In this document: positions 1-64,000 of the stretch, one piece after another
Layout of the letters: each line of letters starts with the position of its first letter
How positions within the stretch are numbered: position 1 is the first letter of the stretch
Assembly (NCBI RefSeq): GCF_022832375.1
Contig: NZ_JALHLG010000003.1
Coordinates: 310,001-374,000 of the forward strand
Direction of reading: 5' to 3'
Length of the DNA: 64,000 nt
Source: Novosphingobium beihaiense
Lineage (GTDB): Bacteria > Pseudomonadota > Alphaproteobacteria > Sphingomonadales > Sphingomonadaceae
Position numbers and translations under genes: made by a program
The notes under the pieces: model-generated
What the model saw: the letters and a program-made list of their open reading frames with translations, nothing else
Database searches by the model: none
What the model was told of the DNA's origin: nothing

Positions 1-726
1 CTCAACATCATCGTTTCGACCGGGGCATATACATTCGATGCCGTGCCCTCTCCGTTCCAGTTTTGGGGCCCCGGCCTGCTCAAGGATGCCAAGACGGAGC
101 CCATGGTGGACCACTTCCTGGCGGACATCACGCAAGGGATCGCGGGAACGGGCGTGCGTGCCGGGATGCTCAAGTGCGCGATCGACGAGCCCGGCCTCAC
201 GCCCGGCGTGGAACGGGTGATGCGGGCCGTCGCCCGCACGCACACCCTCACCGGCACGCCCATCACGGTGCACACAGCCCCACGGCAGGAAACCGGCCTT
301 GTGGTCCAGCAGATCCTGGAGGAGGAAGGCGCCGATCTTGAGCACGTCGTCATCGGCCATTGCGGGGATACCACCGACATCGACTACCTCATGCGCCTGG
401 CGGACCGGGGATCGCTGCTGGGGATGGACCGTTTCGGCGTGGACTTCGCACTGTCCACGCAAGAGCGCATCGCCACGATCGCACAGCTGGTCCGGCGCGG
501 GTATGCAGGCCAGCTCACGCTAAGCCACGATTGCTGCTGCTGGTCCGACTACTTCCCTGACATCGCCGACTATCACGCGGCCATGCCCCACCATCATTAT
601 CTGCACATCCACAACGATGTCGTTCCCGCCCTGCTCGAAGCGGGCGTTTCGCAGGCCGACATAGACCGCATGTTCACCGATAACCCGCGCCGCCTTTTCA
701 ACACGGCGTCAAAGGCGGTTTCATAA
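1..726 (+). CDS. phosphotriesterase-family metallohydrolase, C-terminal part (5' end cut by window)
   Basis: The reading frame is open from base 1 to the TAA at 724-726, so the gene starts upstream of the window. About 241 residues of an amidohydrolase-superfamily TIM barrel remain. Visible metal-site motifs of the phosphotriesterase (PTE) family are ITVHT, VIGHCGD (both histidine ligands) and GMDRFG (the aspartate near the end of the barrel), followed by a cysteine cluster, SHDCCCW. Family members hydrolyse phosphotriesters, lactones or related esters; the substrate here cannot be told. A GTG at 43 could act as a start, but the upstream residues (STGAYTFDAV) continue the family's barrel, so an internal start is unlikely. 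It is convergent with soxR. Confidence 0.85.
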   Translation, partial: LNIIVSTGAYTFDAVPSPFQFWGPGLLKDAKTEPMVDHFLADITQGIAGTGVRAGMLKCAIDEPGLTPGVERVMRAVARTHTLTGTPITVHTAPRQETGLVVQQILEEEGADLEHVVIGHCGDTTDIDYLMRLADRGSLLGMDRFGVDFALSTQERIATIAQLVRRGYAGQLTLSHDCCCWSDYFPDIADYHAAMPHHHYLHIHNDVVPALLEAGVSQADIDRMFTDNPRRLFNTASKAVS

Positions 727-734
727 ACGGCGGA

Positions 735-1184
735 TCAATCCACCAGCAGCATCGCGCCTGAGCCTTCTTCGGCCAGAACGTCGTCCGGATTACGCAACGG
801 GCAGTCCTCCAGAGACAGGCAGCCACATCCGATGCAGGTGCCCAGCTGATCGCGCAATTGCGTCAGGGCCACGATCCGGTCCTGAAGCATGTCATGCCAG
901 TCCTGGCTCAGCTTGGCCCATTCCTTGGCCGTGATCGTGCCCCTCGGGAAGCGGTCCAGATGCTCCTTGACCTTGGCGAGCGGCACACCGGCGCGCTGGG
1001 CCACCCGGATAATGGCGACTCGCCGCAGCATCTGCCGCCCATAGCGGCGCTGATTTCCCGTCGTGCGCCAGCCTTCGATCAACCCTTTTTTCTCGTAAAA
1101 GTGGATTGTCGAGATCGCCACGCCGCAGCGCTGCGCCAGCTCTCCGACGGTTAAAGACTTGTTTTTGTTAATCCCTACAGCCAC
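735..1184 (-). CDS. soxR: SoxR, redox-sensing MerR-family transcriptional regulator
   Basis: The 149-residue protein has an N-terminal MerR winged helix (about residues 10-80, with VGELAQRCGVAISTIHFYE), a dimerisation helix, and a C-terminal cluster CIGCGCLSLEDC. Cysteines 117, 120, 122 and 128 match the [2Fe-2S] ligands of SoxR (CxxCxC-x5-C). SoxR is oxidised by redox-cycling compounds and then activates promoters with an over-long spacer. In non-enteric bacteria it commonly controls efflux pumps and oxidoreductases directly rather than SoxS. Here it is divergent from a complete RND efflux operon with a matching operator between them, which supports direct control of the pump. The start codon is GTG with only a weak ribosome-binding site. 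Confidence 0.93.
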   Translation of the reverse strand: MAVGINKNKSLTVGELAQRCGVAISTIHFYEKKGLIEGWRTTGNQRRYGRQMLRRVAIIRVAQRAGVPLAKVKEHLDRFPRGTITAKEWAKLSQDWHDMLQDRIVALTQLRDQLGTCIGCGCLSLEDCPLRNPDDVLAEEGSGAMLLVD

Positions 1185-1265
1185 GCCCGACCCCCAACCT
1201 TGTCCAATGCTCAGGTTTAACTGGGGGGTCTGTTACATCTCTGCAAGCCTGCAGATTCCCCTTGA

Positions 1266-1283
1266 CCTCAACTATGGTTCAGG
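1266..1283 (+). promoter_or_regulatory. SoxR box in the efflux operon promoter
   Basis: CCTCAACTATGGTTCAGG is an 18-base near-perfect dyad whose half-sites differ at only two positions, and it closely resembles the SoxR box consensus CCTCAAGTTAACTTGAGG. A -35 element TTGACC (1262-1267) overlaps its left edge. TATTGA (1287-1292) lies 19 bases downstream, which is the long spacer typical of MerR-family promoters. The placement suits activation of the rightward RND operon. Confidence 0.8.
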
Positions 1284-1353
1284 TTGTATTGATGCTGTCG
1301 GCTTGCTTCCGCAAGTACCCGTTTGTGCGCAGTTCACACCCACCGGAGCCGAC

Positions 1354-1434
1354 ATGATCCCGTTTCCCTCGTCCCTGACTCAACAGGCAGCCGCCGAAGC
1401 CTTTCTTCGCACCTCCCGCGCGGTGACGGCATGA
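1354..1434 (+). CDS. possible 26-residue leader peptide overlapping the efflux adaptor start
   Basis: ATG at 1354 has a GGAG ribosome-binding site 7 bases upstream. The small frame ends in a TGA that overlaps the ATG of the membrane fusion protein as ATGA. The adaptor start itself has almost no ribosome-binding site. The arrangement suggests translational coupling, with the leader delivering ribosomes to the efflux gene. The peptide (MIPFPSSLTQQ...) resembles nothing I recognise, and it may only be a coupling device or chance. Confidence 0.35.
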   Translation: MIPFPSSLTQQAAAEAFLRTSRAVTA

Positions 1435-2564
1435 CAGAGTCGGGCTTGCAGGGGGATGAACAGCAGCGCCCCACTATCGCGCAAGTTCGCACGATCGTTA
1501 TTACGATCTGCGTCCTCGTGGTCCTGCTCGGCGGTCTGTTCGCCTGGCGCACGTGGCGCGCGGGTTCAGGCCAGGCATGGCCGCAGCAAGCGGTTCCCGT
1601 TGCCGCAACGGTGCTGACACCGCGAGAGGTGCCCGCTTCACTCGATGCTGTCGGCACGCTCAGCGGCGTTCGCCAGGTCACGCTTTCTCCGGAAGCGGCC
1701 GGGCGTGTTTCCGCGATCCGCTTCAAGGCGGGCGCGCATGTCGGCGCGGGCGCGCTGCTGGTCCAGATCAACGACGGTCCCGAACGGGCGGACCGGCGCG
1801 CCGCGGCGGCCAAGGCCGAATTCGCGCGCATCCAGCTCAAACGCTCGGAAGAACTCGCCCCCACCGGCGCCGAACCGCGCGAACTGCTGCAGCAGCGCCG
1901 CGCCGAATACGATCAGGCCAGGGCCGCCGTGAACCAGATCGATGCCCGGATCGCACAGAAAGCGGTCAGGGCGCCGTTCTCCGGCGAAGTCGGCATCCGC
2001 CAGGTAAACCTCGGCCAGTATCTCAATCCCGGCGATCCGGTCGCCACGCTGACCGCGCTCGACCGGCTCTATGTCGATTTCGCCCTGCCGCAGCAGGACT
2101 TGGCGCGGCTGCATCGCGGCGCCAGCGTGAACGTCACCAGCGATGCCTTTCCGGGCCGCACCTTCTCGGCCAAGGTCAACGCGATCGAGCCGCAGATCGG
2201 CGAGGATACGCGCAATGTCTCGGTGCAGGCGGTGATGCCCAACCCCGGCCGCGAACTGCGCCCCGGCATGTACGTGACGGCCTCTTTCGTGCTGCCGCCG
2301 CACAAGGACGCGCTCGTCCTGCCGATCACTGCCGTCCAGACCTCGGCGCAGGGTGACAGCGTGATCGTCATTCGCGGCAAGAACGCCCGCAAGGGCGGCA
2401 AGGCGGAAATCGTGCCCGTCCAGACCGGCCAGCGCATGGGCGAGGAAGTCGTCGTGACCGGCGCTTTGAAGCCCGGCGACGTCGTGGTGGCCGACGGGCA
2501 GTTGCGCGTCCAGCCCGGCGCCGAGGTGAAGGTCTCGCGTATCGTCCCGCAGAAAGGACGCTGA
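1431..2564 (+). CDS. RND efflux periplasmic adaptor (membrane fusion protein, HlyD/AcrA family)
   Basis: The protein has 377 residues. An N-terminal membrane anchor lies at about residues 18-38 (TIVITICVLVVLLGG). It is followed by a lipoyl/barrel-sandwich half-motif (SPEAAGRVSAIRFKAGAHVGAG), a coiled-coil hairpin at about residues 130-180, the second lipoyl half (VRAPFSGEVGIRQVNLGQYL), a beta-barrel and a membrane-proximal domain. It links the inner-membrane pump to the outer-membrane channel. I chose ATG 1431 rather than the longer frame from 1323 because it places the anchor at the N terminus. The pump gene starts 1 base after its stop. Control by SoxR is likely from the box at 1266. Confidence 0.93.
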   Translation: MTESGLQGDEQQRPTIAQVRTIVITICVLVVLLGGLFAWRTWRAGSGQAWPQQAVPVAATVLTPREVPASLDAVGTLSGVRQVTLSPEAAGRVSAIRFKAGAHVGAGALLVQINDGPERADRRAAAAKAEFARIQLKRSEELAPTGAEPRELLQQRRAEYDQARAAVNQIDARIAQKAVRAPFSGEVGIRQVNLGQYLNPGDPVATLTALDRLYVDFALPQQDLARLHRGASVNVTSDAFPGRTFSAKVNAIEPQIGEDTRNVSVQAVMPNPGRELRPGMYVTASFVLPPHKDALVLPITAVQTSAQGDSVIVIRGKNARKGGKAEIVPVQTGQRMGEEVVVTGALKPGDVVVADGQLRVQPGAEVKVSRIVPQKGR

Positions 2565-2565
2565 C

Positions 2566-5500
2566 GTGCATTTCACAGACCTGTTCATCCGCCGCCCGAT
2601 CCTGGCGATCGTGGTCAGCCTGCTCATCCTGCTCGTCGGGCTGAGCGCGGTCTTCAGCCTCCCCATCCGCCAGTACCCGCGCATGGAAAGCGCGACGATC
2701 ACGATCGACACCGCTTTCCCCGGCGCCACGCAGGACGTGATGCAGGGCTTCGTGACGACGCCGATCTCGCAGGCCATCGCCACCGCCAACGGCATCGAAT
2801 ACCTCACTTCCAGCTCGACCCAGGGCAAGAGCCACATCGCCGCCAAGCTGGTGCTCAATGCCAATGCCGACCGCGCGATGACCGAGGTCCTGGCCAAAGT
2901 GCAGCAGGTAAAATACCGCCTGCCCCAGGGCGTGACCGACCCGGTGATCGCCAAGATCACCGATGGCGCTTCGGCCGTGCAGTATCTGGGCTTCGTCAGC
3001 GAGACGATGCCGCCCTCGGCGATCGTCGATTTCGTCAACCGCGTCGCCCGCCCGATGATCACGTCGGTGCCCGGGGTCGCTTCGGCCGATATCTCCGGCG
3101 GCGCCTCGCCCGCGATGCGCATCTGGGTCGATCCCGCCAAGCTTGCCGGCCGGGGGCTCACCGCCAGCGACGTGGCCAATGCCCTGCGCGCCAACAACGT
3201 GCAGGCCGCGCCCGGCCAGCTCAAGGGAGACAGCACCGCCATCAACATCACTGCGGGCACCGACCTGCGGGACGTCGATTCCTTCCGCAAGATGGTGCTC
3301 AAGACCGGCAAGAACAGCCTCGTCCGGCTGGGCGACGTCGCCACGGTAGAACTCGGCAGCAAGAACTATGACGACAAGGCCTATGCCGATGGCCGCCCGG
3401 CCGTCCTGCTAGCCATCACGCCTACGCCCGACGGCAATCCGCTGGAGATCGTCGCGGGCATCAACAAGCTTCTCCCGCAGCTCCAGCGGGTCGCGCCTCC
3501 CGGTGTCAAAGTTCAGAACATGTTCGACCGGGCCCGCTTCGTCGATGCCTCGATCGAGGAAGTGGAACATACGCTGACCGAGGCGGTCGTGATCGTGATC
3601 GCGGTAATCTTCCTGTTCCTCGGCACCTTCCGCGCCGTCATCATCCCGGTCGTGACCATCCCGCTTTCGCTGCTGGGCACGACGGCGCTGATGCTGATGT
3701 TCGGGTTCTCGTTCAACCTGCTGACGCTGCTGGCCATGGTGCTGGCGATCGGTCTGGTCGTCGACGATGCGATCGTCGTGGTCGAGAACATCCACCGCCA
3801 TATCGAGGAAGGCCATTCCCCCATCAACGCGGCTCTGGCCGGCGCGCGCGAGATTATCGGCCCGGTCATCGCCATGACCATCACCCTCGCCGCCGTCTAT
3901 GCGCCGATCGGCCTGATGGGCGGCCTCACCGGCGCGCTGTTCCGCGAATTCGCCTTCACCCTGGCCGGATCGGTGATCGTCTCGGGCGTCATCGCGCTTA
4001 CCCTGTCCCCGATGATGAGCAGCCGGCTGCTGCACACCAATATCGGCGAAGGGCGGCTGGAAAAGGCCCTGGAGCGCGTCATGCACGGCCTCACCACCCG
4101 CTACGAGCGGATGCTGGGCTTCACCCTGCGAGCGCGCCCGGCAGTGCTCCTCGCGGGCGTGCTCATTCTCGGCACCACCGTGGTGTTCTTCACCGGCGCC
4201 AAGCGCGAACTCGCCCCGCCGGAGGACATGGGCTACGTCTTCGTCCAGACCAAGGCGCCGCAATACGCCAATGTCGACTACACCGCCCGCTTCAGCCGCC
4301 AGGTGGAAAGCCTGTTCCACAAAGTGCCGGAATTCGCAGGCAGCTTCTTCACCGTGGGCGGCACCAACGGCGCCAATGTCGGTTTCGGCGGCATCATCCT
4401 CGACGTCTGGGGAGACCGCGAACGGACCGCCGATCAGGTGCAGGGGCAGATCACGGCCTCCACCGCGGGCGTGACCGGCGTCTATGCCACCGCCTTCCAG
4501 GACAGCCCGCTCCCGGCGGGAAGCGGCGGCTTGCCGGTGCAGATGGTGCTGCGCTCCGCCGATGACTTCTCGCAGCTCTACAAGACGCTCGAAGCGGTCA
4601 AGGGCGCGGCCTGGGGCAGCGGCCTGTTCGCCTTCGTCGACGCCGATCTCGCGTTCGACAGCCAGGAAGCGCACATCACCATCGACCGTGCGAAAGCGGG
4701 CGAACTGGGCGTAGGCATGTCCGAAATCGCCGATACGCTGGCGCTGCTGGTGGGCGAAAACTACGTGAACCGCTTCAACTGGCACGACCGCTCCTACGAC
4801 GTGATCACGCAGGCCCCGCAGGCCAAGCGCCTGACTCCGGACAATCTCAGCCAGTACTACGTCCGCACCGGTTCGGGCCGGCTGGTGCCGCTCTCGACCG
4901 TCGTGAGCATCAAGATCAGCCCGCAGCCCAACGGACTGCCGCAGTTCAACCAGATGAACTCGGCGACGATCTCGGCCGTGCTGATGCCCGGCGTGACGAT
5001 GGGCCAGGCGGTGGACTTCCTGCAGCAGCAGAAACTGCCCGAAGGCACGTCGGTGGACTGGCTCTCGAACAGCCGCCAGTACGTGCACGAGGGCAACCAG
5101 CTCACGATCTCCTTCGCCTTCGCGCTGATCGTGATCTTCCTGGTGCTGGCGGCGCAGTTCGAAAGCTTCCGCGATCCGCTGGTCATTCTGGTGACGGTGC
5201 CGCTCGCGGTGTCGGGCGCGCTGGCGCCGCTCTACCTCGGCTTCACCACGCTCAACATCTATACGCAGATCGGCCTCGTCACCCTGATCGGGCTGATCTC
5301 CAAGCATGGTATCCTGATGGTGTCCTTCGCCAACGAGATGCAGCACAAGAACGGGTGGAACCGCACCGAAGCGATCCGCCACGCCGCTGCCGTGCGTATG
5401 CGCCCGGTGCTGATGACCACGGCCGCGATGGTCGCGGGCCTCGTGCCGCTGATCTTCGCAAGCGGCGCGGGGGCGGCCAGCCGCTATGCCATCGGCATCG

Positions 5501-5649
5501 TGGTGGTCATGGGCATGCTGATCGGCACGCTCTTCACCCTCTTCGTGCTGCCCACGATCTACACGTTCGTGGCGGACGACCACCGCGGACCGACGGAAGA
5601 AGAAGAAACCGATGAAGAAGCGAAGATCGGGGAGATCGCCCATGCGTAA
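2566..5649 (+). CDS. RND efflux pump permease, HAE-1 type (AcrB/MexB/MexI-like)
   Basis: At 1027 residues it matches the usual HAE-1 length. It starts with the typical FTDLFIRRPILAIVVSLLILL first membrane helix. There are twelve membrane helices with two large periplasmic loops, and helix 4 carries LAIGLVVDDAIVVVENI, whose paired aspartates form the proton relay. The C terminus ends in the family's GIVVVMGMLIGTLFTLFVLPTIY stretch. It exports hydrophobic or amphiphilic compounds in exchange for protons. The start is GTG with AGAAAGGA upstream. The next gene overlaps its end by 8 bases (ATGCGTAA), so the three pump genes are co-translated. Confidence 0.96.
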   Translation: MHFTDLFIRRPILAIVVSLLILLVGLSAVFSLPIRQYPRMESATITIDTAFPGATQDVMQGFVTTPISQAIATANGIEYLTSSSTQGKSHIAAKLVLNANADRAMTEVLAKVQQVKYRLPQGVTDPVIAKITDGASAVQYLGFVSETMPPSAIVDFVNRVARPMITSVPGVASADISGGASPAMRIWVDPAKLAGRGLTASDVANALRANNVQAAPGQLKGDSTAINITAGTDLRDVDSFRKMVLKTGKNSLVRLGDVATVELGSKNYDDKAYADGRPAVLLAITPTPDGNPLEIVAGINKLLPQLQRVAPPGVKVQNMFDRARFVDASIEEVEHTLTEAVVIVIAVIFLFLGTFRAVIIPVVTIPLSLLGTTALMLMFGFSFNLLTLLAMVLAIGLVVDDAIVVVENIHRHIEEGHSPINAALAGAREIIGPVIAMTITLAAVYAPIGLMGGLTGALFREFAFTLAGSVIVSGVIALTLSPMMSSRLLHTNIGEGRLEKALERVMHGLTTRYERMLGFTLRARPAVLLAGVLILGTTVVFFTGAKRELAPPEDMGYVFVQTKAPQYANVDYTARFSRQVESLFHKVPEFAGSFFTVGGTNGANVGFGGIILDVWGDRERTADQVQGQITASTAGVTGVYATAFQDSPLPAGSGGLPVQMVLRSADDFSQLYKTLEAVKGAAWGSGLFAFVDADLAFDSQEAHITIDRAKAGELGVGMSEIADTLALLVGENYVNRFNWHDRSYDVITQAPQAKRLTPDNLSQYYVRTGSGRLVPLSTVVSIKISPQPNGLPQFNQMNSATISAVLMPGVTMGQAVDFLQQQKLPEGTSVDWLSNSRQYVHEGNQLTISFAFALIVIFLVLAAQFESFRDPLVILVTVPLAVSGALAPLYLGFTTLNIYTQIGLVTLIGLISKHGILMVSFANEMQHKNGWNRTEAIRHAAAVRMRPVLMTTAAMVAGLVPLIFASGAGAASRYAIGIVVVMGMLIGTLFTLFVLPTIYTFVADDHRGPTEEEETDEEAKIGEIAHA

Positions 5650-7102
5650 GGCCCGCCTCTCCGCCCTTCTCGTCTCGCTGCTGGCCACCGCCGGCTGCGC
5701 CGTGGGCCCGGACTATCGCCCGCCGGAAACGCCCTCAGCCTCCGCAGGCGCTTTCGTTACCAAAACGGCCCAAGCGGACCCGGCGGCGGCACTGCCGGAC
5801 GACTGGTGGAAGCTCTACAACGATCCGGTGCTCAACGGCCTGATCGAACAGGCACTCTCCGCCAATACCGACTTGCGCGTGGCTTCGGCCAATCTCGCCA
5901 GGGCCCGTGCGGTGCTGAGCGAAGCGCGTTCCGGGCGCCTGCCGTCCACCACCCTGTCGGGCGGCGGCTCCTATGGCGATGCCGCGCAGATCGGCGGCAG
6001 CGGGGGCGGCGGCTTCGTCAGCCTCGACGATACGCAGTGGTCCACCAACGCCTCGGCAGCCGTCTCCTGGGAAGCGGACCTGTTCGGACGGGTCAGCCGC
6101 TCGATCCAGGCCGCCCGCGCCGATACCGAGGCCGTGGAAGCCGCAAGGGACGGCGTGCGCGTGCTGGTCGCGGCGGAAACCACCCGCGCCTATCTCAACG
6201 CCTGCTCTTATGCTTACGCTCTCGATACCGCGCGCGAGTCCTACCAGACCAGCGAAGAGAGCCTGAAACTGATTACCGCGCAGGAACGCGCCGGGTCGGC
6301 CGCCAAGCTCGATGTAGAGCGGGCAGGCGCGGCTGCGGCCACAGCCCGCGCGGCCGTGCCCGCCCTCGAAGGAGAGCGGAAAGTAGCCCTATTCGAACTG
6401 GCGGCCTTGCTCGGCAAGACGCCGGATTCGATCCCTAAGGGAGCGCAGGGGTGTACCCGCCCCAAATCCCCCACCTCTGCGCTTCCGGTCGGTGACGGCG
6501 CCGCATTATTGCGGCGCCGCCCCGACCTCCGCGAGGCGGAACGGCAACTGGCGGCGGACACCGCGCGGATCGGCGTGGCGACAGCAGACCTTTACCCCCG
6601 CATCAGCCTCGGTGGGTCCGGCAACTTCTTCCGCAACGATCAGGTCAAAGGCAGCGATTCCTTCTCGTTCTCGCTTGGCCCGCTGATCTCGTGGAGTTTC
6701 CCGAACATCACCGTGGCCCGGGCACGCGTTCGCCAGGCCAAGGCACAGGCCGATGCTGCCCTCGCCACGTTTGACGGCAAGGTGCTCACGGCCCTCAAGG
6801 AAGTCGAGCAGGCGCTGACGCGCGTTGCCACCGGGCAGCGCCGGCTCGACGCCTTGCAGGAAGCCAGGGACCGCTCGGAACGCGCCTGGCACTTGGCCGA
6901 TCAGCGCTACCGGGCAGGATCGATCTCCTATCTGGACGTGCTGGTGGCGCAGACCGAGATGCTCAATGCCCGCTCCGCTTATGCGGACGGGATGCGCTCC
7001 CTGTCTTCCGACCGGGTCGACCTGTTCAAGGCGCTCGGCGGCGGCTGGCAAGCGCCCGAACAGGGCGATGCCTCAGCCACCCCGGCTGACGCGGCACAGT
7101 AA
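5642..7102 (+). CDS. outer-membrane efflux lipoprotein (OprM/NodT family)
   Basis: The 486-residue protein begins with a lipoprotein signal, MRKARLSALLVSLLATAGC, lipidated at the cysteine, followed by AVGPDYRPPETP, the standard opening of RND outer-membrane factors. Two OEP repeats with long helical stretches follow (about residues 55-240 and 270-460). ATG 5642 is preferred to the frame opening at 5612 because the signal peptide starts there. It forms the outer-membrane exit duct of the tripartite pump and completes the operon. Confidence 0.94.
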   Translation: MRKARLSALLVSLLATAGCAVGPDYRPPETPSASAGAFVTKTAQADPAAALPDDWWKLYNDPVLNGLIEQALSANTDLRVASANLARARAVLSEARSGRLPSTTLSGGGSYGDAAQIGGSGGGGFVSLDDTQWSTNASAAVSWEADLFGRVSRSIQAARADTEAVEAARDGVRVLVAAETTRAYLNACSYAYALDTARESYQTSEESLKLITAQERAGSAAKLDVERAGAAAATARAAVPALEGERKVALFELAALLGKTPDSIPKGAQGCTRPKSPTSALPVGDGAALLRRRPDLREAERQLAADTARIGVATADLYPRISLGGSGNFFRNDQVKGSDSFSFSLGPLISWSFPNITVARARVRQAKAQADAALATFDGKVLTALKEVEQALTRVATGQRRLDALQEARDRSERAWHLADQRYRAGSISYLDVLVAQTEMLNARSAYADGMRSLSSDRVDLFKALGGGWQAPEQGDASATPADAAQ

Positions 7103-7114
7103 CGCAGCACAAAA

Positions 7115-7146
7115 GCCCCCGGCAGTGAACCATCGCTGCCGGGAGC
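7115..7146. terminator. terminator hairpin between convergent genes
   Basis: CCCGGCAG (7118-7125) pairs with CTGCCGGG (7136-7143), and two more pairs extend it past one mismatch. On the minus strand the stem is followed by TTTT, so it best serves the leftward M14 peptidase transcript. It may also stop the efflux operon. Confidence 0.6.
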
Positions 7147-7200
7147 CTTGCTTCGCGACGGGCGGAACCTGAATTCTGACGCCGGAAATCCCGGCGAGGA

Positions 7201-9987
7201 TCAGCGTTCCACCCCGCCCAGCAGCAGTCCGTTGAACAGAAACTTGAACGTCCCATAAGGTTGCGCGCGCTGTGCGACGGACGGCGCCATGACCATCAGC
7301 CGCCCTTCGCCCACCGGGATATCGGCCACCGCAAAAGTGCCTGCCAGCTTTTCCTGACCGATCGCCCAGCCGCTGCGCAGCACATCGCGCCCCTCGAACC
7401 ACGCCACCGGCGCGATCGCCGCGCTTCCATCCGGCACGAAAGTCTGCGCGCGGTTGAAGAACACATCCGCTTGCGATGGCATGCCATAGGCAAGCGGCTG
7501 GCGGTTATCGACCCGCGCCTTGAGGATGGAGCCGGGAATGTAGAAATCGCGGGTGGAAAGCGCTTGTTCTTCCCCGTCGACTTGCCGGACCAATGCAGGC
7601 TTGAGCGGCGTGTGGAACAGTTCGGTGAACCGCGCCGATCCGCCGATGGCGACGACCGAGCCGCCGTGGGTCACGAAATCCTTTACTGCAGGCACACTGG
7701 TCGTGTCAGTCACCTGCCCCAGCTGGCTGCGGTATTCGCGCGGCGTATCCTTTTCAGCAGGCTGCCTTGACGCCCAGCCCCGGCCCCATGCGCCCTGCCC
7801 CGGCAAAGCGCCGTCCGCGAAAACTAGCACATCGAAATCCTTGTTCAGGTTCCCGGCGTCGAGCCGTTCGGGGAAAACCCGCTCATAGGGAAACTCGAAC
7901 TGTTCCAGCAGCCAGCGCGTCCATCCGGCGGTCATGAGGCCACCATAACGGTCCACCACGCCAATGCGGACGGGCTTTAGCGTCATCAGCCCGGTCTGCG
8001 GTGCCTGCTCCACGGCGTGGGCCGTGATGCCGAGTTCGCGGACGGCCTTTGCAATGATGGTCTCTGCCGCTGCGGACTGGGGAATCCAGATCGCCCCCGG
8101 CGCCAGATCGGCCCCGTCCGCCCGGACGGCGCCAGTCAGCCACGAAGGCTTGAGGCCCGCCGCCAGCAGCCGGTTGGTGAGGATGAAGCTGTTGTTGGTT
8201 TCATGGCTGACGATCCAGCCCGCACCGCCCTGCCCGTCGATACGCCCCGGCGGCGGCGTCAGTTCACCCGGCACCGTGCTGAAACGCCCTTCGAAGCCAT
8301 CCAGCACGCGGTCGAAGCGAACACCCATCTGGTACGCCAGCGTATAGCCGGTGATGTCGTAGGGCGCCTTGGGCGGTCCGCCGGGATACTCGGTGTCGTG
8401 CGGATGGTCCTGAGGCTCGAACATGTCGAGCACATGCGGGCGATAGGCCTGCGCCGTGCGAACAAGGTAGGTTCCGGCGGGATATGTCTTGCCGCCTGCC
8501 GTGAACCCGGCCTGTGCCTGCTCCACTTCCACCCCGGCCCGGATCAGCGCATTGAGGAAGGCAATGGCGGTCGGCATGTCGGCCTGCACGGGATCGATCA
8601 CATAAGCGCGCGGATCGCGCTCGGCCGGAACCTCGATCAGCGTCTTGTAGAGTGCGGGATCGATCTTCTTCGGCCCGCCCGCGCGGGGCCGGTTGTATTC
8701 GTCGGACCCCTTCGCTCCCAGCGGTGCGGCGCCCAGCAGGCGGTCCACTTTGGCGGGCGTCACAGTCCAGCTATCCTTGCTGCCCCGCGCGATCGCGTTG
8801 GCGCCCATGCGCCAGATATTGAACAGCAGCCGCTCGCGGTTGCGCGAGGCGTAATCCAGCACCGCGCGGTTGAGCGACCACTGGTAATCGAGCGAATCCT
8901 GCAAATGCCAGTCGCGCGGAGCAATCGGCATCATCTCGTCCCCGCGCGGAAGCTGCGTGTCCGGCACCAGCGGGATTTTCGCAGGCGTGGGGCCGCCGAT
9001 GATCTCCGTCAGCAGGCCGATGGCATTGTGGAAGTAGGAGACCGAACGCTCCATGCCGTTATGCCATGTGGAGTAACGCGCGGCGCTGCGCGTGCCCGAT
9101 CCGGCCTTGCCTTCCGAAATCAGCCGCGAGTGCATCGCAAAACCGACTTCGTTGAGCTGGGCCATCACGATCGGATCGTAATTGAAATTGAAGGGATCGC
9201 GGAACGGCGGCACGAACACCACCATGCCCGCCGGGCCGGTCTGGTGCTGGTTGTAGATAATCTGCGGATACCATTCACGGAACAGCATCCGGTTGATGTT
9301 CCGCGTTTCCTTCATCGCGGACATGAAGCTGTCGCGGTTGTTATCGTGCCCGACATACTTCTGATAAAGCCGCGGCAGGGTCGAGAATTCGCGCGCCTTG
9401 GGATCGGCCTTGCGCATGTACCAGTTGCTGACCAGTTCCATGCCGTCCGGATTGTCATGCGCGAACAGGATGATGCAATCGTCCAGCTCGCGCAGGGTTT
9501 CCGGATCGTTCTGGCTGAGCAGGCGGTAAAGCACCTGAATCTGGCCTTGCGATGTGACTGTCTCGGTCGCGTGCATGCCCGCATCGATCCACACGACCGC
9601 CTTGCCCATGGCGGCCAGCCGGGCCGCCTCCTTCTCGTCCACGCCCCTTGCCCGCGCGAGCTTGCGGGCAATCTCGCGGTACTCCTCCAGCCGCGCGATG
9701 TTGGCGGGCGAGGATACGGCGGCGACCCATTGGGTGCGCCCTTCCGATGTCTTGCCGATATCGATCAGCCTGATCCGGTCAGACTGGCTGGCGAGCCGTT
9801 TGAGATAGGCCTCGTACTGGGTGTAATTGGCCAGAAAGTAATCGGAACCCGGGCGCTGCGGGAAGGCCTGCTCCGGAGGCGTGATCGCCTCGGCAGGCGC
9901 TGCGGCCTCGGGCGGCGACTGGGCCTGCGCCGTTGCGAGGGGCTGAAGCAGCAGCGTTGCGGAAAGCAGCAGCCAGGTGCGTTTCAT
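7201..9987 (-). CDS. exported M14-family zinc carboxypeptidase
   Basis: The protein has 928 residues with a Sec signal (MKRTWLLLSATLLLQPLATAQA). ATG 9987 has GGAG 7 bases upstream and is preferred to the longer frame from 10038. The M14 domain occupies roughly residues 45-400. Zinc ligands are H139 and E142 in GMHATET, with the third ligand in YNQHQTG, and the catalytic glutamate is probably in GLLTEIIGG. HDNPDGMELVSNW is also typical of the family. A large C-terminal half of unclear role follows; parts of it (DVLVFADGALPGQGAWGRG) resemble a glutamine-amidotransferase-like fold. It is a periplasmic exopeptidase, last in the leftward gene set. Confidence 0.88.
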   Translation of the reverse strand: MKRTWLLLSATLLLQPLATAQAQSPPEAAAPAEAITPPEQAFPQRPGSDYFLANYTQYEAYLKRLASQSDRIRLIDIGKTSEGRTQWVAAVSSPANIARLEEYREIARKLARARGVDEKEAARLAAMGKAVVWIDAGMHATETVTSQGQIQVLYRLLSQNDPETLRELDDCIILFAHDNPDGMELVSNWYMRKADPKAREFSTLPRLYQKYVGHDNNRDSFMSAMKETRNINRMLFREWYPQIIYNQHQTGPAGMVVFVPPFRDPFNFNYDPIVMAQLNEVGFAMHSRLISEGKAGSGTRSAARYSTWHNGMERSVSYFHNAIGLLTEIIGGPTPAKIPLVPDTQLPRGDEMMPIAPRDWHLQDSLDYQWSLNRAVLDYASRNRERLLFNIWRMGANAIARGSKDSWTVTPAKVDRLLGAAPLGAKGSDEYNRPRAGGPKKIDPALYKTLIEVPAERDPRAYVIDPVQADMPTAIAFLNALIRAGVEVEQAQAGFTAGGKTYPAGTYLVRTAQAYRPHVLDMFEPQDHPHDTEYPGGPPKAPYDITGYTLAYQMGVRFDRVLDGFEGRFSTVPGELTPPPGRIDGQGGAGWIVSHETNNSFILTNRLLAAGLKPSWLTGAVRADGADLAPGAIWIPQSAAAETIIAKAVRELGITAHAVEQAPQTGLMTLKPVRIGVVDRYGGLMTAGWTRWLLEQFEFPYERVFPERLDAGNLNKDFDVLVFADGALPGQGAWGRGWASRQPAEKDTPREYRSQLGQVTDTTSVPAVKDFVTHGGSVVAIGGSARFTELFHTPLKPALVRQVDGEEQALSTRDFYIPGSILKARVDNRQPLAYGMPSQADVFFNRAQTFVPDGSAAIAPVAWFEGRDVLRSGWAIGQEKLAGTFAVADIPVGEGRLMVMAPSVAQRAQPYGTFKFLFNGLLLGGVER

Positions 9988-10047
9988 GCGAGGGCTCCGA
10001 AATCGTAACGTGGGAAGAAGGGCACGAACGGACATCACCCGTCCGGA

Positions 10048-11835
10048 TCAGTAAAAGCGGATGTTGTCTGCCTGAAGCCACAGCCGCTGTCCGGCGGCAC
10101 GCGAACCGCCGATCTCGACCTGAGTCAGGCCGTCGCCAGTATAGGCCGCCCCTTCCTTGCCCCGGCGCGCAACCGGGCTGAGGGCCGTGAACGGCAGTTC
10201 CACCGTGGTCCAGCCCGGCTTGGCCGTGACTCTGGCTTCCCAGCTTCCGGCCACGCCGTTGAGGCGCACCAGATATTCGCCTTCGCCCCTGATATCGAAA
10301 CGCAGGCCCTTGTAGCCGCGAAGATCGACCGGCGTGACCGAACCGCGCGTAAGCGGCACCGCGAAGCCGGCATAGGCCCCCTCCTTCACCGCCATCCGGG
10401 CCGAGAGGCTGAGCGCCCTGCCGCCACCTTCGCGCGGCACCGTCTGCGTGATCTCCACCGTGCGGTCCATACCACCGTCTCCGGTCTCCAGACGCAGCGT
10501 ATCGAGCGTGGAGCGGCGGTCCATGCGCTCGAAATCGTCGACCAGCGCGGGCACTGTCACCGATGGCAGCCAATCAGCCTTATTGGCGGCGGGAAGCGGC
10601 GGCGCGCCCTGCCCGCTGACGAGCTTGCCGTCGATATAGACCTGATAGGTCTTGTAGACATCGGTGATGTCGATCCACGGCTTGCCGCTGATCAGGACGA
10701 GATCGGCCCGCTTGCCCTTGGCGATAGTGCCGCGGTCCTGATCGAGCCGCATGATCCGCGCACTCGTCCGGGTTCCGGCGACGAGCGCCTGGCTGGGGGT
10801 GAGCCCGGCCTTCACCAGCAACTCCATCTCATGCAGGGTGGACGTGCCATGCGGGGTGGCGAACATCCCGGCATCGGTGCCCAGCGCGATCGGCACGCCC
10901 GCGTCGAACAGCGCTTTCACATTGTGCAGCGCATTGCCGAACCGGGCGACGGACTGCTTGTAGCGCGGATCTTCGGGATCGTCAGAGCGGCGGCCCGGCT
11001 TGTAGGGATCGTAGACGGCAAGTGTCGGCGCCATGCCCATGCCGCTGGCGGCGATGACTTTCACTTCTTCCGGGGTCAGCGGGCGATCCTGCAGGCCGTG
11101 AGCCAGCGAATCCACGTGACCGCGCGCCGCCACCAGCCCGCGCTCGACGGCCACCGTGTGCGTCAGTACCGGCCAGCCATGCGCATGTGCGGCATCGGAC
11201 AGGGCCTTCAGGGTCCATTCGTCCATGCTGGTATTGTCGGGCGACATGCCATAGCGCCAGCCGTCGGTGAACGCCTTGATGAGATCGGGCTGGTAGGCTT
11301 CAAGCCCCTTGATCGCGGCCTTGGCCGCCTCGGGCGTGTTGATCCAGATCGTCGTCGCCTGATCGGCCCAGTCCGCCCCGTGCCCGCCGGGCGTGCTGAT
11401 GCGCGCGGCGAAGTTCACATGCGGCGCCACCAGCGTTTTCAGCCATGCCCGGCGCGGCGCATAGGATTCGGGCTGTTCGTGGAAATCGTTGACCGTGGTC
11501 ACGCCCGCCTTGGCATAGGCAGCGGCGATTTTCGGAGTGGCCGCGGGCTCTCCCGCCGGGGTCCAGTGGGTGTGGAGATCGAAGAAGCCGGGCAGCAGCG
11601 CCTTGCCCTTGGCATTCACGACTTTCGCGCCGCGCGGGACTTTCACATCGGGCCCAGCCGCGACGATGCGATCGCCCTTGATGAGCACGGTTTCGACCAT
11701 GGGCGCCGCCCCCGTCCCGTCGAACACCGTCGCGCCGACCAGCGCCACAGTCGTATCTCCGGACTTTGCGGCAAGGTTGCCTGCCGGAAACGTGATCACG
11801 CCCGTCAGGACGACGGCGATCAGGCCTTTGCGCAT
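10048..11835 (-). CDS. exported amidohydrolase with C-terminal CIA30-like carbohydrate-binding-type domain
   Basis: The 595-residue protein starts with a signal peptide (MRKGLIAVVLTGVITFPAGNLAA). An imidazolonepropionase/prolidase-like amidohydrolase domain spans about residues 28-425. Its metal motifs are FDLHTH, LTHTVAVERG, VDSLAHG and ALGTDAG. Residues about 440-595 form a jelly-roll-like module (LVDDFERMDRRS ... LRGYKGLRFDIRGEG ... LWLQADNIRFY) of the CIA30/NADH-dehydrogenase-assembly type. Such enzymes hydrolyse imides, lactams or dipeptides. ATG 11835 has a GGGGA site; an upstream ATG at 11856 overlaps the protease stop as TGATG, so translation is coupled to that gene. The substrate is unknown. 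Confidence 0.85.
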   Translation of the reverse strand: MRKGLIAVVLTGVITFPAGNLAAKSGDTTVALVGATVFDGTGAAPMVETVLIKGDRIVAAGPDVKVPRGAKVVNAKGKALLPGFFDLHTHWTPAGEPAATPKIAAAYAKAGVTTVNDFHEQPESYAPRRAWLKTLVAPHVNFAARISTPGGHGADWADQATTIWINTPEAAKAAIKGLEAYQPDLIKAFTDGWRYGMSPDNTSMDEWTLKALSDAAHAHGWPVLTHTVAVERGLVAARGHVDSLAHGLQDRPLTPEEVKVIAASGMGMAPTLAVYDPYKPGRRSDDPEDPRYKQSVARFGNALHNVKALFDAGVPIALGTDAGMFATPHGTSTLHEMELLVKAGLTPSQALVAGTRTSARIMRLDQDRGTIAKGKRADLVLISGKPWIDITDVYKTYQVYIDGKLVSGQGAPPLPAANKADWLPSVTVPALVDDFERMDRRSTLDTLRLETGDGGMDRTVEITQTVPREGGGRALSLSARMAVKEGAYAGFAVPLTRGSVTPVDLRGYKGLRFDIRGEGEYLVRLNGVAGSWEARVTAKPGWTTVELPFTALSPVARRGKEGAAYTGDGLTQVEIGGSRAAGQRLWLQADNIRFY

Positions 11836-11855
11836 GAAGTTGTCCCCTATTCTCA

Positions 11856-14432
11856 TCAGTTGTGTCCCTTGCCCGGCGCAAGGGCGGATGTGGCGCAGAA
11901 CCAGCAGTCTTCGTTGCTGCCGATCGGTGCGCCGGGCGGAATTTCGGGCGGCGGCGCCACGGGTTCGGCCAGCTTCGCGCGGGCATCCGGGGCGGCGGTG
12001 AGCAAGGCTGCGAGGTAACGGCAGTGATCCCCTTCGATCCCGCCCTTGCCGCAACGCTGAAGCCGCCTGGCGAAATGCGCCATTTCCGCCTCGACCACGG
12101 CCATCGCCGTGGAAGACAGGCGCTTGTCCTGCGTCAGGGCGATCAGCCTCAGCCCATAGCGCGCCCGCACATGCCGCCGGATTTCCGCCTGCCTCTCACT
12201 GGCGGCCGGTTGTTCCATCACCGCGTTCTCGATCCGGCCCAGCATTTCGGTGAGCGAAAGCTGCGCGGGATCGGCTGCGGACTGCTGAACAAGGCGGTTG
12301 AGCCGCTCCGGCGCCAGCAAGGCAGCATAAGTGCCATCGGCAGCCACTTCGGCCGCGCGGCCCCAGTCAAAGGCCGCAGCCGTGCGGCCGGGCAGCAGCT
12401 CGATTTCGAACTGGCGGTCCGGCGTGCCGGACTGGACCGAGGAAAGCAGCGGGATCAGCCTGTCCGGCAGATCCAGGACAGCCGGATCAAGCGTTCCCAC
12501 CAGGGCTTCAAGCGCCGCTCGCTGACGTTCCGCCGGAACCACGGAAGCCAGCTCGTGGCCGTCTCCCTTAACGGCATAGCTGTAATCGACGCCGCCCACG
12601 AGTTTGGAGGCCGCCGTCACTTCATAACGATGGAACAGATAGACCGGAACCAGCATCCGCTGCAGACCGGCCGCCGCCGCGCCATCGGGCAGGTTGTCCA
12701 GCCCGAAGCGCTCCAGCGCGATGCGGCGGACTTGCAGGACATGCTCCAGCCCCGCAACCGCATCCGTGCCATCATCCCACATTGCGCCCCACGGCTGCGC
12801 ATCGCCGTCTCCGCGGGTATCGCCATCGGCCACGAAGCGGTAGCCCTTCGCCTGCGCTTCGCGGGCCAGAGCATCGAGCGCGGATGCTTCATCCGTCCCC
12901 GGCGCGAACTCGCCATAGAGCCACTGGACCGCGAAACGGTCCCACGCACCGACGCCGGTGGCATAGGCATCCGAGAAATCGAGCTTGCCATCGGTGATGC
13001 CGATGCGCGGTGCCGGATAATCCATCACCGAAGCGCGGTTGGCGAAAGTGCTTCCCGCAAAGTTGTGCGACAGGCCCAGCGCATGGCCAACTTCGTGGAC
13101 GGCAAGCTGGCGCAGACGGGCGCGCACCAGTTCGACCGGATCGTCCGCCGCCCCGGTGCCTTCATGCGCGGCGCCCGCCAGCCCCTCGAAGATCAGCTTG
13201 TCCTGCCAGGCCCGCAGTGACCCAAGCTGCACGACACCGCGCACGATCTCTCCGGTGCGCGGATCAACGATGGTCGAGCCGGTAGACCAAGCCCGCGTCT
13301 CGCGATGGACCCAGGCGATCACGTTGTAGCGCGCATCCATGGGATTGGCGCCTTCGGGCAGCAGCTTCACCTGAAAGGCATCGATGAACCCGGCCGCATC
13401 GAACGCCTGCGCCCACCATTGGGCGCCTTCCATCAGCGCCGTGCGGATCGGCCCCGGAGCCGCGCGATCGACATAGAAGACAATCGGCTTCTTCACGCGC
13501 GAGCGGGCTGCGGCAGGGTCGATCTTCTCCAGCCGGAACCGGCGCGCGAGACGAGTTACGACCGGCTGATCGACATCGGCGGAATAGTCATTGCGGATGA
13601 CCTGCACCGAGGTGCCGGTGCGCGGATCGTGCGGGCGCGGATGAAAACCGGCATCGGGCAGGCGGATGAAGCTGTGGTGCATGCGGACCGTCAGCGCCCG
13701 CCCGTCCGGCACCACGCGCTGCAGATCGCGCCCCGGGTCCGCGCTGGTGAACGTCAGCGCGGCTTCGAACTCCACATTGCCGGGGAAGGCCATGCTCTGG
13801 CCGCGGTCGATATAGCTGAGCTTGGGATCGATCCTGAAAGCCCCCGCCTGCGCCGCCTTGAGCCTGCCCGCGACATTGAAGGCATCCCGCATGACAAAGC
13901 CGCCCAGGTCCACCACGATGCCCTGGGCGTTCTCCTCAACGATGTCCCCGCTCCAGACCGGCGAGTTGGAAAACGAACGCCGGACGGCCTGTTCCTCCCC
14001 CGCATCGCCGCTGAGGGCACGGAAGCGCAAGTTCTCGAACTCGGCGAAGACCCGGTTCCCCACCTTGCGGAACAGCAGGATCTGGGTCTGCCCCAGCCGT
14101 GCCCGGTCGAGGCCGATGCTCGGCGCCCCCAGCCCGCCCGCGATCGAGGGGGTGTAGAGATAGCGCGCGATGACACCGTCCGGTCCTGCCGCGGGCAAAC
14201 GGACAGGCAGTCCGCCTTTGCCCGCCGGCAGCAGCGTGAAAAGCGCCGGTTCCTGCACCGCCCGCGGCACGGACGCGGGCGGCTGGGCGGAAACCGCCGG
14301 GCCTGCACTGCCTGCGGCGAGCCCAAGGCTCAGAAGAAGAGCGGCCGAAGCTCGCCCCCGGAAAGATACAGCCACGCCTGAAAGACTGAGGAGCCTGACC
14401 GGCCTCTTCCACCGGCCTTGCAATGCGCCCAT
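11856..14432 (-). CDS. exported zinc metalloprotease (DUF5117/DUF4953 family)
   Basis: The protein has 858 residues with an N-terminal signal region (ASAALLLSLGLAAGSAGPAVSAQ). The DUF5117-like part covers roughly residues 110-300. The metzincin-like zinc motif HEVGHALGLSHNF (HExxHxxGxxH) follows, with a downstream MDY turn (SVMDYPAPRI). Sphingomonads and flavobacteria carry many such periplasmic proteases of unknown substrate. ATG 14432 has AGGGGA 7 bases upstream and is preferred to the frame start at 14504. It is followed by the coupled amidohydrolase. Confidence 0.9.
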   Translation of the reverse strand: MGALQGRWKRPVRLLSLSGVAVSFRGRASAALLLSLGLAAGSAGPAVSAQPPASVPRAVQEPALFTLLPAGKGGLPVRLPAAGPDGVIARYLYTPSIAGGLGAPSIGLDRARLGQTQILLFRKVGNRVFAEFENLRFRALSGDAGEEQAVRRSFSNSPVWSGDIVEENAQGIVVDLGGFVMRDAFNVAGRLKAAQAGAFRIDPKLSYIDRGQSMAFPGNVEFEAALTFTSADPGRDLQRVVPDGRALTVRMHHSFIRLPDAGFHPRPHDPRTGTSVQVIRNDYSADVDQPVVTRLARRFRLEKIDPAAARSRVKKPIVFYVDRAAPGPIRTALMEGAQWWAQAFDAAGFIDAFQVKLLPEGANPMDARYNVIAWVHRETRAWSTGSTIVDPRTGEIVRGVVQLGSLRAWQDKLIFEGLAGAAHEGTGAADDPVELVRARLRQLAVHEVGHALGLSHNFAGSTFANRASVMDYPAPRIGITDGKLDFSDAYATGVGAWDRFAVQWLYGEFAPGTDEASALDALAREAQAKGYRFVADGDTRGDGDAQPWGAMWDDGTDAVAGLEHVLQVRRIALERFGLDNLPDGAAAAGLQRMLVPVYLFHRYEVTAASKLVGGVDYSYAVKGDGHELASVVPAERQRAALEALVGTLDPAVLDLPDRLIPLLSSVQSGTPDRQFEIELLPGRTAAAFDWGRAAEVAADGTYAALLAPERLNRLVQQSAADPAQLSLTEMLGRIENAVMEQPAASERQAEIRRHVRARYGLRLIALTQDKRLSSTAMAVVEAEMAHFARRLQRCGKGGIEGDHCRYLAALLTAAPDARAKLAEPVAPPPEIPPGAPIGSNEDCWFCATSALAPGKGHN

Positions 14433-14604
14433 GTTCCGTTCCCCTGTATCGCCGGACCGCACGAAGTCCGCGCCTGTGACGAAGCGGAACGGAAAACCCG
14501 TCATCCGCTCTTCCTATCTGTGAAACGGACAAGACGGCCAATTCCGCCTGTCGGAATTGCCGGGAACCGGAAAAAGGGGTTCATCCTCAACGGTACAGCC
14601 CGGA

Positions 14605-15927
14605 TCAGCGCACCGGTTCCCCAAAGCCGTCCACTTGCGTGCGGGACGACCTGTCGATCCACAGGAAGACAATCATCGACATCCCGATCATCGCGGCCAC
14701 ATACCAGTAGAACCCGCTTTCGAAGCCCTTTTCCTTGAACGAAAGGGCCACGTATTCCGCCGTGCCGCCAAACAGGGTGTTGGCCAGCGCATAAGGCAGC
14801 GCCACGCCGAGCGCACGGATCTTGGCCGGGAACAGCTCCGCCTTCACCACGGCATTGATCGAGGTATAGCCCGTCACGATCACCAGCGCAGCGAGCACCA
14901 GCAGGAAGGCATGAAACGATGATGCCGCTTGCTTGAGCTGTTCGAAGATCGGAACCGTCAGCAGCATTCCGGCGATACCGAAGGAAATCAGCAGCGGCTT
15001 GCGCCCCAGCCGGTCTGACAGCCACCCGGCCAGCGGCTGCAGCAGCATGTAGATGAACAGCGCCGCCGCCATGATCCCGGTGGAGGTCTCCCGGCTGAAC
15101 CCGGCACTGTTGACGAGGAATTTCTGCATGTAAGTGGAATAGGCATAGAACGCGAGCGTCCCGCCCGCCGTCAGCGCCACGACCACCGCAAACTGGCGGG
15201 GATGATAGCGCATCAGCGCCAGACCGCTCGACTTGCGCGCGTCCTTGTCCGCATGCGCGGCTTCGAAATCGGCCGTCTCCGCCATGGAGCGCCGGATGTA
15301 GAAGACGCTGAAGGCCAGCACGCTGCCCATGGCGAAGGGAATGCGCCAGCCCCAGGCCTCAAGCTGGGCTTCCGTCAAGACCGCCTGCAGCACCAGCAGC
15401 ACGCAAAGCGCCAGCAATTGCCCGGCGATCAAGGTCACATACTGAAAGCTGGAAAAGAACCCGCGCAGCTCGCGCTGGGCCATTTCGGACAAGTAAGTAG
15501 CGCTGGCACCATATTCGCCGCCGACCGAGAGCCCCTGCATGAGCCGGGCCAGCAGCAGCAGCGCGGAGGCCCAGGGGCCGATCTGCGCGTAACCGGGCGT
15601 GCAGGCGACCAGCAGCGAGCCCGATCCCATCAGGATCACCGAAAAGGTCAGGCCAGCCTTGCGCCCGCGCCGGTCCGCATACATCCCCATCAGCCACGCC
15701 CCCAGCGGGCGCATGAGAAAGCCGACCGCGAAAATGGCCGCCGCATTGAGCAACTGGGCCGTGGCATCCACCTGGGGAAAGAACACCGGGGCGAAATAGA
15801 GTGTGAAAGCCGAATAGACGTACCAGTCGTACCATTCGACGAGATTGCCCAGTGCCCCGCCGAAAATCGATTTCAGCGGAGACCGGTTCTCCTTGCGGCT
15901 TGCCTCCAGGCTGTTCGGGCTATGCAT
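14605..15927 (-). CDS. MFS transporter, metabolite:H+ symporter (KgtP/ProP-like)
   Basis: The protein has 440 residues and about 12 membrane helices. It carries the MHS-family start GNLVEWYDWYVYSAF and the loop 2-3 motif LGAWLMGMYADRRGRKAGL. It imports small organic acids or betaine/proline-type compounds by proton symport; the exact substrate is unknown. ATG 15927 gives the usual length, although GGGGGA lies only about 3 bases upstream; an ATG at 15975 is possible but has no ribosome-binding site. It lies 57 bases after fecR on the same strand, so it may import what the surface-signalling system senses. Confidence 0.85.
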   Translation of the reverse strand: MHSPNSLEASRKENRSPLKSIFGGALGNLVEWYDWYVYSAFTLYFAPVFFPQVDATAQLLNAAAIFAVGFLMRPLGAWLMGMYADRRGRKAGLTFSVILMGSGSLLVACTPGYAQIGPWASALLLLARLMQGLSVGGEYGASATYLSEMAQRELRGFFSSFQYVTLIAGQLLALCVLLVLQAVLTEAQLEAWGWRIPFAMGSVLAFSVFYIRRSMAETADFEAAHADKDARKSSGLALMRYHPRQFAVVVALTAGGTLAFYAYSTYMQKFLVNSAGFSRETSTGIMAAALFIYMLLQPLAGWLSDRLGRKPLLISFGIAGMLLTVPIFEQLKQAASSFHAFLLVLAALVIVTGYTSINAVVKAELFPAKIRALGVALPYALANTLFGGTAEYVALSFKEKGFESGFYWYVAAMIGMSMIVFLWIDRSSRTQVDGFGEPVR

Positions 15928-15984
15928 ATTCCCCCATAACGAACGGCACTGGCCAATCTGCCAGCCCACCCCCATGATTTCGCA

Positions 15985-17019
15985 TCAGTTTCCGGAACCG
16001 CCCGGGCTTTCCGGCGCGGCCTGCGCGCCCGGCGATGCCTTGCCCGGCAGGATCATCACGCTGTCCTTGCCCGGCACCGCGCGAATGCCGAAAGTCGCCC
16101 CCAGCGAGCGGATGAAGGTATCGGAGTCGCGCGTGTGAACCGTGCCTCCCACGCGCAGCGAGGCGATCTGCGGCGATCCGATGACAAGCGGCTTCGCGCG
16201 ATAGCGGTTCAGCTCCGCCACCGCCTGTTCCAGCGTTTCCCCATCGAAAGTGATGATGCCCTCGCTCCAGGCGGTGCGCCGCGCCATCTCGCTGCCGGTG
16301 AGCGTGGAAACCCCCACCTGCCCGCCGCTGACGACGGCGTAGTCCCCCGCATCGACAACCGCCTTGCGCTTGCCCTTGTTATCGACCCCGACCCGTCCGG
16401 ACATTACCGTCAGCGCCGTCACGCCATCGTGCCTGCGCACGTCAAAGACAGTGCCAAGCGCCCGGAACGAGATATCGCCCGCATCCACCACGAACGGCCG
16501 CTTGCTTTCATGCGCCACGTTGAAGCGCGCCTCTCCCTGCAGGAGGCGGACGAGGCGGACATCCTTGCGCAGGGCCACCTCGACGGAACTGTCCGTATTG
16601 AGCTTCAGCACGCTGCCGTCGGCCAGATCGATTTCACGCTCCCCGCCAACCGGGGTGCTGTACCGCCGCACTTCCATCCACTTCTGGATGGAAACGGCGC
16701 CTGCCGTGCCGATCAGCGCGGCGCAGACGATCCCCACGAAGGCGCGGCGGCTGAACAGCGCTTCGAAACGGCCCGCCGGGCCTGCCACGTCTTCGGGGAC
16801 TTCGGGCAGATAGGCATTGTCCAGCTGCCCGGACAGTTCCCAGCTCGTCTCGGCCTTGGCGAAGGCATAGCCATGGGCCGGATCCTGCTCCACCCATGCG
16901 TAGGCGGCATCCCAATCGCCGCTTTGCTGGGCTTCAAGATACAGCCGGGCCGCTTCGGCTTCGATCGCCGACCAGTCTCTGGCTGCTTCCCCGCGACGAT
17001 CCAAATCCGAAACCCTCAT
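15985..17019 (-). CDS. FecR-family anti-sigma/sigma-regulator
   Basis: The 344-residue protein has an N-terminal DUF4880 cytoplasmic segment (AARLYLEAQQSGDWDAAYAWVEQDPAHGYAFA), one membrane helix near residues 93-110 (AFVGIVCAALIGTAGAVS), a periplasmic FecR domain (GGEREIDLADGSVLKLNTDS) and a C-terminal STN-interacting part. It relays occupancy of a TonB receptor to the sigma factor. Its start lies inside the sigma gene (86-base overlap), so the pair is translated together. The receptor 17717-20554 is divergent and has the matching STN domain. Confidence 0.92.
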   Translation of the reverse strand: MRVSDLDRRGEAARDWSAIEAEAARLYLEAQQSGDWDAAYAWVEQDPAHGYAFAKAETSWELSGQLDNAYLPEVPEDVAGPAGRFEALFSRRAFVGIVCAALIGTAGAVSIQKWMEVRRYSTPVGGEREIDLADGSVLKLNTDSSVEVALRKDVRLVRLLQGEARFNVAHESKRPFVVDAGDISFRALGTVFDVRRHDGVTALTVMSGRVGVDNKGKRKAVVDAGDYAVVSGGQVGVSTLTGSEMARRTAWSEGIITFDGETLEQAVAELNRYRAKPLVIGSPQIASLRVGGTVHTRDSDTFIRSLGATFGIRAVPGKDSVMILPGKASPGAQAAPESPGGSGN

Positions 17020-17521
17020 GCTTGCCGATCGCCTGCATGACCTTCAGGGCCGCACGCGCGATATGCTTGTCTACAGTAGAAACGGACAAGCCCATCTCTT
17101 CTGCTATTTCTTTCACCGGTCTACCGTGCAGACGGCGCAAAATAAATGCCCGGCGGCATTGGATCGGCAGCGAGTCTATGATCGTCTCAAGACGGCGCAG
17201 TTCATCGCGGGCCTGCAGTTTCCGCTCCGCGGACATGTCATCCGCGATCAGATCGAGATCGGCGATCACTTCGTAGGAAACGACCTTCGCGCGCCGGGCT
17301 TCGTCGATAACAAGGTTGCGCGCGATCGTAAAAAGGTAGCTGCGTCCGTTGGTAACGCGCCGGTAGTCCTCGACCGCGAACGCGCGGGCCATGGTTTCCG
17401 AAACCATGTCGTCCAGTTCGCTCGAATGGGGAAGCACGCGGCGCAGGCGCCCGCGCAGAGCGGCTTCGTGCGGCAGAATGGTCTGCTTGAACCAATCGAG
17501 TTTGCTTCTTGCCGGATGCAC
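16934..17521 (-). CDS. ECF RNA polymerase sigma factor (FecI-like)
   Basis: The 195-residue protein has sigma region 2 (ELDDMVSETMARAFAVEDYRRVTNGRSYLFTIARN) and region 4 with a helix-turn-helix (HGRPVKEIAEEMGLSVSTVDKHIARA). With FecR and the STN receptor it forms a FecIRA-type cell-surface signalling module and probably drives transcription of the receptor operon. The start is GTG with GGGGG about 9 bases upstream; the exact start is uncertain. Confidence 0.92.
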   Translation of the reverse strand: MHPARSKLDWFKQTILPHEAALRGRLRRVLPHSSELDDMVSETMARAFAVEDYRRVTNGRSYLFTIARNLVIDEARRAKVVSYEVIADLDLIADDMSAERKLQARDELRRLETIIDSLPIQCRRAFILRRLHGRPVKEIAEEMGLSVSTVDKHIARAALKVMQAIGKHEGFGFGSSRGSSQRLVGDRSRSGPAVS

Positions 17522-17716
17522 GCGCCACCCCCGTTATCGCCGCCCTTCCGCTGAAGGTACGGGACATTCCTGTCACCTTTCTGTCACGGCCGGTCCGGCC
17601 GGGAGCGGGCTGCGGACAATGGCCTGCAATTAATTTGCGAAAGCCGTTGGCAGATTTTCGGGAGCACTTCGTTTCACCTCCATGACACCCACACTGAAAA
17701 CCCGGGAGCTGCCTCC

Positions 17717-20554
17717 ATGAAGTCCCGTAAACGAACCGCTTTGGAACTCGGCTGTGTTGCTGCCTCGGCGCTGGCCGCCTGCAGTATCCCCTTCACCGCT
17801 CACGCAAGCACGATCGGATCGGCGTCCACGCCGGGGCAGTCCGCCATGGACTTCGCCATTCCGTCGCAGACACTCAAGACGGCCATGGCGGTCTTCTCGC
17901 GCCAGTCGGGCTATCAGGTGCTGTTTCCCTACGACAAGGTTCAGGGCATGCGCACAAAGGCGGTTTCCGGACGCATGACGCCGGACGAGGCCTTGCAGCG
18001 CATGCTCGCTGGCACGGGCCTCAAGGTCAATCACGCCGGGCCGCGCGGCATCGCCCTCTCCTTCGCAGACATGGAGCGTCCGGCCCGGGGCTCCGTCCAG
18101 CTTGCGGGCAGCGAAAGCGCGGGCAGCGCAGCCTTTCCCCTGACCGGGCAGGCCACCGCCGCCGCGGCGCCCTATGAAGCCGGGAACACCAAGGAAGATG
18201 TGCCGGTCGACATCGTCGTCACCGGCTCGCGCGGCATGCCGCGCACCGTGGCGGACAGCCCCACCCCCGTCGACGTGATTTCCGCCAAGGATCTGGAGAA
18301 AACCGGCAAGCCGGGCCTGCTGGCGGCGCTGAACACGCTCGTCCCCTCCTTCAATGTGCCGACGCGCGCAGGCGGCGGCACTTCCACAGTGATCTCCACT
18401 GGCGGCCTGCGCGGGCTCAATCCCGATCAGACGCTGATCCTTGTCAACGGCAAGCGCCGCCACAAGACCTCGCTGATCAATGCGGTGTCCTCGCTCTACA
18501 ACGGCTCGGTGCCGGTCGATCTCGATCTGATCCCCACCTCGGCCGTGGACCATATCGAAGTCCTGCGCGACGGTGCGGCGGCGCAATACGGCTCCGATGC
18601 CATTGCCGGCGTCATCAACATCATCCTCAAGGACAAGACCTCGGGCGGATCGGCCAGCTTCACGGCGGGCCAGAACATGGACCGCAGCGACGGCGAGACT
18701 TATCTCGCCGATGCCAGTCTGGGCGTGGCGCTGGGCGATGCCGGTTTTGCGGATGTCTTCGTCAGCGCGAAGAAGCAGTCCGCTTCCAACCGCGCCCGCC
18801 CGATCGCGGACACGGTGCAGCTCTACACACCGATCGACGGCGAGACCGACCCGCGCGAGGCCACGGCGGACCGCCTGATCACCCGCAACTACGGCGGCTT
18901 CCCGGCGCAGGCCATCAACACCGGCTATAACGCCGCTTACGATTTCGGCGGCGTGGAACTCTATTCGTTCGGCACCTTCAGCCAGCGCAAGTCCGAGCTG
19001 GACTATACCTTCCGCTATCCCTCGAACCCCAATTCGCTGCCCGAACTCTACCCCAACGGCTTCCGCCCGCACCGCGACATTCGCGAGCAGGACTTCGAAT
19101 TCACCGCCGGTCTGCGCGGCGAAGTGAGCGGATGGCACTGGGATCTCGCAACCGGCTTCGGCAAGAACCGCGCGCGGCAGACGGGTTCCAATACCCTCAA
19201 CGCCTCGCTCGGCCCGACGAGCCCCACCAGCTTCTACATCGGCACGCTGGAATCGACCGAGTGGAAGAACACTTTTGACGTGACCAAGGGATACGCCGTG
19301 GGCGGCGGGAACCTGCAGGTCTCCGCCGGGCTGCAGTTCCGGCGCGAAACCTACAGCGTGATCCAGGGCGATGAAGCCAGTTCGGCGCTCGGGACTTACA
19401 GCTATATCGACAGCAATGGCGTGACGCGCGTTCCGGCCACGGGCGCGCAGGCAGCCAACGGCTTCACCGCCGACGATGCGGGCCATCTCGGCCGCAACAA
19501 CCTCGGCGCCTATCTCGATCTTGCCTACGATCCCACCAGCGCGATCACCATCGGTGGCGCCGTGCGCTTCGAGCACTACGACGATTCCTCGGGCGATACG
19601 CTGATCGCCAAGCTCAACGGGCGCTATGCCGTAACCCCGTGGCTGGCGCTGCGCGGTGCGGTCAGCACCGGTTTCCGCGCGCCCGGCCTCGCGCAGCAGA
19701 TCTACGCGACGACGACCGGCCAGTTCCGCATCATCGACGGCGAACAGGTCCGGCTCCAGATCAAGACCCTGCCGGTCAATTCGGCCGCTGCTATCGCGCT
19801 GGGATCGCAGCCCCTCAAACCGGAGAAGTCCACCAACTTCAGTGCCGGTTTCGTGCTGACCCCGATCGACCGGCTGACGCTGACCGTCGATGCCTACCAG
19901 ATCAAGGTGAAGGACCGCATCGCCATCACCAGCACGCTCACCGGCGATGCGGTCTCGGCAATCCTCGTCGCCAATGGCCTCTCGCCCTATATCAGCGCGC
20001 AGTACTACACCAACGCGATCGATACCCGCACCCGGGGCATCGACGTGGTGGCGACCTACAGCCATCCGCTGGGAGACCTTGGCAAGATGGCGTGGAACAT
20101 CGGGTACAATTACAACAAGAACATTATCACCCGCATTTCCGACAATCCCGCAGAGCTGGCCTCGCTGGGCCCGGACTACGTGCTGTTCGACAGGGTCTCG
20201 CAGGCCAATCTGACGAAGAACCTGCCCAAGACCAAGCTGATGCTCGGCAACACCACCACGATCGGCGATTTCACGCTCAACACGCGGGTGGTGCGCTACG
20301 GCACGCTTGCCTCGCTCCAGAACGACACCACGCGCGACCGCACGTTCGGTGCCAAGTGGATCACGGACGCCGAACTGGCCTGGCAGGCGACCGAAATGGT
20401 CCAGATCGCGGTGGGGGCCAACAACCTGTTCAACGTCTATCCGGACGAGAACGGCATCTACAGCGCCGCTTACGGCGCGGGCATGTACCCGACCACATCG
20501 CCCTACGGCTTCACCGGCGGTTACTACTACGGCCGCGTCGCTCTCTCGTTCTGA
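17717..20554 (+). CDS. TonB-dependent transducer/receptor with N-terminal STN signalling domain
   Basis: The protein has 945 residues. A signal peptide covers about residues 1-31. The secretin/TonB short N-terminal (STN) domain spans about residues 45-115 ([20 protein letters not shown] ... LAGTGLKV). A TonB-box-like [10 protein letters not shown], a plug domain and a 22-strand barrel ending in [10 protein letters not shown] follow. The STN domain marks receptors that signal through FecR to an ECF sigma factor, and exactly such a pair lies divergently at 15985-17521. The ligand is unknown; the downstream acylase suggests an acylated or peptide-like compound rather than iron alone. It is first in an operon with the acylase and the FG-GAP protein. 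Confidence 0.93.
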
Positions 20555-20612
20555 ACCGCAGGCCGGTGCGTCCTGCTCAGGGCGCATCGGCCCTATGAAA
20601 GGAAGATCCGCC

Positions 20613-22733
20613 ATGCGTTCAGCCGCGATCGGACTGGCCCTGACATTGGCCGCCGTTACCGGGACCAGTTCCCTCATGCCCCCCTCCGCTGCCGAAGCGG
20701 CCGCGCGCAAGACGGCCTTCGGCGGCGGGGAAATCCTGTGGGACAGCTTCGGCGTCCCGCACGTCTATGCCAAGACGGAAGCCGGTGCGTTCTATGGCTT
20801 CGGCTATGCCCAGGCGCAGAACCACGGCGACATCCTGCTGCACATGTACGGCGAATCCCGCGCCAAGGCCGCCGAGTACTGGGGCGAAAAGTTCGCCAAG
20901 CAGGACCGCTGGCTGATCGCCAACGGCGTGCCCCAGCGCGCCGCGCAGTGGTACAAGCTGCAAACCCCGCAGATGCGCCAGGATCTCGACGCTTTCGCCG
21001 CCGGGATCAACGCCTATGCCGAGGCGCACCGCGACAAGATCGACCCGGAAGTGCTGCAAGTGCTGCCGGTCAAAGGCGTCGATGTGATCGCCCATGCCCA
21101 CCGGCTGATGAACTTCCTCTACATCGCGTCCGACCGCCGGGTGCTGGTCGAACCGAAGACCAACGAGGCGGGCGGGTCGAACGCCTGGGCGGTGGCGCCA
21201 TCACGCTCGGCCAGCGGCCATTCCATGCTGCTCGCCAATCCGCACCTGCCTTGGGCGCCCAGCCTGCTCACCTATATGGAAGCCCAGATCAATGCCCCCG
21301 GCCTCAGCGTCTATGGCGCGACGCAAGTGGGCCTGCCGGTGCTGCGCTTCGCATTCAACAAGGATCTGGGGTTCACCAACACCGTGAACACCATGCTGGG
21401 CTACACCAGCTATGCCCTCACCCTGAAAAATGGTGGCTACCTGTTCGACGGCAAAGTCCGCCCGTTCCGCACCGAGACCAAGAGCTTCAAGGTCCGCCAG
21501 CCCGACGGCTCGATGAAAACGGAAACCTTCACCCAGCGCTACGCGGTGCAGGGCCCGGTCTTCGATCTGCCCGGCGGCAAAATGACAGTCGCGCTCAAGG
21601 TGGCGGGGCTGGACCGGCCCGGGGTGCTGCAACAGTACCTCGACATGGGCAAGGCGCATGACTGGGCCACGTTCAGCAAGGCCCTGCGCGAGATGCAGGT
21701 GGTGATGTTCAACATCGTCTATGCCGACCGAGACGGGCACATCCTCTATCTCGACAACGGCCTGCTGCCCAAGCACGAAAGCGGGGATGTCGCCTACTGG
21801 TCGAAGCCCGTGCCCGGCGATACCTCCAAGACGCTGTGGAGCGGCCTGCACAGCTTCGACGAGATGCCCAAAGTGCTCGATCCGGTCAGCGGCTTCGTGC
21901 AGAACGCCAACGATCCGCCATGGCTGAGCACCTGGCCGCGCCAGCTCGATCCGAAGGCGTTCCCGGCCTACGTGGCGCCCATCGGCCCGGAAAGCCAGCG
22001 CGCGCAGATGTCGGTCAAGCTGCTCGCCGATGGGCCGAAGCTGAGCTTCGACGATTTCGTCGCCAGGAAGCTGACCACCCGCTCGCTGATGGCGGACCGC
22101 CTGATCCCGGCGCTTGCGCAAGCGGCCGAAGGCAATACCGATCCGGACGTGCGCCAGGCGATCGCGCTGCTGTCGCAATGGGACCATCGCTTCGAGCCTG
22201 ACAGCCGCGGCGCGCTGCTGTTCGAGACCTGGGCCGCGATCTTCGCGCCCGACAACTTCAAGGACCAGAGCAACTATGCGGTGAAATGGACGCCTGACGA
22301 TCCGCTGGAAACCCCGCGCGGACTCAAGGATCCGGCCGCCGCGGTCGCCATGCTCAAACAGGCGGTGGCGAAGACCAAAGAGCTCTACGGCGCCATCGAC
22401 CGTCCTTTCGGCGAAGTCTCGCGCTTTCACATCGGCGATGTCGATCTTCCCGGCAACGGCGGCTTCGGCAACACCGGCGTCTTCCGCACGATCACCTGGG
22501 GCAAGATGAAGAACGGCGAGCGCACGCCGCTCCATGGCGAGACCTGGGTCTCCATGGTCGAATTCGGCACCCCGATGAAGGCGGTGGGCCTGATGAGTTA
22601 CGGCAATTCCAGCCAGCCCGGATCGCCCCATCGCGGCGACCAGCTCAAATACCTCTCGGACAAGACGTTCCGCACGCTGTGGCTCGATCGCGGCGAAGTG
22701 GAAAAGCATCTGGAAGACACGACCCCATTCTGA
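20613..22733 (+). CDS. penicillin-acylase-family Ntn hydrolase (S45), exported
   Basis: The 706-residue precursor has a signal peptide (about residues 1-31). The alpha chain is followed by the autocleavage site [10 protein letters not shown], making Ser189 the N-terminal nucleophile of the beta chain. SNAW and the later [14 protein letters not shown] and QNANDPPW motifs fit the acyl-homoserine-lactone/aculeacin acylase branch. It hydrolyses amide bonds of N-acyl compounds in the periplasm. ATG 20613 has GGAAG upstream and gives a clean signal peptide; the frame extends further upstream without stops but overlaps the receptor gene. It sits 58 bases downstream of the STN receptor, so the receptor's ligand may be its substrate. 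Confidence 0.9.
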
Positions 22734-22768
22734 CGCCCCGCACGTCACCGGGACGAAGGAGCACTTGC

Positions 22769-24274
22769 ATGAAGTATCTGCCCCCCCTGCTTGCGGTGCT
22801 GGCCGCCGCAAGCCCTTTTATTCCCGCGCTGGCCGCCAGCGCTCAGGACGCCGCCCATCCTTTCGTGTCCGTCCAGCCCGATCTGTTCGGCGAGGCCGGT
22901 TCGCTGTCAAACGCATGGGCCGATTTCGATAACGACGGCGATCTCGACTTCGCGGTATCGCTCAAGAGCGGGGCGATCCGTCTCTACCGCAACGATGGCG
23001 GCCAGTTCACCAGCGTTGGCGAAGCATTGGGCCTGCCCGCTTCCGGCCCGGAGTTTCGCGGGCTGAGCTGGGGCGATTACGACGGCGACGGCTGGCTGGA
23101 CCTGCTGGCAGGCGCCACCATGCCGGACAGCCTCACTGCCCTGTTCCACAACAACGGCGGCAAGGGTTTCACGAATGTCGCCGCCGAAGCCGGGCTGACG
23201 GTCCCCGGCCGGTCTTCCCGCCAGAACAACTGGGTCGATCTCGACGGGGACGGCGACCTCGATCTCTACGCGACCGACCGCATCGGCAAGAACCGCCTCT
23301 ACCGCAACGATGGCGGCCGTTTCGCCCAGATTCTGGCCGATGCGCCACCAACCCTGTTCCGCTCGACCGTGGGCGCCTGCTGGTTCGATTATGACGAGGA
23401 CGGCGATCTGGATCTCTATCTCGCCAACCAGTCGGGCAAGGCCGATGCCCTGCTGCGCAACGACGGCGGTGCCTTCACCGATGCCGCGCCCGCGCTCGGC
23501 ATGGACCAGCCGGTGCGCGACAAGACCGAGGGCGGCGTCGGCTGCGCGGTGGGCGATTACGACAACGACGGGCATCTCGACATTTTCGTGCCCAACTACG
23601 GCCACAACGTGCTGTGGCACAATGACGGCAACGGGCGCTTCACCAACACCGCGCCCGCGCTGGGACTTGCAGTGGAGAACCACGCGGTCGGCGCGAGCTG
23701 GGGCGATTACGACAACGATGGGCGGCTCGATCTGTTCGTCACGTCCTATCACGGCCCGCGCGGCGAGCAGGTTCCCGCCGACGCGCTGTTCCACAACGAG
23801 GGCAAAAAAGGCTTCGTCAATGTGATTGCCGCCAACCCGCTGGTGAACAACGGCGATCACGGCGTGGAATGGGTGGACTTCGATGGCGACGGCGCGATCG
23901 ATCTCAACATGACCCATGGCTACAGCGCAGTGGGCGGTCATTTCCTGTTCCGCAATGCCATGGCGCCCGGCGATGCGCACCGCTCGCTCCACGTGCTGGT
24001 GCGCGGGGCTGACGGGCGTCAGGCCCCTCCCGGCACCGAAATCCGCCTCTACGACAAGAAGGGACGCATCCTCGCCACACGGCTGGTCTCGACCGGCGGC
24101 GGCTATGGTGCGCAGAGTGTGACTCCGGTGCACTTCGGTCTTGCCACCATGAAGCCGGTTACTGTCGAAGTCACCTGGATCACCGGAACCGGCCGGATCA
24201 GCCAGAGGTTCCCGAATGTCGATCCGCGCGAATGGGCTGACCGGTCCTTCGTTGTCACCCGCACGCCGGGCTGA
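22769..24274 (+). CDS. exported FG-GAP/VCBS repeat protein with C-terminal ASPIC/UnbV domain (CRTAC1-like)
   Basis: The 501-residue protein has a signal peptide (MKYLPPLLAVLAAASPFIPALAA). At least seven calcium-binding loops of DxDxDG type follow (DFDNDGDLDF, DYDGDGWLDL, DLDGDGDLDL, DYDEDGDLDL, DYDNDGHLDI, DYDNDGRLDL, DFDGDGAIDL), which would build a beta-propeller. A C-terminal UnbV/ASPIC region (VTVEVTWITGTG) ends the protein. The role is unknown; such propellers bind ligands or partner proteins at the cell surface. GAAGGAG lies 8 bases upstream of the ATG. It is last in the receptor-acylase operon and is followed by a strong terminator. Confidence 0.88.
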   Translation: MKYLPPLLAVLAAASPFIPALAASAQDAAHPFVSVQPDLFGEAGSLSNAWADFDNDGDLDFAVSLKSGAIRLYRNDGGQFTSVGEALGLPASGPEFRGLSWGDYDGDGWLDLLAGATMPDSLTALFHNNGGKGFTNVAAEAGLTVPGRSSRQNNWVDLDGDGDLDLYATDRIGKNRLYRNDGGRFAQILADAPPTLFRSTVGACWFDYDEDGDLDLYLANQSGKADALLRNDGGAFTDAAPALGMDQPVRDKTEGGVGCAVGDYDNDGHLDIFVPNYGHNVLWHNDGNGRFTNTAPALGLAVENHAVGASWGDYDNDGRLDLFVTSYHGPRGEQVPADALFHNEGKKGFVNVIAANPLVNNGDHGVEWVDFDGDGAIDLNMTHGYSAVGGHFLFRNAMAPGDAHRSLHVLVRGADGRQAPPGTEIRLYDKKGRILATRLVSTGGGYGAQSVTPVHFGLATMKPVTVEVTWITGTGRISQRFPNVDPREWADRSFVVTRTPG

Positions 24275-24324
24275 ACCTTTAGACCCTGCCGCAGGGCTTG
24301 CGGCACATTCCCGAACCCACCTTA

Positions 24325-24361
24325 CCCGATGGCCCTCCCAAGGGGCCATCGGGCTTTTGTT
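24325..24361 (+). terminator. rho-independent terminator after the acylase operon
   Basis: CCCGATGGCCC (24325-24335) pairs perfectly with GGGCCATCGGG (24343-24353) across a 7-base loop and is followed by CTTTTGTTTG. This separates the operon from the next receptor gene. Confidence 0.9.
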
Positions 24362-24518
24362 TGTCCCGCTCACTGCGCTGAATCACAATATTTTGCTTTC
24401 GCGATTGGCAGAATTCCCGGGCCTGTTCGTTTCATATGGCTGCAGCGGGTACCGCAGCTGCCGCATTTCCCCGCGGAGGGCGCGAGGGGCGGCGGCCCTG
24501 CGGCAACAGAGGGAACCA

Positions 24519-27500
24519 ATGCACATGATCCACAATCATCACCGGCGAGCCTTGCTGCTCGCCGCGTCTCTGTTCAGTCTTGCCGCTTCGGAGGTTGTCC
24601 TGGCGCAAACTTCCGATGCGCCGGAGACCACGGCGCCGGACAGTACACCGCAGGGCGATATCATCGTGACCGGCACCCGGATCAGCGGGGCGAAGACCAG
24701 CCAGGCGCTGCCTGTCACCGTCGTCAGCGAAGAGCAGATCGCCGCCACCGGCGCCGTGTCGGGCGACGAGCTGTTCCGCTCGATCCCGCAGATGGGCGGC
24801 GTCTCGTTCAACAGCAGCCGGGGGCAGGTCAGCAGCAACTTCGCGCGCGGCGATATCGGCTCGGTCGACTTGCGCGGGCTGGGTGTCGGCAACACGCTTG
24901 TCCTGATCAACGGCCGCCGCGTGGTTCAGCACCCCTCCAGCCAGGCGAGCAACACGCTGGCCCCTGTCACCACCTACAACACCAACGCGATCCCCGTGTA
25001 CGGCGTGCAGCGCGTCGAAGTGCTGCGTGACGGCGCGGCGGCGCTCTATGGCACCGATGCCGTCGCGGGCGTGGTCAACACCATCCTGCGCGACGATATC
25101 AGCGGCGGCGGCCTTACCGCGCAATACGGCGGCGCCGAAGGCACCGGCATGCGCGAATTCAGCGGCTCGGGCTATCTGGGCACGGACTTCGCGCAAGGGC
25201 GCGGCAATATCTCGATGCTGTTCAACTATGTGCACCGCAGCGCGCTCGATTCCACGGATCAGGATTTCACCGCCACATCGGATCACCGCTTCTTCAAGCC
25301 GTTCCTGGGCACCATCTTCGAAGGCTCCAACAGCCTGGATGACACCAGCACCAGCTCTCCGTGGGGCAACTTCACCACGCTGGGCGGCGTTCCCGTGTTT
25401 CAGGGGTCAACGCGCCTCACCACGGCCGGGGGCAGCTTTTCGATCCAGCCTACCGCCAACGGGGGCTGTGCCGCGGTTCTGCCCAACGATATCTGCATCG
25501 ACGACGGCAACCGCGCGACGACCGGCGCGGACCGCAACACCCGCTGGGACGCGCAGGCCTATTTCCCGATCTCGATCATGCCCAAGCTGGACCGCGCGAA
25601 TGTCTATGCCACCGGCCACTATGACCTGACCGACAACCTGACGCTGTTCGGCGAGGCCAGTTACTACTACGCCAAGACCCGCAGCGTGCAGAGCAGCGTC
25701 TTCACCATCGGCTCGATCCGGATGACAGTTCCCGCCTCCAACTACTGGAACCCCTTCGGCCCGGTGACGTTCGCGGATGGCTCCGCCAATCCCAACCGCC
25801 TGCCGGGCATCGATGCTCCCGCCGAAGGGCTGCCGGTCACGATCACCAACTACATCTTCAACGATGCGGGTCCGACGATCGTCAATGTCGAGAACAAACA
25901 GTCCCGCTTCCTGGCCGGTCTGCGCGGAGAAGCGCTGGGTTTCGACTGGGAAAGCGCCCTGCTCTATTCCGAAGCAAGCGTACGGGATTCGCAGGACGGC
26001 ATCAGCGCCACCGCGCTCCAGCAAAGCCTCGCGCTCTCCACACCCGATGCCTACAACCCGTTCAACGGCGGCAATCCCAACGATCCGATGGGCATCGATT
26101 CCACGCCCAGCAGCCAGGCCGCGCTCGATTCCATCCGGGTAAAGAACGTGCGCAGGAACAAGTCCACGCTGGCCCAGTGGGACTTTCGCGCTTCGAAGTC
26201 TGACCTGTTCGCCCTGCCCGCAGGCAATGTCGGCATGGCTTTTGGCGCCGAGGCCCGCCGCGATACGCAGTACGACAATCGCGATCCCCGGGTGGATGGA
26301 ACGCTGACCTGGACCGATACCGTAACCGGCATCAACCAGCCCAGCGAGCTGTTCGGCGTCAGCCCCACGCCGGATACGAAGGGCGGACGCACCGTCCTGT
26401 CTGCCTATGCCGAATTCGCCGTTCCCATCGTCTCGCAGGACATGGACGTGCCGCTGGTCCGCAGCCTCGAACTGCAACTGGCCGGGCGGTACGAGCACTA
26501 TTCGGACTTCGGCAGCATCGCCAAGCCCAAGGTCGCGGCAGCCTGGGATCTGTTCGACGGGCTGCGGCTGCGCGGTTCCTGGGCGCAGGGTTTCCGGGCT
26601 CCGAACCTGGAGCAGACCAACGCCACGCTGGTGACGCGCGGTAACACGCGGACCGACTGGATCCGCTGCGAAGCCGATCTTCGCGCAGGCCGTATCTCCA
26701 ACTTCAACCAGTGCTCGCAGCGTTACGTCGCGACCGAGCGGCGTGCGGGCAACCCGGATCTCAAGCCCGAAACCTCGGAAACCTGGACTGCCGGCGCCGT
26801 GGTGCAACCGCCGTTCATGAACACGAGCCGCGTGCGCACGACGTTCACCGTCGATTACTGGCAAGTGAAGCAGAAGGGCATCGTCGGCGTGTTCGGCGGG
26901 GGCAATGCCATGATCAGCGACTATCTGGCCCGCGTGCAGGGCAGCGCCGATCCCAACGTGAGCCGCAGGCCGGCCACAGCGGATGACATCGCCCTGTTCG
27001 CAGGCACCGGGATCGATCCGGTCGGCACCGTGCAATATGTCGAGGACAAGTACCGCAACCTGGAACCGCAAACGGTGCGCGGCATCGACTTCGGCTTCAA
27101 CCTGTCGGTGCGCGATACCGGCATCGGCGATTTCAGCCTGGGGATCAACGCAGCTTATCTGCTCAAGTACTTCCGCAACGTCTCACCGGAAGTGCAGGCC
27201 CTGCTGGATGCCCGCTCCGCCGGGCAGATCGACGTCGATACCGTCATTCCCGAGGCCTCGGACCAGATCCGGCAAGGCGGCTTCCCGAAATGGCGGGGAT
27301 CGACCTCGCTCACCTGGAACCTGGGGCAAGTCACGATGGGCGGCTTCGTCGATTACACCAGCAGCATCATGGATACCGCAATCACCGTGAGCGGCCAGAA
27401 CCTGCGGCTAGACAGCTACACCACCGCCAACCTCTACGTGCAGTATGCCTTCAAGGACGGTGCGATGGATGGTGCCCGCGTGCGGGTGGGCGCCCGCAAT

Positions 27501-27608
27501 CTCACCAACGCTCACCCGCCGCTCAACTCCAGCGGCTTTGGCTATGACGGCGCGCTGTATTCGCCCGTGCCGCGGTACTGGTACGTCAACGTCTCCAAGG
27601 AGTTCTGA
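24519..27608 (+). CDS. TonB-dependent outer-membrane receptor
   Basis: The protein has 1029 residues with a signal peptide ending ASEVVLAQ, a TonB-box-like GDIIVTGTR, a plug (PVTVVSEEQIAATGAVSGDELF ... VLINGRRV ... [22 protein letters not shown]) and a long barrel ending in WYVNVSKEF. There is no STN domain, so it does not signal through FecR. ATG 24519 follows AGAGGGA and gives a proper signal peptide; the longer open frame overlaps the previous gene. Two amidohydrolases follow in the same direction after a 113-base gap with a hairpin, suggesting uptake of a cyclic amide or peptide substrate (inference). Confidence 0.92.
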   Translation: MHMIHNHHRRALLLAASLFSLAASEVVLAQTSDAPETTAPDSTPQGDIIVTGTRISGAKTSQALPVTVVSEEQIAATGAVSGDELFRSIPQMGGVSFNSSRGQVSSNFARGDIGSVDLRGLGVGNTLVLINGRRVVQHPSSQASNTLAPVTTYNTNAIPVYGVQRVEVLRDGAAALYGTDAVAGVVNTILRDDISGGGLTAQYGGAEGTGMREFSGSGYLGTDFAQGRGNISMLFNYVHRSALDSTDQDFTATSDHRFFKPFLGTIFEGSNSLDDTSTSSPWGNFTTLGGVPVFQGSTRLTTAGGSFSIQPTANGGCAAVLPNDICIDDGNRATTGADRNTRWDAQAYFPISIMPKLDRANVYATGHYDLTDNLTLFGEASYYYAKTRSVQSSVFTIGSIRMTVPASNYWNPFGPVTFADGSANPNRLPGIDAPAEGLPVTITNYIFNDAGPTIVNVENKQSRFLAGLRGEALGFDWESALLYSEASVRDSQDGISATALQQSLALSTPDAYNPFNGGNPNDPMGIDSTPSSQAALDSIRVKNVRRNKSTLAQWDFRASKSDLFALPAGNVGMAFGAEARRDTQYDNRDPRVDGTLTWTDTVTGINQPSELFGVSPTPDTKGGRTVLSAYAEFAVPIVSQDMDVPLVRSLELQLAGRYEHYSDFGSIAKPKVAAAWDLFDGLRLRGSWAQGFRAPNLEQTNATLVTRGNTRTDWIRCEADLRAGRISNFNQCSQRYVATERRAGNPDLKPETSETWTAGAVVQPPFMNTSRVRTTFTVDYWQVKQKGIVGVFGGGNAMISDYLARVQGSADPNVSRRPATADDIALFAGTGIDPVGTVQYVEDKYRNLEPQTVRGIDFGFNLSVRDTGIGDFSLGINAAYLLKYFRNVSPEVQALLDARSAGQIDVDTVIPEASDQIRQGGFPKWRGSTSLTWNLGQVTMGGFVDYTSSIMDTAITVSGQNLRLDSYTTANLYVQYAFKDGAMDGARVRVGARNLTNAHPPLNSSGFGYDGALYSPVPRYWYVNVSKEF

Positions 27609-27635
27609 CCGGCGCTCCATCCCGGCGCCGCGAAG

Positions 27636-27666
27636 GGAGCGTTTCCGCATCGCGCGGGAACGCTCC
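27636..27666 (+). terminator. intercistronic hairpin after the receptor gene
   Basis: GGAGCGTTTCC (27636-27646) pairs with GGGAACGCTCC (27656-27666) over 11 base pairs including one G-U pair. No T-run follows, so it may attenuate or stabilise the receptor mRNA rather than fully terminate. Confidence 0.5.
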
Positions 27667-27721
27667 TGGCGCAGGAGGCGGAGCCCCCTTGACCTTTCAA
27701 TCCCACCTAAGGAACAGCCAC

Positions 27722-29167
27722 GTGCCCCATGGATCATCAGCCCATCGTTTCGCCAAAGCCTTGCGGAAAGTGCCGGGGCGCGTGGCCATCATGACGGCCT
27801 TGCTGACAGTCCCCTTTCCGGCGTCCCCGGCTCTGGCGGGCAGCTCGGCCAAAGCCGGTCCTGGCGCGGAATACGGTTCCTATCCCAGCACTTACAAACC
27901 CCTTCCCTCCCGCGAGACCGCCATCGTCAATGCCTCGATCCTGACGGCGGCAGGCGCCCTCATCGAGCACGGCACGATCGTGATGCGGCAAGGCAGGATC
28001 CTCGCCGTCGGCAAGGATGTTCCGGTTCCGGCAGGTGCCGTCACCATCGACGGGACAGGCAAGTGGGTCACGCCCGGCGTCATCGATGCCCATTCCCATC
28101 TGGGCGTCTTTCCGGCCCCTGCGGTAAAAGGGCAGGTAGACCTCAACGAAAACGTCGCCCCCAACACCGCCGAAGTCTGGGCCGAACATGCCATCTGGCC
28201 GCAAGACCCCAATTTCGACCGGGTCCGCGCGGGCGGCGTTACCAGCATGCTGATCCTTCCCGGTTCCTCAAACCTGTTCGGGGGACGGGGCGTGGCGATC
28301 AAGAACGTCCCTGCCCTGACGGCGCAGGCAATGAAATTTCCCGGGGCGCCCTACGATCTCAAGATGGCCTGCGGTGAAAATCCGAAAAGCCGCTACGGCA
28401 GCCGGGGCCGGTCCCCCGCCACGCGCATGGGCAATGTCGCGGGCTACCGGAAGGCCTGGATCGACGCGGCGGACTATCTGCGCAAATGGGACGCCTACAA
28501 CGAGAAGACCGCGCGCGGCGAGGACGCGGCACCGCCCAAGCGCGACCTCGCTCTCGAAACGCTGGCGGGCGTTCTCAAGGGCGAAATCCTCGTCCAGAAC
28601 CACTGCTACCGCGCGGATGAAATGGCCACAATGATCGATCTGTCGAAGGAATTCGGGTACAGGATCACGGCCTTCCACCATGCAACGGAAGCCTACAAGG
28701 TTGCCGGACTGCTCGCTGCCAACGGCATCTGCGTGGCGACCTGGGCGGACCACTGGGGCTTCAAGATGGAAGCCTATGACGCGATCGAGGAAAACGCCGC
28801 AATCCTGGCCAAGGCCGGGGTCTGCGTGGTCATGCATTCGGACAGCGCGGAACGCGCGCAGCGGTTGAACGTACAGGCCGCCATCGCCTTGGCCGCAGGG
28901 CGCCGCGCCGGGATCGATATCCCCAAGACCGAAGCCGTCAAATGGTTCACCGCCTATCCCGCCAGGATCATGGGCGTGGCCGACAGGACCGGCACGCTGG
29001 AACCCGGCAAGATGGCCGATGTCGTGATGTGGAACCACGATCCCTTCAGCATCTACGCCATTGCCGAAAAAGTCTTCATCGACGGGGCATTGGTCTTCGA
29101 CGCCGATGATCCCGCAACACAGCACAGGTCCGATTTCGAACTCGGGCAGCCGGCGGGAGATCTCTGA
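27722..29167 (+). CDS. exported amidohydrolase (metal-binding member of a tandem pair)
   Basis: The protein has 481 residues. The GTG start at 27722 has AGGA 8 bases upstream and leads a long signal peptide ending PASPALAG. The amidohydrolase barrel keeps its metal ligands: VIDAHSH, LVQNHCY, ITAFHHA and VMHSD. The C-terminal sheet motif GTLEPGKMADVVMW is typical. It probably cleaves a cyclic amide or peptide bond in the periplasm. The next amidohydrolase starts 1 base after its stop, so the two are made together and may form one enzyme. Confidence 0.87.
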   Translation: MPHGSSAHRFAKALRKVPGRVAIMTALLTVPFPASPALAGSSAKAGPGAEYGSYPSTYKPLPSRETAIVNASILTAAGALIEHGTIVMRQGRILAVGKDVPVPAGAVTIDGTGKWVTPGVIDAHSHLGVFPAPAVKGQVDLNENVAPNTAEVWAEHAIWPQDPNFDRVRAGGVTSMLILPGSSNLFGGRGVAIKNVPALTAQAMKFPGAPYDLKMACGENPKSRYGSRGRSPATRMGNVAGYRKAWIDAADYLRKWDAYNEKTARGEDAAPPKRDLALETLAGVLKGEILVQNHCYRADEMATMIDLSKEFGYRITAFHHATEAYKVAGLLAANGICVATWADHWGFKMEAYDAIEENAAILAKAGVCVVMHSDSAERAQRLNVQAAIALAAGRRAGIDIPKTEAVKWFTAYPARIMGVADRTGTLEPGKMADVVMWNHDPFSIYAIAEKVFIDGALVFDADDPATQHRSDFELGQPAGDL

Positions 29168-29168
29168 C

Positions 29169-30434
29169 ATGTTCTGCAAATGGATCTATACTGCCGGCAC
29201 TGCGGCAGCGCTGGCTCTCGCCGGAAGCGCGCAGGCGGAAACCATCGCGATCATCAACGCCCACATCGTCACACCCGGCCCGGTGGGCGACGTGCCGGAA
29301 GGCACAGTGCTGATCGAAGGCGATCGCATCGCCGCTGCAGGCGCCAATGTGGCCGTGCCAGCATCCGCCCATGTCATTGATGCGAAAGGCGCTCCAGTCA
29401 CGCCCGGCCTGATCGCGGTCGATACGATGCTCGGCCTCAAGGAAGTCAGTTCGGTTTCCGGCACGACCGACAATCACACCACCAGTCCGGGCATCAGCGC
29501 CGCACTGGACGTGCAATATGGCCTCAATCCCGATTCCACGATGATCCCGATCGCACGGCTGGGCGGTATCACGCGGGCGGTTGCCATGCCGGACTACGAT
29601 GACAGCGACAAACAGCGGCATCTGGCCTTCGCCGGACAGGCGGCGATGATATCGCTCGAAGAGGGTCCGGACATTCTGTTCAAGCCCCGGATCGGCATGG
29701 TTCTGGAAATGGGCGAGCACGGTGCGCAGCGCGCGGGCGGATCGCGCGCGGCGGAAATCATCAGGCTGCGGATGCTCTTCGACGCGTTGCAACACCGCAA
29801 ACAGCGCGGCAAGGCTGACACGGGCGGGACGGGGCTGTCAGCCGCCGATCTTGAGGCCTTGCGCCCCGTGGCAAGCGGCGCCATGCCGCTGATCGTCAGC
29901 GTTCACAGCGCACCCGACATCCGCCAGGCCCTGAAACTCGCCCGTGACTACCGGCTGAAGATCGTCCTCAATGGTGCGGAAGAGGCCTGGCGCGCAGCGC
30001 CTGAGATCGCCTCGGCCCATGTGCCCGTCATGCTGACGCCGCCATCGAACATGCCATCCAGCTTCGAGCTTCTGGGCGCCACGCTCCACAATGCGGCCAT
30101 GCTGAACAAGGCAGGCGTGGAGATCGCGATAACCGGCAACGATCCCACCCATTCGGTGCGGGATATGCGCTTCAACGCGGGCATCGCCGTCTCGCGCGGC
30201 CTGCCCTATGCCGCCGCCATCGAAGCGATCACGCTCACCCCCGCACGCATGTTCGGGCTGGACGGTCAGCTCGGTTCGATCGCGCCGGGGAAGATCGCCG
30301 ATATTGTGATCTGGGACGGCGATCCGCTGGAGCCGCTGTCCGGCCCCACCGCGATTTTCGTCGCGGGGAAGGTCCAGCCGATGACGTCGCGCCAGCGCGA
30401 ATTGCGCGACCGTTATCTCGAACCGGCGCCCTGA
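29169..30434 (+). CDS. amidohydrolase-family protein lacking the HxH metal motif (partner of upstream enzyme)
   Basis: The 421-residue protein has a signal peptide ending in SAQA. The fold signature is clear (EGTVLIEGDRIAAAGANVAV at the start, GSIAPGKIADIVIWDGDP at the end), but the position of the usual PGxIDxHxH reads PGLIAVDTMLGL. The HSD/GTD position near the end of the barrel reads TGNDPTH. The key metal ligands are therefore missing in this copy. Because it is coupled to the intact enzyme upstream, I infer a non-catalytic subunit or a diverged enzyme. It is not a pseudogene by frame: it is full-length with no stops. Confidence 0.8.
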   Translation: MFCKWIYTAGTAAALALAGSAQAETIAIINAHIVTPGPVGDVPEGTVLIEGDRIAAAGANVAVPASAHVIDAKGAPVTPGLIAVDTMLGLKEVSSVSGTTDNHTTSPGISAALDVQYGLNPDSTMIPIARLGGITRAVAMPDYDDSDKQRHLAFAGQAAMISLEEGPDILFKPRIGMVLEMGEHGAQRAGGSRAAEIIRLRMLFDALQHRKQRGKADTGGTGLSAADLEALRPVASGAMPLIVSVHSAPDIRQALKLARDYRLKIVLNGAEEAWRAAPEIASAHVPVMLTPPSNMPSSFELLGATLHNAAMLNKAGVEIAITGNDPTHSVRDMRFNAGIAVSRGLPYAAAIEAITLTPARMFGLDGQLGSIAPGKIADIVIWDGDPLEPLSGPTAIFVAGKVQPMTSRQRELRDRYLEPAP

Positions 30435-30435
30435 A

Positions 30436-30466
30436 GCCGGGGCGGCACCTGAAATGCCGCCCCGGC
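30436..30466. terminator. bidirectional terminator hairpin
   Basis: GCCGGGGCGGCA (30436-30447) pairs perfectly with TGCCGCCCCGGC (30455-30466). It lies 1 base after the amidohydrolase stop and 31 bases from the end of the convergent cupin gene. There is no T-run. Confidence 0.65.
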
Positions 30467-30497
30467 CTCGTGATTAGCGATACTGCGAATTGGCAGT

Positions 30498-30941
30498 TCA
30501 GTCCTTCTTGACCGGGCCTGCGAGATAGACCTCGTCCGGCACCGGCTCCATCCACGTCACCGGGCTGCCGTCCATCGCTTCGGTGATGGCGATGTGCTGC
30601 ATGGCCGTGGTGTCCGTGGCGCCGTGCCAGTGGCGGCGGCCGCAGTTGCACCAGACGGTATCTCCGGCGCGAATCTCGGTCTTTTCGCCGCCTTCGCACT
30701 GGGTCCAGCCGGTGCCCTGCGTCACGTAGAGGATCTGGCCGAGCGGGTGGGTGTGCCAGTTGGTACGGGCGCCAGGCTCGAAGTTCACAATACCGAAGCC
30801 GCCCCGCGCAGGTGCGGGCGGGTTGAAGATGATGTCGATCCGGACGTCGCCGGTGAAGGTTTCCGCCGGGCCCTTGATCGCCGGTGCGGTCCCGTTGCGC
30901 ACGATCGCCATGTCCTGGTTCGAAATGTCGGTATTGCTCAT
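30498..30941 (-). CDS. cytosolic cupin-domain protein
   Basis: The 147-residue single cupin has motif 1 EPGARTNWHTHPLGQILYV and motif 2 AGDTVWCNCGRRHWHG, giving the metal ligands His-His and His (the motif 1 glutamate is not clear). No signal peptide. ATG 30941 with AAGGA 8 bases upstream is preferred to the frame start at 31073. It is closely similar along its length to the divergent exported cupin at 31167-31646. The family often accompanies carboxymuconolactone-decarboxylase-like proteins; the reaction is unknown. Confidence 0.87.
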   Translation of the reverse strand: MSNTDISNQDMAIVRNGTAPAIKGPAETFTGDVRIDIIFNPPAPARGGFGIVNFEPGARTNWHTHPLGQILYVTQGTGWTQCEGGEKTEIRAGDTVWCNCGRRHWHGATDTTAMQHIAITEAMDGSPVTWMEPVPDEVYLAGPVKKD

Positions 30942-31166
30942 TATCGCTTCCTTCGGCTGCGGTGCTTGCACACGCTGGTACAGTGCCTCTCGACGCCGGG
31001 ATACTCGGCCTTTTTCCAGCAGTTGAAAATCCCCGCGCGTTGCATGTCGCGTTGAAGAGAGCTCATCGAGCATAGGCGCGGAAAATGCGGTATCGAGGAT
31101 GAACCGTCCCGGCTGGCGGCCAACTGCCTGCTGCTGGAAAAACGATAGATGCCCATGGAGGTTCCG

Positions 31167-31646
31167 ATGAAAAAGCAGATCATGGCCCTATGCCTGAGCC
31201 TGACAGGAGGCCTCGCCGGGCTTGCTCCTTCAGCCTATGCCGGCGATCCCGTGAACCCCGCCGATGCGAAAGTGATCGTTGGCCCGGCCGCCGTCTTCAC
31301 CGGAAAGACCTATGTGCGCCTGCTCACGCGCCCCACTGCCCCCGGGCAGGCCGGCACAGCGCTGGTCACGTTCGAGCCCGGCGCCCGCTCCAACTGGCAC
31401 ACTCATCCGGCGGGGCAGACGCTCTATGTGACGCAGGGCTGCGGATGGACGCAGGAAGAAGGCGGCCCGGTGCAGCGGATCTGCGCGGGCGATATGGTCT
31501 ACGTCAAACCCGGCGTGCGGCACTGGCACGGCGCCACCGCCAGCGAGACCATGACGCACCTTGCCATCACCGAAGTGCTGAACGGCAAGAACGTGGAATG
31601 GATGGAACCGGTCAGCGACGCGCAGTTCCACGGCCCGGACGATTGA
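31167..31646 (+). CDS. exported cupin-domain protein, paralogue of the cytosolic one
   Basis: The 159-residue protein carries a signal peptide (MKKQIMALCLSLTGGLAGLAPSAYA). The cupin domain shares long identical runs with the neighbouring cytosolic copy (NWHTHPxGQxLYVTQGxGWTQ and RHWHGAT), so the two arose by duplication. GGAGG lies 6 bases upstream of the ATG at 31167. The likely role is a metal-dependent isomerase, decarboxylase or dioxygenase in the periplasm; I cannot say which. Confidence 0.87.
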   Translation: MKKQIMALCLSLTGGLAGLAPSAYAGDPVNPADAKVIVGPAAVFTGKTYVRLLTRPTAPGQAGTALVTFEPGARSNWHTHPAGQTLYVTQGCGWTQEEGGPVQRICAGDMVYVKPGVRHWHGATASETMTHLAITEVLNGKNVEWMEPVSDAQFHGPDD

Positions 31647-31702
31647 TATCGCTCTGTTTCTGCGCTGTTGCGTAACGGCGGCGCAAGCCGCATTACAAAG
31701 CG

Positions 31703-32611
31703 ATGTCCATTGGCCGCACCGATATCGCCGACTTTTCCTATTTCCTGGCTATCGCGCGGCACGGCAGTTTTCGCCGCGCCGCGCTGGAACTGGGGGTAAG
31801 TCCTTCCGCACTCAGCCACTCGCTGCGCGGGCTGGAAACGCGGCTGGGCGTGCGGCTTCTCAACCGCACCAACCGCAGCGTCACTCTGACTGCCGCCGGG
31901 GAAGAGCTGCGCGACGCGATTGCCGAACCCTTTTCCCGGATCGACCAGGCCCGCGATGCGCTTAACCGGTTTCGCGACACGCCGATGGGGCGCATCCGCC
32001 TCAACGTCGCCTCCGATGCCGCAATTCTGTTGCTGGCGCCGGTCATGCCGGTATTCATGGACCGTTACCCGGATGTCGAAGTCGATATCGTGGCCAGCAA
32101 CCGGCTGGTCGATGTCGTGGGGTCCGGCTTCGACGCGGGCATCCGGTACGGCGGCACCGTGCCCGAAGACATGATCGCACAGCGCCTCTCCGGCGATATT
32201 CGCTGGATGGTGGCGGGCGCCCCGGCCTATTTCGAACGCTTCGGGATGCCCGAGGAACCGGCCAGCCTGAAAGACCACCGCTGCCTGGGCGTGCGCCTGG
32301 GCGACGACCGCATCTACCGCTGGGAATTCGAAGGGCCGGACGGCGAATTCGATATCGCCGTCCCCAGCATGGTGACGGTCGACGACAGCCGCTCGATGCT
32401 GACGATGGCGCTGGGCGGCGGCGGGCTGATGTTCGGGCCGGAACCGGTCCTGCGCCCGCACCTTGCCGACGGTTCGCTGAAAGCCGCGCTGGATAGCTGG
32501 GCCACGACCGGCCCCGGCTTCCAGATCTACTACCCCAGCCGCCGCCAGTTGCCGACCGGCCTGCGGCTGCTTATCAACCTGATCCGCGAACTCGATCCAC
32601 TCGGCTGCTGA
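31703..32611 (+). CDS. LysR-family transcriptional regulator
   Basis: The 302-residue protein has an N-terminal winged helix (DFSYFLAIARHGSFRRAALELGVSPSALSHSLRGLETRLGVRLLNRT) and a C-terminal LysR substrate domain (about residues 95-295). It lies between the exported cupin and the SDR/tautomerase pair, which are its likely targets; a LysR site cannot be assigned by eye. Confidence 0.92.
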   Translation: MSIGRTDIADFSYFLAIARHGSFRRAALELGVSPSALSHSLRGLETRLGVRLLNRTNRSVTLTAAGEELRDAIAEPFSRIDQARDALNRFRDTPMGRIRLNVASDAAILLLAPVMPVFMDRYPDVEVDIVASNRLVDVVGSGFDAGIRYGGTVPEDMIAQRLSGDIRWMVAGAPAYFERFGMPEEPASLKDHRCLGVRLGDDRIYRWEFEGPDGEFDIAVPSMVTVDDSRSMLTMALGGGGLMFGPEPVLRPHLADGSLKAALDSWATTGPGFQIYYPSRRQLPTGLRLLINLIRELDPLGC

Positions 32612-32753
32612 CCTTCCCAGCCGGAGTGAGCAAAACTCAACACTCCATGCAACGCTGGCCGGCTAATCACGCCCGCATCATGCGCCTATCTTCCCTTGCA
32701 GACGAAATCCTCGCGAGAGGCTGAAACAAGCCGTCCAGCAAGTGGAGCGCACA

Positions 32754-33521
32754 ATGAACCCGACATACGATTACAGCGGCAAAGTGGCCTTCGTCACCGG
32801 CGCCGCGTCCGGAATGGGCCTCGCTGCCGCCACCGCCTTTGCCGAAGCAGGCGCCGCCGTAGCACTCGTGGATGCCAACGGGGAAGCAGCCAGCAGAGCT
32901 GCCGAAACACTCGCCGCCGCCGGTCACAAGGTCCTGGCCATCCGTTGCGACGTTTCCGAAGACGCTCAGGTAAAGAGCGCCGTGGAACGCACCGTCGAGG
33001 CATTCGGCAGCCTCGACATGGCCTTCAACAACGCCGGTATCCAAGCCGATGTGACCGAGCTGGCCGATATCGAAGTGGCTGACTACGACCGCATGACCGG
33101 CATCAACCTGCGCGGCGTGTTCCTCTGCATGAAGTACGAACTGCAGCAGATGCGCAAGCAGGGCAGCGGCGCGATCGTCAACTGCTCCTCGCTCGGCGGT
33201 TTCGTCGGCGTGCCCGGGCGCTCGGCCTATCATGCCGCCAAGCATGGCGTGCACGGCCTCACCCGCACCGCCGGAATCGAATATGCAGAGCAAGGCATCC
33301 GCATCAACGCCGTGGCTCCGGGCATCATCGACACGCCGATGGTCGCAGAGATCAAGGAACGCGAGGCCGGTGTGATCGAAGAGATGATGCGCGACGTGCC
33401 GATCCGGCGCCTCGGCAAGCCGGAAGAGGTCGCGGCAGCCGTGCTGTGGCTGAGCAGCCCGGCGGCCAGCTTTGTGGCCGGCCAGATCCTGCCCGTCGAT
33501 GGCGGCTACGTCGCGCGGTAA
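32754..33521 (+). CDS. SDR-family NAD(P)-dependent oxidoreductase
   Basis: The 255-residue classical short-chain dehydrogenase has the nucleotide-binding TGAASGMG, the structural NNAG, catalytic Ser in NCSSL, and Tyr159/Lys163 (YHAAK). The acidic residue after beta-2 (VALVDAN, Asp40) suggests NAD preference. GGAG lies 6 bases before ATG 32754. It forms a short operon with the tautomerase. Confidence 0.92.
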   Translation: MNPTYDYSGKVAFVTGAASGMGLAAATAFAEAGAAVALVDANGEAASRAAETLAAAGHKVLAIRCDVSEDAQVKSAVERTVEAFGSLDMAFNNAGIQADVTELADIEVADYDRMTGINLRGVFLCMKYELQQMRKQGSGAIVNCSSLGGFVGVPGRSAYHAAKHGVHGLTRTAGIEYAEQGIRINAVAPGIIDTPMVAEIKEREAGVIEEMMRDVPIRRLGKPEEVAAAVLWLSSPAASFVAGQILPVDGGYVAR

Positions 33522-33542
33522 ACCGATAGCAGGAGAAATCCC

Positions 33543-33776
33543 ATGCCCCATGTCAGTGTGAAGATGTACTCCGGCCGCAGCGACGCCGAAAAGCAGGCCC
33601 TGACTGACCGGATCACCGCCGCCGTGCGCGAAACACTGGGCTATGGCCCGGAATCGGTGTCGATCGCCATCGAGGACGTTTCGCCCTCGCAATGGATGTC
33701 GAAAGTCTATGGCCCCGACATCCAGCAGAAGGAAGACAAGCTGTTCAAGCGGCCCGGCTACGGCCCGCTGGCCTGA
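33543..33776 (+). CDS. 4-oxalocrotonate tautomerase-family protein
   Basis: The 77-residue protein begins MPHVSVKMYSGRS, so Pro2 would become the catalytic N-terminal proline of the tautomerase superfamily. DAEKQALTDRITAAVRETLG and SVSIAIEDVSPSQW match the family. It catalyses keto-enol isomerisation of an unknown acid. It starts 21 bases after the SDR stop. Confidence 0.9.
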   Translation: MPHVSVKMYSGRSDAEKQALTDRITAAVRETLGYGPESVSIAIEDVSPSQWMSKVYGPDIQQKEDKLFKRPGYGPLA

Positions 33777-33782
33777 ACCGAA

Positions 33783-33817
33783 GCACGGCATGCTGAGCTG
33801 CCCTCAGCATGCCGTGC
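33783..33817. terminator. strong hairpin after the tautomerase gene
   Basis: GCACGGCATGCTGAG (33783-33797) pairs perfectly over 15 bases with its complement at 33803-33817 across a 5-base loop. The downstream sequence (GATAATTCT) is AT-rich but lacks a T-run. Confidence 0.65.
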
Positions 33818-33897
33818 GATAATTCTCATCGGCAAGATGGCAGCCGGAACGCGGCCAGCCGGTTATCCTGTTCATCGAACAATTCCGGGAGCGATTC

Positions 33898-34647
33898 ATG
33901 ACCAAGACAATCCTCACCGCCGCGGCAGCCGCCGCCCTTCCCCTGTCCGCCGGTGCGCAGGCGGCCGAACCCAGCCCGCCCGAAGCGATGAAGCACGCCG
34001 CCCCCGCGCTGGCCGAATACACCAAGGACACGCTGTTCGGCGACGTATGGAAACGCCCCGGCCTGACGCCACGCGATCGCAGCCTGATCACCGTTGCCGT
34101 GCTGGTCTCCACCGGCAAGAGCCAGCAACTGCCCACGCACCTTGCCCTCGCGCTCGACAACGGGGTGACGCCTGCAAAAATCGGCGGGCTCATCACCCAT
34201 CTGGCATTCTACAGCGGGTGGCCCAATGCCGTTTCGGCCGTGGAAGTGGCGGACAAGGTCTTCCGCGAGCGCGGTATTCCCGCATCTGAACTGCAGTCCG
34301 CCGAAAGCGCGCTGCTGCCCCCGCCCGAAAACGATGCTCCGCGCGCCGCCGCCGTCGAAAAGAACATGGGCCCGATCTCCCCCTCGCTGGCGCAGCTTAC
34401 CAATGGCGTCCTGTTCGACGACCTGTGGCGCCGGCCGGACCTTACACCGCGTGACCGCAGCCTTGTCACTATCGTGGCGCTGACGGCGAACGGCGATGCC
34501 GACCAGCTCGGTTTCCACCTGCAGCACGGCATCGCCAATGGCCTTACGCGCGAACAGTTGGGTGAGGCCATGGCCCATATCGCGTTCTATGCCGGATGGC
34601 CCAAGGCTTTCTCCGGCGCGAACGCCCTCGGCAAGCTGGACAAGTAA
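33898..34647 (+). CDS. exported carboxymuconolactone-decarboxylase-family protein, two tandem domains
   Basis: The 249-residue protein has a signal peptide (MTKTILTAAAAAALPLSAGAQA). Two similar CMD domains follow: residues about 50-125 (VWKRPGLTPRDRSLITVAVL ... HLAFYSGWPNA) and about 165-245 (LWRRPDLTPRDRSLVTIVAL ... HIAFYAGWPKA). The AhpD-type CxxC redox motif is absent, so peroxidase reductase activity is unlikely. The cupin, tautomerase and CMD families together hint at ring-fission or lactone chemistry, but export is unusual. Confidence 0.88.
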   Translation: MTKTILTAAAAAALPLSAGAQAAEPSPPEAMKHAAPALAEYTKDTLFGDVWKRPGLTPRDRSLITVAVLVSTGKSQQLPTHLALALDNGVTPAKIGGLITHLAFYSGWPNAVSAVEVADKVFRERGIPASELQSAESALLPPPENDAPRAAAVEKNMGPISPSLAQLTNGVLFDDLWRRPDLTPRDRSLVTIVALTANGDADQLGFHLQHGIANGLTREQLGEAMAHIAFYAGWPKAFSGANALGKLDK

Positions 34648-34664
34648 GAGCGAGCCCGCCCGCG

Positions 34665-36050
34665 ATGAACACCCTGCCGGATACGACCGCCCTTTCCCCG
34701 CAAGCCCCCCTGAGCACATCGGCGGCGCTGACAGTCGTATCCCTGGCAACGGCGCTGGTGCTGGCTGTCTTCACGATCCCGCTGACGACGCTGGGCAGTA
34801 CCAGCGCCGCGTTGGGCTCGAACGCGGGCGGGCTTGCCTGGATTCTCAGCGCCATGCCGCTGGGCTGTGCGATCGGGCTGCTGCCTGGCGGCGCATTGGG
34901 CGATGACTATGGCAGGCGCCGGGTATTCAACGCCGGGCTGGCGCTCATGGCCCTGTCTCTGGCAGGCGGCATGCTGGTTACGGGGACGGCGGCGCTCGTC
35001 CTGCTGCGTGTGGTGCAGGGGATCGGCGGCGCGGCGGTGATGGCCTGCGGGCTGGGCCTGCTGGCGAAAGTGTTTCCCGAACCGGCCCAGCGGACGCACG
35101 CCACGGCCATGTGGGCCACCGCGCTCGGCGCGGGCGTCGCGATCGGACCGATCCTTGCCGCAGTGATAGACGGCCTTGCAGGCTGGCGCTCCGTCTATGG
35201 CGTAGAGGCTATCCTCGCCGCCGCGCTCGCCATCGCGGGCACGCGGTTCCTGCCCGAATCCCGGGCCGATCAGGCAAGGCCGCTGGATCTGTCCGGCACG
35301 CTGACGCTGGGCACCGGCATGGCCGCTGTCCTGGCGGGCATGACCGAGGCCCGCGCGGACTGGACCCGGCCGCTGGTCTTCGGCCTTGCTATCGCAGGTA
35401 TCCTGCTTCTGGCAGCCTTCATCGCCATCGAGTACCGCAAACGCCAGCCGATGCTCGACCTTGCCCTATTCCGGCGCGGAGACTTTACCGGCGCGATCCT
35501 GGGCGCGTTCTTTTCCGGAACGGGCGTGCTGGCCATCATGTCTCTGGTGCCCACCATCCTGCACCGCGCCTATGGAACGTCTCCGGTCGTGGGAGCCTTC
35601 GTGCTCCTGGCCTGGTCCGCGATGACGGCCATTGCCGCGCTGCTTGCCAAGCGCTTACCCGGCTGGGCTACCCCGCCGCGCGTGATCGTCGGCGGGCTGC
35701 TCGCCTGCGCGATCGGACAGGCCGCTACCGGTTTTACCGGGCCGGACGGCAGCTACCTGCATTTCCTCCCGGGAATGCTGCTCGCGGGGATCGCCAACGG
35801 CCTGCTGAACGCGGCGCTGGGCCAGCAGGCCATCGCCAGCGTGCCGCCCGAGCGCGCCGCGATGGGCAGCGGCGCGAACAATACCGCGCGCTACCTCGGC
35901 TCCGCAGCAGGGCTGACACTGGCCGCCTTGCTGGTGGCCCATGCGGGTCCGGACAACGTGCTGGACGGCTGGAACCTTGCGGTTATCGTATCGGCCTTGC
36001 TGTCCCTGCTGGGCGCCGTTTGCGTGATCCTTGCGGGACGAAGCCGATAG
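34665..36050 (+). CDS. MFS drug/metabolite exporter, DHA2-like (about 14 helices)
   Basis: The protein has 461 residues, is highly hydrophobic, and carries the MFS motif GALGDDYGRRRVFNAG between helices 2 and 3 and an antiporter-type helix (GIGGAAVMACGLGLLAKVFPE). ATG 34665 lies 17 bases after the CMD stop, so the two may be co-transcribed. Its ribosome-binding site is weak. It probably exports a small molecule. Confidence 0.87.
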   Translation: MNTLPDTTALSPQAPLSTSAALTVVSLATALVLAVFTIPLTTLGSTSAALGSNAGGLAWILSAMPLGCAIGLLPGGALGDDYGRRRVFNAGLALMALSLAGGMLVTGTAALVLLRVVQGIGGAAVMACGLGLLAKVFPEPAQRTHATAMWATALGAGVAIGPILAAVIDGLAGWRSVYGVEAILAAALAIAGTRFLPESRADQARPLDLSGTLTLGTGMAAVLAGMTEARADWTRPLVFGLAIAGILLLAAFIAIEYRKRQPMLDLALFRRGDFTGAILGAFFSGTGVLAIMSLVPTILHRAYGTSPVVGAFVLLAWSAMTAIAALLAKRLPGWATPPRVIVGGLLACAIGQAATGFTGPDGSYLHFLPGMLLAGIANGLLNAALGQQAIASVPPERAAMGSGANNTARYLGSAAGLTLAALLVAHAGPDNVLDGWNLAVIVSALLSLLGAVCVILAGRSR

Positions 36051-36052
36051 GC

Positions 36053-37255
36053 TCACCCGGCGCGGCGGGCATCCCACAGGCCGAACAGCCCCGATGCGGC
36101 AAGCAGGCCTGCGCTGGCCAGGAAAGTCGCCTGATATCCCGCAGCATCGAACAGCAGACCGCCGCCCGCCGCACCCAGCGTGATCGCCATCTGGATCACC
36201 GCGACCATCAGCCCGCCGCCGGCCTCGGCATCTTCGGGCAGGCGGCGCGCCAGCCAGGTCCACCAGGCCACCGGAACCGCCGTGCCGATGAGACCCCACA
36301 AGGTCAGCAGTATGGCCGTGGGCAGCGCCAGCGTTCCGGCCAGCACCAGCCCGATGGCAATCGCCACCATCGCGAAAGGCGCCAGCACCAGAACCGCCGA
36401 GAGACTGCGCGCAACCATGCGCCCGATCAGCCATGTCCCCGCCAGCCCTGCCAGCCCCATCAGCAGCAGCACGAACGACAGCATCGAAACGCTAAGCCGC
36501 GTCACATCCTCCAGAAACGGCCGCACATAAGTGAACAGCCCGAATTGGCCCGCGAACAGCAGGGCCACAGCCACCATGCCGATCCGCGCCACCGGCTTGC
36601 GCAAGACGCCCAGCGCGCTCGCACTCTGCCCGCTGCGAAGAGGCGGCATCGAGGGCAAAGTCAGCCATTGCCACACGAACGTGACCGCCGCGAGCGGCAC
36701 CACCACGAAGAACGCCCCGCGCCAGCCGATATACTGGCCCAGAAAGGCCCCCAGCGGCGCAGCAATCGTGGTCGCCAGCGCATTGCCGCCATTGAGCATG
36801 GCCAGCGCCTTGGGCACATCCTCTTCGGGCACCAGCCGCATCACCGTTGCCGCCGACATCGACCAGAATCCGCCGATCACGACGCCCAGCAAAGCCCTCC
36901 CCGCCATCAGCACAAGGAAATTGGGCGCCAGCGAGACCATCGCGCCGGAAAGCATCATCAGCAGCGTCAGCCCCAGCAGCAGCACCCGCCGGTCGATCCC
37001 CCGGGCCACTGTCGCGATGGCGAGGCTGGTCAGCACGGCGAAGAGGCCGGACACCGAAATCGCCTGCCCCGCCGCGCCTTCGGTAAGCTTCAGGCTGGAG
37101 GCGATCGGGGTCAGAATGCTGACCGGCATGAATTCCGAAGCAATCAGGGTCGAAACGCACAGCGTCAGGGCAAAAACGGCACTCCAGCCATTTCCGGCCG
37201 GACCTTCTCCGGCCGCAACGGTGCCATATTTCTCTGAGATCGCAGGTTCCGTCAC
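36053..37255 (-). CDS. MFS exporter, DHA1 type (AraJ/NepI-like)
   Basis: The 400-residue protein has about 12 helices, beginning VFALTLCVSTLIASEFMPVSIL, a hallmark of the sugar/nucleoside efflux branch. GRALLGVVIGGFWSMSAATVMRLVP also fits that branch. The start is GTG 37255 with GGAG 7 bases upstream. It is convergent with the preceding MFS gene with 2 bases between stops. The substrate is unknown. Confidence 0.88.
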   Translation of the reverse strand: MTEPAISEKYGTVAAGEGPAGNGWSAVFALTLCVSTLIASEFMPVSILTPIASSLKLTEGAAGQAISVSGLFAVLTSLAIATVARGIDRRVLLLGLTLLMMLSGAMVSLAPNFLVLMAGRALLGVVIGGFWSMSAATVMRLVPEEDVPKALAMLNGGNALATTIAAPLGAFLGQYIGWRGAFFVVVPLAAVTFVWQWLTLPSMPPLRSGQSASALGVLRKPVARIGMVAVALLFAGQFGLFTYVRPFLEDVTRLSVSMLSFVLLLMGLAGLAGTWLIGRMVARSLSAVLVLAPFAMVAIAIGLVLAGTLALPTAILLTLWGLIGTAVPVAWWTWLARRLPEDAEAGGGLMVAVIQMAITLGAAGGGLLFDAAGYQATFLASAGLLAASGLFGLWDARRAG

Positions 37256-37435
37256 GTATCGGCTCCATCAAGCAGGGGTATTCGGCGCGAGGCGAGCCCG
37301 CGATTATGGCATGGCCCATAAAAGATCATGGCGCCGCCAGTCATTCCCTGTCTGTGCGATGCCGCGTTGAGCAGATTTCATGCAACGGATGGGCCGCCTT
37401 GTTCGTTGCATCCCGAACCATGGAAGGACTTTGAC

Positions 37436-38206
37436 ATGGCACGCATCCTCATCACGGGTTCTTCGGACGGACTGGGACTGGAAGCCGGACGGCAGCTTCT
37501 GGCGCAAGGACATGGCGTTGTCCTTCACGCCCGCAACGAAGAGCGTGCCGGTGATGCCAAGGCCGCTCTGCCCGGCTGCGAGACGGTGGTATCGGCGGAT
37601 GTCTCCACGCTTGCCGGAATGAAGGCGCTGGCCGGGGAGATCGCCGCTCTGGGCCCGTTCGATGCCGTCATCCACAATGTTGGGATCGGCTATGGCGGCG
37701 GGCCTTCCATCACCGCGGACGGCTTTCAGCGGATCTTTGCCGTGAACGTGGTGGCGCCTTTCGTGCTGACGGCGCTGACACCGCGCCCGCAGCGGCTGAT
37801 CTATCTCAGTTCGGAGATGCACGCAGGCGGAAATCCCGATCTGTCGGACCCGATGTGGGAGAAGCGCCGCTGGAACGGGGTGCAAGCCTACAGCGACAGC
37901 AAGCTCCACGACACGATCCTGGCCATCGCGCTGGCGGAGCGCTGGCCCGGCACGCTGGTCAACGCCGTCGATCCGGGCTGGATTGCCACCAGGATGGGCG
38001 GCTCCAGCGCGCCCGGCACGCTCGATGACGGAGCAAGGACGCAAGTCTGGCTGGCCGCCAGCGACGCGCCCGAAGCCGCTGTTACGGGCGGCTACTTCCA
38101 CAACATGCGCCAGCTTCGTGCCTGCCCGGCCGCCTATGACAAGGCCGCGCAGACGCGCCTGCTGGAATACCTGGAGACAATCACCGGCATCCCGCTGCCA
38201 CAGTGA
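37436..38206 (+). CDS. SDR-family oxidoreductase
   Basis: The 256-residue short-chain dehydrogenase has TGSSDGLG at the N terminus, the NVG variant of the structural motif (IHNVGIG), SSE at the serine position and YSDSK as the YxxxK pair. AAGGA lies 8 bases before ATG 37436, which I prefer to the longer open frame. It stands alone between an outward-facing transporter gene and the cytochrome operon. Confidence 0.88.
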   Translation: MARILITGSSDGLGLEAGRQLLAQGHGVVLHARNEERAGDAKAALPGCETVVSADVSTLAGMKALAGEIAALGPFDAVIHNVGIGYGGGPSITADGFQRIFAVNVVAPFVLTALTPRPQRLIYLSSEMHAGGNPDLSDPMWEKRRWNGVQAYSDSKLHDTILAIALAERWPGTLVNAVDPGWIATRMGGSSAPGTLDDGARTQVWLAASDAPEAAVTGGYFHNMRQLRACPAAYDKAAQTRLLEYLETITGIPLPQ

Positions 38207-38222
38207 CCGTGCAGTGACCGTG
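38201..38222 (+). repeat. 11-base tandem duplication at the SDR stop codon
   Basis: CAGTGACCGTG occurs twice in direct succession (38201-38211, 38212-38222). The first copy contains the stop codon of the SDR gene. It looks like a slipped-strand duplication with no effect on the protein. Confidence 0.85.
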
Positions 38223-38226
38223 CCGC

Positions 38227-39570
38227 TCAGTGCATCTGCAGGACGATGGGATCGGCACTGGCCGGATCGGTGCGCTTGCGCAAGTCCGCCACATCGCCTT
38301 GCGAAACCGCACCGCCGTGATTGCCCCAGGCCCCGCGCACGAACGTGAGCAGATCGGCGATCTCCCGGTCGGAAAGCTGGTGACGGTAGGACGGCATGCG
38401 GTAAGCGTCGGGCACGCCCTGCGCCACCACCCGGCCCGAACCGTTCAGCGTGGCATTGATGCCCGACACCGCACCGCCTTCGGCCAGCGATGAGGCTGCA
38501 CCGGCAAGCGGCGGAATCCACGGAGCCTGCCCGCGCCCATCCCTGCCGTGGCAATAGCTGCACTTGGCACGGTAGGTCTGCGCGCCCGCGCTGGCGGCCA
38601 TGTCGGCCGGGGTCTCGCCCGCCTGCCACGGCGTGCCATCCCGGTCCGGATCGCCCGGCAGCGACTTCAGGTAATGCGCCATGGCGCGCAGATCCTCGTC
38701 GCTCATGAACTGGAGCGAGTTGTTGAAGGCTTCCGTCATCGAACCATAGACGACGGCGTGGCGGTTCCGCCCGGTCTTGAGGAACTGGAGAATCTCCGCC
38801 TCGCTCCAGCGGCCGAGGCCCGTGTTGGGATCAGCGCGCAGGCTGGGGGCATACCAGCCGTCGAGCACGGCGCCCGCCAGATAGCGCGGGCTGCTTTCAT
38901 CCAGCGCCTTCTCGTTCATCGCCATGCCGCGCGGCGTATGGCAGCTGCCGCAGTGGCCCGCGCCCTGCACGAGGTAGGCCCCCCGGTTCCACAGCGCGTC
39001 ATGTCCGGGCTTGTCCTGATACCGGCCCGGTTCGGTGAAAGCGAGGTTCCACAAGGCCAGCGGCCAGCGCATGTTGAGCGGCCAGGGAATCTCGCTCTTG
39101 CGGTTTTCCTGCCGCGCCGCCGGAACGCCCTTCATGAAGAAGGCATAGAGCGCGCGCACGTCATCGTCGCTCAGCTTGGTGTACGAGGGATAGGGCATGG
39201 CCGGATAGAGCCTGTGCCCGTCCGGCGCCACGCCCGAACGCACGGCGCGGTCGAAATCGGCGAGGCTATAGGCGCCGATGCCGGTGTCCTTGTCCGGCGT
39301 GATGTTGGGCGCGAAGATGGAGCCCATCGGCGTTGCCATCTCCAGCCCGCCGGTGAAGGGCGCCTTCCCGGGCAGGCCGTGGCAGGCGACGCAGTCCGCC
39401 GCGCGCGCCACGCTTTCCCCGCGCTTGACGAGTGCCTGGGAAAGCGCTGGCGAAGCCTCCCCGTCGAATGGCGAGGCTGGCGTCCGGCTGGCAACCCAGA
39501 CAACCGCACCGGCAACGATGACCGCTGCGGGCAGCAGAACCTTGAGCGTTTTCTTCAACGGCTTTCCCAT
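38227..39570 (-). CDS. membrane-anchored triheme cytochrome c, electron acceptor of the molybdenum hydroxylase
   Basis: The 447-residue protein has an N-terminal helix (KVLLPAAVIVAGAVVWVAS) acting as uncleaved anchor or signal, and three c-type heme sites: CVACH, CGSCH and CSYCH. This is the three-domain layout of the cytochrome subunit of alcohol/aldehyde/nicotinate dehydrogenases. It would pass electrons from the hydroxylase to the respiratory chain. It begins 6 bases after the large-subunit stop, so the three genes form one operon. Confidence 0.92.
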   Translation of the reverse strand: MGKPLKKTLKVLLPAAVIVAGAVVWVASRTPASPFDGEASPALSQALVKRGESVARAADCVACHGLPGKAPFTGGLEMATPMGSIFAPNITPDKDTGIGAYSLADFDRAVRSGVAPDGHRLYPAMPYPSYTKLSDDDVRALYAFFMKGVPAARQENRKSEIPWPLNMRWPLALWNLAFTEPGRYQDKPGHDALWNRGAYLVQGAGHCGSCHTPRGMAMNEKALDESSPRYLAGAVLDGWYAPSLRADPNTGLGRWSEAEILQFLKTGRNRHAVVYGSMTEAFNNSLQFMSDEDLRAMAHYLKSLPGDPDRDGTPWQAGETPADMAASAGAQTYRAKCSYCHGRDGRGQAPWIPPLAGAASSLAEGGAVSGINATLNGSGRVVAQGVPDAYRMPSYRHQLSDREIADLLTFVRGAWGNHGGAVSQGDVADLRKRTDPASADPIVLQMH

Positions 39571-39576
39571 TCCCGC

Positions 39577-41829
39577 TTAGCTGTCGAACTTCAGGCGCGA
39601 AAGCGGCATCGAGCGCACGCGCTGGCCGGTGAGCGCCGAAACCGCATTGGCCACCGCGGGCGGCACGGCGGGCAGCGGCGGTTCGCCGATACCGCCCATC
39701 TTGGCGCCGCTCTCGACGATCTTCACATGGACGCGCGGCATCTGGTCCGGCCGCAGGATCTGGTAGAGATCGTAATTGCGCGCCACCGGCTCGCCCTTTT
39801 CGTAGACAGCCTCTTCCATCAGCACTTGCGAAAGGCCCAGCGCTGCAGCGGAGTTGACCTGCGCCTCGACAATCGCGGGATTGACGATGCTGCCCGGGTC
39901 GATCGCTTCCCACACGTCGTGCACCACGACCTGCCCCTCGCGGATCGAGACTTCGGCAATCGCCGCCGCCTCGCTGCCGAACGGGGAGGCCATGCCGATG
40001 CCGCGCGCGCGGCGCGTGCCATCAGCGGCGGTATAGGGCCCGCGCTTCCAGCCGCCGGACAGTTCGCCCACTGCGTTCAGCAGATTGGTCAGCCGTTCGT
40101 TGCCATGCAGCAGCCGCAGACGCAGGCCGTAGGGGTCGATCCCGCCCTTGTCCGCCACTTCGTCGAGAAACGTCTCGTAAAGGAAATCGTTCATCGAATT
40201 GCCAACCGAACGCCAGTAGGCCAGCGTGGCCGGAGTCTTCACGAACTGCTGCGCGATGCGGCGGTTGGGGATGGCATAGGCCTTCTTGGTCAGCCCCTCC
40301 ACCGCGCTCTCGTCAATGCCCTTGCCGCGCTTGTTGGCAATGCCTTCGCCCGGCCCTTCGGTGGCGCTGATCGCTTCGAAGGCAACCGGCATGCCTTCCG
40401 CATCAAGTCCCGCGCGGAACCGCACGGCGGCGGCCGGACGCAGCGGATCGCGCAGGAATTCCTCCTCGCGGCTCCAGATCAGCTTGACGGGACGGCCCGA
40501 GGCCTTGGCCAGTGCAATCGCCTGCGGATAGGGATTGCCCGCCGGATAGAGGAAATGGCGCCCGAAGAAGCCCCCCAGCAGCGGGCTGTTGATGATCACT
40601 TGCGAAGGATCGAGGCCGGTCAGCTCGGCAATCTGCCCCTGGAACATCTCCGGCGCCTGGTTGGGCATCCACAGTTCCAGCGTGCCGTCCGGATTGAACC
40701 GGGCCAGTGCCGAAGGCGGCTCAAGCTGGGCGTGATGGAGGTACTGGCTGTGATACGTCGCCTCGACCGTCTGGCTCGCCTCTTCGAACGCCTTTGCGAA
40801 ATCGCCCTCGCTCTCGGCCTCTTCACCGTCCCCGGTGGTCGCGGCAAGGCTTTTCACGAACGCATCGCTGCCGAAATCGACAGGCATGTTGCGCCCGTCC
40901 GAATCCGCCGCAGGCTCCTGCCAATCGACCGACAGCGCTTCCACCGCGCGCTTGGCATGCCACCAGCGCTCGGCCAGCACCGCCACGGCGCCATCGAGAC
41001 GATGCACCGAATGCACGCCCTTCATCGCCTTGACCAGATCCTCATTGCGGATCGCACCCACCGTCATTCCCAGACGCGGCGCATGCTGCACAGCGGCGTG
41101 GAGCATGTTCTCCACCTTGCAGTCGATGGCATAGACCGCCTTGCCGGTGGACTTTTCGTGCATGTCCAGCCGGGCGACGGGCTTGCCGATCCAGCGGAAC
41201 TGCTTGGGATCGCGCAGCTTCAGCGCCGAAGCATCGGGCACCGGCAGATCCAGCGCGCCCGAGGCCAGTTCGCCATAGCGCAGCGAGCGGCCCGAGGCCT
41301 TGTGGATCACCTTGCCCGGCTCGGTCGTCAGCGTACCGGCGGCCACGCCCAGCCGCCGCGCGGCGGCCTCTATCAGCATGGCGCGTGCCGAAGCGCCAAG
41401 GCGGCGCATGAAATCATAGGTCAGGCGCACCGACATGCTGCCGCCAGTAATCCGCATGCCGCCGATCATGACCTGGAAGACCTTGCCCGCAGGCGCGGCC
41501 TCGACCACGAAGACCGAAGGATCGATGTCGAGTTCTTCGGCCACGATCTGCGCCATGGCCGTGAAGACGCCCTGCCCGCCTTCCATGAACGGGCTGAGGA
41601 AGCGCACGGTATCGTCGGGCCGGATCTCGATGAAAGCCGGAACCCGCGATGCCGCATCCGGAGAAGCCGGGGCGGCCTGCGCCAGCGCGCGCGGCGCGCC
41701 TAGCGGAATGCCAAAGCCCAGAACGAGCGCGCCGGTGGCAACGCCCGCCGATCCCAGCAGGAAGCGGCGGCGGGAAATGTTGGTGGGCTCGCCAGCGGGA
41801 AAGCGGTGAAAGTCGGCCGGAGCGTTCAT
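39577..41829 (-). CDS. molybdopterin-binding subunit of a xanthine-oxidase-family hydroxylase (isoquinoline 1-oxidoreductase beta type)
   Basis: The 750-residue protein has a twin-arginine signal (NISRRRFLLGSAGVATGALVLG), so it is folded in the cytoplasm and exported. Molybdopterin-binding segments such as SPFMEGGQGVFTAMAQIVAEELD and GGSMSVR, and the C-terminal MGGIGEPPLPAVPPAVANAV (with the catalytic glutamate), fit the family. It hydroxylates N-heterocycles or oxidises aldehydes in the periplasm. The true start ATG 41829 has GAGGAGG upstream and lies 1 base after the small-subunit stop; the longer open frame is a coincidence. Confidence 0.92.
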   Translation of the reverse strand: MNAPADFHRFPAGEPTNISRRRFLLGSAGVATGALVLGFGIPLGAPRALAQAAPASPDAASRVPAFIEIRPDDTVRFLSPFMEGGQGVFTAMAQIVAEELDIDPSVFVVEAAPAGKVFQVMIGGMRITGGSMSVRLTYDFMRRLGASARAMLIEAAARRLGVAAGTLTTEPGKVIHKASGRSLRYGELASGALDLPVPDASALKLRDPKQFRWIGKPVARLDMHEKSTGKAVYAIDCKVENMLHAAVQHAPRLGMTVGAIRNEDLVKAMKGVHSVHRLDGAVAVLAERWWHAKRAVEALSVDWQEPAADSDGRNMPVDFGSDAFVKSLAATTGDGEEAESEGDFAKAFEEASQTVEATYHSQYLHHAQLEPPSALARFNPDGTLELWMPNQAPEMFQGQIAELTGLDPSQVIINSPLLGGFFGRHFLYPAGNPYPQAIALAKASGRPVKLIWSREEEFLRDPLRPAAAVRFRAGLDAEGMPVAFEAISATEGPGEGIANKRGKGIDESAVEGLTKKAYAIPNRRIAQQFVKTPATLAYWRSVGNSMNDFLYETFLDEVADKGGIDPYGLRLRLLHGNERLTNLLNAVGELSGGWKRGPYTAADGTRRARGIGMASPFGSEAAAIAEVSIREGQVVVHDVWEAIDPGSIVNPAIVEAQVNSAAALGLSQVLMEEAVYEKGEPVARNYDLYQILRPDQMPRVHVKIVESGAKMGGIGEPPLPAVPPAVANAVSALTGQRVRSMPLSRLKFDS

Positions 41830-41830
41830 G

Positions 41831-42481
41831 TCAGGCGCCCTCCTCTTCGTTACGGGTTTCCGGCCGGGCTTCCGGGCTGGTCTCCTGACCGGCCGCCTTG
41901 GCTTTTCTGGAACGCCGCACCAGCGCACCGCCTGCCACGGCCGCGCCTGCCGCAACGGCAACGCCTGCCGCGATCGTGCCTGCGCCCAAGCCGCCTTCGC
42001 CGCCGCCAGCAGCTTCGCTTTCCGGCGCAGTGTTCTCGATCCCGGCCAGATCCATCATCGCTGCCTCGATCGCGTTATAGGTTCCGCAGCGGCACAAGTT
42101 GACCATGGCCGCGTGCACGTCTTCCGCTGAAGGGCTGGCATTTTCCTTGAGCAGAGCCGTGGCCGCCATGACCTGCCCGGACTGGCAATAGCCGCACTGG
42201 GGAACCTGATGCTTGACCCAGGCTTCCACCACGCGCTTGCCCACCGCGTCCTGCTCGATCGCCTCGATCGTGGTGATCGCGCTGTCCGCCACGCTTTCCA
42301 CCGGAGTCACGCAGGAGCGGGTAATCACGCCGTCCACCATCACCGAACAGGCACCGCACTGGGCAAGGCCGCAGCCATACTTCGTGCCCGTCATGCCCAG
42401 ATCGTCCCGGATCACCCAGAGCAGCGGCGTATCGCCATCCGCATCCACTTCGCGAGATTCGCCATTGATCCGAAGCTGCAT
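41831..42481 (-). CDS. [2Fe-2S] subunit of the molybdenum hydroxylase, with an unusual membrane-type C-terminal tail
   Basis: The protein has 216 residues. The N-terminal plant-type ferredoxin cluster is CGLAQCGACSV plus a downstream cysteine (SCVTP). The second, helical cluster is CGYCQSGQ plus LCRCGTY. The usual protein of this family ends near residue 150. Here a further 65 residues follow, with a hydrophobic alanine/glycine-rich helix (about 165-187) and a basic-then-acidic tail (RRSRKAKAAGQETS). I infer a membrane tether. Small subunits are normally carried out with the Tat-exported large subunit. Confidence 0.92.
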   Translation of the reverse strand: MQLRINGESREVDADGDTPLLWVIRDDLGMTGTKYGCGLAQCGACSVMVDGVITRSCVTPVESVADSAITTIEAIEQDAVGKRVVEAWVKHQVPQCGYCQSGQVMAATALLKENASPSAEDVHAAMVNLCRCGTYNAIEAAMMDLAGIENTAPESEAAGGGEGGLGAGTIAAGVAVAAGAAVAGGALVRRSRKAKAAGQETSPEARPETRNEEEGA

Positions 42482-42716
42482 CGCTGCATCACCTTTCCAA
42501 AGAGTTGTGCAGGCCGCGATGCCCCCCTTTTGACATCGAACGCGGAAATCATTCTGCCCTGCACGCCGGACTTCGGAGATATCCTCCTGCGACCAATATC
42601 CGGCGCATTCTCAGAGGTAGAACCTGTGCAAGGCAATGAGCAAGAGCAATATCACTCATCGTTTAAATGAGCACGGCTCATCAACCCAGCCAGCCCGGCA
42701 GCGGCCGCAGCGCCTC

Positions 42717-44252
42717 TTAGCGCTGCAGAGCCCAGCCGTAGAACCTGTCCAGATCGGCTTTCATCTTCGCCAAAGCCGTGTCATCGACATAAGTCATGTG
42801 GCCGGAGCGATAGTGGGAAAAGCGCACATTTCTGCGCAAGTTCGGCGTCAGATAGAGCTGCGAGATGTCGTATTCCGCGCCGGCATAAGGCGTCGCCAGA
42901 TCGTAGACACCGCCCATGATCAGCACCTTGAGGTGGGGATTGCGCTGCAAGGCTCCAGCAAGGTCCAGGCCGGTGTTGGCAAAAGGCAGGGGCTGATCGA
43001 TGCCCGGCGCCTTGTGCCGGTTGTCCCACTGGGGCTCGATCACCGCGTTGTAGAGCGGGCGGTAATGCCGTTCGCTGATATAACCGATGTCCCGCACCAG
43101 ATGCTGGCGGAACAGCGAAAGATGCGCGCTCGTGACGCCTGCGGTCGCGGCATCGTTGGTCGCCGGATCGAACGTGCCATCACCGGAGGCATAGGATGCG
43201 GGCGCGGTAAAGCGCGTATCGAAACGCCCGATCACGATCCCTTTGCCGGCCAGCAGTTCGTTGCGGTACTGTTCCATGCCTACGCGCAGCTTGTTCTTCT
43301 TCAGGAAGTCCACGGAAAGCCCGGTGAACCCGCTGAGCTGGCGCGCAACGCTGTCTTCCTCATCCGGGGAAAGCCTGTCCCCCTTCAGCAGCGCGGAGGC
43401 GTAAGGGCCGAAAGCGAAGTCCCGCGCCTGTTCCAGATAGGTGTCCAGATCGGCGGGATGACTGGCCGAGCGCTGGTGATACCACGCCGTAGCCGCCAGC
43501 GTGGGCACGAGATTGATCGCATCGATATCGCTGCCCTGAAAGCCCGTGCCGAAGTTCAGCAAAGTGGAGAGCAGGACGACGCCGTTGAAATCCAGCCCCT
43601 GGTTCTGGAGCTTGTAGACCAGCCCCGCCGAACGCGTCGTCCCATAGGATTCGCCGAGCAGGAAACGGGGGGAGTTCCAGCGGTCGAACTTCGCGATGTA
43701 GCGGGTGATGCCGCGCGCGAAGGCATCGATATCCTGATCGACGCCCCAATAGGCATTGACCGGCGTATCGCCAATCGTGCGCGAATAGCCCGTCCCGATG
43801 GCATCGAGGAACACCAGATCCGAATGGCCGAGCAGCGTGAAGAGGTTCTCCTGCTCGCGGTAAGGCGCGGGTGGCGTGGCGCGGGGCGTCTGCGTCGGCG
43901 CGCGCACCGGGCCGAACCCGCCGACGTTGAGCCAGAGGCTCGCCGAGCCCGGCCCGCCGTTGGTCAGGAAAGTCACCGGCCGGTTCTTTGCCGCAGCCCC
44001 TTCGCGGGTATAGGCGACATAGAACATGCTCGCCCTGGGCTGGCCCGCATCGTCGCGGATGATCAGCGTGCCCGCCCTGGCGCGGTAGCTGATGGTCTGT
44101 CCGTCCACCGTGATGCGGTGCACCTTGCCGGTTTCGGTTTCGACCGCTTCGGCCTTCCCGGCAGGCGCCGTTTCCGCCGCCTGCGCGGCGGGAAGTGCCA
44201 CCAGCGAAGCCACCGCCAACAGGGCCAGCGCGCCCCTTTTCCATTCCACCAT
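42717..44252 (-). CDS. exported serine carboxypeptidase (S10 family)
   Basis: The 511-residue protein has a signal peptide (residues 1-26, ending AAQA). S10 motifs are NGGPGSASLW (oxyanion/glutamate region), LGESYGT with Ser202 as nucleophile, VYDLATPYAGAE with the catalytic aspartate and YRSGHMTY with the histidine. It removes C-terminal residues from peptides in the periplasm, and family members tolerate proline nearby. ATG 44252 has AAGGGGG 8 bases upstream. It follows the hydroxyproline oxidase gene by 22 bases, so both are probably controlled by the operator at 45522. Confidence 0.9.
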   Translation of the reverse strand: MVEWKRGALALLAVASLVALPAAQAAETAPAGKAEAVETETGKVHRITVDGQTISYRARAGTLIIRDDAGQPRASMFYVAYTREGAAAKNRPVTFLTNGGPGSASLWLNVGGFGPVRAPTQTPRATPPAPYREQENLFTLLGHSDLVFLDAIGTGYSRTIGDTPVNAYWGVDQDIDAFARGITRYIAKFDRWNSPRFLLGESYGTTRSAGLVYKLQNQGLDFNGVVLLSTLLNFGTGFQGSDIDAINLVPTLAATAWYHQRSASHPADLDTYLEQARDFAFGPYASALLKGDRLSPDEEDSVARQLSGFTGLSVDFLKKNKLRVGMEQYRNELLAGKGIVIGRFDTRFTAPASYASGDGTFDPATNDAATAGVTSAHLSLFRQHLVRDIGYISERHYRPLYNAVIEPQWDNRHKAPGIDQPLPFANTGLDLAGALQRNPHLKVLIMGGVYDLATPYAGAEYDISQLYLTPNLRRNVRFSHYRSGHMTYVDDTALAKMKADLDRFYGWALQR

Positions 44253-44274
44253 CTGCAAGCCCCCTTGCTGCACC

Positions 44275-45495
44275 TTATGCGAAGCGCTCCACATCAAACG
44301 GCGCGACCGGCATCGCCGGTTCTTCCCCCGTCACCAGCGCCCGGATCAGCCCGCCCGTCACCGGCGCCAGCGTCAGGCCGAGGTGCTGGTGGCCGAACGC
44401 GTAGAAGAGATTGCCCAGCCGCTGCGAACGGCCGATGGCGGGGAGATAGTCCGGCAGCGTCGGGCGGCAGCCCATCCAGCGCCGGAACGGTCCTTTCACC
44501 GGCAATCCCAGCTCCGCCACGTGACGCTCCAGCCGTTCCCACTTGCGCGGATCGGGCGGGGCATCGGCATGGCTGAATTCCACGAAGCTCGCAGCCTGCA
44601 CGCAATCGCGGAAGCGGGTGACGATCGTCGCACGTTCCTCGAAGGCCACCGGCGGCAGGTCTTCCGGCCAGAGCGGCGCCTCGGCGCGGATATGGTATCC
44701 GCGCTCGGCAACGATCGGCACCTTGTGGCCCAGCCCGGCCATGATCCCCCCGGACCGCACGCCCGCGCAGACGACGACCGCATCGGCCTCCACGCCTTCG
44801 ACCTGTGCTTTCCCGCCCGTGCCGCGAACCACGGCCTCACCAGCCACGATCTCACCGCCGCGCGCCTCGACGGCGGTGCGCAGGGCCAGACGCAGCGCCC
44901 CGAGATCGGCGATCTGGCCGCTGCCGGCAAACCGGGCCGCGCCGCCCACCGGCCGGCCGCACAGCCTGCCGAGCACCTCCAGATCGCCCGCCGTGGCCGG
45001 GCTCACCTCAACGCTTCCGGTATCGCCGGCGATCCATGCCGCCGTGCCCTTGCGGGCCGCCTGCCCGTCCATCCACGCGACCAGATGCCCGTCCTGGCGC
45101 ACCAGATCCTCGGCTTCCACCCGCGCCGCCAGATCGAGCCATGCCGGCATCGCCGCGCCCAGCAGCGCGCGCAGGGCATCGGCGCCCTTGCGGAACCGCG
45201 CCGGGCGCGACGCGGCGATCAGGCGCAGGCTGAAAGGCAGCCAGGCCGAAATACCCGACGGCGGCAGCGCCAGCGCGCCCCCGCGCAGGAACAGACGTTG
45301 CGGAAAACTGCGGAGAGTCTTCACCGAAGCCAGCGGTTCGACTTGCTCGGCCGCGATATGACCGGCATTACCCCACGACGCCGCGAGCCCGTCGGGATCG
45401 TTGTCGATCAGCGTCACGCCATGCCCGGCGTCGAGCAGTTCCAGCGCGCAGCACAATCCGGTCACGCCGCCTCCGGCGACTGCTACACGCTTCAT
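44275..45495 (-). CDS. lhpB: FAD-dependent D-amino-acid oxidase/dehydrogenase, probable cis-4-hydroxy-D-proline oxidase
   Basis: The 406-residue DadA-like flavoprotein starts with the dinucleotide-binding VAVAGGGVTGLCCALELLDAGHGVTLID. GWMGCRPTLPDYLPAIG-type and GHQHLGLTLAPVTGG motifs near the C terminus match the D-amino-acid dehydrogenase branch. The neighbourhood holds the hydroxyproline epimerase and deaminase, so the likely step is cis-4-hydroxy-D-proline to pyrroline-4-hydroxy-2-carboxylate. ATG 45495 has GGAG 6 bases upstream; a TTG one codon earlier is less likely. A perfect GntR-type palindrome lies 27 bases upstream of the start. Confidence 0.85.
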   Translation of the reverse strand: MKRVAVAGGGVTGLCCALELLDAGHGVTLIDNDPDGLAASWGNAGHIAAEQVEPLASVKTLRSFPQRLFLRGGALALPPSGISAWLPFSLRLIAASRPARFRKGADALRALLGAAMPAWLDLAARVEAEDLVRQDGHLVAWMDGQAARKGTAAWIAGDTGSVEVSPATAGDLEVLGRLCGRPVGGAARFAGSGQIADLGALRLALRTAVEARGGEIVAGEAVVRGTGGKAQVEGVEADAVVVCAGVRSGGIMAGLGHKVPIVAERGYHIRAEAPLWPEDLPPVAFEERATIVTRFRDCVQAASFVEFSHADAPPDPRKWERLERHVAELGLPVKGPFRRWMGCRPTLPDYLPAIGRSQRLGNLFYAFGHQHLGLTLAPVTGGLIRALVTGEEPAMPVAPFDVERFA

Positions 45496-45521
45496 CAAAA
45501 ACTCCGTTGCATCCGTTCGAT

Positions 45522-45535
45522 TATCGTATACGATA
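45522..45535. promoter_or_regulatory. GntR/FCD-type operator, perfect palindrome
   Basis: TATCGTATACGATA is a 14-base perfect palindrome and contains TNGTNNACNA, the core recognised by FadR/FCD-subfamily GntR regulators. An extra half-site (TATACGAT, 45536-45543) follows at once. It lies upstream of the oxidase/S10 operon and 250 bases upstream of the GntR gene on the opposite strand. Confidence 0.8.
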
Positions 45536-45722
45536 TATACGATTCATCTTCCACGCAAGGCTTGATCCGCGATGTACTGCGCCGCCCTTCCCGACCCCAC
45601 CGCCAGGCATGATCTGGCCGGAGCGGCCGCGCGCGTATTTCCGGCAGCAGGAGCCACCGCTTCGAAAGGGGCCTTTCCGCAAGTTGATCGGCCTTGGCGA
45701 TTGCAGATCAGCGGCAGCATAT

Positions 45723-45738
45723 CTACTTTATACAGTAG
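45723..45738. promoter_or_regulatory. imperfect dyad upstream of the GntR gene
   Basis: CTACTTTATACAGTAG matches its own complement at 14 of 16 positions and lies 48 bases before the GntR start. It does not fit the TATCGTATACGATA motif. It could be a promoter-overlapping site for another regulator or a chance dyad. Confidence 0.4.
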
Positions 45739-45786
45739 AATAGAGGCGGACATCTCCGCCTGTTCGGGCTGTATGGAGACAAAGCC

Positions 45787-46443
45787 GTGACAATCGTCGT
45801 TCGCACTCTTGCGGAGCGCATTTTCGAAATCATCCGAGAAAGGATCATCGAGGGCAAGCTTCCGGTCATGGAACCGGTCCGGCAGGATGCGCTCGCGGCG
45901 GAGCTGGGCGTGAGCAAGATCCCGCTGCGCGAAGCCCTCGCCCGTCTGGAACACGAAGGCCTGCTGTCCAGCCAGGCCAATCGCGGCTGGTTCGTCCGCC
46001 CCCTCTCGGCCGATCAGGCCGAGGAGATCTATCACTTGCGCCTCGCCATCGAACCGGACGCGGCCGCCTTCGGTTGCCTCCACGCCAGCGAGGATGACCA
46101 GAAAGCCGCGGAGGAAGCCCTCGAACGGCTCGATCTGGCCGCCGAAAGCAACCTCAGCGATGTCGCCCTGCGCAACCGCGAATTCCACGTCGCTCTGGTG
46201 CGCCCCGGCGGCCGCCTGCTGACGACGCAGCTTGTCGAGCGGCTGGAAGTGCTCGCCGAACGCTACGTCATCGCCCATCTGGAGCCTGCCGGGCGCGGCA
46301 ACCGCGCCCATACCGAACACCGCGAGATTCTCGACGCCTGGCTCGCCCGGGACGAGGCGAAGCTGCAGACCCTGCTCGCCAAGCACATCGCCAATACGCT
46401 CGAAGATCTTCGCGCCCATTTCGCCGCCAGCCTGACCGGCTGA
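45787..46443 (+). CDS. GntR-family regulator with FCD ligand domain
   Basis: The 218-residue protein has an N-terminal winged helix (TLAERIFEIIRERIIEGKL ... LAAELGVSKIPLREALARLEHEGLL) and a helical FCD domain from about residue 80, with candidate metal or ligand histidines in NREFHVAL, HTEHREIL and KHIANTL. FCD regulators bind organic acids or amino-acid-derived ligands. Its place between the hydroxyproline oxidase and the permease makes it the probable regulator of the palindromes at 45522, 51979, 55353, 62360 and 62526. GTG start with GGAG 9 bases upstream. Confidence 0.92.
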   Translation: MTIVVRTLAERIFEIIRERIIEGKLPVMEPVRQDALAAELGVSKIPLREALARLEHEGLLSSQANRGWFVRPLSADQAEEIYHLRLAIEPDAAAFGCLHASEDDQKAAEEALERLDLAAESNLSDVALRNREFHVALVRPGGRLLTTQLVERLEVLAERYVIAHLEPAGRGNRAHTEHREILDAWLARDEAKLQTLLAKHIANTLEDLRAHFAASLTG

Positions 46444-46468
46444 CGCACTCAATGACCAAGGGGAACCC

Positions 46469-47887
46469 ATGCTCGGACCGCGCAAATCGATAGAAAAACT
46501 GGCCCAACGCGAATCCGGGCATTCCCTTGCCAAGACCCTGAGCTGGCCCCACCTGATCGCCCTTGGCGTGGGCGCCATCGTCGGCACCGGCATCTATACG
46601 CTGACCGGCGTCGGCGCCGAGCGCGCGGGGCCTGCCGTCATTCTGGCCTTCGCCATTGCCGGGGCCGTGTGCGCCTGCGCCGCGCTGGCCTATGCGGAAA
46701 TGGCGACGCTGATCCCGGCAGCGGGCAGCGCCTATACGTTCAGCTATGCGGCCATGGGCGAGACGATCGCTTGGGTCGTCGGCTGGAGCCTGATCCTCGA
46801 ATACTCGCTCGCCTGCTCCACCGTTGCGGTGGGCTGGTCGGGCTATCTCGTCGGCTGGATCGAGTCTGCGGGCGTGCACTTGCCCGCGATGTTGCTGGTG
46901 GGGCCCCATGGCGGCGGTATCGTCAACCTGCCCGCTGTGCTCGTGGCGCTGGCGGTGATGGGCCTGCTGATCGCGGGCACGCGTGAAAGCGCGACGCTCA
47001 ACATCATTCTCGTCATCATCAAGCTGGTGGCGCTGTCGATCTTCGTCGCCATGGCGCTGCCCGCCTTCCAGTCCGGCAATCTCGAACCGTTCATGCCCTA
47101 TGGCTTCGCCAGCACCGAAATCGGCGGTGAGAAGCGCGGCGTGATGGCGGCAGCAGCCATCGTCTTCTTCGCCTTCTACGGCTTCGATGCCGTCGCCACT
47201 TCGGCCGAGGAAGCGAAGAATCCGGGCCGCGACCTTACCATCGGCATTGTCGGCTCGATGGTCGTCTGCACGGTCATCTACATGGCCGTGGCGATCACCG
47301 CCGTCGGCGCCCTGCCGTTCCTCCAGCTTGCCAATTCGCCCGAGCCGCTCGCGCTCGTGCTGCGCGAACTGCACCAGCCGCTGGCCGCGCACCTGATTGC
47401 GCTCGCCGCCATCATCGCGCTGCCTTCGGTCATTCTGGTGATGATGTACGGGCAGAGCCGCGTGTTCTTCGTCATGGCGCGCGACGGGCTGCTGCCGCGC
47501 AGCCTCGCCAGGATCAGCCCGCGCACTGGCGCGCCCACCCGCATCACGCTGATGACCGGCGCCTCCATCGCGGTGGTCGCCGGCATCTTCCGGCTCGACG
47601 AGATCGCCGAACTGGCCAATGCCGGCACGCTGATCGCCTTCATCTCGGTGGGCGCCTGCCTGATGATCCTGCGCCGCCGCTCGCCCGACCTGCCGCGCCT
47701 GTTCCGTTGCCCCAAGCCCTATGTGGTCGGTACGCTGACGATCCTGGGCTGCGCCTACCTGCTGTTCAGCCTGCCCGAGACCACGCTGATCCGCTTCGGT
47801 GCCTGGAACGTCATCGGCCTGCTGATCTACAGCCTCTACGGCCGCAGCCGCAGCGACGAGGCGCAGGCGATCGCCCGCACGGTCTGA
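46469..47887 (+). CDS. APC-superfamily amino-acid permease (cationic amino-acid transporter-like)
   Basis: The 472-residue protein has about 12 membrane helices and the APC substrate motif GVGAIVGTGIYTLTGVGAERAGPA in helix 1. FFAFYGFDAVATSAEEAKNPGRDL in helix 6 is typical of the CAT/YfnA group. Given its neighbours, I infer import of hydroxyproline or short hydroxyproline-containing products; the sequence does not fix the substrate. It lies 25 bases after gntR and 44 bases before the GH27 gene. Confidence 0.88.
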   Translation: MLGPRKSIEKLAQRESGHSLAKTLSWPHLIALGVGAIVGTGIYTLTGVGAERAGPAVILAFAIAGAVCACAALAYAEMATLIPAAGSAYTFSYAAMGETIAWVVGWSLILEYSLACSTVAVGWSGYLVGWIESAGVHLPAMLLVGPHGGGIVNLPAVLVALAVMGLLIAGTRESATLNIILVIIKLVALSIFVAMALPAFQSGNLEPFMPYGFASTEIGGEKRGVMAAAAIVFFAFYGFDAVATSAEEAKNPGRDLTIGIVGSMVVCTVIYMAVAITAVGALPFLQLANSPEPLALVLRELHQPLAAHLIALAAIIALPSVILVMMYGQSRVFFVMARDGLLPRSLARISPRTGAPTRITLMTGASIAVVAGIFRLDEIAELANAGTLIAFISVGACLMILRRRSPDLPRLFRCPKPYVVGTLTILGCAYLLFSLPETTLIRFGAWNVIGLLIYSLYGRSRSDEAQAIARTV

Positions 47888-47931
47888 GCGTCGCTCACCC
47901 TTTTTCCCGTTTCCCCATTCAGGAGATTGCC

Positions 47932-49449
47932 ATGTCGCGCGCTCTCATTCGTGCCGCCGCGCTGCTGGGCACGGCCCTTTCGCTCGCCGCAGCCCCGGCA
48001 TCCGCCCATACCGCTTTCGACGGCGTCTGGCTGTTCGACGATACGCCGCCCACCCCGGGTATCACCATGATGGAGGTCTCCTCCCAGGGTGAGCGGATCG
48101 AGGGGCAGGTCACCAGCCAGTGGTACGGCCCGATGACAATGATCGATCCGCATGTCGAGAACGGCCGCCTGGTCTTCGACATGCGCAACATCAACGACCG
48201 CGATCACCCGACCCGGCGCTGGAGCGTCAGCCTCGAAAGCGGCAAGGCCCATCTGCAAGGGCAGGTCTGGTACACCGAGATCGACAGCATGGGCTATCGC
48301 GGCACCGCGAAGGACGCTGCGAAGCGCGCCTTCGCCGTGGCTCCGCTGCCGGAAATGGGCGCGCCCATCCCGGGCAAGCTGGCCGCCACGCCGCCGATGG
48401 GCTGGAGCAGCTGGAACAAGTTCGCCGAGGACATCGACGATGCCACCGTGCGCGCCATGGCCGATGCCATGGCCGCCTCCGGCCTGCGCGATGCCGGGTA
48501 CACCTACATCAACATCGACGACGGCTGGCAGGGCAAGCGCGACGCCAGTGGCATGCTCCACCCCAATGCCAAGTTCCCCGACATGAAGGCGCTGACCGAT
48601 TACGTCCATTCCAAGGGGCTGAAGATCGGCATCTACTCCTCGCAGGGCCCCCGCACTTGCGCGGGCTATGAAGGCAGCTACGGCCACGTCCAACAGGATG
48701 CGCAGACGTTCGCGGACTGGGGCTTCGACTATCTCAAGTACGATCTGTGCTCGGGTGAATGGTTCTATGCCGACGCCGATACGGTAAAGCGCAGCTATTA
48801 TGAAATGGGCGCCGCGCTGCGGGCCACCGGGCGCGATATCCTCTATTCGCTGTGCGAATACGGGCGCTTCGAAGTGGGGAGCTGGGGCCGCTACGTGGGC
48901 GGCGAACTGTGGCGCACCACCGGCGATATTACCGACGATTACAAGACGATGGCCCAGATCGGCTTCGATCACAACGGCAACCCGGCCCACACCGGCCCGC
49001 ACGGCTGGAACGATCCGGACATGCTCGAAGTCGGCAACGGCGGCATGAGCACCGAGGAATACCGCACGCACATGACGCTGTGGGCGATGTCCGCCGCGCC
49101 GCTGATGATGGGGCACGACTTGCGCGAGACCACGCCGGAAACGCTGGCGCTGCTCACCAACCCGCGCGTCATCGCCGTCGATCAGGACGTGCGCGGCATC
49201 CAGGGCACCGCCATGCGCAAGCAGGGCACGATGGAAGTCTGGGCCAAGCCGCTGGTGGACGGCCGCGTCGTCCTCGCCCTGTTCAACCGGGGCGAGGAAG
49301 CCGCCGAAATGGCCCTCACCCCTGCCGACGCGGGTCTGGCGACGGTCTCCGGCGTGGAAGACCTCTGGAGCGGCCAGCAGGCTGACGCCCTGCCCGCCTC
49401 CTACACCGTGCCCGCGCACGGCACGGTCATGATCGCCGTGCACGGCTGA
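47932..49449 (+). CDS. GH27 alpha-galactosidase-type glycosidase with N-terminal beta domain, exported
   Basis: The 505-residue protein has a signal peptide (residues 1-25). Residues about 28-148 form a separate beta-rich domain (DGVWLFDDTPPTPG ...). The GH27 barrel begins at PPMGWSSWNKF. By alignment with known GH27 enzymes Asp271 (LKYDLC) is the nucleophile and Asp332 (TTGDITDD) the acid/base; WNDPDMLEVGNGG is also conserved. A C-terminal beta domain closes it. GH27 covers alpha-galactosidases and beta-L-arabinopyranosidases. Alpha-galactose on serine occurs in extensins, which fits the locus. AGGAG precedes the ATG. It is last in the gntR-permease operon. Confidence 0.92.
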   Translation: MSRALIRAAALLGTALSLAAAPASAHTAFDGVWLFDDTPPTPGITMMEVSSQGERIEGQVTSQWYGPMTMIDPHVENGRLVFDMRNINDRDHPTRRWSVSLESGKAHLQGQVWYTEIDSMGYRGTAKDAAKRAFAVAPLPEMGAPIPGKLAATPPMGWSSWNKFAEDIDDATVRAMADAMAASGLRDAGYTYINIDDGWQGKRDASGMLHPNAKFPDMKALTDYVHSKGLKIGIYSSQGPRTCAGYEGSYGHVQQDAQTFADWGFDYLKYDLCSGEWFYADADTVKRSYYEMGAALRATGRDILYSLCEYGRFEVGSWGRYVGGELWRTTGDITDDYKTMAQIGFDHNGNPAHTGPHGWNDPDMLEVGNGGMSTEEYRTHMTLWAMSAAPLMMGHDLRETTPETLALLTNPRVIAVDQDVRGIQGTAMRKQGTMEVWAKPLVDGRVVLALFNRGEEAAEMALTPADAGLATVSGVEDLWSGQQADALPASYTVPAHGTVMIAVHG

Positions 49450-49459
49450 CGATCCTGCG

Positions 49460-49491
49460 ATCCGGAACGGCCATTACCGGCCGTTCCGGAT
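49460..49491 (+). terminator. hairpin after the GH27 gene
   Basis: ATCCGGAACGGCC (49460-49472) pairs perfectly over 13 bases with 49479-49491 across a 6-base loop, starting 10 bases after the stop codon. It lacks a T-run, but the stem is strong. Confidence 0.7.
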
Positions 49492-49904
49492 GGCAAACCG
49501 CCAACAGACGCCCGCTTGCAGACATCCGGATCAAGTCGTACGCTCAGACTCATCCGGGAAAGCGAATTCCATGAGCTATGTACATCCAGAGCCACGGCAC
49601 ATGCCTATAAGAAGGAGGCTTGCAGCAGCCATTTCAGGCGGCCCTGGCGTGCTCTTACTGTGCGACGAGTTCGGTTACTACGATATGCCCGGCCTCATGC
49701 GGACAGTGGTCGTTTGCCTTCTTGTAGCCGGTCTGGCTCTTGCGTCCTGGCCGACCGGGATCGAGACAGAAAGCGAGAGATAGTCCAATTGCCTCCCGGC
49801 ATGGCCTCGCCGGAAGCGCAATGGACAAGCCTCCGCCCCCTATAGAACCTGCACCGCCTCCGCTCATTCCGAGCCTGCCGAAGAGCGCTTGCGCGGCTCC
49901 CACG
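49492..49904. other. stretch without a recognisable gene
   Basis: Between the two terminators of converging operons there is about 410 bases in which I see no known gene, repeat or RNA. Short open frames exist on both strands; only the one at 49571-49783 has a ribosome-binding site and a hydrophobic segment worth noting. Confidence 0.6.
49571..49783 (+). CDS. possible small membrane protein, unrecognised
   Basis: A 70-residue frame starts with ATG 49571, with GGAAAG about 8 bases upstream, and has one hydrophobic segment near its end (LMRTVVVCLLVAGLALASWP). I recognise no family, and the overlapping frames are of similar length, so it may be non-coding. Confidence 0.2.
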   Translation: MSYVHPEPRHMPIRRRLAAAISGGPGVLLLCDEFGYYDMPGLMRTVVVCLLVAGLALASWPTGIETESER

Positions 49905-49942
49905 AAAAGGGCCCGCCAGCGGTTGGGAACGCTGACGGGCCC
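49905..49942 (-). terminator. rho-independent terminator of the hydroxyproline epimerase operon
   Basis: GGGCCCGCCAGCG (49909-49921) pairs with CGCTGACGGGCCC (49930-49942) with one mismatch. On the minus strand the stem is followed by TTTT, as expected for the leftward transcript ending at 50023. Confidence 0.75.
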
Positions 49943-50022
49943 TGTCTTCAACGGCGGCGGGATGGAAAGCCGCCGGTGAAAGGTGGGAACAGGAGACGAA
50001 TCCGCGGTCCCTCCAAGAGTGC

Positions 50023-51021
50023 TTACTTGACCTGAAAACCCGCCCAGAACGTGTCTTCGCGGTCGATCCAGATGGTGTTGAAGCCGGTGGCGATCGCCGA
50101 GCCCTCGATCGACGGCACGATCGCGTTCCGGCCACCCAGCGTCACCGCCTGCTCCACGCGGCCGATAAAACGGCTGCCGATGTAGCTTTCGTGCACGAAG
50201 CTTTCGCCCACAGAGAGGCGCCCGGTCTCCACGAGATGGGCCAGACGCGCCGAAGTGCCCGTGCCGCAAGGGCTGCGGTCGATCGCCTTGTCGCCGTAGA
50301 ACACGGCATTGCGGCCATCGGCACCCTCGCCCCGGGGCTTGTCCGCCCACAGCACGTGGCTGACCCCGCGGATGGTGGGATCGAGGGGGTGCACCGGCTC
50401 GAACGTGTCCGCCACAGCCTGGCGCACGCGACCGGACAGATCGACGATGCGGGCTGCGCCCAGATCGTCGAGGCCGGTATAGGCGCCCTGCGGCTCCACG
50501 ATCGCATAAAAATTGCCGCCGTAGGAGACATCGACCGACAGCGGGCCGATCCCTTCCACGTCGATCTCTATGCCGCGCGCGGCGACATAGGCAGGCACGT
50601 TGGTGATGCGCACCGCCGTGACTTTGGCCGCTTGCGTCTCATAGGCGATCTCGATCACCCCGGCCGGCACTTCGACGCGCAGCTTGCCGGGCGTCGCAGG
50701 CTGGATCAGCCCGTGTTCCAGACCGAACGTGACCATGCCGATCGTGCCGTGGCCGCACATCGGCAGGCACCCGCTCGTCTCGATGAACAGGATGCCGATG
50801 TCGTTGGCCGGATCGACCGGCGGATAGAGGAAACCGCCGGACATCATGTCATGCCCGCGCGGCTCGAAGCAGAGCCCGGTCCTGATCCAGTCGAAGCGGG
50901 CGAGGAAGTCCTGCCGCCGCTCCGACATCGATGCGCCTTTCAGCAGCGGAGCCCCGCCCGCCACCAGGCGAACGGGGTTTCCGGCCGTATGGCCATCGAT
51001 GCAGAAGAACGTATGGCGCAT
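50023..51021 (-). CDS. lhpA: 4-hydroxyproline 2-epimerase (proline racemase family)
   Basis: The 332-residue protein carries both catalytic cysteines: Cys89 in MCGHGTIG and Cys252 in DRSPCGTGTSA. This makes it an epimerase or racemase rather than a trans-3-hydroxyproline dehydratase, which has threonine at one site. It interconverts trans-4-hydroxy-L-proline and cis-4-hydroxy-D-proline, the first catabolic step. ATG 51021 has GGAG 5 bases upstream; the GTG just before it is too close. It starts 10 bases after the deaminase stop, in one operon behind the operator at 51979. Confidence 0.92.
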   Translation of the reverse strand: MRHTFFCIDGHTAGNPVRLVAGGAPLLKGASMSERRQDFLARFDWIRTGLCFEPRGHDMMSGGFLYPPVDPANDIGILFIETSGCLPMCGHGTIGMVTFGLEHGLIQPATPGKLRVEVPAGVIEIAYETQAAKVTAVRITNVPAYVAARGIEIDVEGIGPLSVDVSYGGNFYAIVEPQGAYTGLDDLGAARIVDLSGRVRQAVADTFEPVHPLDPTIRGVSHVLWADKPRGEGADGRNAVFYGDKAIDRSPCGTGTSARLAHLVETGRLSVGESFVHESYIGSRFIGRVEQAVTLGGRNAIVPSIEGSAIATGFNTIWIDREDTFWAGFQVK

Positions 51022-51031
51022 CACAGCTCCG

Positions 51032-51946
51032 TCAGGCAGCCACGGCCACCGGCAGTTCGGGGCGGGTCGCGGCGGCCTTTTCGACCATCGCGATCACTTC
51101 GGCGCGGCGTTCGCCTTCGAGCACGTAGCGCGGCGGCAGCACACGCTCGGACCCGCGGCCCATCACCTGCTCGGCCAGCTTGATCGACTGCACCAGATCG
51201 TGCTCGGCATCGAGGTGCAGCAGCGGCATGAACCAGCGGTAGATTTCCATGGCCTTGGCATGATCGCCGCGCTCGAACGCCTTGACCAGTTCCACCGATT
51301 CGCGCGGGAAGGCATTGGTGAGGCCCGAAACCCAGCCCTGCGCACCGAGATAGAGCCCTTCGAGCGCCACATCGTCGAGCCCCGCGAAGAGCACGTAGCG
51401 ATCGCCGAAGATATTGCGGAAATCGGTGAAGCGGCGCGTATCCGGCGCGGACTCCTTGACCGCAACGATGTTCTCGACATCGACCAGCTCGGCCAGCACG
51501 TCCTTGTCGATGACGGTGCGGTAGGCGGGCGGGTTGTTGTAAAGCATGATCGGCAGACCGGTCTGCCCGGCCACGCCCTTGAAGTGCGCGACCAGTTCGT
51601 GCGCCTTGGGCACATAGACCATCGGCGGCAACAGCATGAGGCCATCGGCACCGATCTTCTCGGCCGCCTGCGCATAACGCGCGGCGCGGCGCGTATCGTA
51701 TTCGGAAACCCCGGTGATCACCGGAACGCGGCCGTTCACCGCTTCCACGACGGCGGAGAGAACCGAGGTTTTCTCTTCGAATTCCAGTGAGTTGTTCTCA
51801 CCCACCGTCCCGAGCGCGATCACGCCCGTCACACCGTCGCGAATGAGATCATCGACGACGCGCTGGGTGTCCGCCAGATCGATCGACAAATCCTCACGCA
51901 CCTGCGTGGTGACCGCCGGAAACACACCCTTCCAACCAATTGCCAT
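51032..51946 (-). CDS. lhpC: DapA-family lyase, probable 1-pyrroline-4-hydroxy-2-carboxylate deaminase
   Basis: The 304-residue TIM-barrel protein of the dihydrodipicolinate synthase/N-acetylneuraminate lyase family has GTVGENNSL near the phosphate-like loop, Tyr136 (MLYNNPP) and Schiff-base Lys164 (IVAVKES). In hydroxyproline degradation this family converts pyrroline-4-hydroxy-2-carboxylate to alpha-ketoglutarate semialdehyde and ammonia. The assignment rests on its being co-transcribed with the epimerase. ATG 51946 follows AGGAAG; the frame extends upstream through the operator and is not coding there. Confidence 0.88.
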   Translation of the reverse strand: MAIGWKGVFPAVTTQVREDLSIDLADTQRVVDDLIRDGVTGVIALGTVGENNSLEFEEKTSVLSAVVEAVNGRVPVITGVSEYDTRRAARYAQAAEKIGADGLMLLPPMVYVPKAHELVAHFKGVAGQTGLPIMLYNNPPAYRTVIDKDVLAELVDVENIVAVKESAPDTRRFTDFRNIFGDRYVLFAGLDDVALEGLYLGAQGWVSGLTNAFPRESVELVKAFERGDHAKAMEIYRWFMPLLHLDAEHDLVQSIKLAEQVMGRGSERVLPPRYVLEGERRAEVIAMVEKAAATRPELPVAVAA

Positions 51947-51978
51947 TCTTCGAATCTTCCTAAGCGTTTGCGATATAG

Positions 51979-51994
51979 ATATCGTATACGATAT
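51979..51994. promoter_or_regulatory. GntR/FCD-type operator before the deaminase-epimerase operon
   Basis: ATATCGTATACGATAT is a 16-base perfect palindrome identical in its 14-base core to the site at 45522. On the minus strand it overlaps a -10-like TAATAT, so a bound regulator would block transcription. It lies 33 bases upstream of the deaminase start. A second, unrelated palindrome TGCAATTGCA lies at 52007-52016. Confidence 0.85.
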
Positions 51995-52034
51995 TAGATA
52001 GACATGTGCAATTGCATATATTGCACCTGTAGTC

Positions 52035-52439
52035 TCAGTTCTTTTTGGGTTCCGTGCCGGACACAGGATCATCCACATGGCCAGCGAAGGGCAGGAAATG
52101 ATCGATGACGCAGCTTGGGCCCGGCACCTTCGTGGGGGGCATGTACACTCTCACCGTGTCGCCCCCGCAGTAGCGCGACTGCCAGGAATCAATGCTAGCC
52201 GAAGCGAACTGATTGAGACGGCGGCAGCTTTCACCCTTGAACACAGCAATGTACGATTTCTTGTAGTCAGGCTGGCCGCGAAAATAGAGGAGCCCGTCAT
52301 CCCGCACAACCGGCGCGGCGACTTGGGCACTCTCGATACACCGTTTTCCTTTGTCCGAAGACAATGGCGCCGAAGGTCTAGGTGCTGCCCCCATAACTGC
52401 AAAGCAAAGAGGAACAAGGATAGAGACTTTACGAAACAT
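52035..52439 (-). CDS. small exported protein with four cysteines, hypothetical
   Basis: The 134-residue protein has a signal peptide (MFRKVSILVPLCFAVMGAA). The mature part has cysteines at about 34, 72, 91 and 110, a spacing that would allow two disulfides, and the pattern YIAVFKGESC ... YCGGDTVRVY ... SCVIDHFLPF. This resembles small sphingomonad periplasmic proteins of the DUF6491 type, though I am not certain. AGGAG precedes ATG 52439. It lies between the TonB receptor and the hydroxyproline operon in a stretch of lower GC content than its surroundings. Confidence 0.75.
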   Translation of the reverse strand: MFRKVSILVPLCFAVMGAAPRPSAPLSSDKGKRCIESAQVAAPVVRDDGLLYFRGQPDYKKSYIAVFKGESCRRLNQFASASIDSWQSRYCGGDTVRVYMPPTKVPGPSCVIDHFLPFAGHVDDPVSGTEPKKN

Positions 52440-52484
52440 AATGCACTTCTCCTGCCTTCAAGCTTTTATTCAAGATCAAGACAA

Positions 52485-52513
52485 AGGGCCGCGATGCTGT
52501 GCATCACGGCCCT
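52485..52513 (-). terminator. terminator of the TonB receptor transcript
   Basis: AGGGCCGCGATGC (52485-52497) pairs with GCATCACGGCCCT (52501-52513) with one mismatch across a 3-base loop. On the minus strand TTTGTCTT follows. It lies 33 bases beyond the receptor stop codon. Confidence 0.8.
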
Positions 52514-52546
52514 CTTTATCATGATCTTATCCTACAGCCGCTCACA

Positions 52547-55300
52547 TCAAAAGCGGAAGCGAACGCTGCCCTGAAGCGTCCGCGCCAAAGTACGGACACC
52601 AAGCGGCAAGTAGTGCTGGCTGCCATGGTAACGGCGAACATCGTTACCTAGGATATTCGATGCCTCCAGCGAAAGCGTCATGAACGGCACTGGCGTATAG
52701 TTCACCGCGGCGTCCAACTTTTCTGTCGCTGAGTTATAGGGCGAAAAAGTCGCGTCGTTGCCACTCTCCGAATTGATCAGCCAGATACCAAGGCGATACG
52801 AAGAGCGGTAGTTATAAGCGACCCTGGCACTAAACTTGGGCGTATCATAGAACAGCGTTGCGTTTGCCGTCCATTTTGAAGTGCCAACCGAGTCGAACTC
52901 ACCCGGGAAGCTTTCTTCATCGGCATATTCAACGCGTGCCTTCATGATGTGCGATGCGTTCAGGTTCACACCAAAGTTACCCAAGGCTCCCGGCAGGAAG
53001 TCGAAGAACGTCTGGAATGTCCCCTCGATCCCCGCGAAAGTGCCATCACCTACGTTGCGCAGCTGCTCGACATAACCGATCTCCGATCCATACGTGGAAA
53101 GATCTATGCCATACTTCGCCATTTCCTCCGGACCTACGCTTTCGCGGCTATAAAGCAGGAAGCCCGTGGCCTTCTTGTAGTATCCAGCCAGAGAGATCTG
53201 CCCGCCATGGCCGAAGTAGTACTCTGCGCTTACGTCAAACGCCTGTTCGCGTTGAGCCTTAAGGTCCGGATTACCCGCATAGATAACCGGCGGATTTGCA
53301 CGAGTTTCCGCAAAATAGAAAGGACGCGTATCGTAAAAGCCCGGACGACTGACATTCGTCGAGTAAGACAAACGCAACTGAGCCTTCGGCGTAAAATGCA
53401 CGATTGCCGTCGCGCTCGGCAAGATGTCGGAATAATTACCCTTACCCTTGCCACCTTCGACAATATCCTGGTAGCCGTTACTCTCATCCCCAGGCCGGAA
53501 ATTGAAGCTGGTGGAGCTACCCCAAGTATTCTGGTAACGAGCCCCTACCAGGCCATCGACAGGAAAACTGCCAAGCTCGAAGCCGTAGTTCACCATCCCG
53601 TAAAAAGCGAAGTGTTTCTCGTTCGTCTTCCAAGTCTGGCCACGATCGCTAGCAGGATAGACACTGGAGAAGCGCTCAGCACTGCCAGGGTCATTAGCCT
53701 GAACATATTCGCGAATGTTTTCAATATTGGAGAGCACTTCGGCGCCCGGAATGCGATACCACTGCACCGCCGCTCCACCAAGATCAGGACCGACCATGGA
53801 CGCCATGGAGCCACCGGGGAAATCGCTGAGCGGAGCATACTCGCCATCAACGCGCGGGAAACCATCGCGATAGCCGTAATAATTGCTAGCCCGGCGCTGA
53901 TTGAAACGCCCACCCACCTGCAGACTGCGCAGAAAGGAATGCTCACTCACCTGCAAAGTCAGATCAGCCTGAGCGGAAAATTCCTTGTTCTTGGACCCGC
54001 CCCGGTTATCCTGAAAGCGCTCGACGCCATACTGCGACAAGTCATCCAAAGCGAAATCGTTGAACGTTATTGACGGTGCCCCGCCACTATAAATGTCTGA
54101 CGCAAAATCCACCGACACGGATTGCTGCCCGCCGATTTTCCGCATGACTGTATCGACAAAATAATGACCTGTATCTGACCAGTTATACTGTGCCGAGGCA
54201 CTCAACTGAGCGCGGTCGCTATGCCAGTGTGCCTCCAGGTTACTCGTATAGAGATTCGAATGGAAGGTGTTGTACAACGAGTCGATGCCTGCTCCCAATC
54301 CGTTAGGATTGCTGATCGTCACTTCTTTCACCGCCGTGCCGTTAGGCATCATGACGATGTCGCTATAACCATCCGAAGGAGCGAAAGGCATGTCTTGCGC
54401 ATAGAGGCGTTCGGATGAGCGCTTTTCACGCGATCCCACATAGCCGCCTTCCAGGACGAAATCGAGTTTATCGCTAGCACGCCATTGTAGCACCGCGTTC
54501 ACCGACGGTCGGGTAACGTGCCCTTCTTCAATGCCATAGTAGGCCCGATACGGAATTGCGAACTCAGTGTCATCATCCAGCGTCACCCGGAACGGAGACT
54601 CGCTCTCGATGAAATTTTCACGGTATTTGGTCTTTGTCAGAGACGCGTTGATAAGGAAACCGAGTTCACCGATCCCCGTATCGAAGTGGTTTGCGACAAG
54701 CAAACTCCCGTAAGGACTGACCTTCTTAGAAATATCGTCATAGGAACCGCGCAGACTTCCTGCGACCGTCCACCCCCGCTTGAGATCGAACGGGCGGCGA
54801 AGTTCTACATTAACTGTACCAGCAATACTGCCTTCCACCTGATCAGGTGTGCGGGTTTTGTAGACCTCCACCGCTTTGAGCAGTTCAGCTGGAATATCGG
54901 CCAGATTGAGCGAGCGGCCTTCACCAAGGTTGGTATTGTTGCCATTGATGGTGGTCTGAACACCTCCAAGGCCACGAATGGTCACGCCCTGCCCTTCGCC
55001 GCGTTCACGATCAATCTGTACGCCGGTAACGCGCGCAAGTGCTTCAGGAACGTTGTTGTCCGGCAATTTGCCAACGTCTTCTGCGACAACCGCATCGACG
55101 ATCTGCTTGGCGTTTTGCTTTGTAGTCGTGGCAGCCTCGACACTGCCGCGAATGCCGGTAACGACGATGTCGGTCGGCTTCACTTCTTCATGCCCGGACG
55201 ATGACGCTGCCCCGCCTTGCGCCCATGCCGGTGCTGCCACGCTGGCTGCCATTACGGAAACCAGCGCCGTCGAAAGCTTCAAACCCCTTAGATATGTCAT
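52547..55300 (-). CDS. TonB-dependent outer-membrane receptor (TonB-Xanth-Caul type)
   Basis: The 917-residue receptor has a signal peptide ending APAWAQ, a TonB box TDIVVTGIRGS and the subfamily's plug opening NAKQIVDAVVAEDVGKLPDNNVPEALARVTGVQIDR. Many barrel strands follow, ending VRFRF. Receptors of this subfamily usually import sugars, oligosaccharides or glycan-derived ligands. Here the flanking glycosidases and operator suggest arabinosylated or hydroxyproline-rich glycopeptides (inference). Base composition is lower in GC than the neighbours. A -35-like TTGACA (complement of 55383-55388) and an operator copy lie upstream. Confidence 0.93.
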   Translation of the reverse strand: MTYLRGLKLSTALVSVMAASVAAPAWAQGGAASSSGHEEVKPTDIVVTGIRGSVEAATTTKQNAKQIVDAVVAEDVGKLPDNNVPEALARVTGVQIDRERGEGQGVTIRGLGGVQTTINGNNTNLGEGRSLNLADIPAELLKAVEVYKTRTPDQVEGSIAGTVNVELRRPFDLKRGWTVAGSLRGSYDDISKKVSPYGSLLVANHFDTGIGELGFLINASLTKTKYRENFIESESPFRVTLDDDTEFAIPYRAYYGIEEGHVTRPSVNAVLQWRASDKLDFVLEGGYVGSREKRSSERLYAQDMPFAPSDGYSDIVMMPNGTAVKEVTISNPNGLGAGIDSLYNTFHSNLYTSNLEAHWHSDRAQLSASAQYNWSDTGHYFVDTVMRKIGGQQSVSVDFASDIYSGGAPSITFNDFALDDLSQYGVERFQDNRGGSKNKEFSAQADLTLQVSEHSFLRSLQVGGRFNQRRASNYYGYRDGFPRVDGEYAPLSDFPGGSMASMVGPDLGGAAVQWYRIPGAEVLSNIENIREYVQANDPGSAERFSSVYPASDRGQTWKTNEKHFAFYGMVNYGFELGSFPVDGLVGARYQNTWGSSTSFNFRPGDESNGYQDIVEGGKGKGNYSDILPSATAIVHFTPKAQLRLSYSTNVSRPGFYDTRPFYFAETRANPPVIYAGNPDLKAQREQAFDVSAEYYFGHGGQISLAGYYKKATGFLLYSRESVGPEEMAKYGIDLSTYGSEIGYVEQLRNVGDGTFAGIEGTFQTFFDFLPGALGNFGVNLNASHIMKARVEYADEESFPGEFDSVGTSKWTANATLFYDTPKFSARVAYNYRSSYRLGIWLINSESGNDATFSPYNSATEKLDAAVNYTPVPFMTLSLEASNILGNDVRRYHGSQHYLPLGVRTLARTLQGSVRFRF

Positions 55301-55352
55301 GAAAAACCCCCTGTTTTGATCCCCAGCCTCTCGGCTTTATACCCTTAGTTTA

Positions 55353-55366
55353 TATCGTATACGTCC
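55353..55366. promoter_or_regulatory. GntR/FCD-type operator variant before the TonB receptor
   Basis: TATCGTATACGTCC keeps the left half and centre of the operator (CGTATACG) with a degenerate right end. It lies 53 bases upstream of the receptor start, downstream of a TTGACA -35 element on the minus strand, where repression would be effective. Confidence 0.7.
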
Positions 55367-55536
55367 TATGATATCCTATTTCTGTCAAGGTGTTTGTGAC
55401 ACTTCAATGATTTTTTGTATGAGTAATAGAGACCACTAAAATGGCACCCTGAAGCCGCGTGGCAGAGCGCGTACCGGAGGTTCGTGCCCTGCCTGCCACC
55501 TTCACCACATGAAACTAGTGCATTAATTTCATGCCA

Positions 55537-57141
55537 TTACTGGCACGCCTTCACCGGAGCGGAACGCTCGCGAATAATGGGAGGGCGTTCACCGGGCGTC
55601 AGTGCCTCCCATTCCTGCACGGCCAGCCCTGCGTAGCCTTTGCCGTCTGTGGAGGCATTCATCACCGCGCGCAGGCAGCGCGTGGTCACGGCCGGGAACG
55701 AGACCGATTCGAACGATCCCGGCGCCGTACCGTAAGCGCTGGCGCCCGCTACCTGCGTCCAGCCCTTGCCCGCGCCGTCCCAGTATTCGAGATGCCACTG
55801 CGCGGGCGGAGCGACGCCCATGCCCGATCCGGCGGGCTGGTCGTTCCAGAACCAGATGCGCGAGCCATCGATCGTTACCGGCTTGTCCCAGCGGTATTCG
55901 ATCCACTGGCGCGGCGGGTTGCGGGGAGACCAGCTTCCCCACATGTCCGGCGGGAGCGGCGCGGCCTTGGTCACGCCGTCGTTGAGCGACTTGATCCAGT
56001 ATTGCACCGGCACCGGATCGTTGGAGGCCGTGGCCCAGGCCGCCCGCGCGATGTTGCGGGTGGGCGCGAGCGGCGGCTGCGGGCGGCGCGTGGGCACGAC
56101 CTTGCGGATCGCGGGCGGGCTGACGCTGTCATCCCACTCCATCCGGTCCAGCGCGACGCTGCGGCGGAAATGGCCGCCGCCTTTGGCATCGGCGGTGTGA
56201 TAAGCGAGATACCATTGCCCGTGAAACTGCACCGCGCCCGAGTGCGAGGTGGTGGAAGACACCGGCCCCAGCGCCACGCCGCGATACGTCCACGGCCCCA
56301 TTGGCGAAGGCGCGGTGCCATAAGCGATGCAGGCGTGATAGACGGCAGGCGTGCAGTCGGACTTCGGCCCCGCGCGGTTGCCCGCATAGAGCATGTAATA
56401 GGTGCCCTTGCGCTTCATGATCCACGGCGCCTCGAAGAAGCCGGTCAGCCCCTCGATCGCCCGTTCCGGCCCCTTGGGCGTGATCATGTCGCGCGCCAGT
56501 TCCATGCCGCGAAGCTGGCCGAAAGTGCCCCAGTAGATGTAGACGCGGCCATCGTCGTCGATCATCACTGTGGGATCGATGTTCTGGATATCGTTGGCCA
56601 CCGGCACCCGCTGCGAGATGATCGGGCCGGCCGGATGGGCATCGCGCCAGGGGCCGAGCGGGCTGTCCGCCACCGCAACACCGATGGCGAAGCGGTCCTT
56701 GGCATCGCTGTCCTTCTCCAGCACCGGGGCATAGAAGTAATAGCGCCCGTCCGGCCCCGGCACGATTTGTCCGGCATAGGCCCGGCCGGTCCCGGCCCAG
56801 GCAAAGACGTTTTCGGGCCGGGCGATGTCCGAATAATGCGTCCACTTGCCCGAAGCGGGATCGGCCGTCTTCAGCAGCTGCCATTCGCCCATGATGAAAT
56901 CGTTGACGTCCGGCGGCGCCTGATCGCGCCCGGCGAGGATCCACAGCGCCCCGTCCGCAACAAATGGCGCGGGATCGGTCGAGTAATATTCGCCGTCCGC
57001 CAGGATCGGATTGCCCGGCACGGTGACGGCGCGCCCGGCGGGCCGCACCGGCTCGTTCCCGTCCCGCGCGATGCAGCCGGTCGTCATCGCCGCCGTGGCG
57101 GCCAGCGCGGCGGCGAGAGCGGCCCTGTACTTATTCCTCAT
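55537..57141 (-). CDS. GH43-type glycosidase lipoprotein with C-terminal discoidin-like domain (putative arabinofuranosidase)
   Basis: The 534-residue protein has a lipoprotein-like signal (MRNKYRAALAAALAATAAMTTGC). The five-bladed GH43 propeller covers about residues 45-350 with the expected acids: Asp in STDPAPF (base), Asp in NIDPTVMID (pKa modulator) and Glu in FFEAPWI (acid). A C-terminal beta-sandwich (about 370-520, IEYRWDKPVTIDGSRIWFWND) looks like an F5/8-type carbohydrate-binding domain. GH43 enzymes include alpha-L-arabinofuranosidases; extensin arabinan side chains can end in an alpha-linked arabinose. ATG 57141 overlaps the peptidase end by 11 bases. Confidence 0.88.
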   Translation of the reverse strand: MRNKYRAALAAALAATAAMTTGCIARDGNEPVRPAGRAVTVPGNPILADGEYYSTDPAPFVADGALWILAGRDQAPPDVNDFIMGEWQLLKTADPASGKWTHYSDIARPENVFAWAGTGRAYAGQIVPGPDGRYYFYAPVLEKDSDAKDRFAIGVAVADSPLGPWRDAHPAGPIISQRVPVANDIQNIDPTVMIDDDGRVYIYWGTFGQLRGMELARDMITPKGPERAIEGLTGFFEAPWIMKRKGTYYMLYAGNRAGPKSDCTPAVYHACIAYGTAPSPMGPWTYRGVALGPVSSTTSHSGAVQFHGQWYLAYHTADAKGGGHFRRSVALDRMEWDDSVSPPAIRKVVPTRRPQPPLAPTRNIARAAWATASNDPVPVQYWIKSLNDGVTKAAPLPPDMWGSWSPRNPPRQWIEYRWDKPVTIDGSRIWFWNDQPAGSGMGVAPPAQWHLEYWDGAGKGWTQVAGASAYGTAPGSFESVSFPAVTTRCLRAVMNASTDGKGYAGLAVQEWEALTPGERPPIIRERSAPVKACQ

Positions 57142-58945
57142 CGGGATAAGGTCCCTTCCCGCCATCGGCAATCAGTTGGTCCACGCGTTCGTCGATCACG
57201 TCGAGCGGCACGCCGCCCAGTTCGAGCACGGCATCGTGGAACGCGCGGATGTTGAACTTCGGCCCCAGCGCCTTTTCCGCCTTCTTGCGCGCATTCAGAA
57301 ACGCCAGTTCGCCCATGTAGTAGGACAGCGCCTGGCCCGGCCAGGAGATGTAGCGGTCCACCTCGGTCTCGATCTCGTGATCGGACAGCGCGGTGTTGTC
57401 GCGCAGATATTGCTGTGCCTGTTCGCGGCTCCAGCCCATGGTGTGAATGCCGGTATCGACCACGAGCCGCGCCGCGCGCCAGGCCTGATAGCTGAGCATG
57501 CCGAAGCGGTCATAGGGCGTTTCGTACATGTCCATGTCCTCGCCCAGCGCCTCGCAATAGAGCGCCCAGCCCTCGCCATAGGCCGACAGGTACGTGTCGC
57601 GGCGGAACGCGGGCAAGTCCTTGTTCTCGGCCGCGAGCGGCATCTGGAAGGCATGGCCCGGCGCGCTTTCATGCAGCGTCAGCGCGATCTGCGAATAGAA
57701 CGGGCGCGAGGGCAGATCGTAGGTATTGACCAGATAGATGCCCGGCCCGCCCCGGCCGCCGGTGTAGAACGGCGCGATCTCGGCCGGCACCGGCTTGATC
57801 GCGAAACGGCTGCGCGGCAGATGCCCGAAGAACTGCGAGGCCTTGCCGTCGAAGGTCTTGGCGATCCAGGCCGCGCGGTAGAGCAGTTCCTTCGGCGTCT
57901 TGGGATAGAACTGCGGATCGGTGCGCAGGAAGTGCAGGAACGCCTTGAGATCGCCCTTGAACTTCACTTCGCGCATCACGTCGTCCATGCGCCCGCGAAT
58001 GCGCGCAATTTCGGACAGGCCGATCTGGTGGATCTCTTCCGGGCTCATATCCCGCGTGACGTATTCGCGGATTTTCGAGCGGTAATAGGCCTTGCCATCG
58101 GGCAGGTCATAAGCGGCCAGCGTCTTGCGCGCCTGCGGCGCATATTCGCCGCGCATGAAGGCCAGCAGCTTCGCATGCGCGGGAACGACGCTGGAGGCGA
58201 TCAGATCGCGGGCGCGCTGGCGCAGCTTTTCCTCCTCCTCAGCCGGGATCGTATCGGGCAGATCACGAAACGGTTCATAGAACGGCGAAGCCTCGGGCGA
58301 CTTCGCCTCCACCACCAGTTCGATGCCCTTGTCCCGCCCGGCGAGCGTGACTTGCGGGGCGGAGAACCCGCGCTTGAGCCCGGCGCGCATATTGGCGATC
58401 TGCTGATCGTAATAGCGCGGAATCTCGCGCAGCATTTCCAGATAGTTCTCGGCCGCTTCCCGATCGGCCAGCGGCGCGCGCGCCCATTCGGCCAGATCGC
58501 CCCAGAAGCTGGTATCCGCGTTGAAAGGCTTTTCGTAATCGCGGAAACGCTGCGCGGCGAGCAGCGCATCGATCTGGCCCTTGTAGACCGCGAAGTTGAT
58601 GCGGTTCGCGCGCGAAAGCTTGTCCTGCGGGATCGCCGCGAGCTGCTGTTCCACCTGCTCCCAGCGCGCCAGCCGCTCGGCCTGCGCCTTGGGGCCGAGA
58701 TCGGGCAGGACCAGCTTGGGATGGCTGGGCCCGTCTTCGCTCGGCCCGCTTTGATCCACTCGCCATGCATATTCGGACGTATAGATCGCCTCGAAAGCCT
58801 GATCGGCCGTCTGTGCGGCAGCGGGGGCGGTCGATTGCGCCGCGGACGGAGCCCTGGCGGATGCCGGAGCGGGAACGGTGGCAGCGGATACGCCCGCGAA
58901 TGCCGCGCCTGCCATCAGCAGCGCCTGACCAACCGTTTTCTTCAT
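57131..58945 (-). CDS. exported DUF885-family metallopeptidase
   Basis: The 604-residue protein has a signal peptide (MKKTVGQALLMAGAAFAGVSAATVPAPASA). The DUF885 zinc signature is LHESAPGHAFQ (HESxPGH), followed by YGEGWALYCE. Family members are periplasmic peptidases with carboxypeptidase-like activity. ATG 58945 has its own ribosome-binding site, AAGGGGAA, about 6 bases upstream. The reading frame upstream is open without a stop into the Ldh_2-type gene (58946-59974), so read-through would give a 947-residue fusion with an internal signal peptide. Independent initiation here is the more sensible reading. Confidence 0.85.
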   Translation of the reverse strand: MKKTVGQALLMAGAAFAGVSAATVPAPASARAPSAAQSTAPAAAQTADQAFEAIYTSEYAWRVDQSGPSEDGPSHPKLVLPDLGPKAQAERLARWEQVEQQLAAIPQDKLSRANRINFAVYKGQIDALLAAQRFRDYEKPFNADTSFWGDLAEWARAPLADREAAENYLEMLREIPRYYDQQIANMRAGLKRGFSAPQVTLAGRDKGIELVVEAKSPEASPFYEPFRDLPDTIPAEEEEKLRQRARDLIASSVVPAHAKLLAFMRGEYAPQARKTLAAYDLPDGKAYYRSKIREYVTRDMSPEEIHQIGLSEIARIRGRMDDVMREVKFKGDLKAFLHFLRTDPQFYPKTPKELLYRAAWIAKTFDGKASQFFGHLPRSRFAIKPVPAEIAPFYTGGRGGPGIYLVNTYDLPSRPFYSQIALTLHESAPGHAFQMPLAAENKDLPAFRRDTYLSAYGEGWALYCEALGEDMDMYETPYDRFGMLSYQAWRAARLVVDTGIHTMGWSREQAQQYLRDNTALSDHEIETEVDRYISWPGQALSYYMGELAFLNARKKAEKALGPKFNIRAFHDAVLELGGVPLDVIDERVDQLIADGGKGPYPDEE

Positions 58946-59974
58946 AGCGTTTCCCCTTTCGAGAATTGCGAGGATATCCTGATGGAGCTTGGCCGGGATG
59001 CGCAGCCCTTCCACGGCAGAGCGCGCCCGGGCGGCCAGCCTGCGCGAACCGGGCAGGCGTGCGCCCTGATCCTCGATCGCCGCAAACATCTCCTCGGCCC
59101 GGCGCAAGTGCTCTTCCACGCCCGCGCCCAGAAAGCCGGCCGGATCGATCGCCAGAATCAACTCGCCACCGATCGGCGAGCCGCCGCGGCCTTCGTCGGC
59201 CGCCATCGATTCCGCGCTGGTCATGTCGCCGATCAGCGGGCCCGCGATCAGTTCGACCATGGCCGCGAGCGCCGAGCCCTTGTGCGCCCCGAACGTGCGC
59301 ATCGCGCCGTCGAGCACGGCTCTGGCATCGCTGGTCGGCTGTCCGTCCGCGTCATAGCCCCAATCGGGCGGGACAGGCTTGCCCGCGCGGCGGTGCAGTT
59401 CGATCTCGCCGCGCGCCACCGCGCTTGTCGCGAAATCGAACACGAAAGGCGCGCGGCCGGGGCGCGGCCAGCCAAAAGCGATGGGATTGGTGCCGAACAC
59501 CGGCCTGGTGCCGCCTTCCGGCGCGACCCAGGCATGGCTGGGCGTGAAGGCGAAAGCCACCAGCCCCTGCTCCGCCAGCGCCTCGACCTCGGGCCAGAGC
59601 GCGGCGAAATGGACCACATTGTTGAGCGCCAGCGCGGCAATGCCGAACCGGCGCGCCTTTTCCACCAGCAGCGGCATGCCCTGTTCAAACGGAAGCTGGG
59701 CGAAACCACCCTTCCCGTCCACCCGCACCAGCGCGGGGGACGGTTCGCTCACTTCGGGCACGGCATCGGGCACCACCACGCCGCGCTCCACCGAATTGGA
59801 AGCGACCAGCAGGCGGTAAAGCCCGTGCGAGGTGCAGCCGTCCCGCTCGCCCGAGACCATCGTGCGGGCCACCGCCGCCGCATGGGCGGGCGCCAATCCC
59901 CAGGCTTCGAGGACCGTGCGCGCCAGTTCGTCCGCTTCGGCGAGCGACAGGCTTACTTCTTCATTCGAACTCAC
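58946..59974 (-). CDS. Ldh_2-family NAD(P)-dependent oxidoreductase, without its own stop codon
   Basis: About 343 residues form a complete malate/L-lactate dehydrogenase-type (Ldh_2) reductase: early ERDGCTSHGLYRL, FGIAALALNNVVHFAALW, FGTNPIAFGWPRPG, GAHKGSALAAMVELIAGPL and a family-like C-terminal end (IPAKLHQDILAIL). This family includes delta-1-pyrroline-2-carboxylate reductases and ureidoglycolate dehydrogenases, so a role with imine intermediates of (hydroxy)proline is plausible but unproven. It starts with GTG overlapping the GH127 stop as GTGA. No stop follows before the DUF885 start; the TGA of the classical ATGA overlap is present but one base out of frame. Confidence 0.8.
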
Positions 59975-62340
59975 TGGCTGTCGTTCGCCTTGGCCGTGAA
60001 CAGGCGCACGCCGAAGACCGGCCCGGCGGAGCTGCGGTCATGCGGCTCGAAGCGCACCTGCACGCTGCTCTTGCCCCTGGTCAGTGCTTCGGGCAGCGGA
60101 TAGTCGACATCGAAGAACTTGCCCGGCCGGTCCGCATTTAGGCGCTGGGTCGCGATCTTCTGGCCGTCCACGAGAATGTCGAACACGCGCGAACGCTCGC
60201 TGCCCCAATAGCTGGTCTGGAGGACAAGCGGGCCCGGCTTCACTTTCATCGCGAATTCGAAGAAGCCGCCCGAACGGGCATCACGCCCGTTGCGGCCGCG
60301 ATAGGCCGCCGGATAGGAAATCTCCGACGTCAAGTTGTGATCGCGTTCGGGCTGCATTTCGCCCAGATGCATGACATCGATCGAGCGGGCGGCGATGTCC
60401 TTCTGGCGGGCCTGCTCGGCGAGGAACGCGGCCTCTTCCTGCTTCCAGCCGGATTCGGTGAAGCGCTTGAAGTAGACGGCATTGCGCCGGTCGTACTGGC
60501 TGTAGAACGGCACGAACATGAGATCGTCCGGACGCATGACTCCGCTGGTCTGGAACCGGGGCCGATCAGACACGATGGCAGAGAAGGCCTTGAGCGGATT
60601 CTCGCCGACCATGGCGGGCTCCACGCCTTCCCACTCCATTTCCACCGGGCCGAGATCGGCGGCCATGACCATCGGGCCATGCATCACCGAAACCACGTCC
60701 TGCGAACCTTGCGCATTTTCCAGACGCAGCTCCAGCGGCATGTCGATCGAGACCACATCGCCCTGCTTCCAGCGGCGTTCGATCACGGCATAGCCATTGA
60801 CCGGGGTGGACGGCACCGGCGCGCCATTGACCCGGATCGCCGCGCGATTGCCGGCCCAGCCCGGAATGCGCAGCGCCAGCGCGAAACGGCCGTGCTTCAC
60901 GGCATCGAGCGTGAGCGCGATGTCCGAGCGGAAAGGATATTCGGTGGCCAGCGTGAGCGCGACGCCCTTGGCCTTCCACTGCGCCCTGGAGGGAATGTAG
61001 AGATTTACGAAGAGCGTGTCGTCGCCTTCCCAGTAGATGGAATCGCCATGCTTGGCATGGCTTTCCATCCCCGAGCCGACGCAGCACCAGAACGCTTCCT
61101 CGCCCGGCTGCGAATAGCCGCGCGCCGTGCCGCTCATCATCGGCGTCATGTAGGTAAAGCCGCCCGTCGCCGGGTTCTGCGCCGACATGACGTGGTTGAG
61201 ATGCGCGCGCTCGTAATAGTCGAACAAGGCGCCGTCCGGCTGCCAGGAGAAGAGCTGCCGGGTCAGCTTGAGCATGTTGTAGGTGTTGCAGTGCTCGCAC
61301 GTCGATTCGGTGATGTGCTCAGCAATCTTGTCCGGCGCGAAGAAATATTCGCGGTCCGCATTGCCGCCGATCACATAGCTGTGGTGTTTGGTCACGCGCT
61401 CCCAGAAGAAGCGCGCCGCGCGGCCCGGCGCGTCCTGCCCGGTCAGCTCGTGAATACGGCCCAGACCGATCAGCTTGGGCACTTGCGTATTGGCGTGGAA
61501 GTTGGCGAGCTTGTCTTCCTGCGCTTCCAGCGGATCGAGCACGCGGTGGTCGTAGATCCGCTCGGCTACCTTGAGCCAGCGCATGTCTCCGGTGCGCGCG
61601 TAGAGTTCGGCGTAGCTTTCGTTGAGGCCGCCATATTCGCAGTGCAGCAGCTCTTCCATCTGCGCATCGTCGAGCGCGGCGAAGACATTCTCGAAATAGG
61701 CGGCAAAGGCCGTCAGCACTTTCAGCGCGCGGTCATTGCCCCAGCCGCCATGGATATCGAGCAGCCCCGCGAAGATCTTGTGCACGGTGTAGAGCGGCGA
61801 CCACGATCCGTTGAGATCGAACCCGCCCGAGCGAATCACGCCCTTGCGCACTTCCTGAAAGACTTCCTCGCCATCGACGATCTTGCCGTCCTTGGTCTTG
61901 CGGCCGAGCGCGCCGATATAGCCATCGCTGCGCTGCGCCTGGCAAAGCGCCAGTTCCTCGACGATATAGTCGGCGCGGCGGCGGCATTCGGCATGGCCGG
62001 TCTGCTGCCAGGCCAGCACCAGCGCGGTCATGTAATGGCCCAGCGAGTGCCCGGCGATCGTGTCCGATTCCCAGCCGCCGTAGATCGGCGCCTTGGGTTC
62101 GAGCCCGGCATACTTGCGGAAATTGTGCAGGAACCGGTCGGGGCTGAGCGAGAGCAGGTAGTCAACATTGACTTCGACTGCCGTCGCATAGTCCGACGGC
62201 GTCAGGCGCACGTCGGTCAGCGGCAACGGCCGGGCCCGGATCGGCAGCTTGGGCGCGACCACCGCGAAAGCCTTGAAAGGAACGGCACAAATGGCCAGTG
62301 CCGCCACGCCCGTCATCCATTCGCGCCGGTTCGCTTTCAT
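59971..62340 (-). CDS. GH127 beta-L-arabinofuranosidase-type glycosidase
   Basis: The 789-residue protein has an N-terminal signal (about residues 1-27). The alpha/alpha barrel holds the GH127 zinc/cysteine site: ESTCEHC (E349, C351 in this numbering) and WCCVGSGMES (C419, C420). In the studied HypBA1 enzyme of Bifidobacterium a zinc-bound cysteine at this place is the nucleophile. A C-terminal module (about 685-785, RSRVFDILVDGQKIA) of DUF6805 type follows. GH127 releases L-arabinose from beta-linked arabinofuranosides on hydroxyproline. ATG 62340 has AGGAG 8 bases upstream; the open frame beyond it crosses the promoter. First gene of a four-gene leftward operon. Confidence 0.93.
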   Translation of the reverse strand: MKANRREWMTGVAALAICAVPFKAFAVVAPKLPIRARPLPLTDVRLTPSDYATAVEVNVDYLLSLSPDRFLHNFRKYAGLEPKAPIYGGWESDTIAGHSLGHYMTALVLAWQQTGHAECRRRADYIVEELALCQAQRSDGYIGALGRKTKDGKIVDGEEVFQEVRKGVIRSGGFDLNGSWSPLYTVHKIFAGLLDIHGGWGNDRALKVLTAFAAYFENVFAALDDAQMEELLHCEYGGLNESYAELYARTGDMRWLKVAERIYDHRVLDPLEAQEDKLANFHANTQVPKLIGLGRIHELTGQDAPGRAARFFWERVTKHHSYVIGGNADREYFFAPDKIAEHITESTCEHCNTYNMLKLTRQLFSWQPDGALFDYYERAHLNHVMSAQNPATGGFTYMTPMMSGTARGYSQPGEEAFWCCVGSGMESHAKHGDSIYWEGDDTLFVNLYIPSRAQWKAKGVALTLATEYPFRSDIALTLDAVKHGRFALALRIPGWAGNRAAIRVNGAPVPSTPVNGYAVIERRWKQGDVVSIDMPLELRLENAQGSQDVVSVMHGPMVMAADLGPVEMEWEGVEPAMVGENPLKAFSAIVSDRPRFQTSGVMRPDDLMFVPFYSQYDRRNAVYFKRFTESGWKQEEAAFLAEQARQKDIAARSIDVMHLGEMQPERDHNLTSEISYPAAYRGRNGRDARSGGFFEFAMKVKPGPLVLQTSYWGSERSRVFDILVDGQKIATQRLNADRPGKFFDVDYPLPEALTRGKSSVQVRFEPHDRSSAGPVFGVRLFTAKANDSQ

Positions 62341-62359
62341 TTCCAAAACTCCTACAGAA

Positions 62360-62371
62360 TATCGTATACGT
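62360..62371. promoter_or_regulatory. GntR/FCD-type operator variant before GH127
   Basis: TATCGTATACGT keeps ten of the twelve central operator bases. On the minus strand it lies downstream of a -35-like TTGACT (complement of 62397-62402) and 19 bases before the GH127 start, so it sits in the promoter/leader where a repressor would act. Confidence 0.75.
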
Positions 62372-62525
62372 TTATGGATAGGAGTCGGGTTCCCAAAGTC
62401 AATCCCCCTTCGAGGATCGGACTTATGCCCCCATTTGCGCAGCACGGCAGCCGCACCCCCTATCGCCACCCGGATGCCCGTCCGATAAGGCCGGAATATC
62501 CGCAAAGGCAATTACTCAGATTATA

Positions 62526-62536
62526 TATCGTATAAT
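62526..62536. promoter_or_regulatory. degenerate operator overlapping the -10 of the DPP-IV-like gene
   Basis: TATCGTATAAT combines the left half of the operator with a consensus -10 TATAAT (62531-62536). It lies about 70 bases upstream of the rightward peptidase start. The right half-site is lost, so binding would be weaker than at the perfect palindromes. Confidence 0.5.
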
Positions 62537-62607
62537 TTCCTTGACCCCTTTGCCTGGGGGCGTCAAGAACGGACGGGTCCTGCTGCAGCAATCCAAGGGT
62601 AGTTGTC

Positions 62608-64000
62608 TTGAGCGCCCCTCTGCTTTTCCCGATTTCCACGTTATCCCGCACCGTCAGCCTGCTGGCGTTGGCCTGCACGGTGGTCTGCACGGGGGCCCTG
62701 CCGCCGCAAGCGGCCATGGCGCGCACGCCTTCGCATGCCGCCGCGCCAGCCCCGCAGCCCGGCATGGCGCAGCGCTATGCCACGGCGGACCGGTTCCTTT
62801 ACGACGGCATGTCCGACTTGCTCGACAATGCCGATATCGCCCCGCGCTTCACGGAAAACGGGCTGTTCTACCGCACCGGCAACCGCCACGATCAGCACTA
62901 TCGCTATCTCGACCTCGCTACGCAGAAAGAACGCGAGATCACCTCCACCGCAAAGCTGCTGGCCGCGCTTTCGCAGGCCACCGGCGGCACCGTCTCGCTG
63001 GACGATGCGGCGATCTGGGGCGTCGAATACGATCCCGCGCAGAATGTCGTCACGTTCAGCGCGCTGAAGGCCCGCTGGCGCATGGATGCCTCGGGCAAGG
63101 CCAGCAAGGAGCAACCGGCAAAGGCCGCGCCCGGCCTCCTCTCGCCCGACGGCAAGACGCGGATCGTCGCGCGCGATTACAACCTCATCGCAGTGGACGT
63201 CGCCAGCGGCCGCGAAGTGCCCCTCACCACGGACGGCACGCGCGAGCAGCCCTATGGCCGCTCGATCCCCCAGCTTGCCGACATCCTGCGCGAAGGCACC
63301 GAAGAGCCCGAAATGCCGGTGTCCGCGCAGTGGTCGCCCGACGGGCGCTATCTGCTGAGCTGGCGCCTCGACACGCGTGGGGTGAAGAAGCTCTCGATGA
63401 CGCAGGAGAACCCTCCGGGCAGCTTCTACCCGCGCAGCTTTTCCTACATCTATCCGCTGGCGGGCGCCAACGTGCTGCCGCAGGCGGCGCGCTTCACAGT
63501 CGATGTGAAAGCGGCCCTGCGCACCGGCAAGGCCACGATCGTGCCGATCGAAGTGCCCAGCGAATCGCTGCTCTACCCCGCTCCGCCCGACATGGGCTGG
63601 GTGAACGGCAAGGCGCACATGACCTGGACCGAGCGCGGCTACAAGCAGCAGGTGGTCTACGAAGCCGATCCGGCGACCGGCAAGGCCACCATCGTCGCGC
63701 GCGAGGCGGTGAAGCCCGTCATCACCGTCACCTCCAGCATGATCTTCCCCGCCCCCGAACTGGGCGGCGAGCTTTCGATTTCCGAACGCACCGGCTGGGC
63801 CCAGCTCTACCTCGTCACGCCGGACGCTCCGGACGGCGGCAAGGCACTGACCACGGGCGAGTGGGAAGTGCTCTCGGTCGACCATATCGCCGAGGACAAG
63901 ACCTCGCTCGTGGTTACCGGCGTCGGGCGCGAGGCGGACCGCAATCCCTACTGGCGCGCGCTCTACCGCGTGCCGCTCGCGGGCGGCGCCCTGACCGAGC
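62608..64000 (+). CDS. S9-family dipeptidyl-peptidase IV-like protein, N-terminal part (3' end cut by window)
   Basis: The frame is open to the window end (464 residues visible). No ATG or GTG leads it; TTG 62608 has AAGGG 9 bases upstream and gives a signal peptide (TVSLLALACTVVCTGALPPQAAMA). Residues from about 70 form the DPP-IV beta-propeller (YRYLDLATQKEREI, LLSPDGKTRIVARDYNLIAVDVASG, SAQWSPDGRYLLSWRLDTRG, MGWVNGKAHMTWTERGY, GWAQLYLV). The catalytic alpha/beta-hydrolase domain lies beyond the window. DPP-IV enzymes remove X-Pro dipeptides, which suits proline/hydroxyproline-rich substrates. It is divergent from the GH127 operon with operator-like sites between. Confidence 0.85.
   Translation, partial: MSAPLLFPISTLSRTVSLLALACTVVCTGALPPQAAMARTPSHAAAPAPQPGMAQRYATADRFLYDGMSDLLDNADIAPRFTENGLFYRTGNRHDQHYRYLDLATQKEREITSTAKLLAALSQATGGTVSLDDAAIWGVEYDPAQNVVTFSALKARWRMDASGKASKEQPAKAAPGLLSPDGKTRIVARDYNLIAVDVASGREVPLTTDGTREQPYGRSIPQLADILREGTEEPEMPVSAQWSPDGRYLLSWRLDTRGVKKLSMTQENPPGSFYPRSFSYIYPLAGANVLPQAARFTVDVKAALRTGKATIVPIEVPSESLLYPAPPDMGWVNGKAHMTWTERGYKQQVVYEADPATGKATIVAREAVKPVITVTSSMIFPAPELGGELSISERTGWAQLYLVTPDAPDGGKALTTGEWEVLSVDHIAEDKTSLVVTGVGREADRNPYWRALYRVPLAGGALTE

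Follow-up and report, generated by a model that had tools for sequence, protein, structure and literature searches.

The locus described here, in Novosphingobium beihaiense, raises the question of whether genes for hydroxyproline (Hyp) catabolism and the glycosidase, peptidase and transport genes around them constitute a single pathway, as proposed in an initial annotation of the window (the whole stretch of DNA analysed, 64,000 nucleotides long). In plant walls, extensins and related hydroxyproline-rich glycoproteins occur as cross-linked proteins. Little is known about their degradation by microbes (PMC4454575). The analyses below make it fairly probable that the locus represents one regulon, presumably controlled by its own GntR/FCD repressor and predicted to strip and eat extensin-type plant hydroxyproline-rich glycoproteins. 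Comparisons with published systems refer to the available portions of the articles cited.

Gene content and extent of the locus

All the genes named in the initial annotation were found in place using Pfam and NCBIfam signatures (Table 1), namely those for the S10 protein, the oxidase, the FCD/GntR regulator, the permease, GH27, the epimerase, the deaminase, the TonB receptor, GH43 and DUF885, and the peptidase described as DPP-IV-like harbours both DPPIV_N and Peptidase_S9 domains. An Ldh_2 gene ahead of the DUF885 gene had been missed; its assignment makes use of the MLD2 role reported in PMC4113996. The locus extends approximately 5.2 kb beyond the window, with the final 989 bases of the S9 gene followed by genes for DUF5695 and M24 proteins. 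Signal-like N-termini are present on the glycosidases and peptidases and on none of the catabolic enzymes, which is the partition that a one-pathway model needs.

Table 1. Features of the locus, with positions in the window unless a contig is given
Feature	Position	Strand	Signature or score
S10-type serine carboxypeptidase, signal-like N-terminus, doubtful member	42717..44252	-	PF00450, 37 bits
FAD-dependent DAO-type oxidase, likely D-hydroxyproline oxidase	44275..45495	-	PF01266, 151 bits
Palindrome TATCGTATACGATA, exact, 27 bp before oxidase gene	45522..45535		
GntR-family regulator with FCD domain	45787..46443	+	PF07729, 75 bits; PF00392, 59 bits
APC-family amino-acid permease	46469..47887	+	PF13520, 187 bits
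GH27 alpha-galactosidase, likely exported	47932..49449	+	PF16499 (Melibiase_2), 231 bits
4-hydroxyproline 2-epimerase (HypE)	50023..51021	-	NF010578, 537.8 bits (cut-off 376)
DHDPS-superfamily protein, likely pyrroline-4-hydroxy-2-carboxylate deaminase (HypD/LhpC type)	51032..51946	-	PF00701, 194 bits
Palindrome TATCGTATACGATA, exact, 34 bp before deaminase gene	51980..51993		
TonB-dependent receptor	52547..55300	-	PF00593, PF07715
Palindrome-like site, 3 mismatches, 53 bp before TonB receptor gene	55353..55366		
GH43 glycosidase, likely exported, likely alpha-L-arabinofuranosidase	55537..57141	-	PF04616, 111 bits
DUF885 protein, likely exported metallopeptidase	57131..58945	-	PF05960, ~520 bits
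Ldh_2/MLD2-type reductase, likely delta1-pyrroline-2-carboxylate reductase	58946..59974	-	PF02615, 323 bits
GH146-like cysteine beta-L-arabinofuranosidase, likely exported	59971..62340	-	PF07944, 397 bits
Palindrome, 2 mismatches, 20 bp before GH146 gene	62360..62373		
S9 DPP-IV-type peptidase, first part	62608..64000	+	PF00930 and PF00326, 128 bits each
DUF5695 protein, outside window, after S9 gene	L003:1016-3766	+	1288 bits
M24 Xaa-Pro peptidase, outside window	L003:4066-5244	+	194 bits

The epimerase is identified as a 4-hydroxyproline 2-epimerase by its NF010578 score, by the Cys pair kept in its MCGH and DRSPCGTG stretches and by its discriminating Cys/Tyr site, with a Tyr six residues ahead of the DRSPCGTG Asp (compared with PMC4364671). 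Trans-3-hydroxyproline dehydratase and proline racemase were rejected as alternative identities, as their NCBIfam models gave 256 and 283 bits, below the cut-offs of 540 and 556, respectively, and as the Cys-Cys pair also contradicts both. No alpha-ketoglutarate-semialdehyde dehydrogenase was found among the locus genes scanned. The best candidate, 61% identical to the aldehyde dehydrogenase of the L047 locus, is encoded in a separate oxidative-sugar locus on contig C12, with no palindrome (at up to two mismatches) directly ahead of its gene. The permease scores under the cut-off of every NCBIfam model among the matches listed (best 25 of 31).

Among the glycosidases, the enzyme initially labelled GH127 yielded 479 and 189 bits against the PDB references 5opj and 8k7x, and 95 and 40 bits against 4qjy and 3wkw. 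We take the former two to be the GH146 enzymes BT0349 and Bll3HypBA1, and the latter two to be Geobacillus GH127 and HypBA1, both GH127. On these reference scores, and with the reference chains assigned to families in this way, we replaced GH127 by GH146. The EHCNTYN and WCC stretches of the enzyme align with 5opj, with the Zn-binding Glu/Cys residues and the Cys nucleophile kept. For GH43, assigned at the family level and a candidate for the alpha-1,3-arabinofuranosidase type of the Hyp-arabinoside degradation set, the nearest solved structure is 3qed, labelled beta-xylosidase/alpha-L-arabinfuranosidase gly43N, and a C-terminal F5/8-type C-like domain matched below the cut-off (23.7 versus 27.8). 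The GH27 protein has a signal-like N-terminus and the KYD and WNDPD motifs, which we take as patterns of that family. GESYG, presumably an S10 motif, is found in the carboxypeptidase together with a hydrophobic N-terminus, and DUF885 combines a HESAPGH stretch with a signal-like N-terminus.

In the window's genome, the Ldh_2 frame continues into DUF885. A designed two-domain protein is unlikely, because the two are separate frames in all seven relatives checked (L005, L008, L009, L011, L016, L020 and L025) and DUF885 retains a Met and a signal-like N-terminus of its own.

Linkage of hydroxyproline and glycosidase genes in relatives

As the initial annotation had suggested, the same neighbourhood was sought in relatives. 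HypE is present in 14 of 119 sampled genomes of the family and GH127/146 in 12, 8 of which also have HypE (P 1.6e-6). The two lie within 12 kb of each other in six of these eight genomes, with 0.09 expected (P ~3e-11 for random placement), and in five of seven when the window's own genome is removed (P ~3e-9). DUF5695 was found in five genomes of the family, all of them among the 14 with HypE (P 1.1e-5).

We then considered 80 HypE loci, made up of the 47 nearest, 19 from Bacteroidota and 14 others. GH146, GH43, GH27 or DUF5695 occur in the fetched flanks of 23 loci (18/47, 5/19 and 0/14, respectively), and the other 57 have none of them. Relatives of the catabolic enzymes are frequent among the nearest loci (DAO-type oxidase at >=35% identity in 35/47, DHDPS-type deaminase in 41/47), and a DUF885 relative is present in 27/47. 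At >=35% identity, GH27 was found in 2/47 nearest and 3/19 Bacteroidota loci, GH43 in 7/47, the TonB receptor in 3/47 and S10 in 0/80, all of which are lower bounds because the flanks span at most 10 kb. S10 relatives of 28% identity occur in three loci (L012, L013 and L021); near HypE, the S10 gene is barely conserved. Altogether, the pairing of Hyp and glycosidase genes recurs in several Alphaproteobacteria orders and in Bacteroidota, with differing gene orders. This recurrence and the palindrome described below favour the proposed single pathway, although GH27 and GH43 genes are found near HypE in a minority of loci.

A palindrome shared by the two halves of the locus

Sites of the TATCGTATACGATA type stand ahead of three genes, those for the oxidase, the deaminase and GH146, at distances of 20-34 bp, and the 4.5 Mb genome has no exact copies of the palindrome other than two within the locus. 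Allowing two mismatches, the genome contains eight sites, as against none for the reversed control. Six of the eight precede fitting genes, three of them in the locus. Of the other three, one lies ahead of a paralogue of the deaminase gene (90% identical), with a further S9 peptidase gene and a GH2 gene behind it, another ahead of a TonB receptor gene near these, and the third ahead of a TonB receptor gene of the sugar locus on C12. The remaining two fall inside a zinc-ribbon/DUF3426 gene (C76:156811) and 66 bp upstream of an open frame that matches no Pfam family (C31:9415). In the relatives L005, L008 and L020, sites with two or three mismatches occur 45-47 bp before the TonB receptor gene. 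The palindrome nearest to the regulator gene is 252 bp away. A three-mismatch site at 51694, inside the deaminase gene, was taken as chance.

The 80 HypE loci contain 45 sites, distributed over 35 loci, and the reversed control none. Counting a site between two divergent genes for both, sites within 220 bp upstream precede DHDPS (27), DAO (19), GH146 (5), DUF885 (3), LDH2 (3) and M24 (2) genes, and one each of the TonB receptor, DUF5695, S9, FCD, APC and HypE genes; four sites precede no listed gene. Only 6/80 loci have sites (at up to two mismatches) before both a Hyp gene and another locus gene. The GH146 promoter palindrome is present in three of the five other genomes with GH146 near HypE (G032, G099 and G112) and absent at the same stringency from G052 and G057, with gene starts inferred from the domain start. 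No site was found near the GH127/146 genes of G045 and G091, which have no HypE.

Scans of 12 of the 13 other genomes whose HypE scores over its cut-off (G097 was left out) and of 2 genomes without HypE yielded 43 sites in all, versus 16 in the reversed control; single weak sites therefore mean little, and it is their position that counts. Eight of the 12 HypE genomes have a site at the deaminase promoter, 0.9-1.0 kb upstream of HypE, the exceptions being G112, G043, G052 and G003. Judging from these sequence patterns, the palindrome likely acts as a common switch for these gene groups, to which the FCD protein may bind, and the 14-base motif would offer a handle for finding further regulon members in other genomes. 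Chance adjacency of the genes was rejected on the basis of the GH127/146-HypE linkage counts and the palindrome.

Related systems and the probable substrate

The closest parallels are the HypR regulons of Sinorhizobium meliloti, of Shewanella and other Proteobacteria (PMC5343134) and of Streptomyces (PMC6608401), which also comprise a GntR-family regulator, HypE, a DAO-type oxidase and a DHDPS-type deaminase, and which in some groups draw in secreted proteases, proline peptidases, a TonB receptor and a COG531 permease. Our locus similarly has a GntR-family regulator gene beside the hypE, oxidase and deaminase genes and, in front of the latter, a site resembling an operator, with TATCGTATACGATA in place of the CTNTGC(A/C)ATGTCAC motif of Streptomyces (PMC6608401). 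It would work like a HypR regulon but is not a typical one, because hypH is not among its core members, the semialdehyde dehydrogenase being encoded elsewhere. Upstream, HypR regulons have collagenases and proline peptidases, whereas GH146, GH43, GH27 and DUF5695 are added here. On the best reading, the locus is likely a HypR-like regulon in which the upstream half, in place of collagen cleavage, serves to remove sugars from plant hydroxyproline-rich glycoproteins.

The glycosidases have counterparts in Xanthomonas euvesicatoria (XeHypBA1/XeHypBA2/XeHypAA, PMC6085000), which also has a secreted GH146-type enzyme, a GH43 and a nearby prolyl oligopeptidase gene; XeHypBA1, labelled GH146 in PMC10850190, cuts Ara-Hyp (PMC6085000). 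By length, the only feature compared, XeHypBA1 (cloned to residue 791) and the GH43 (to 528) resemble the proteins described here (789 and 534 residues). Unlike the genome studied here, that of X. euvesicatoria has GH121. Its prolyl oligopeptidase gene, beside xehypAA, is described as a pseudogene, X. euvesicatoria cannot use L-arabinose, and the available text describes no link to hydroxyproline catabolism (PMC6085000). In Bifidobacterium longum (HypBA1/HypBA2/HypAA and Bll4HypBA1; PMC7263609, PMC10850190), Hyp-linked beta-arabinosides are likewise removed by GH127/146 and GH43 enzymes, but GH121 is central, an ABC transporter imports beta-Ara2 and the available portions mention no hydroxyproline catabolism. 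A GH127-family gene and proteases of Latescibacteria were similarly read as serving hydroxyproline-rich glycoprotein use, in a genome-level inventory whose available text mentions no linked locus, operator or hydroxyproline pathway (PMC4454575). The initial annotation knew of no described bacterial locus combining all these functions, and among the openly licensed articles listed by our searches we found no report linking hydroxyproline catabolism to the deglycosylation of hydroxyproline-rich glycoproteins in one locus; the available part of an eLife neighbourhood study of the epimerase superfamily contains neither 'glycos' nor 'arabin', and 'peptidase' once (PMC4113996).

In the proposed pathway, GH43 would take off alpha-arabinose caps and GH27 alpha-galactose, GH146 would cut the beta-arabinofuranose adjoining Hyp, and DUF5695 might act on some further bond. 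The S9 and DUF885 peptidases would cleave the exposed Pro/Hyp-rich chain. Import of the products may fall to the TonB receptor and permease, and release of Hyp from dipeptides to the M24 peptidase. Hyp would then be converted by HypE, the oxidase and the deaminase to alpha-ketoglutarate semialdehyde, for which the C12 oxidative-sugar locus may supply the dehydrogenase; L-arabinose would reach the same intermediate there. If true, this would be a plant-directed equivalent of the HypR regulons that include collagenases, with a sugar and an amino acid taken under one control, and GH146, GH43, GH27 and DUF5695 are candidate enzymes for testing.

The initial annotation had also matched each enzyme class to a bond of the polymer. 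Ara3-Hyp is opened by GH121 in Xanthomonas and Bifidobacterium. GH121 is missing from the window's genome, where the matches, of 28.5 and 23.8 bits against a cut-off of 3200, are partial and fall in an MGH1-like enzyme on C12, and in the wider phylum 6/349 genomes, including this one, have weak partial matches only. One bond of the proposed polymer thus has no assigned enzyme, unless DUF5695 or GH146 acts on it. A PDB search with a single DUF5695 protein gave no credible match (best E 0.89), and a profile search found PL27 alone, probably a distant relation, also on a fold search covering the families listed in it. Identity to the PL27 rhamnose-glucuronate lyase BACCELL_00875 (5no8) is 15%, and the invariant His of DUF5695 in the stretch concerned is replaced by Trp in PL27. 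The one paper listed for DUF5695 deals with fungal velvet regulators. We tentatively suggest, as a rather doubtful extension of the model, that DUF5695 is an unrecognised carbohydrate-active family that opens the inner Hyp beta-arabinoside chain, standing in for GH121, and that a complete extensin-eating system is built around Hyp catabolism in at least two phyla, with arabinose and Hyp meeting at alpha-ketoglutarate semialdehyde.

We infer that the substrate is extensin rather than arabinogalactan-protein or pectic arabinan. An arabinogalactan-protein target, for which GH146, GH43, GH27 and DUF5695 would uncap type II arabinogalactan, leaving the Hyp-rich protein core to be used by the peptidases and Hyp enzymes, is unlikely: PL27 acts on gum arabic caps, but the product of a lyase would carry an unsaturated glucuronyl end, and GH88/105 matches are absent from the window's genome and present in one of the five DUF5695 genomes. 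Moreover, the families that recur around HypE included no recognised galactanase or glucuronidase, with Pfam applied to some of the unlabelled clusters and GH43 taken at the family level. It is quite improbable that the locus joins two neighbours brought under one regulator by drift, a Hyp/proline-peptide pathway fed with Hyp from elsewhere and a set of pectic-arabinan hydrolases. The label of the nearest solved GH43 would fit arabinan, as would the nearest solved GH146 structure (5opj), taken to be that of BT0349. The latter enzyme belongs to an RG-I locus and is active on arabinan-derived arabinotetraose (PMC10850190). However, the palindrome stands before both halves, their pairing recurs across taxa in other gene orders, and the scanned locus genes include no recognised pectinase. 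Finally, a locus for scavenging collagen, gelatin or proline peptides in general, with unrelated glycosidases, suggested by the collagenases and proline peptidases of known HypR regulons (PMC5343134, PMC6608401), is very improbable, since no M9 collagenase was seen among the locus genes scanned and the GH146 gene is preceded by the palindrome in four genomes (the window's, G032, G099 and G112) and in several other loci.

Gene content and enzyme assignments

The locus would unite deglycosylation of plant hydroxyproline-rich glycoproteins (HRGPs) and HypR-type catabolism of hydroxyproline (Hyp), known separately elsewhere. HRGP-deglycosylating sets occur in Xanthomonas (PMC6085000) and bifidobacteria (PMC7263609, PMC10850190), but the consulted portions of these papers describe no link with Hyp catabolism. 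According to excerpts of PMC5343134 and PMC6608401, HypR regulons elsewhere extend Hyp catabolism with collagenases and proline peptidases. An HRGP substrate is predicted here from the enzyme families, their co-location with Hyp catabolism and a common palindrome. The genome comprises 4.53 Mb in 108 contigs, and the window corresponds to positions 310001-374000 of contig C32.

Features of the locus, in gene order, and of related stretches
Feature	Position	Strand	Palindrome upstream
Molybdenum hydroxylase-type genes, cytochrome c gene	38227-42481	-	
S10 peptidase	from 42717	-	
DAO-type oxidase		-	exact, 27 bp
GntR/FCD regulator		+	
APC permease		+	
GH27		+	
4-Hydroxyproline 2-epimerase (HypE)		-	
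DHDPS-type deaminase		-	exact, 34 bp
Small reading frame	~52050-52440	-	
TonB receptor		-	3 mismatches, 53 bp
GH43		-	
DUF885		-	
Ldh_2		-	
Ldh_2 + DUF885 frame	57131-59974	-	
GH146-like	59971-62340	-	2 mismatches, 20 bp
S9 peptidase, DPP-IV type		+	
DUF5695	outside window	+	
M24	outside window	+	
Aldehyde dehydrogenase	C12:147177-148652		
Sugar locus (L091 + L096)	C12:120000-157999		
Second deaminase cluster (contig C76)	L097:5982-15727		
POT/PTR2 transporter, Nitrospirillum amazonense	L049:12486-14354	-	
GH88-type hydrolase, Caulobacter sp. Root343	L038:2627-3835	-	

The hydroxyproline epimerase of the initial annotation was confirmed, with 537.8 bits against the 4-hydroxyproline epimerase model (cut-off 376) and both catalytic cysteines conserved. 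Proline racemase and trans-3-hydroxyproline dehydratase were discarded as identities, both models scoring below their own cut-offs. The gene initially labelled GH127 is present, but its product scores higher with the references that we take to be GH146 (5opj, presumably BT0349, 479 bits; 8k7x, presumably Bll3HypBA1, 189) than with those we take to be GH127 (4qjy, 95; 3wkw, presumably HypBA1, 40), and it shares with 5opj the stretches that hold the Glu, the Cys and the Cys-Cys pair. Also kept are KYD and WNDPD in GH27, GGSAGG in S9 and HESAPGH in DUF885, motifs whose meaning in these families we presume.

As judged by simple hydropathy and reading of the N-termini, GH146, GH43, GH27, DUF5695, DUF885, S9, S10 and the TonB receptor have hydrophobic, signal-like N-termini, and HypE, the deaminase, Ldh_2 and M24 have no such start. 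The oxidase has a hydropathy score nearly equal to that of GH27, and its hydrophobic start is read as FAD-binding.

The FecR gene, additional TonB receptors and metal ATPase downstream of M24 were taken as other systems. The molybdenum hydroxylase-type genes (2Fe-2S, MoCo-binding) and cytochrome c gene adjoin the locus with no sign of membership. Ldh_2 and DUF885 form a single unbroken frame in the window and two separate frames in 7/7 relatives checked; DUF885 retains its own Met and signal-like N-terminus. The unbroken frame is either a natural frame change or an assembly slip. The small, secreted-looking frame between the deaminase and TonB receptor genes may encode a conserved exported protein, since similar C-terminal letters precede the deaminase in two HypE loci of other genomes (L005, L020).

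Association with HypE across genomes

Among 119 sampled genomes of the family, 14 encode HypE (counted above the cut-off), 12 a GH127/146 domain and 5 DUF5695. HypE is present in all five DUF5695 genomes (P 1.1e-5) and in 8/12 GH127/146 genomes (P 1.6e-6). In six of these eight, GH127/146 is no more than 12 kb from HypE (0.09 expected); in the other two, separate contigs carry them. DUF5695 is ~3 kb or less from GH127/146 in 4/5 genomes and ~12 kb away in G052. The best 120 matches from larger lists for the DUF5695 and GH146 proteins of the locus are, among named organisms, mostly from Novosphingobium, then Sphingobium and Sphingomonas.

We compared the nearest 80 of a larger number of HypE loci, all from named genomes, with relatives defined by at least 35% identity and 30% coverage. 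GH146, GH43, GH27 or DUF5695 relatives were found in 18 of the first 47 loci (L005-L051, all with alphaproteobacterial names in their titles except L048), 5/19 Bacteroidota and 0/14 others, which are lower bounds because flanks did not exceed 10 kb. Gene order varies between Sphingomonas, Caulobacter (L038), Niveispirillum (L027), Parvularcula (L042), Nitrospirillum (L049) and Mucilaginibacter/Pedobacter (L065, L068, L075), and a SusC/SusD pair replaces the single TonB receptor in L075. S10 relatives at this identity occurred in 0/80 loci (flanks of at most 10 kb). Three Sphingomonas HypE loci devoid of glycosidase relatives (L012, L013, L021) encode an S10-type peptidase with 28% identity to that of the window, so some Hyp loci may include a divergent S10.

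A GH146 protein of Bradyrhizobium sp. CB1650 (P0147), from another order, is 75% identical to the window's, which suggests horizontal transfer. In N. amazonense, the POT/PTR2 peptide transporter gene adjoins M24 of the HypE locus, which fits uptake of Pro/Hyp peptides. The unsaturated glucuronyl hydrolase gene near the Caulobacter HypE/DUF5695 locus is relevant to a possible lyase function of DUF5695.

A palindrome shared by catabolic and glycosidase genes

The only two exact copies of TATCGTATACGATA in the genome are both in the locus. With up to 3 mismatches, the window holds five sites, one of them within the deaminase gene, against 0.39 expected, and none of 100 shuffles reached five. The GTATAC core of the deaminase promoter site is present in all 21 relatives chosen among the 80 loci.

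Allowing 2 mismatches, these loci contain 45 sites in 35 loci (reversed pattern, 0), upstream of DHDPS (27), DAO (19), GH146 (5), DUF885 (3), LDH2 (3), M24 (2) and, in single cases, six other genes; four lack a listed gene. A site precedes a Hyp gene in 28 loci, another locus gene in 11 and both in 6. In the five other sampled genomes with GH146 near HypE, a site lies ~20-50 bp ahead of the GH146 start, as deduced from the Pfam domain start, in three (G032, G099, G112) and is absent from G052 and G057. No palindrome was found near GH127/146 in G045 and G091, the two genomes searched that have this domain without HypE. Because the FCD gene sits in the locus and GntR-family regulators bind twofold symmetric operators, as indicated in part of PMC6608401, the FCD protein is the putative palindrome-binding regulator.

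In the rest of the genome, a site with up to 2 mismatches lies ahead of a further deaminase gene, which has 90% identity to that of the locus and is followed by DPP-IV-type S9 and GH2 genes; a nearby TonB receptor gene also has a site. This cluster is predicted to be an unlinked piece of the same regulon. Another such site precedes a TonB receptor gene in the C12 sugar locus, and two others do not fit the regulon.

Predicted fate of the carbon

4-Hydroxyproline is degraded via alpha-ketoglutarate semialdehyde, according to passages of PMC4113996. None of the locus genes was recognised as encoding a semialdehyde dehydrogenase. The aldehyde dehydrogenase encoded on contig C12 is 61% identical to that beside HypE in another genome (L047), the next best in the genome reaching 33%, and is likely an alpha-ketoglutarate-semialdehyde dehydrogenase. 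Its neighbours, two GH43, DGOK, a GFO/IDH/MocA oxidoreductase, an MFS transporter, an IlvD/EDD dehydratase and an SMP-30 lactonase, include components of an oxidative sugar pathway. The oxidative L-arabinose route also runs via alpha-ketoglutarate semialdehyde. Because both established routes pass this intermediate, arabinose and Hyp would use a common last enzyme, the C12 aldehyde dehydrogenase. Alongside the oxidative genes and the two GH43, the C12 stretch encodes TonB receptors and an MGH1-like glycosidase with weak similarity (28.5 bits) to GH121 HypBA2.
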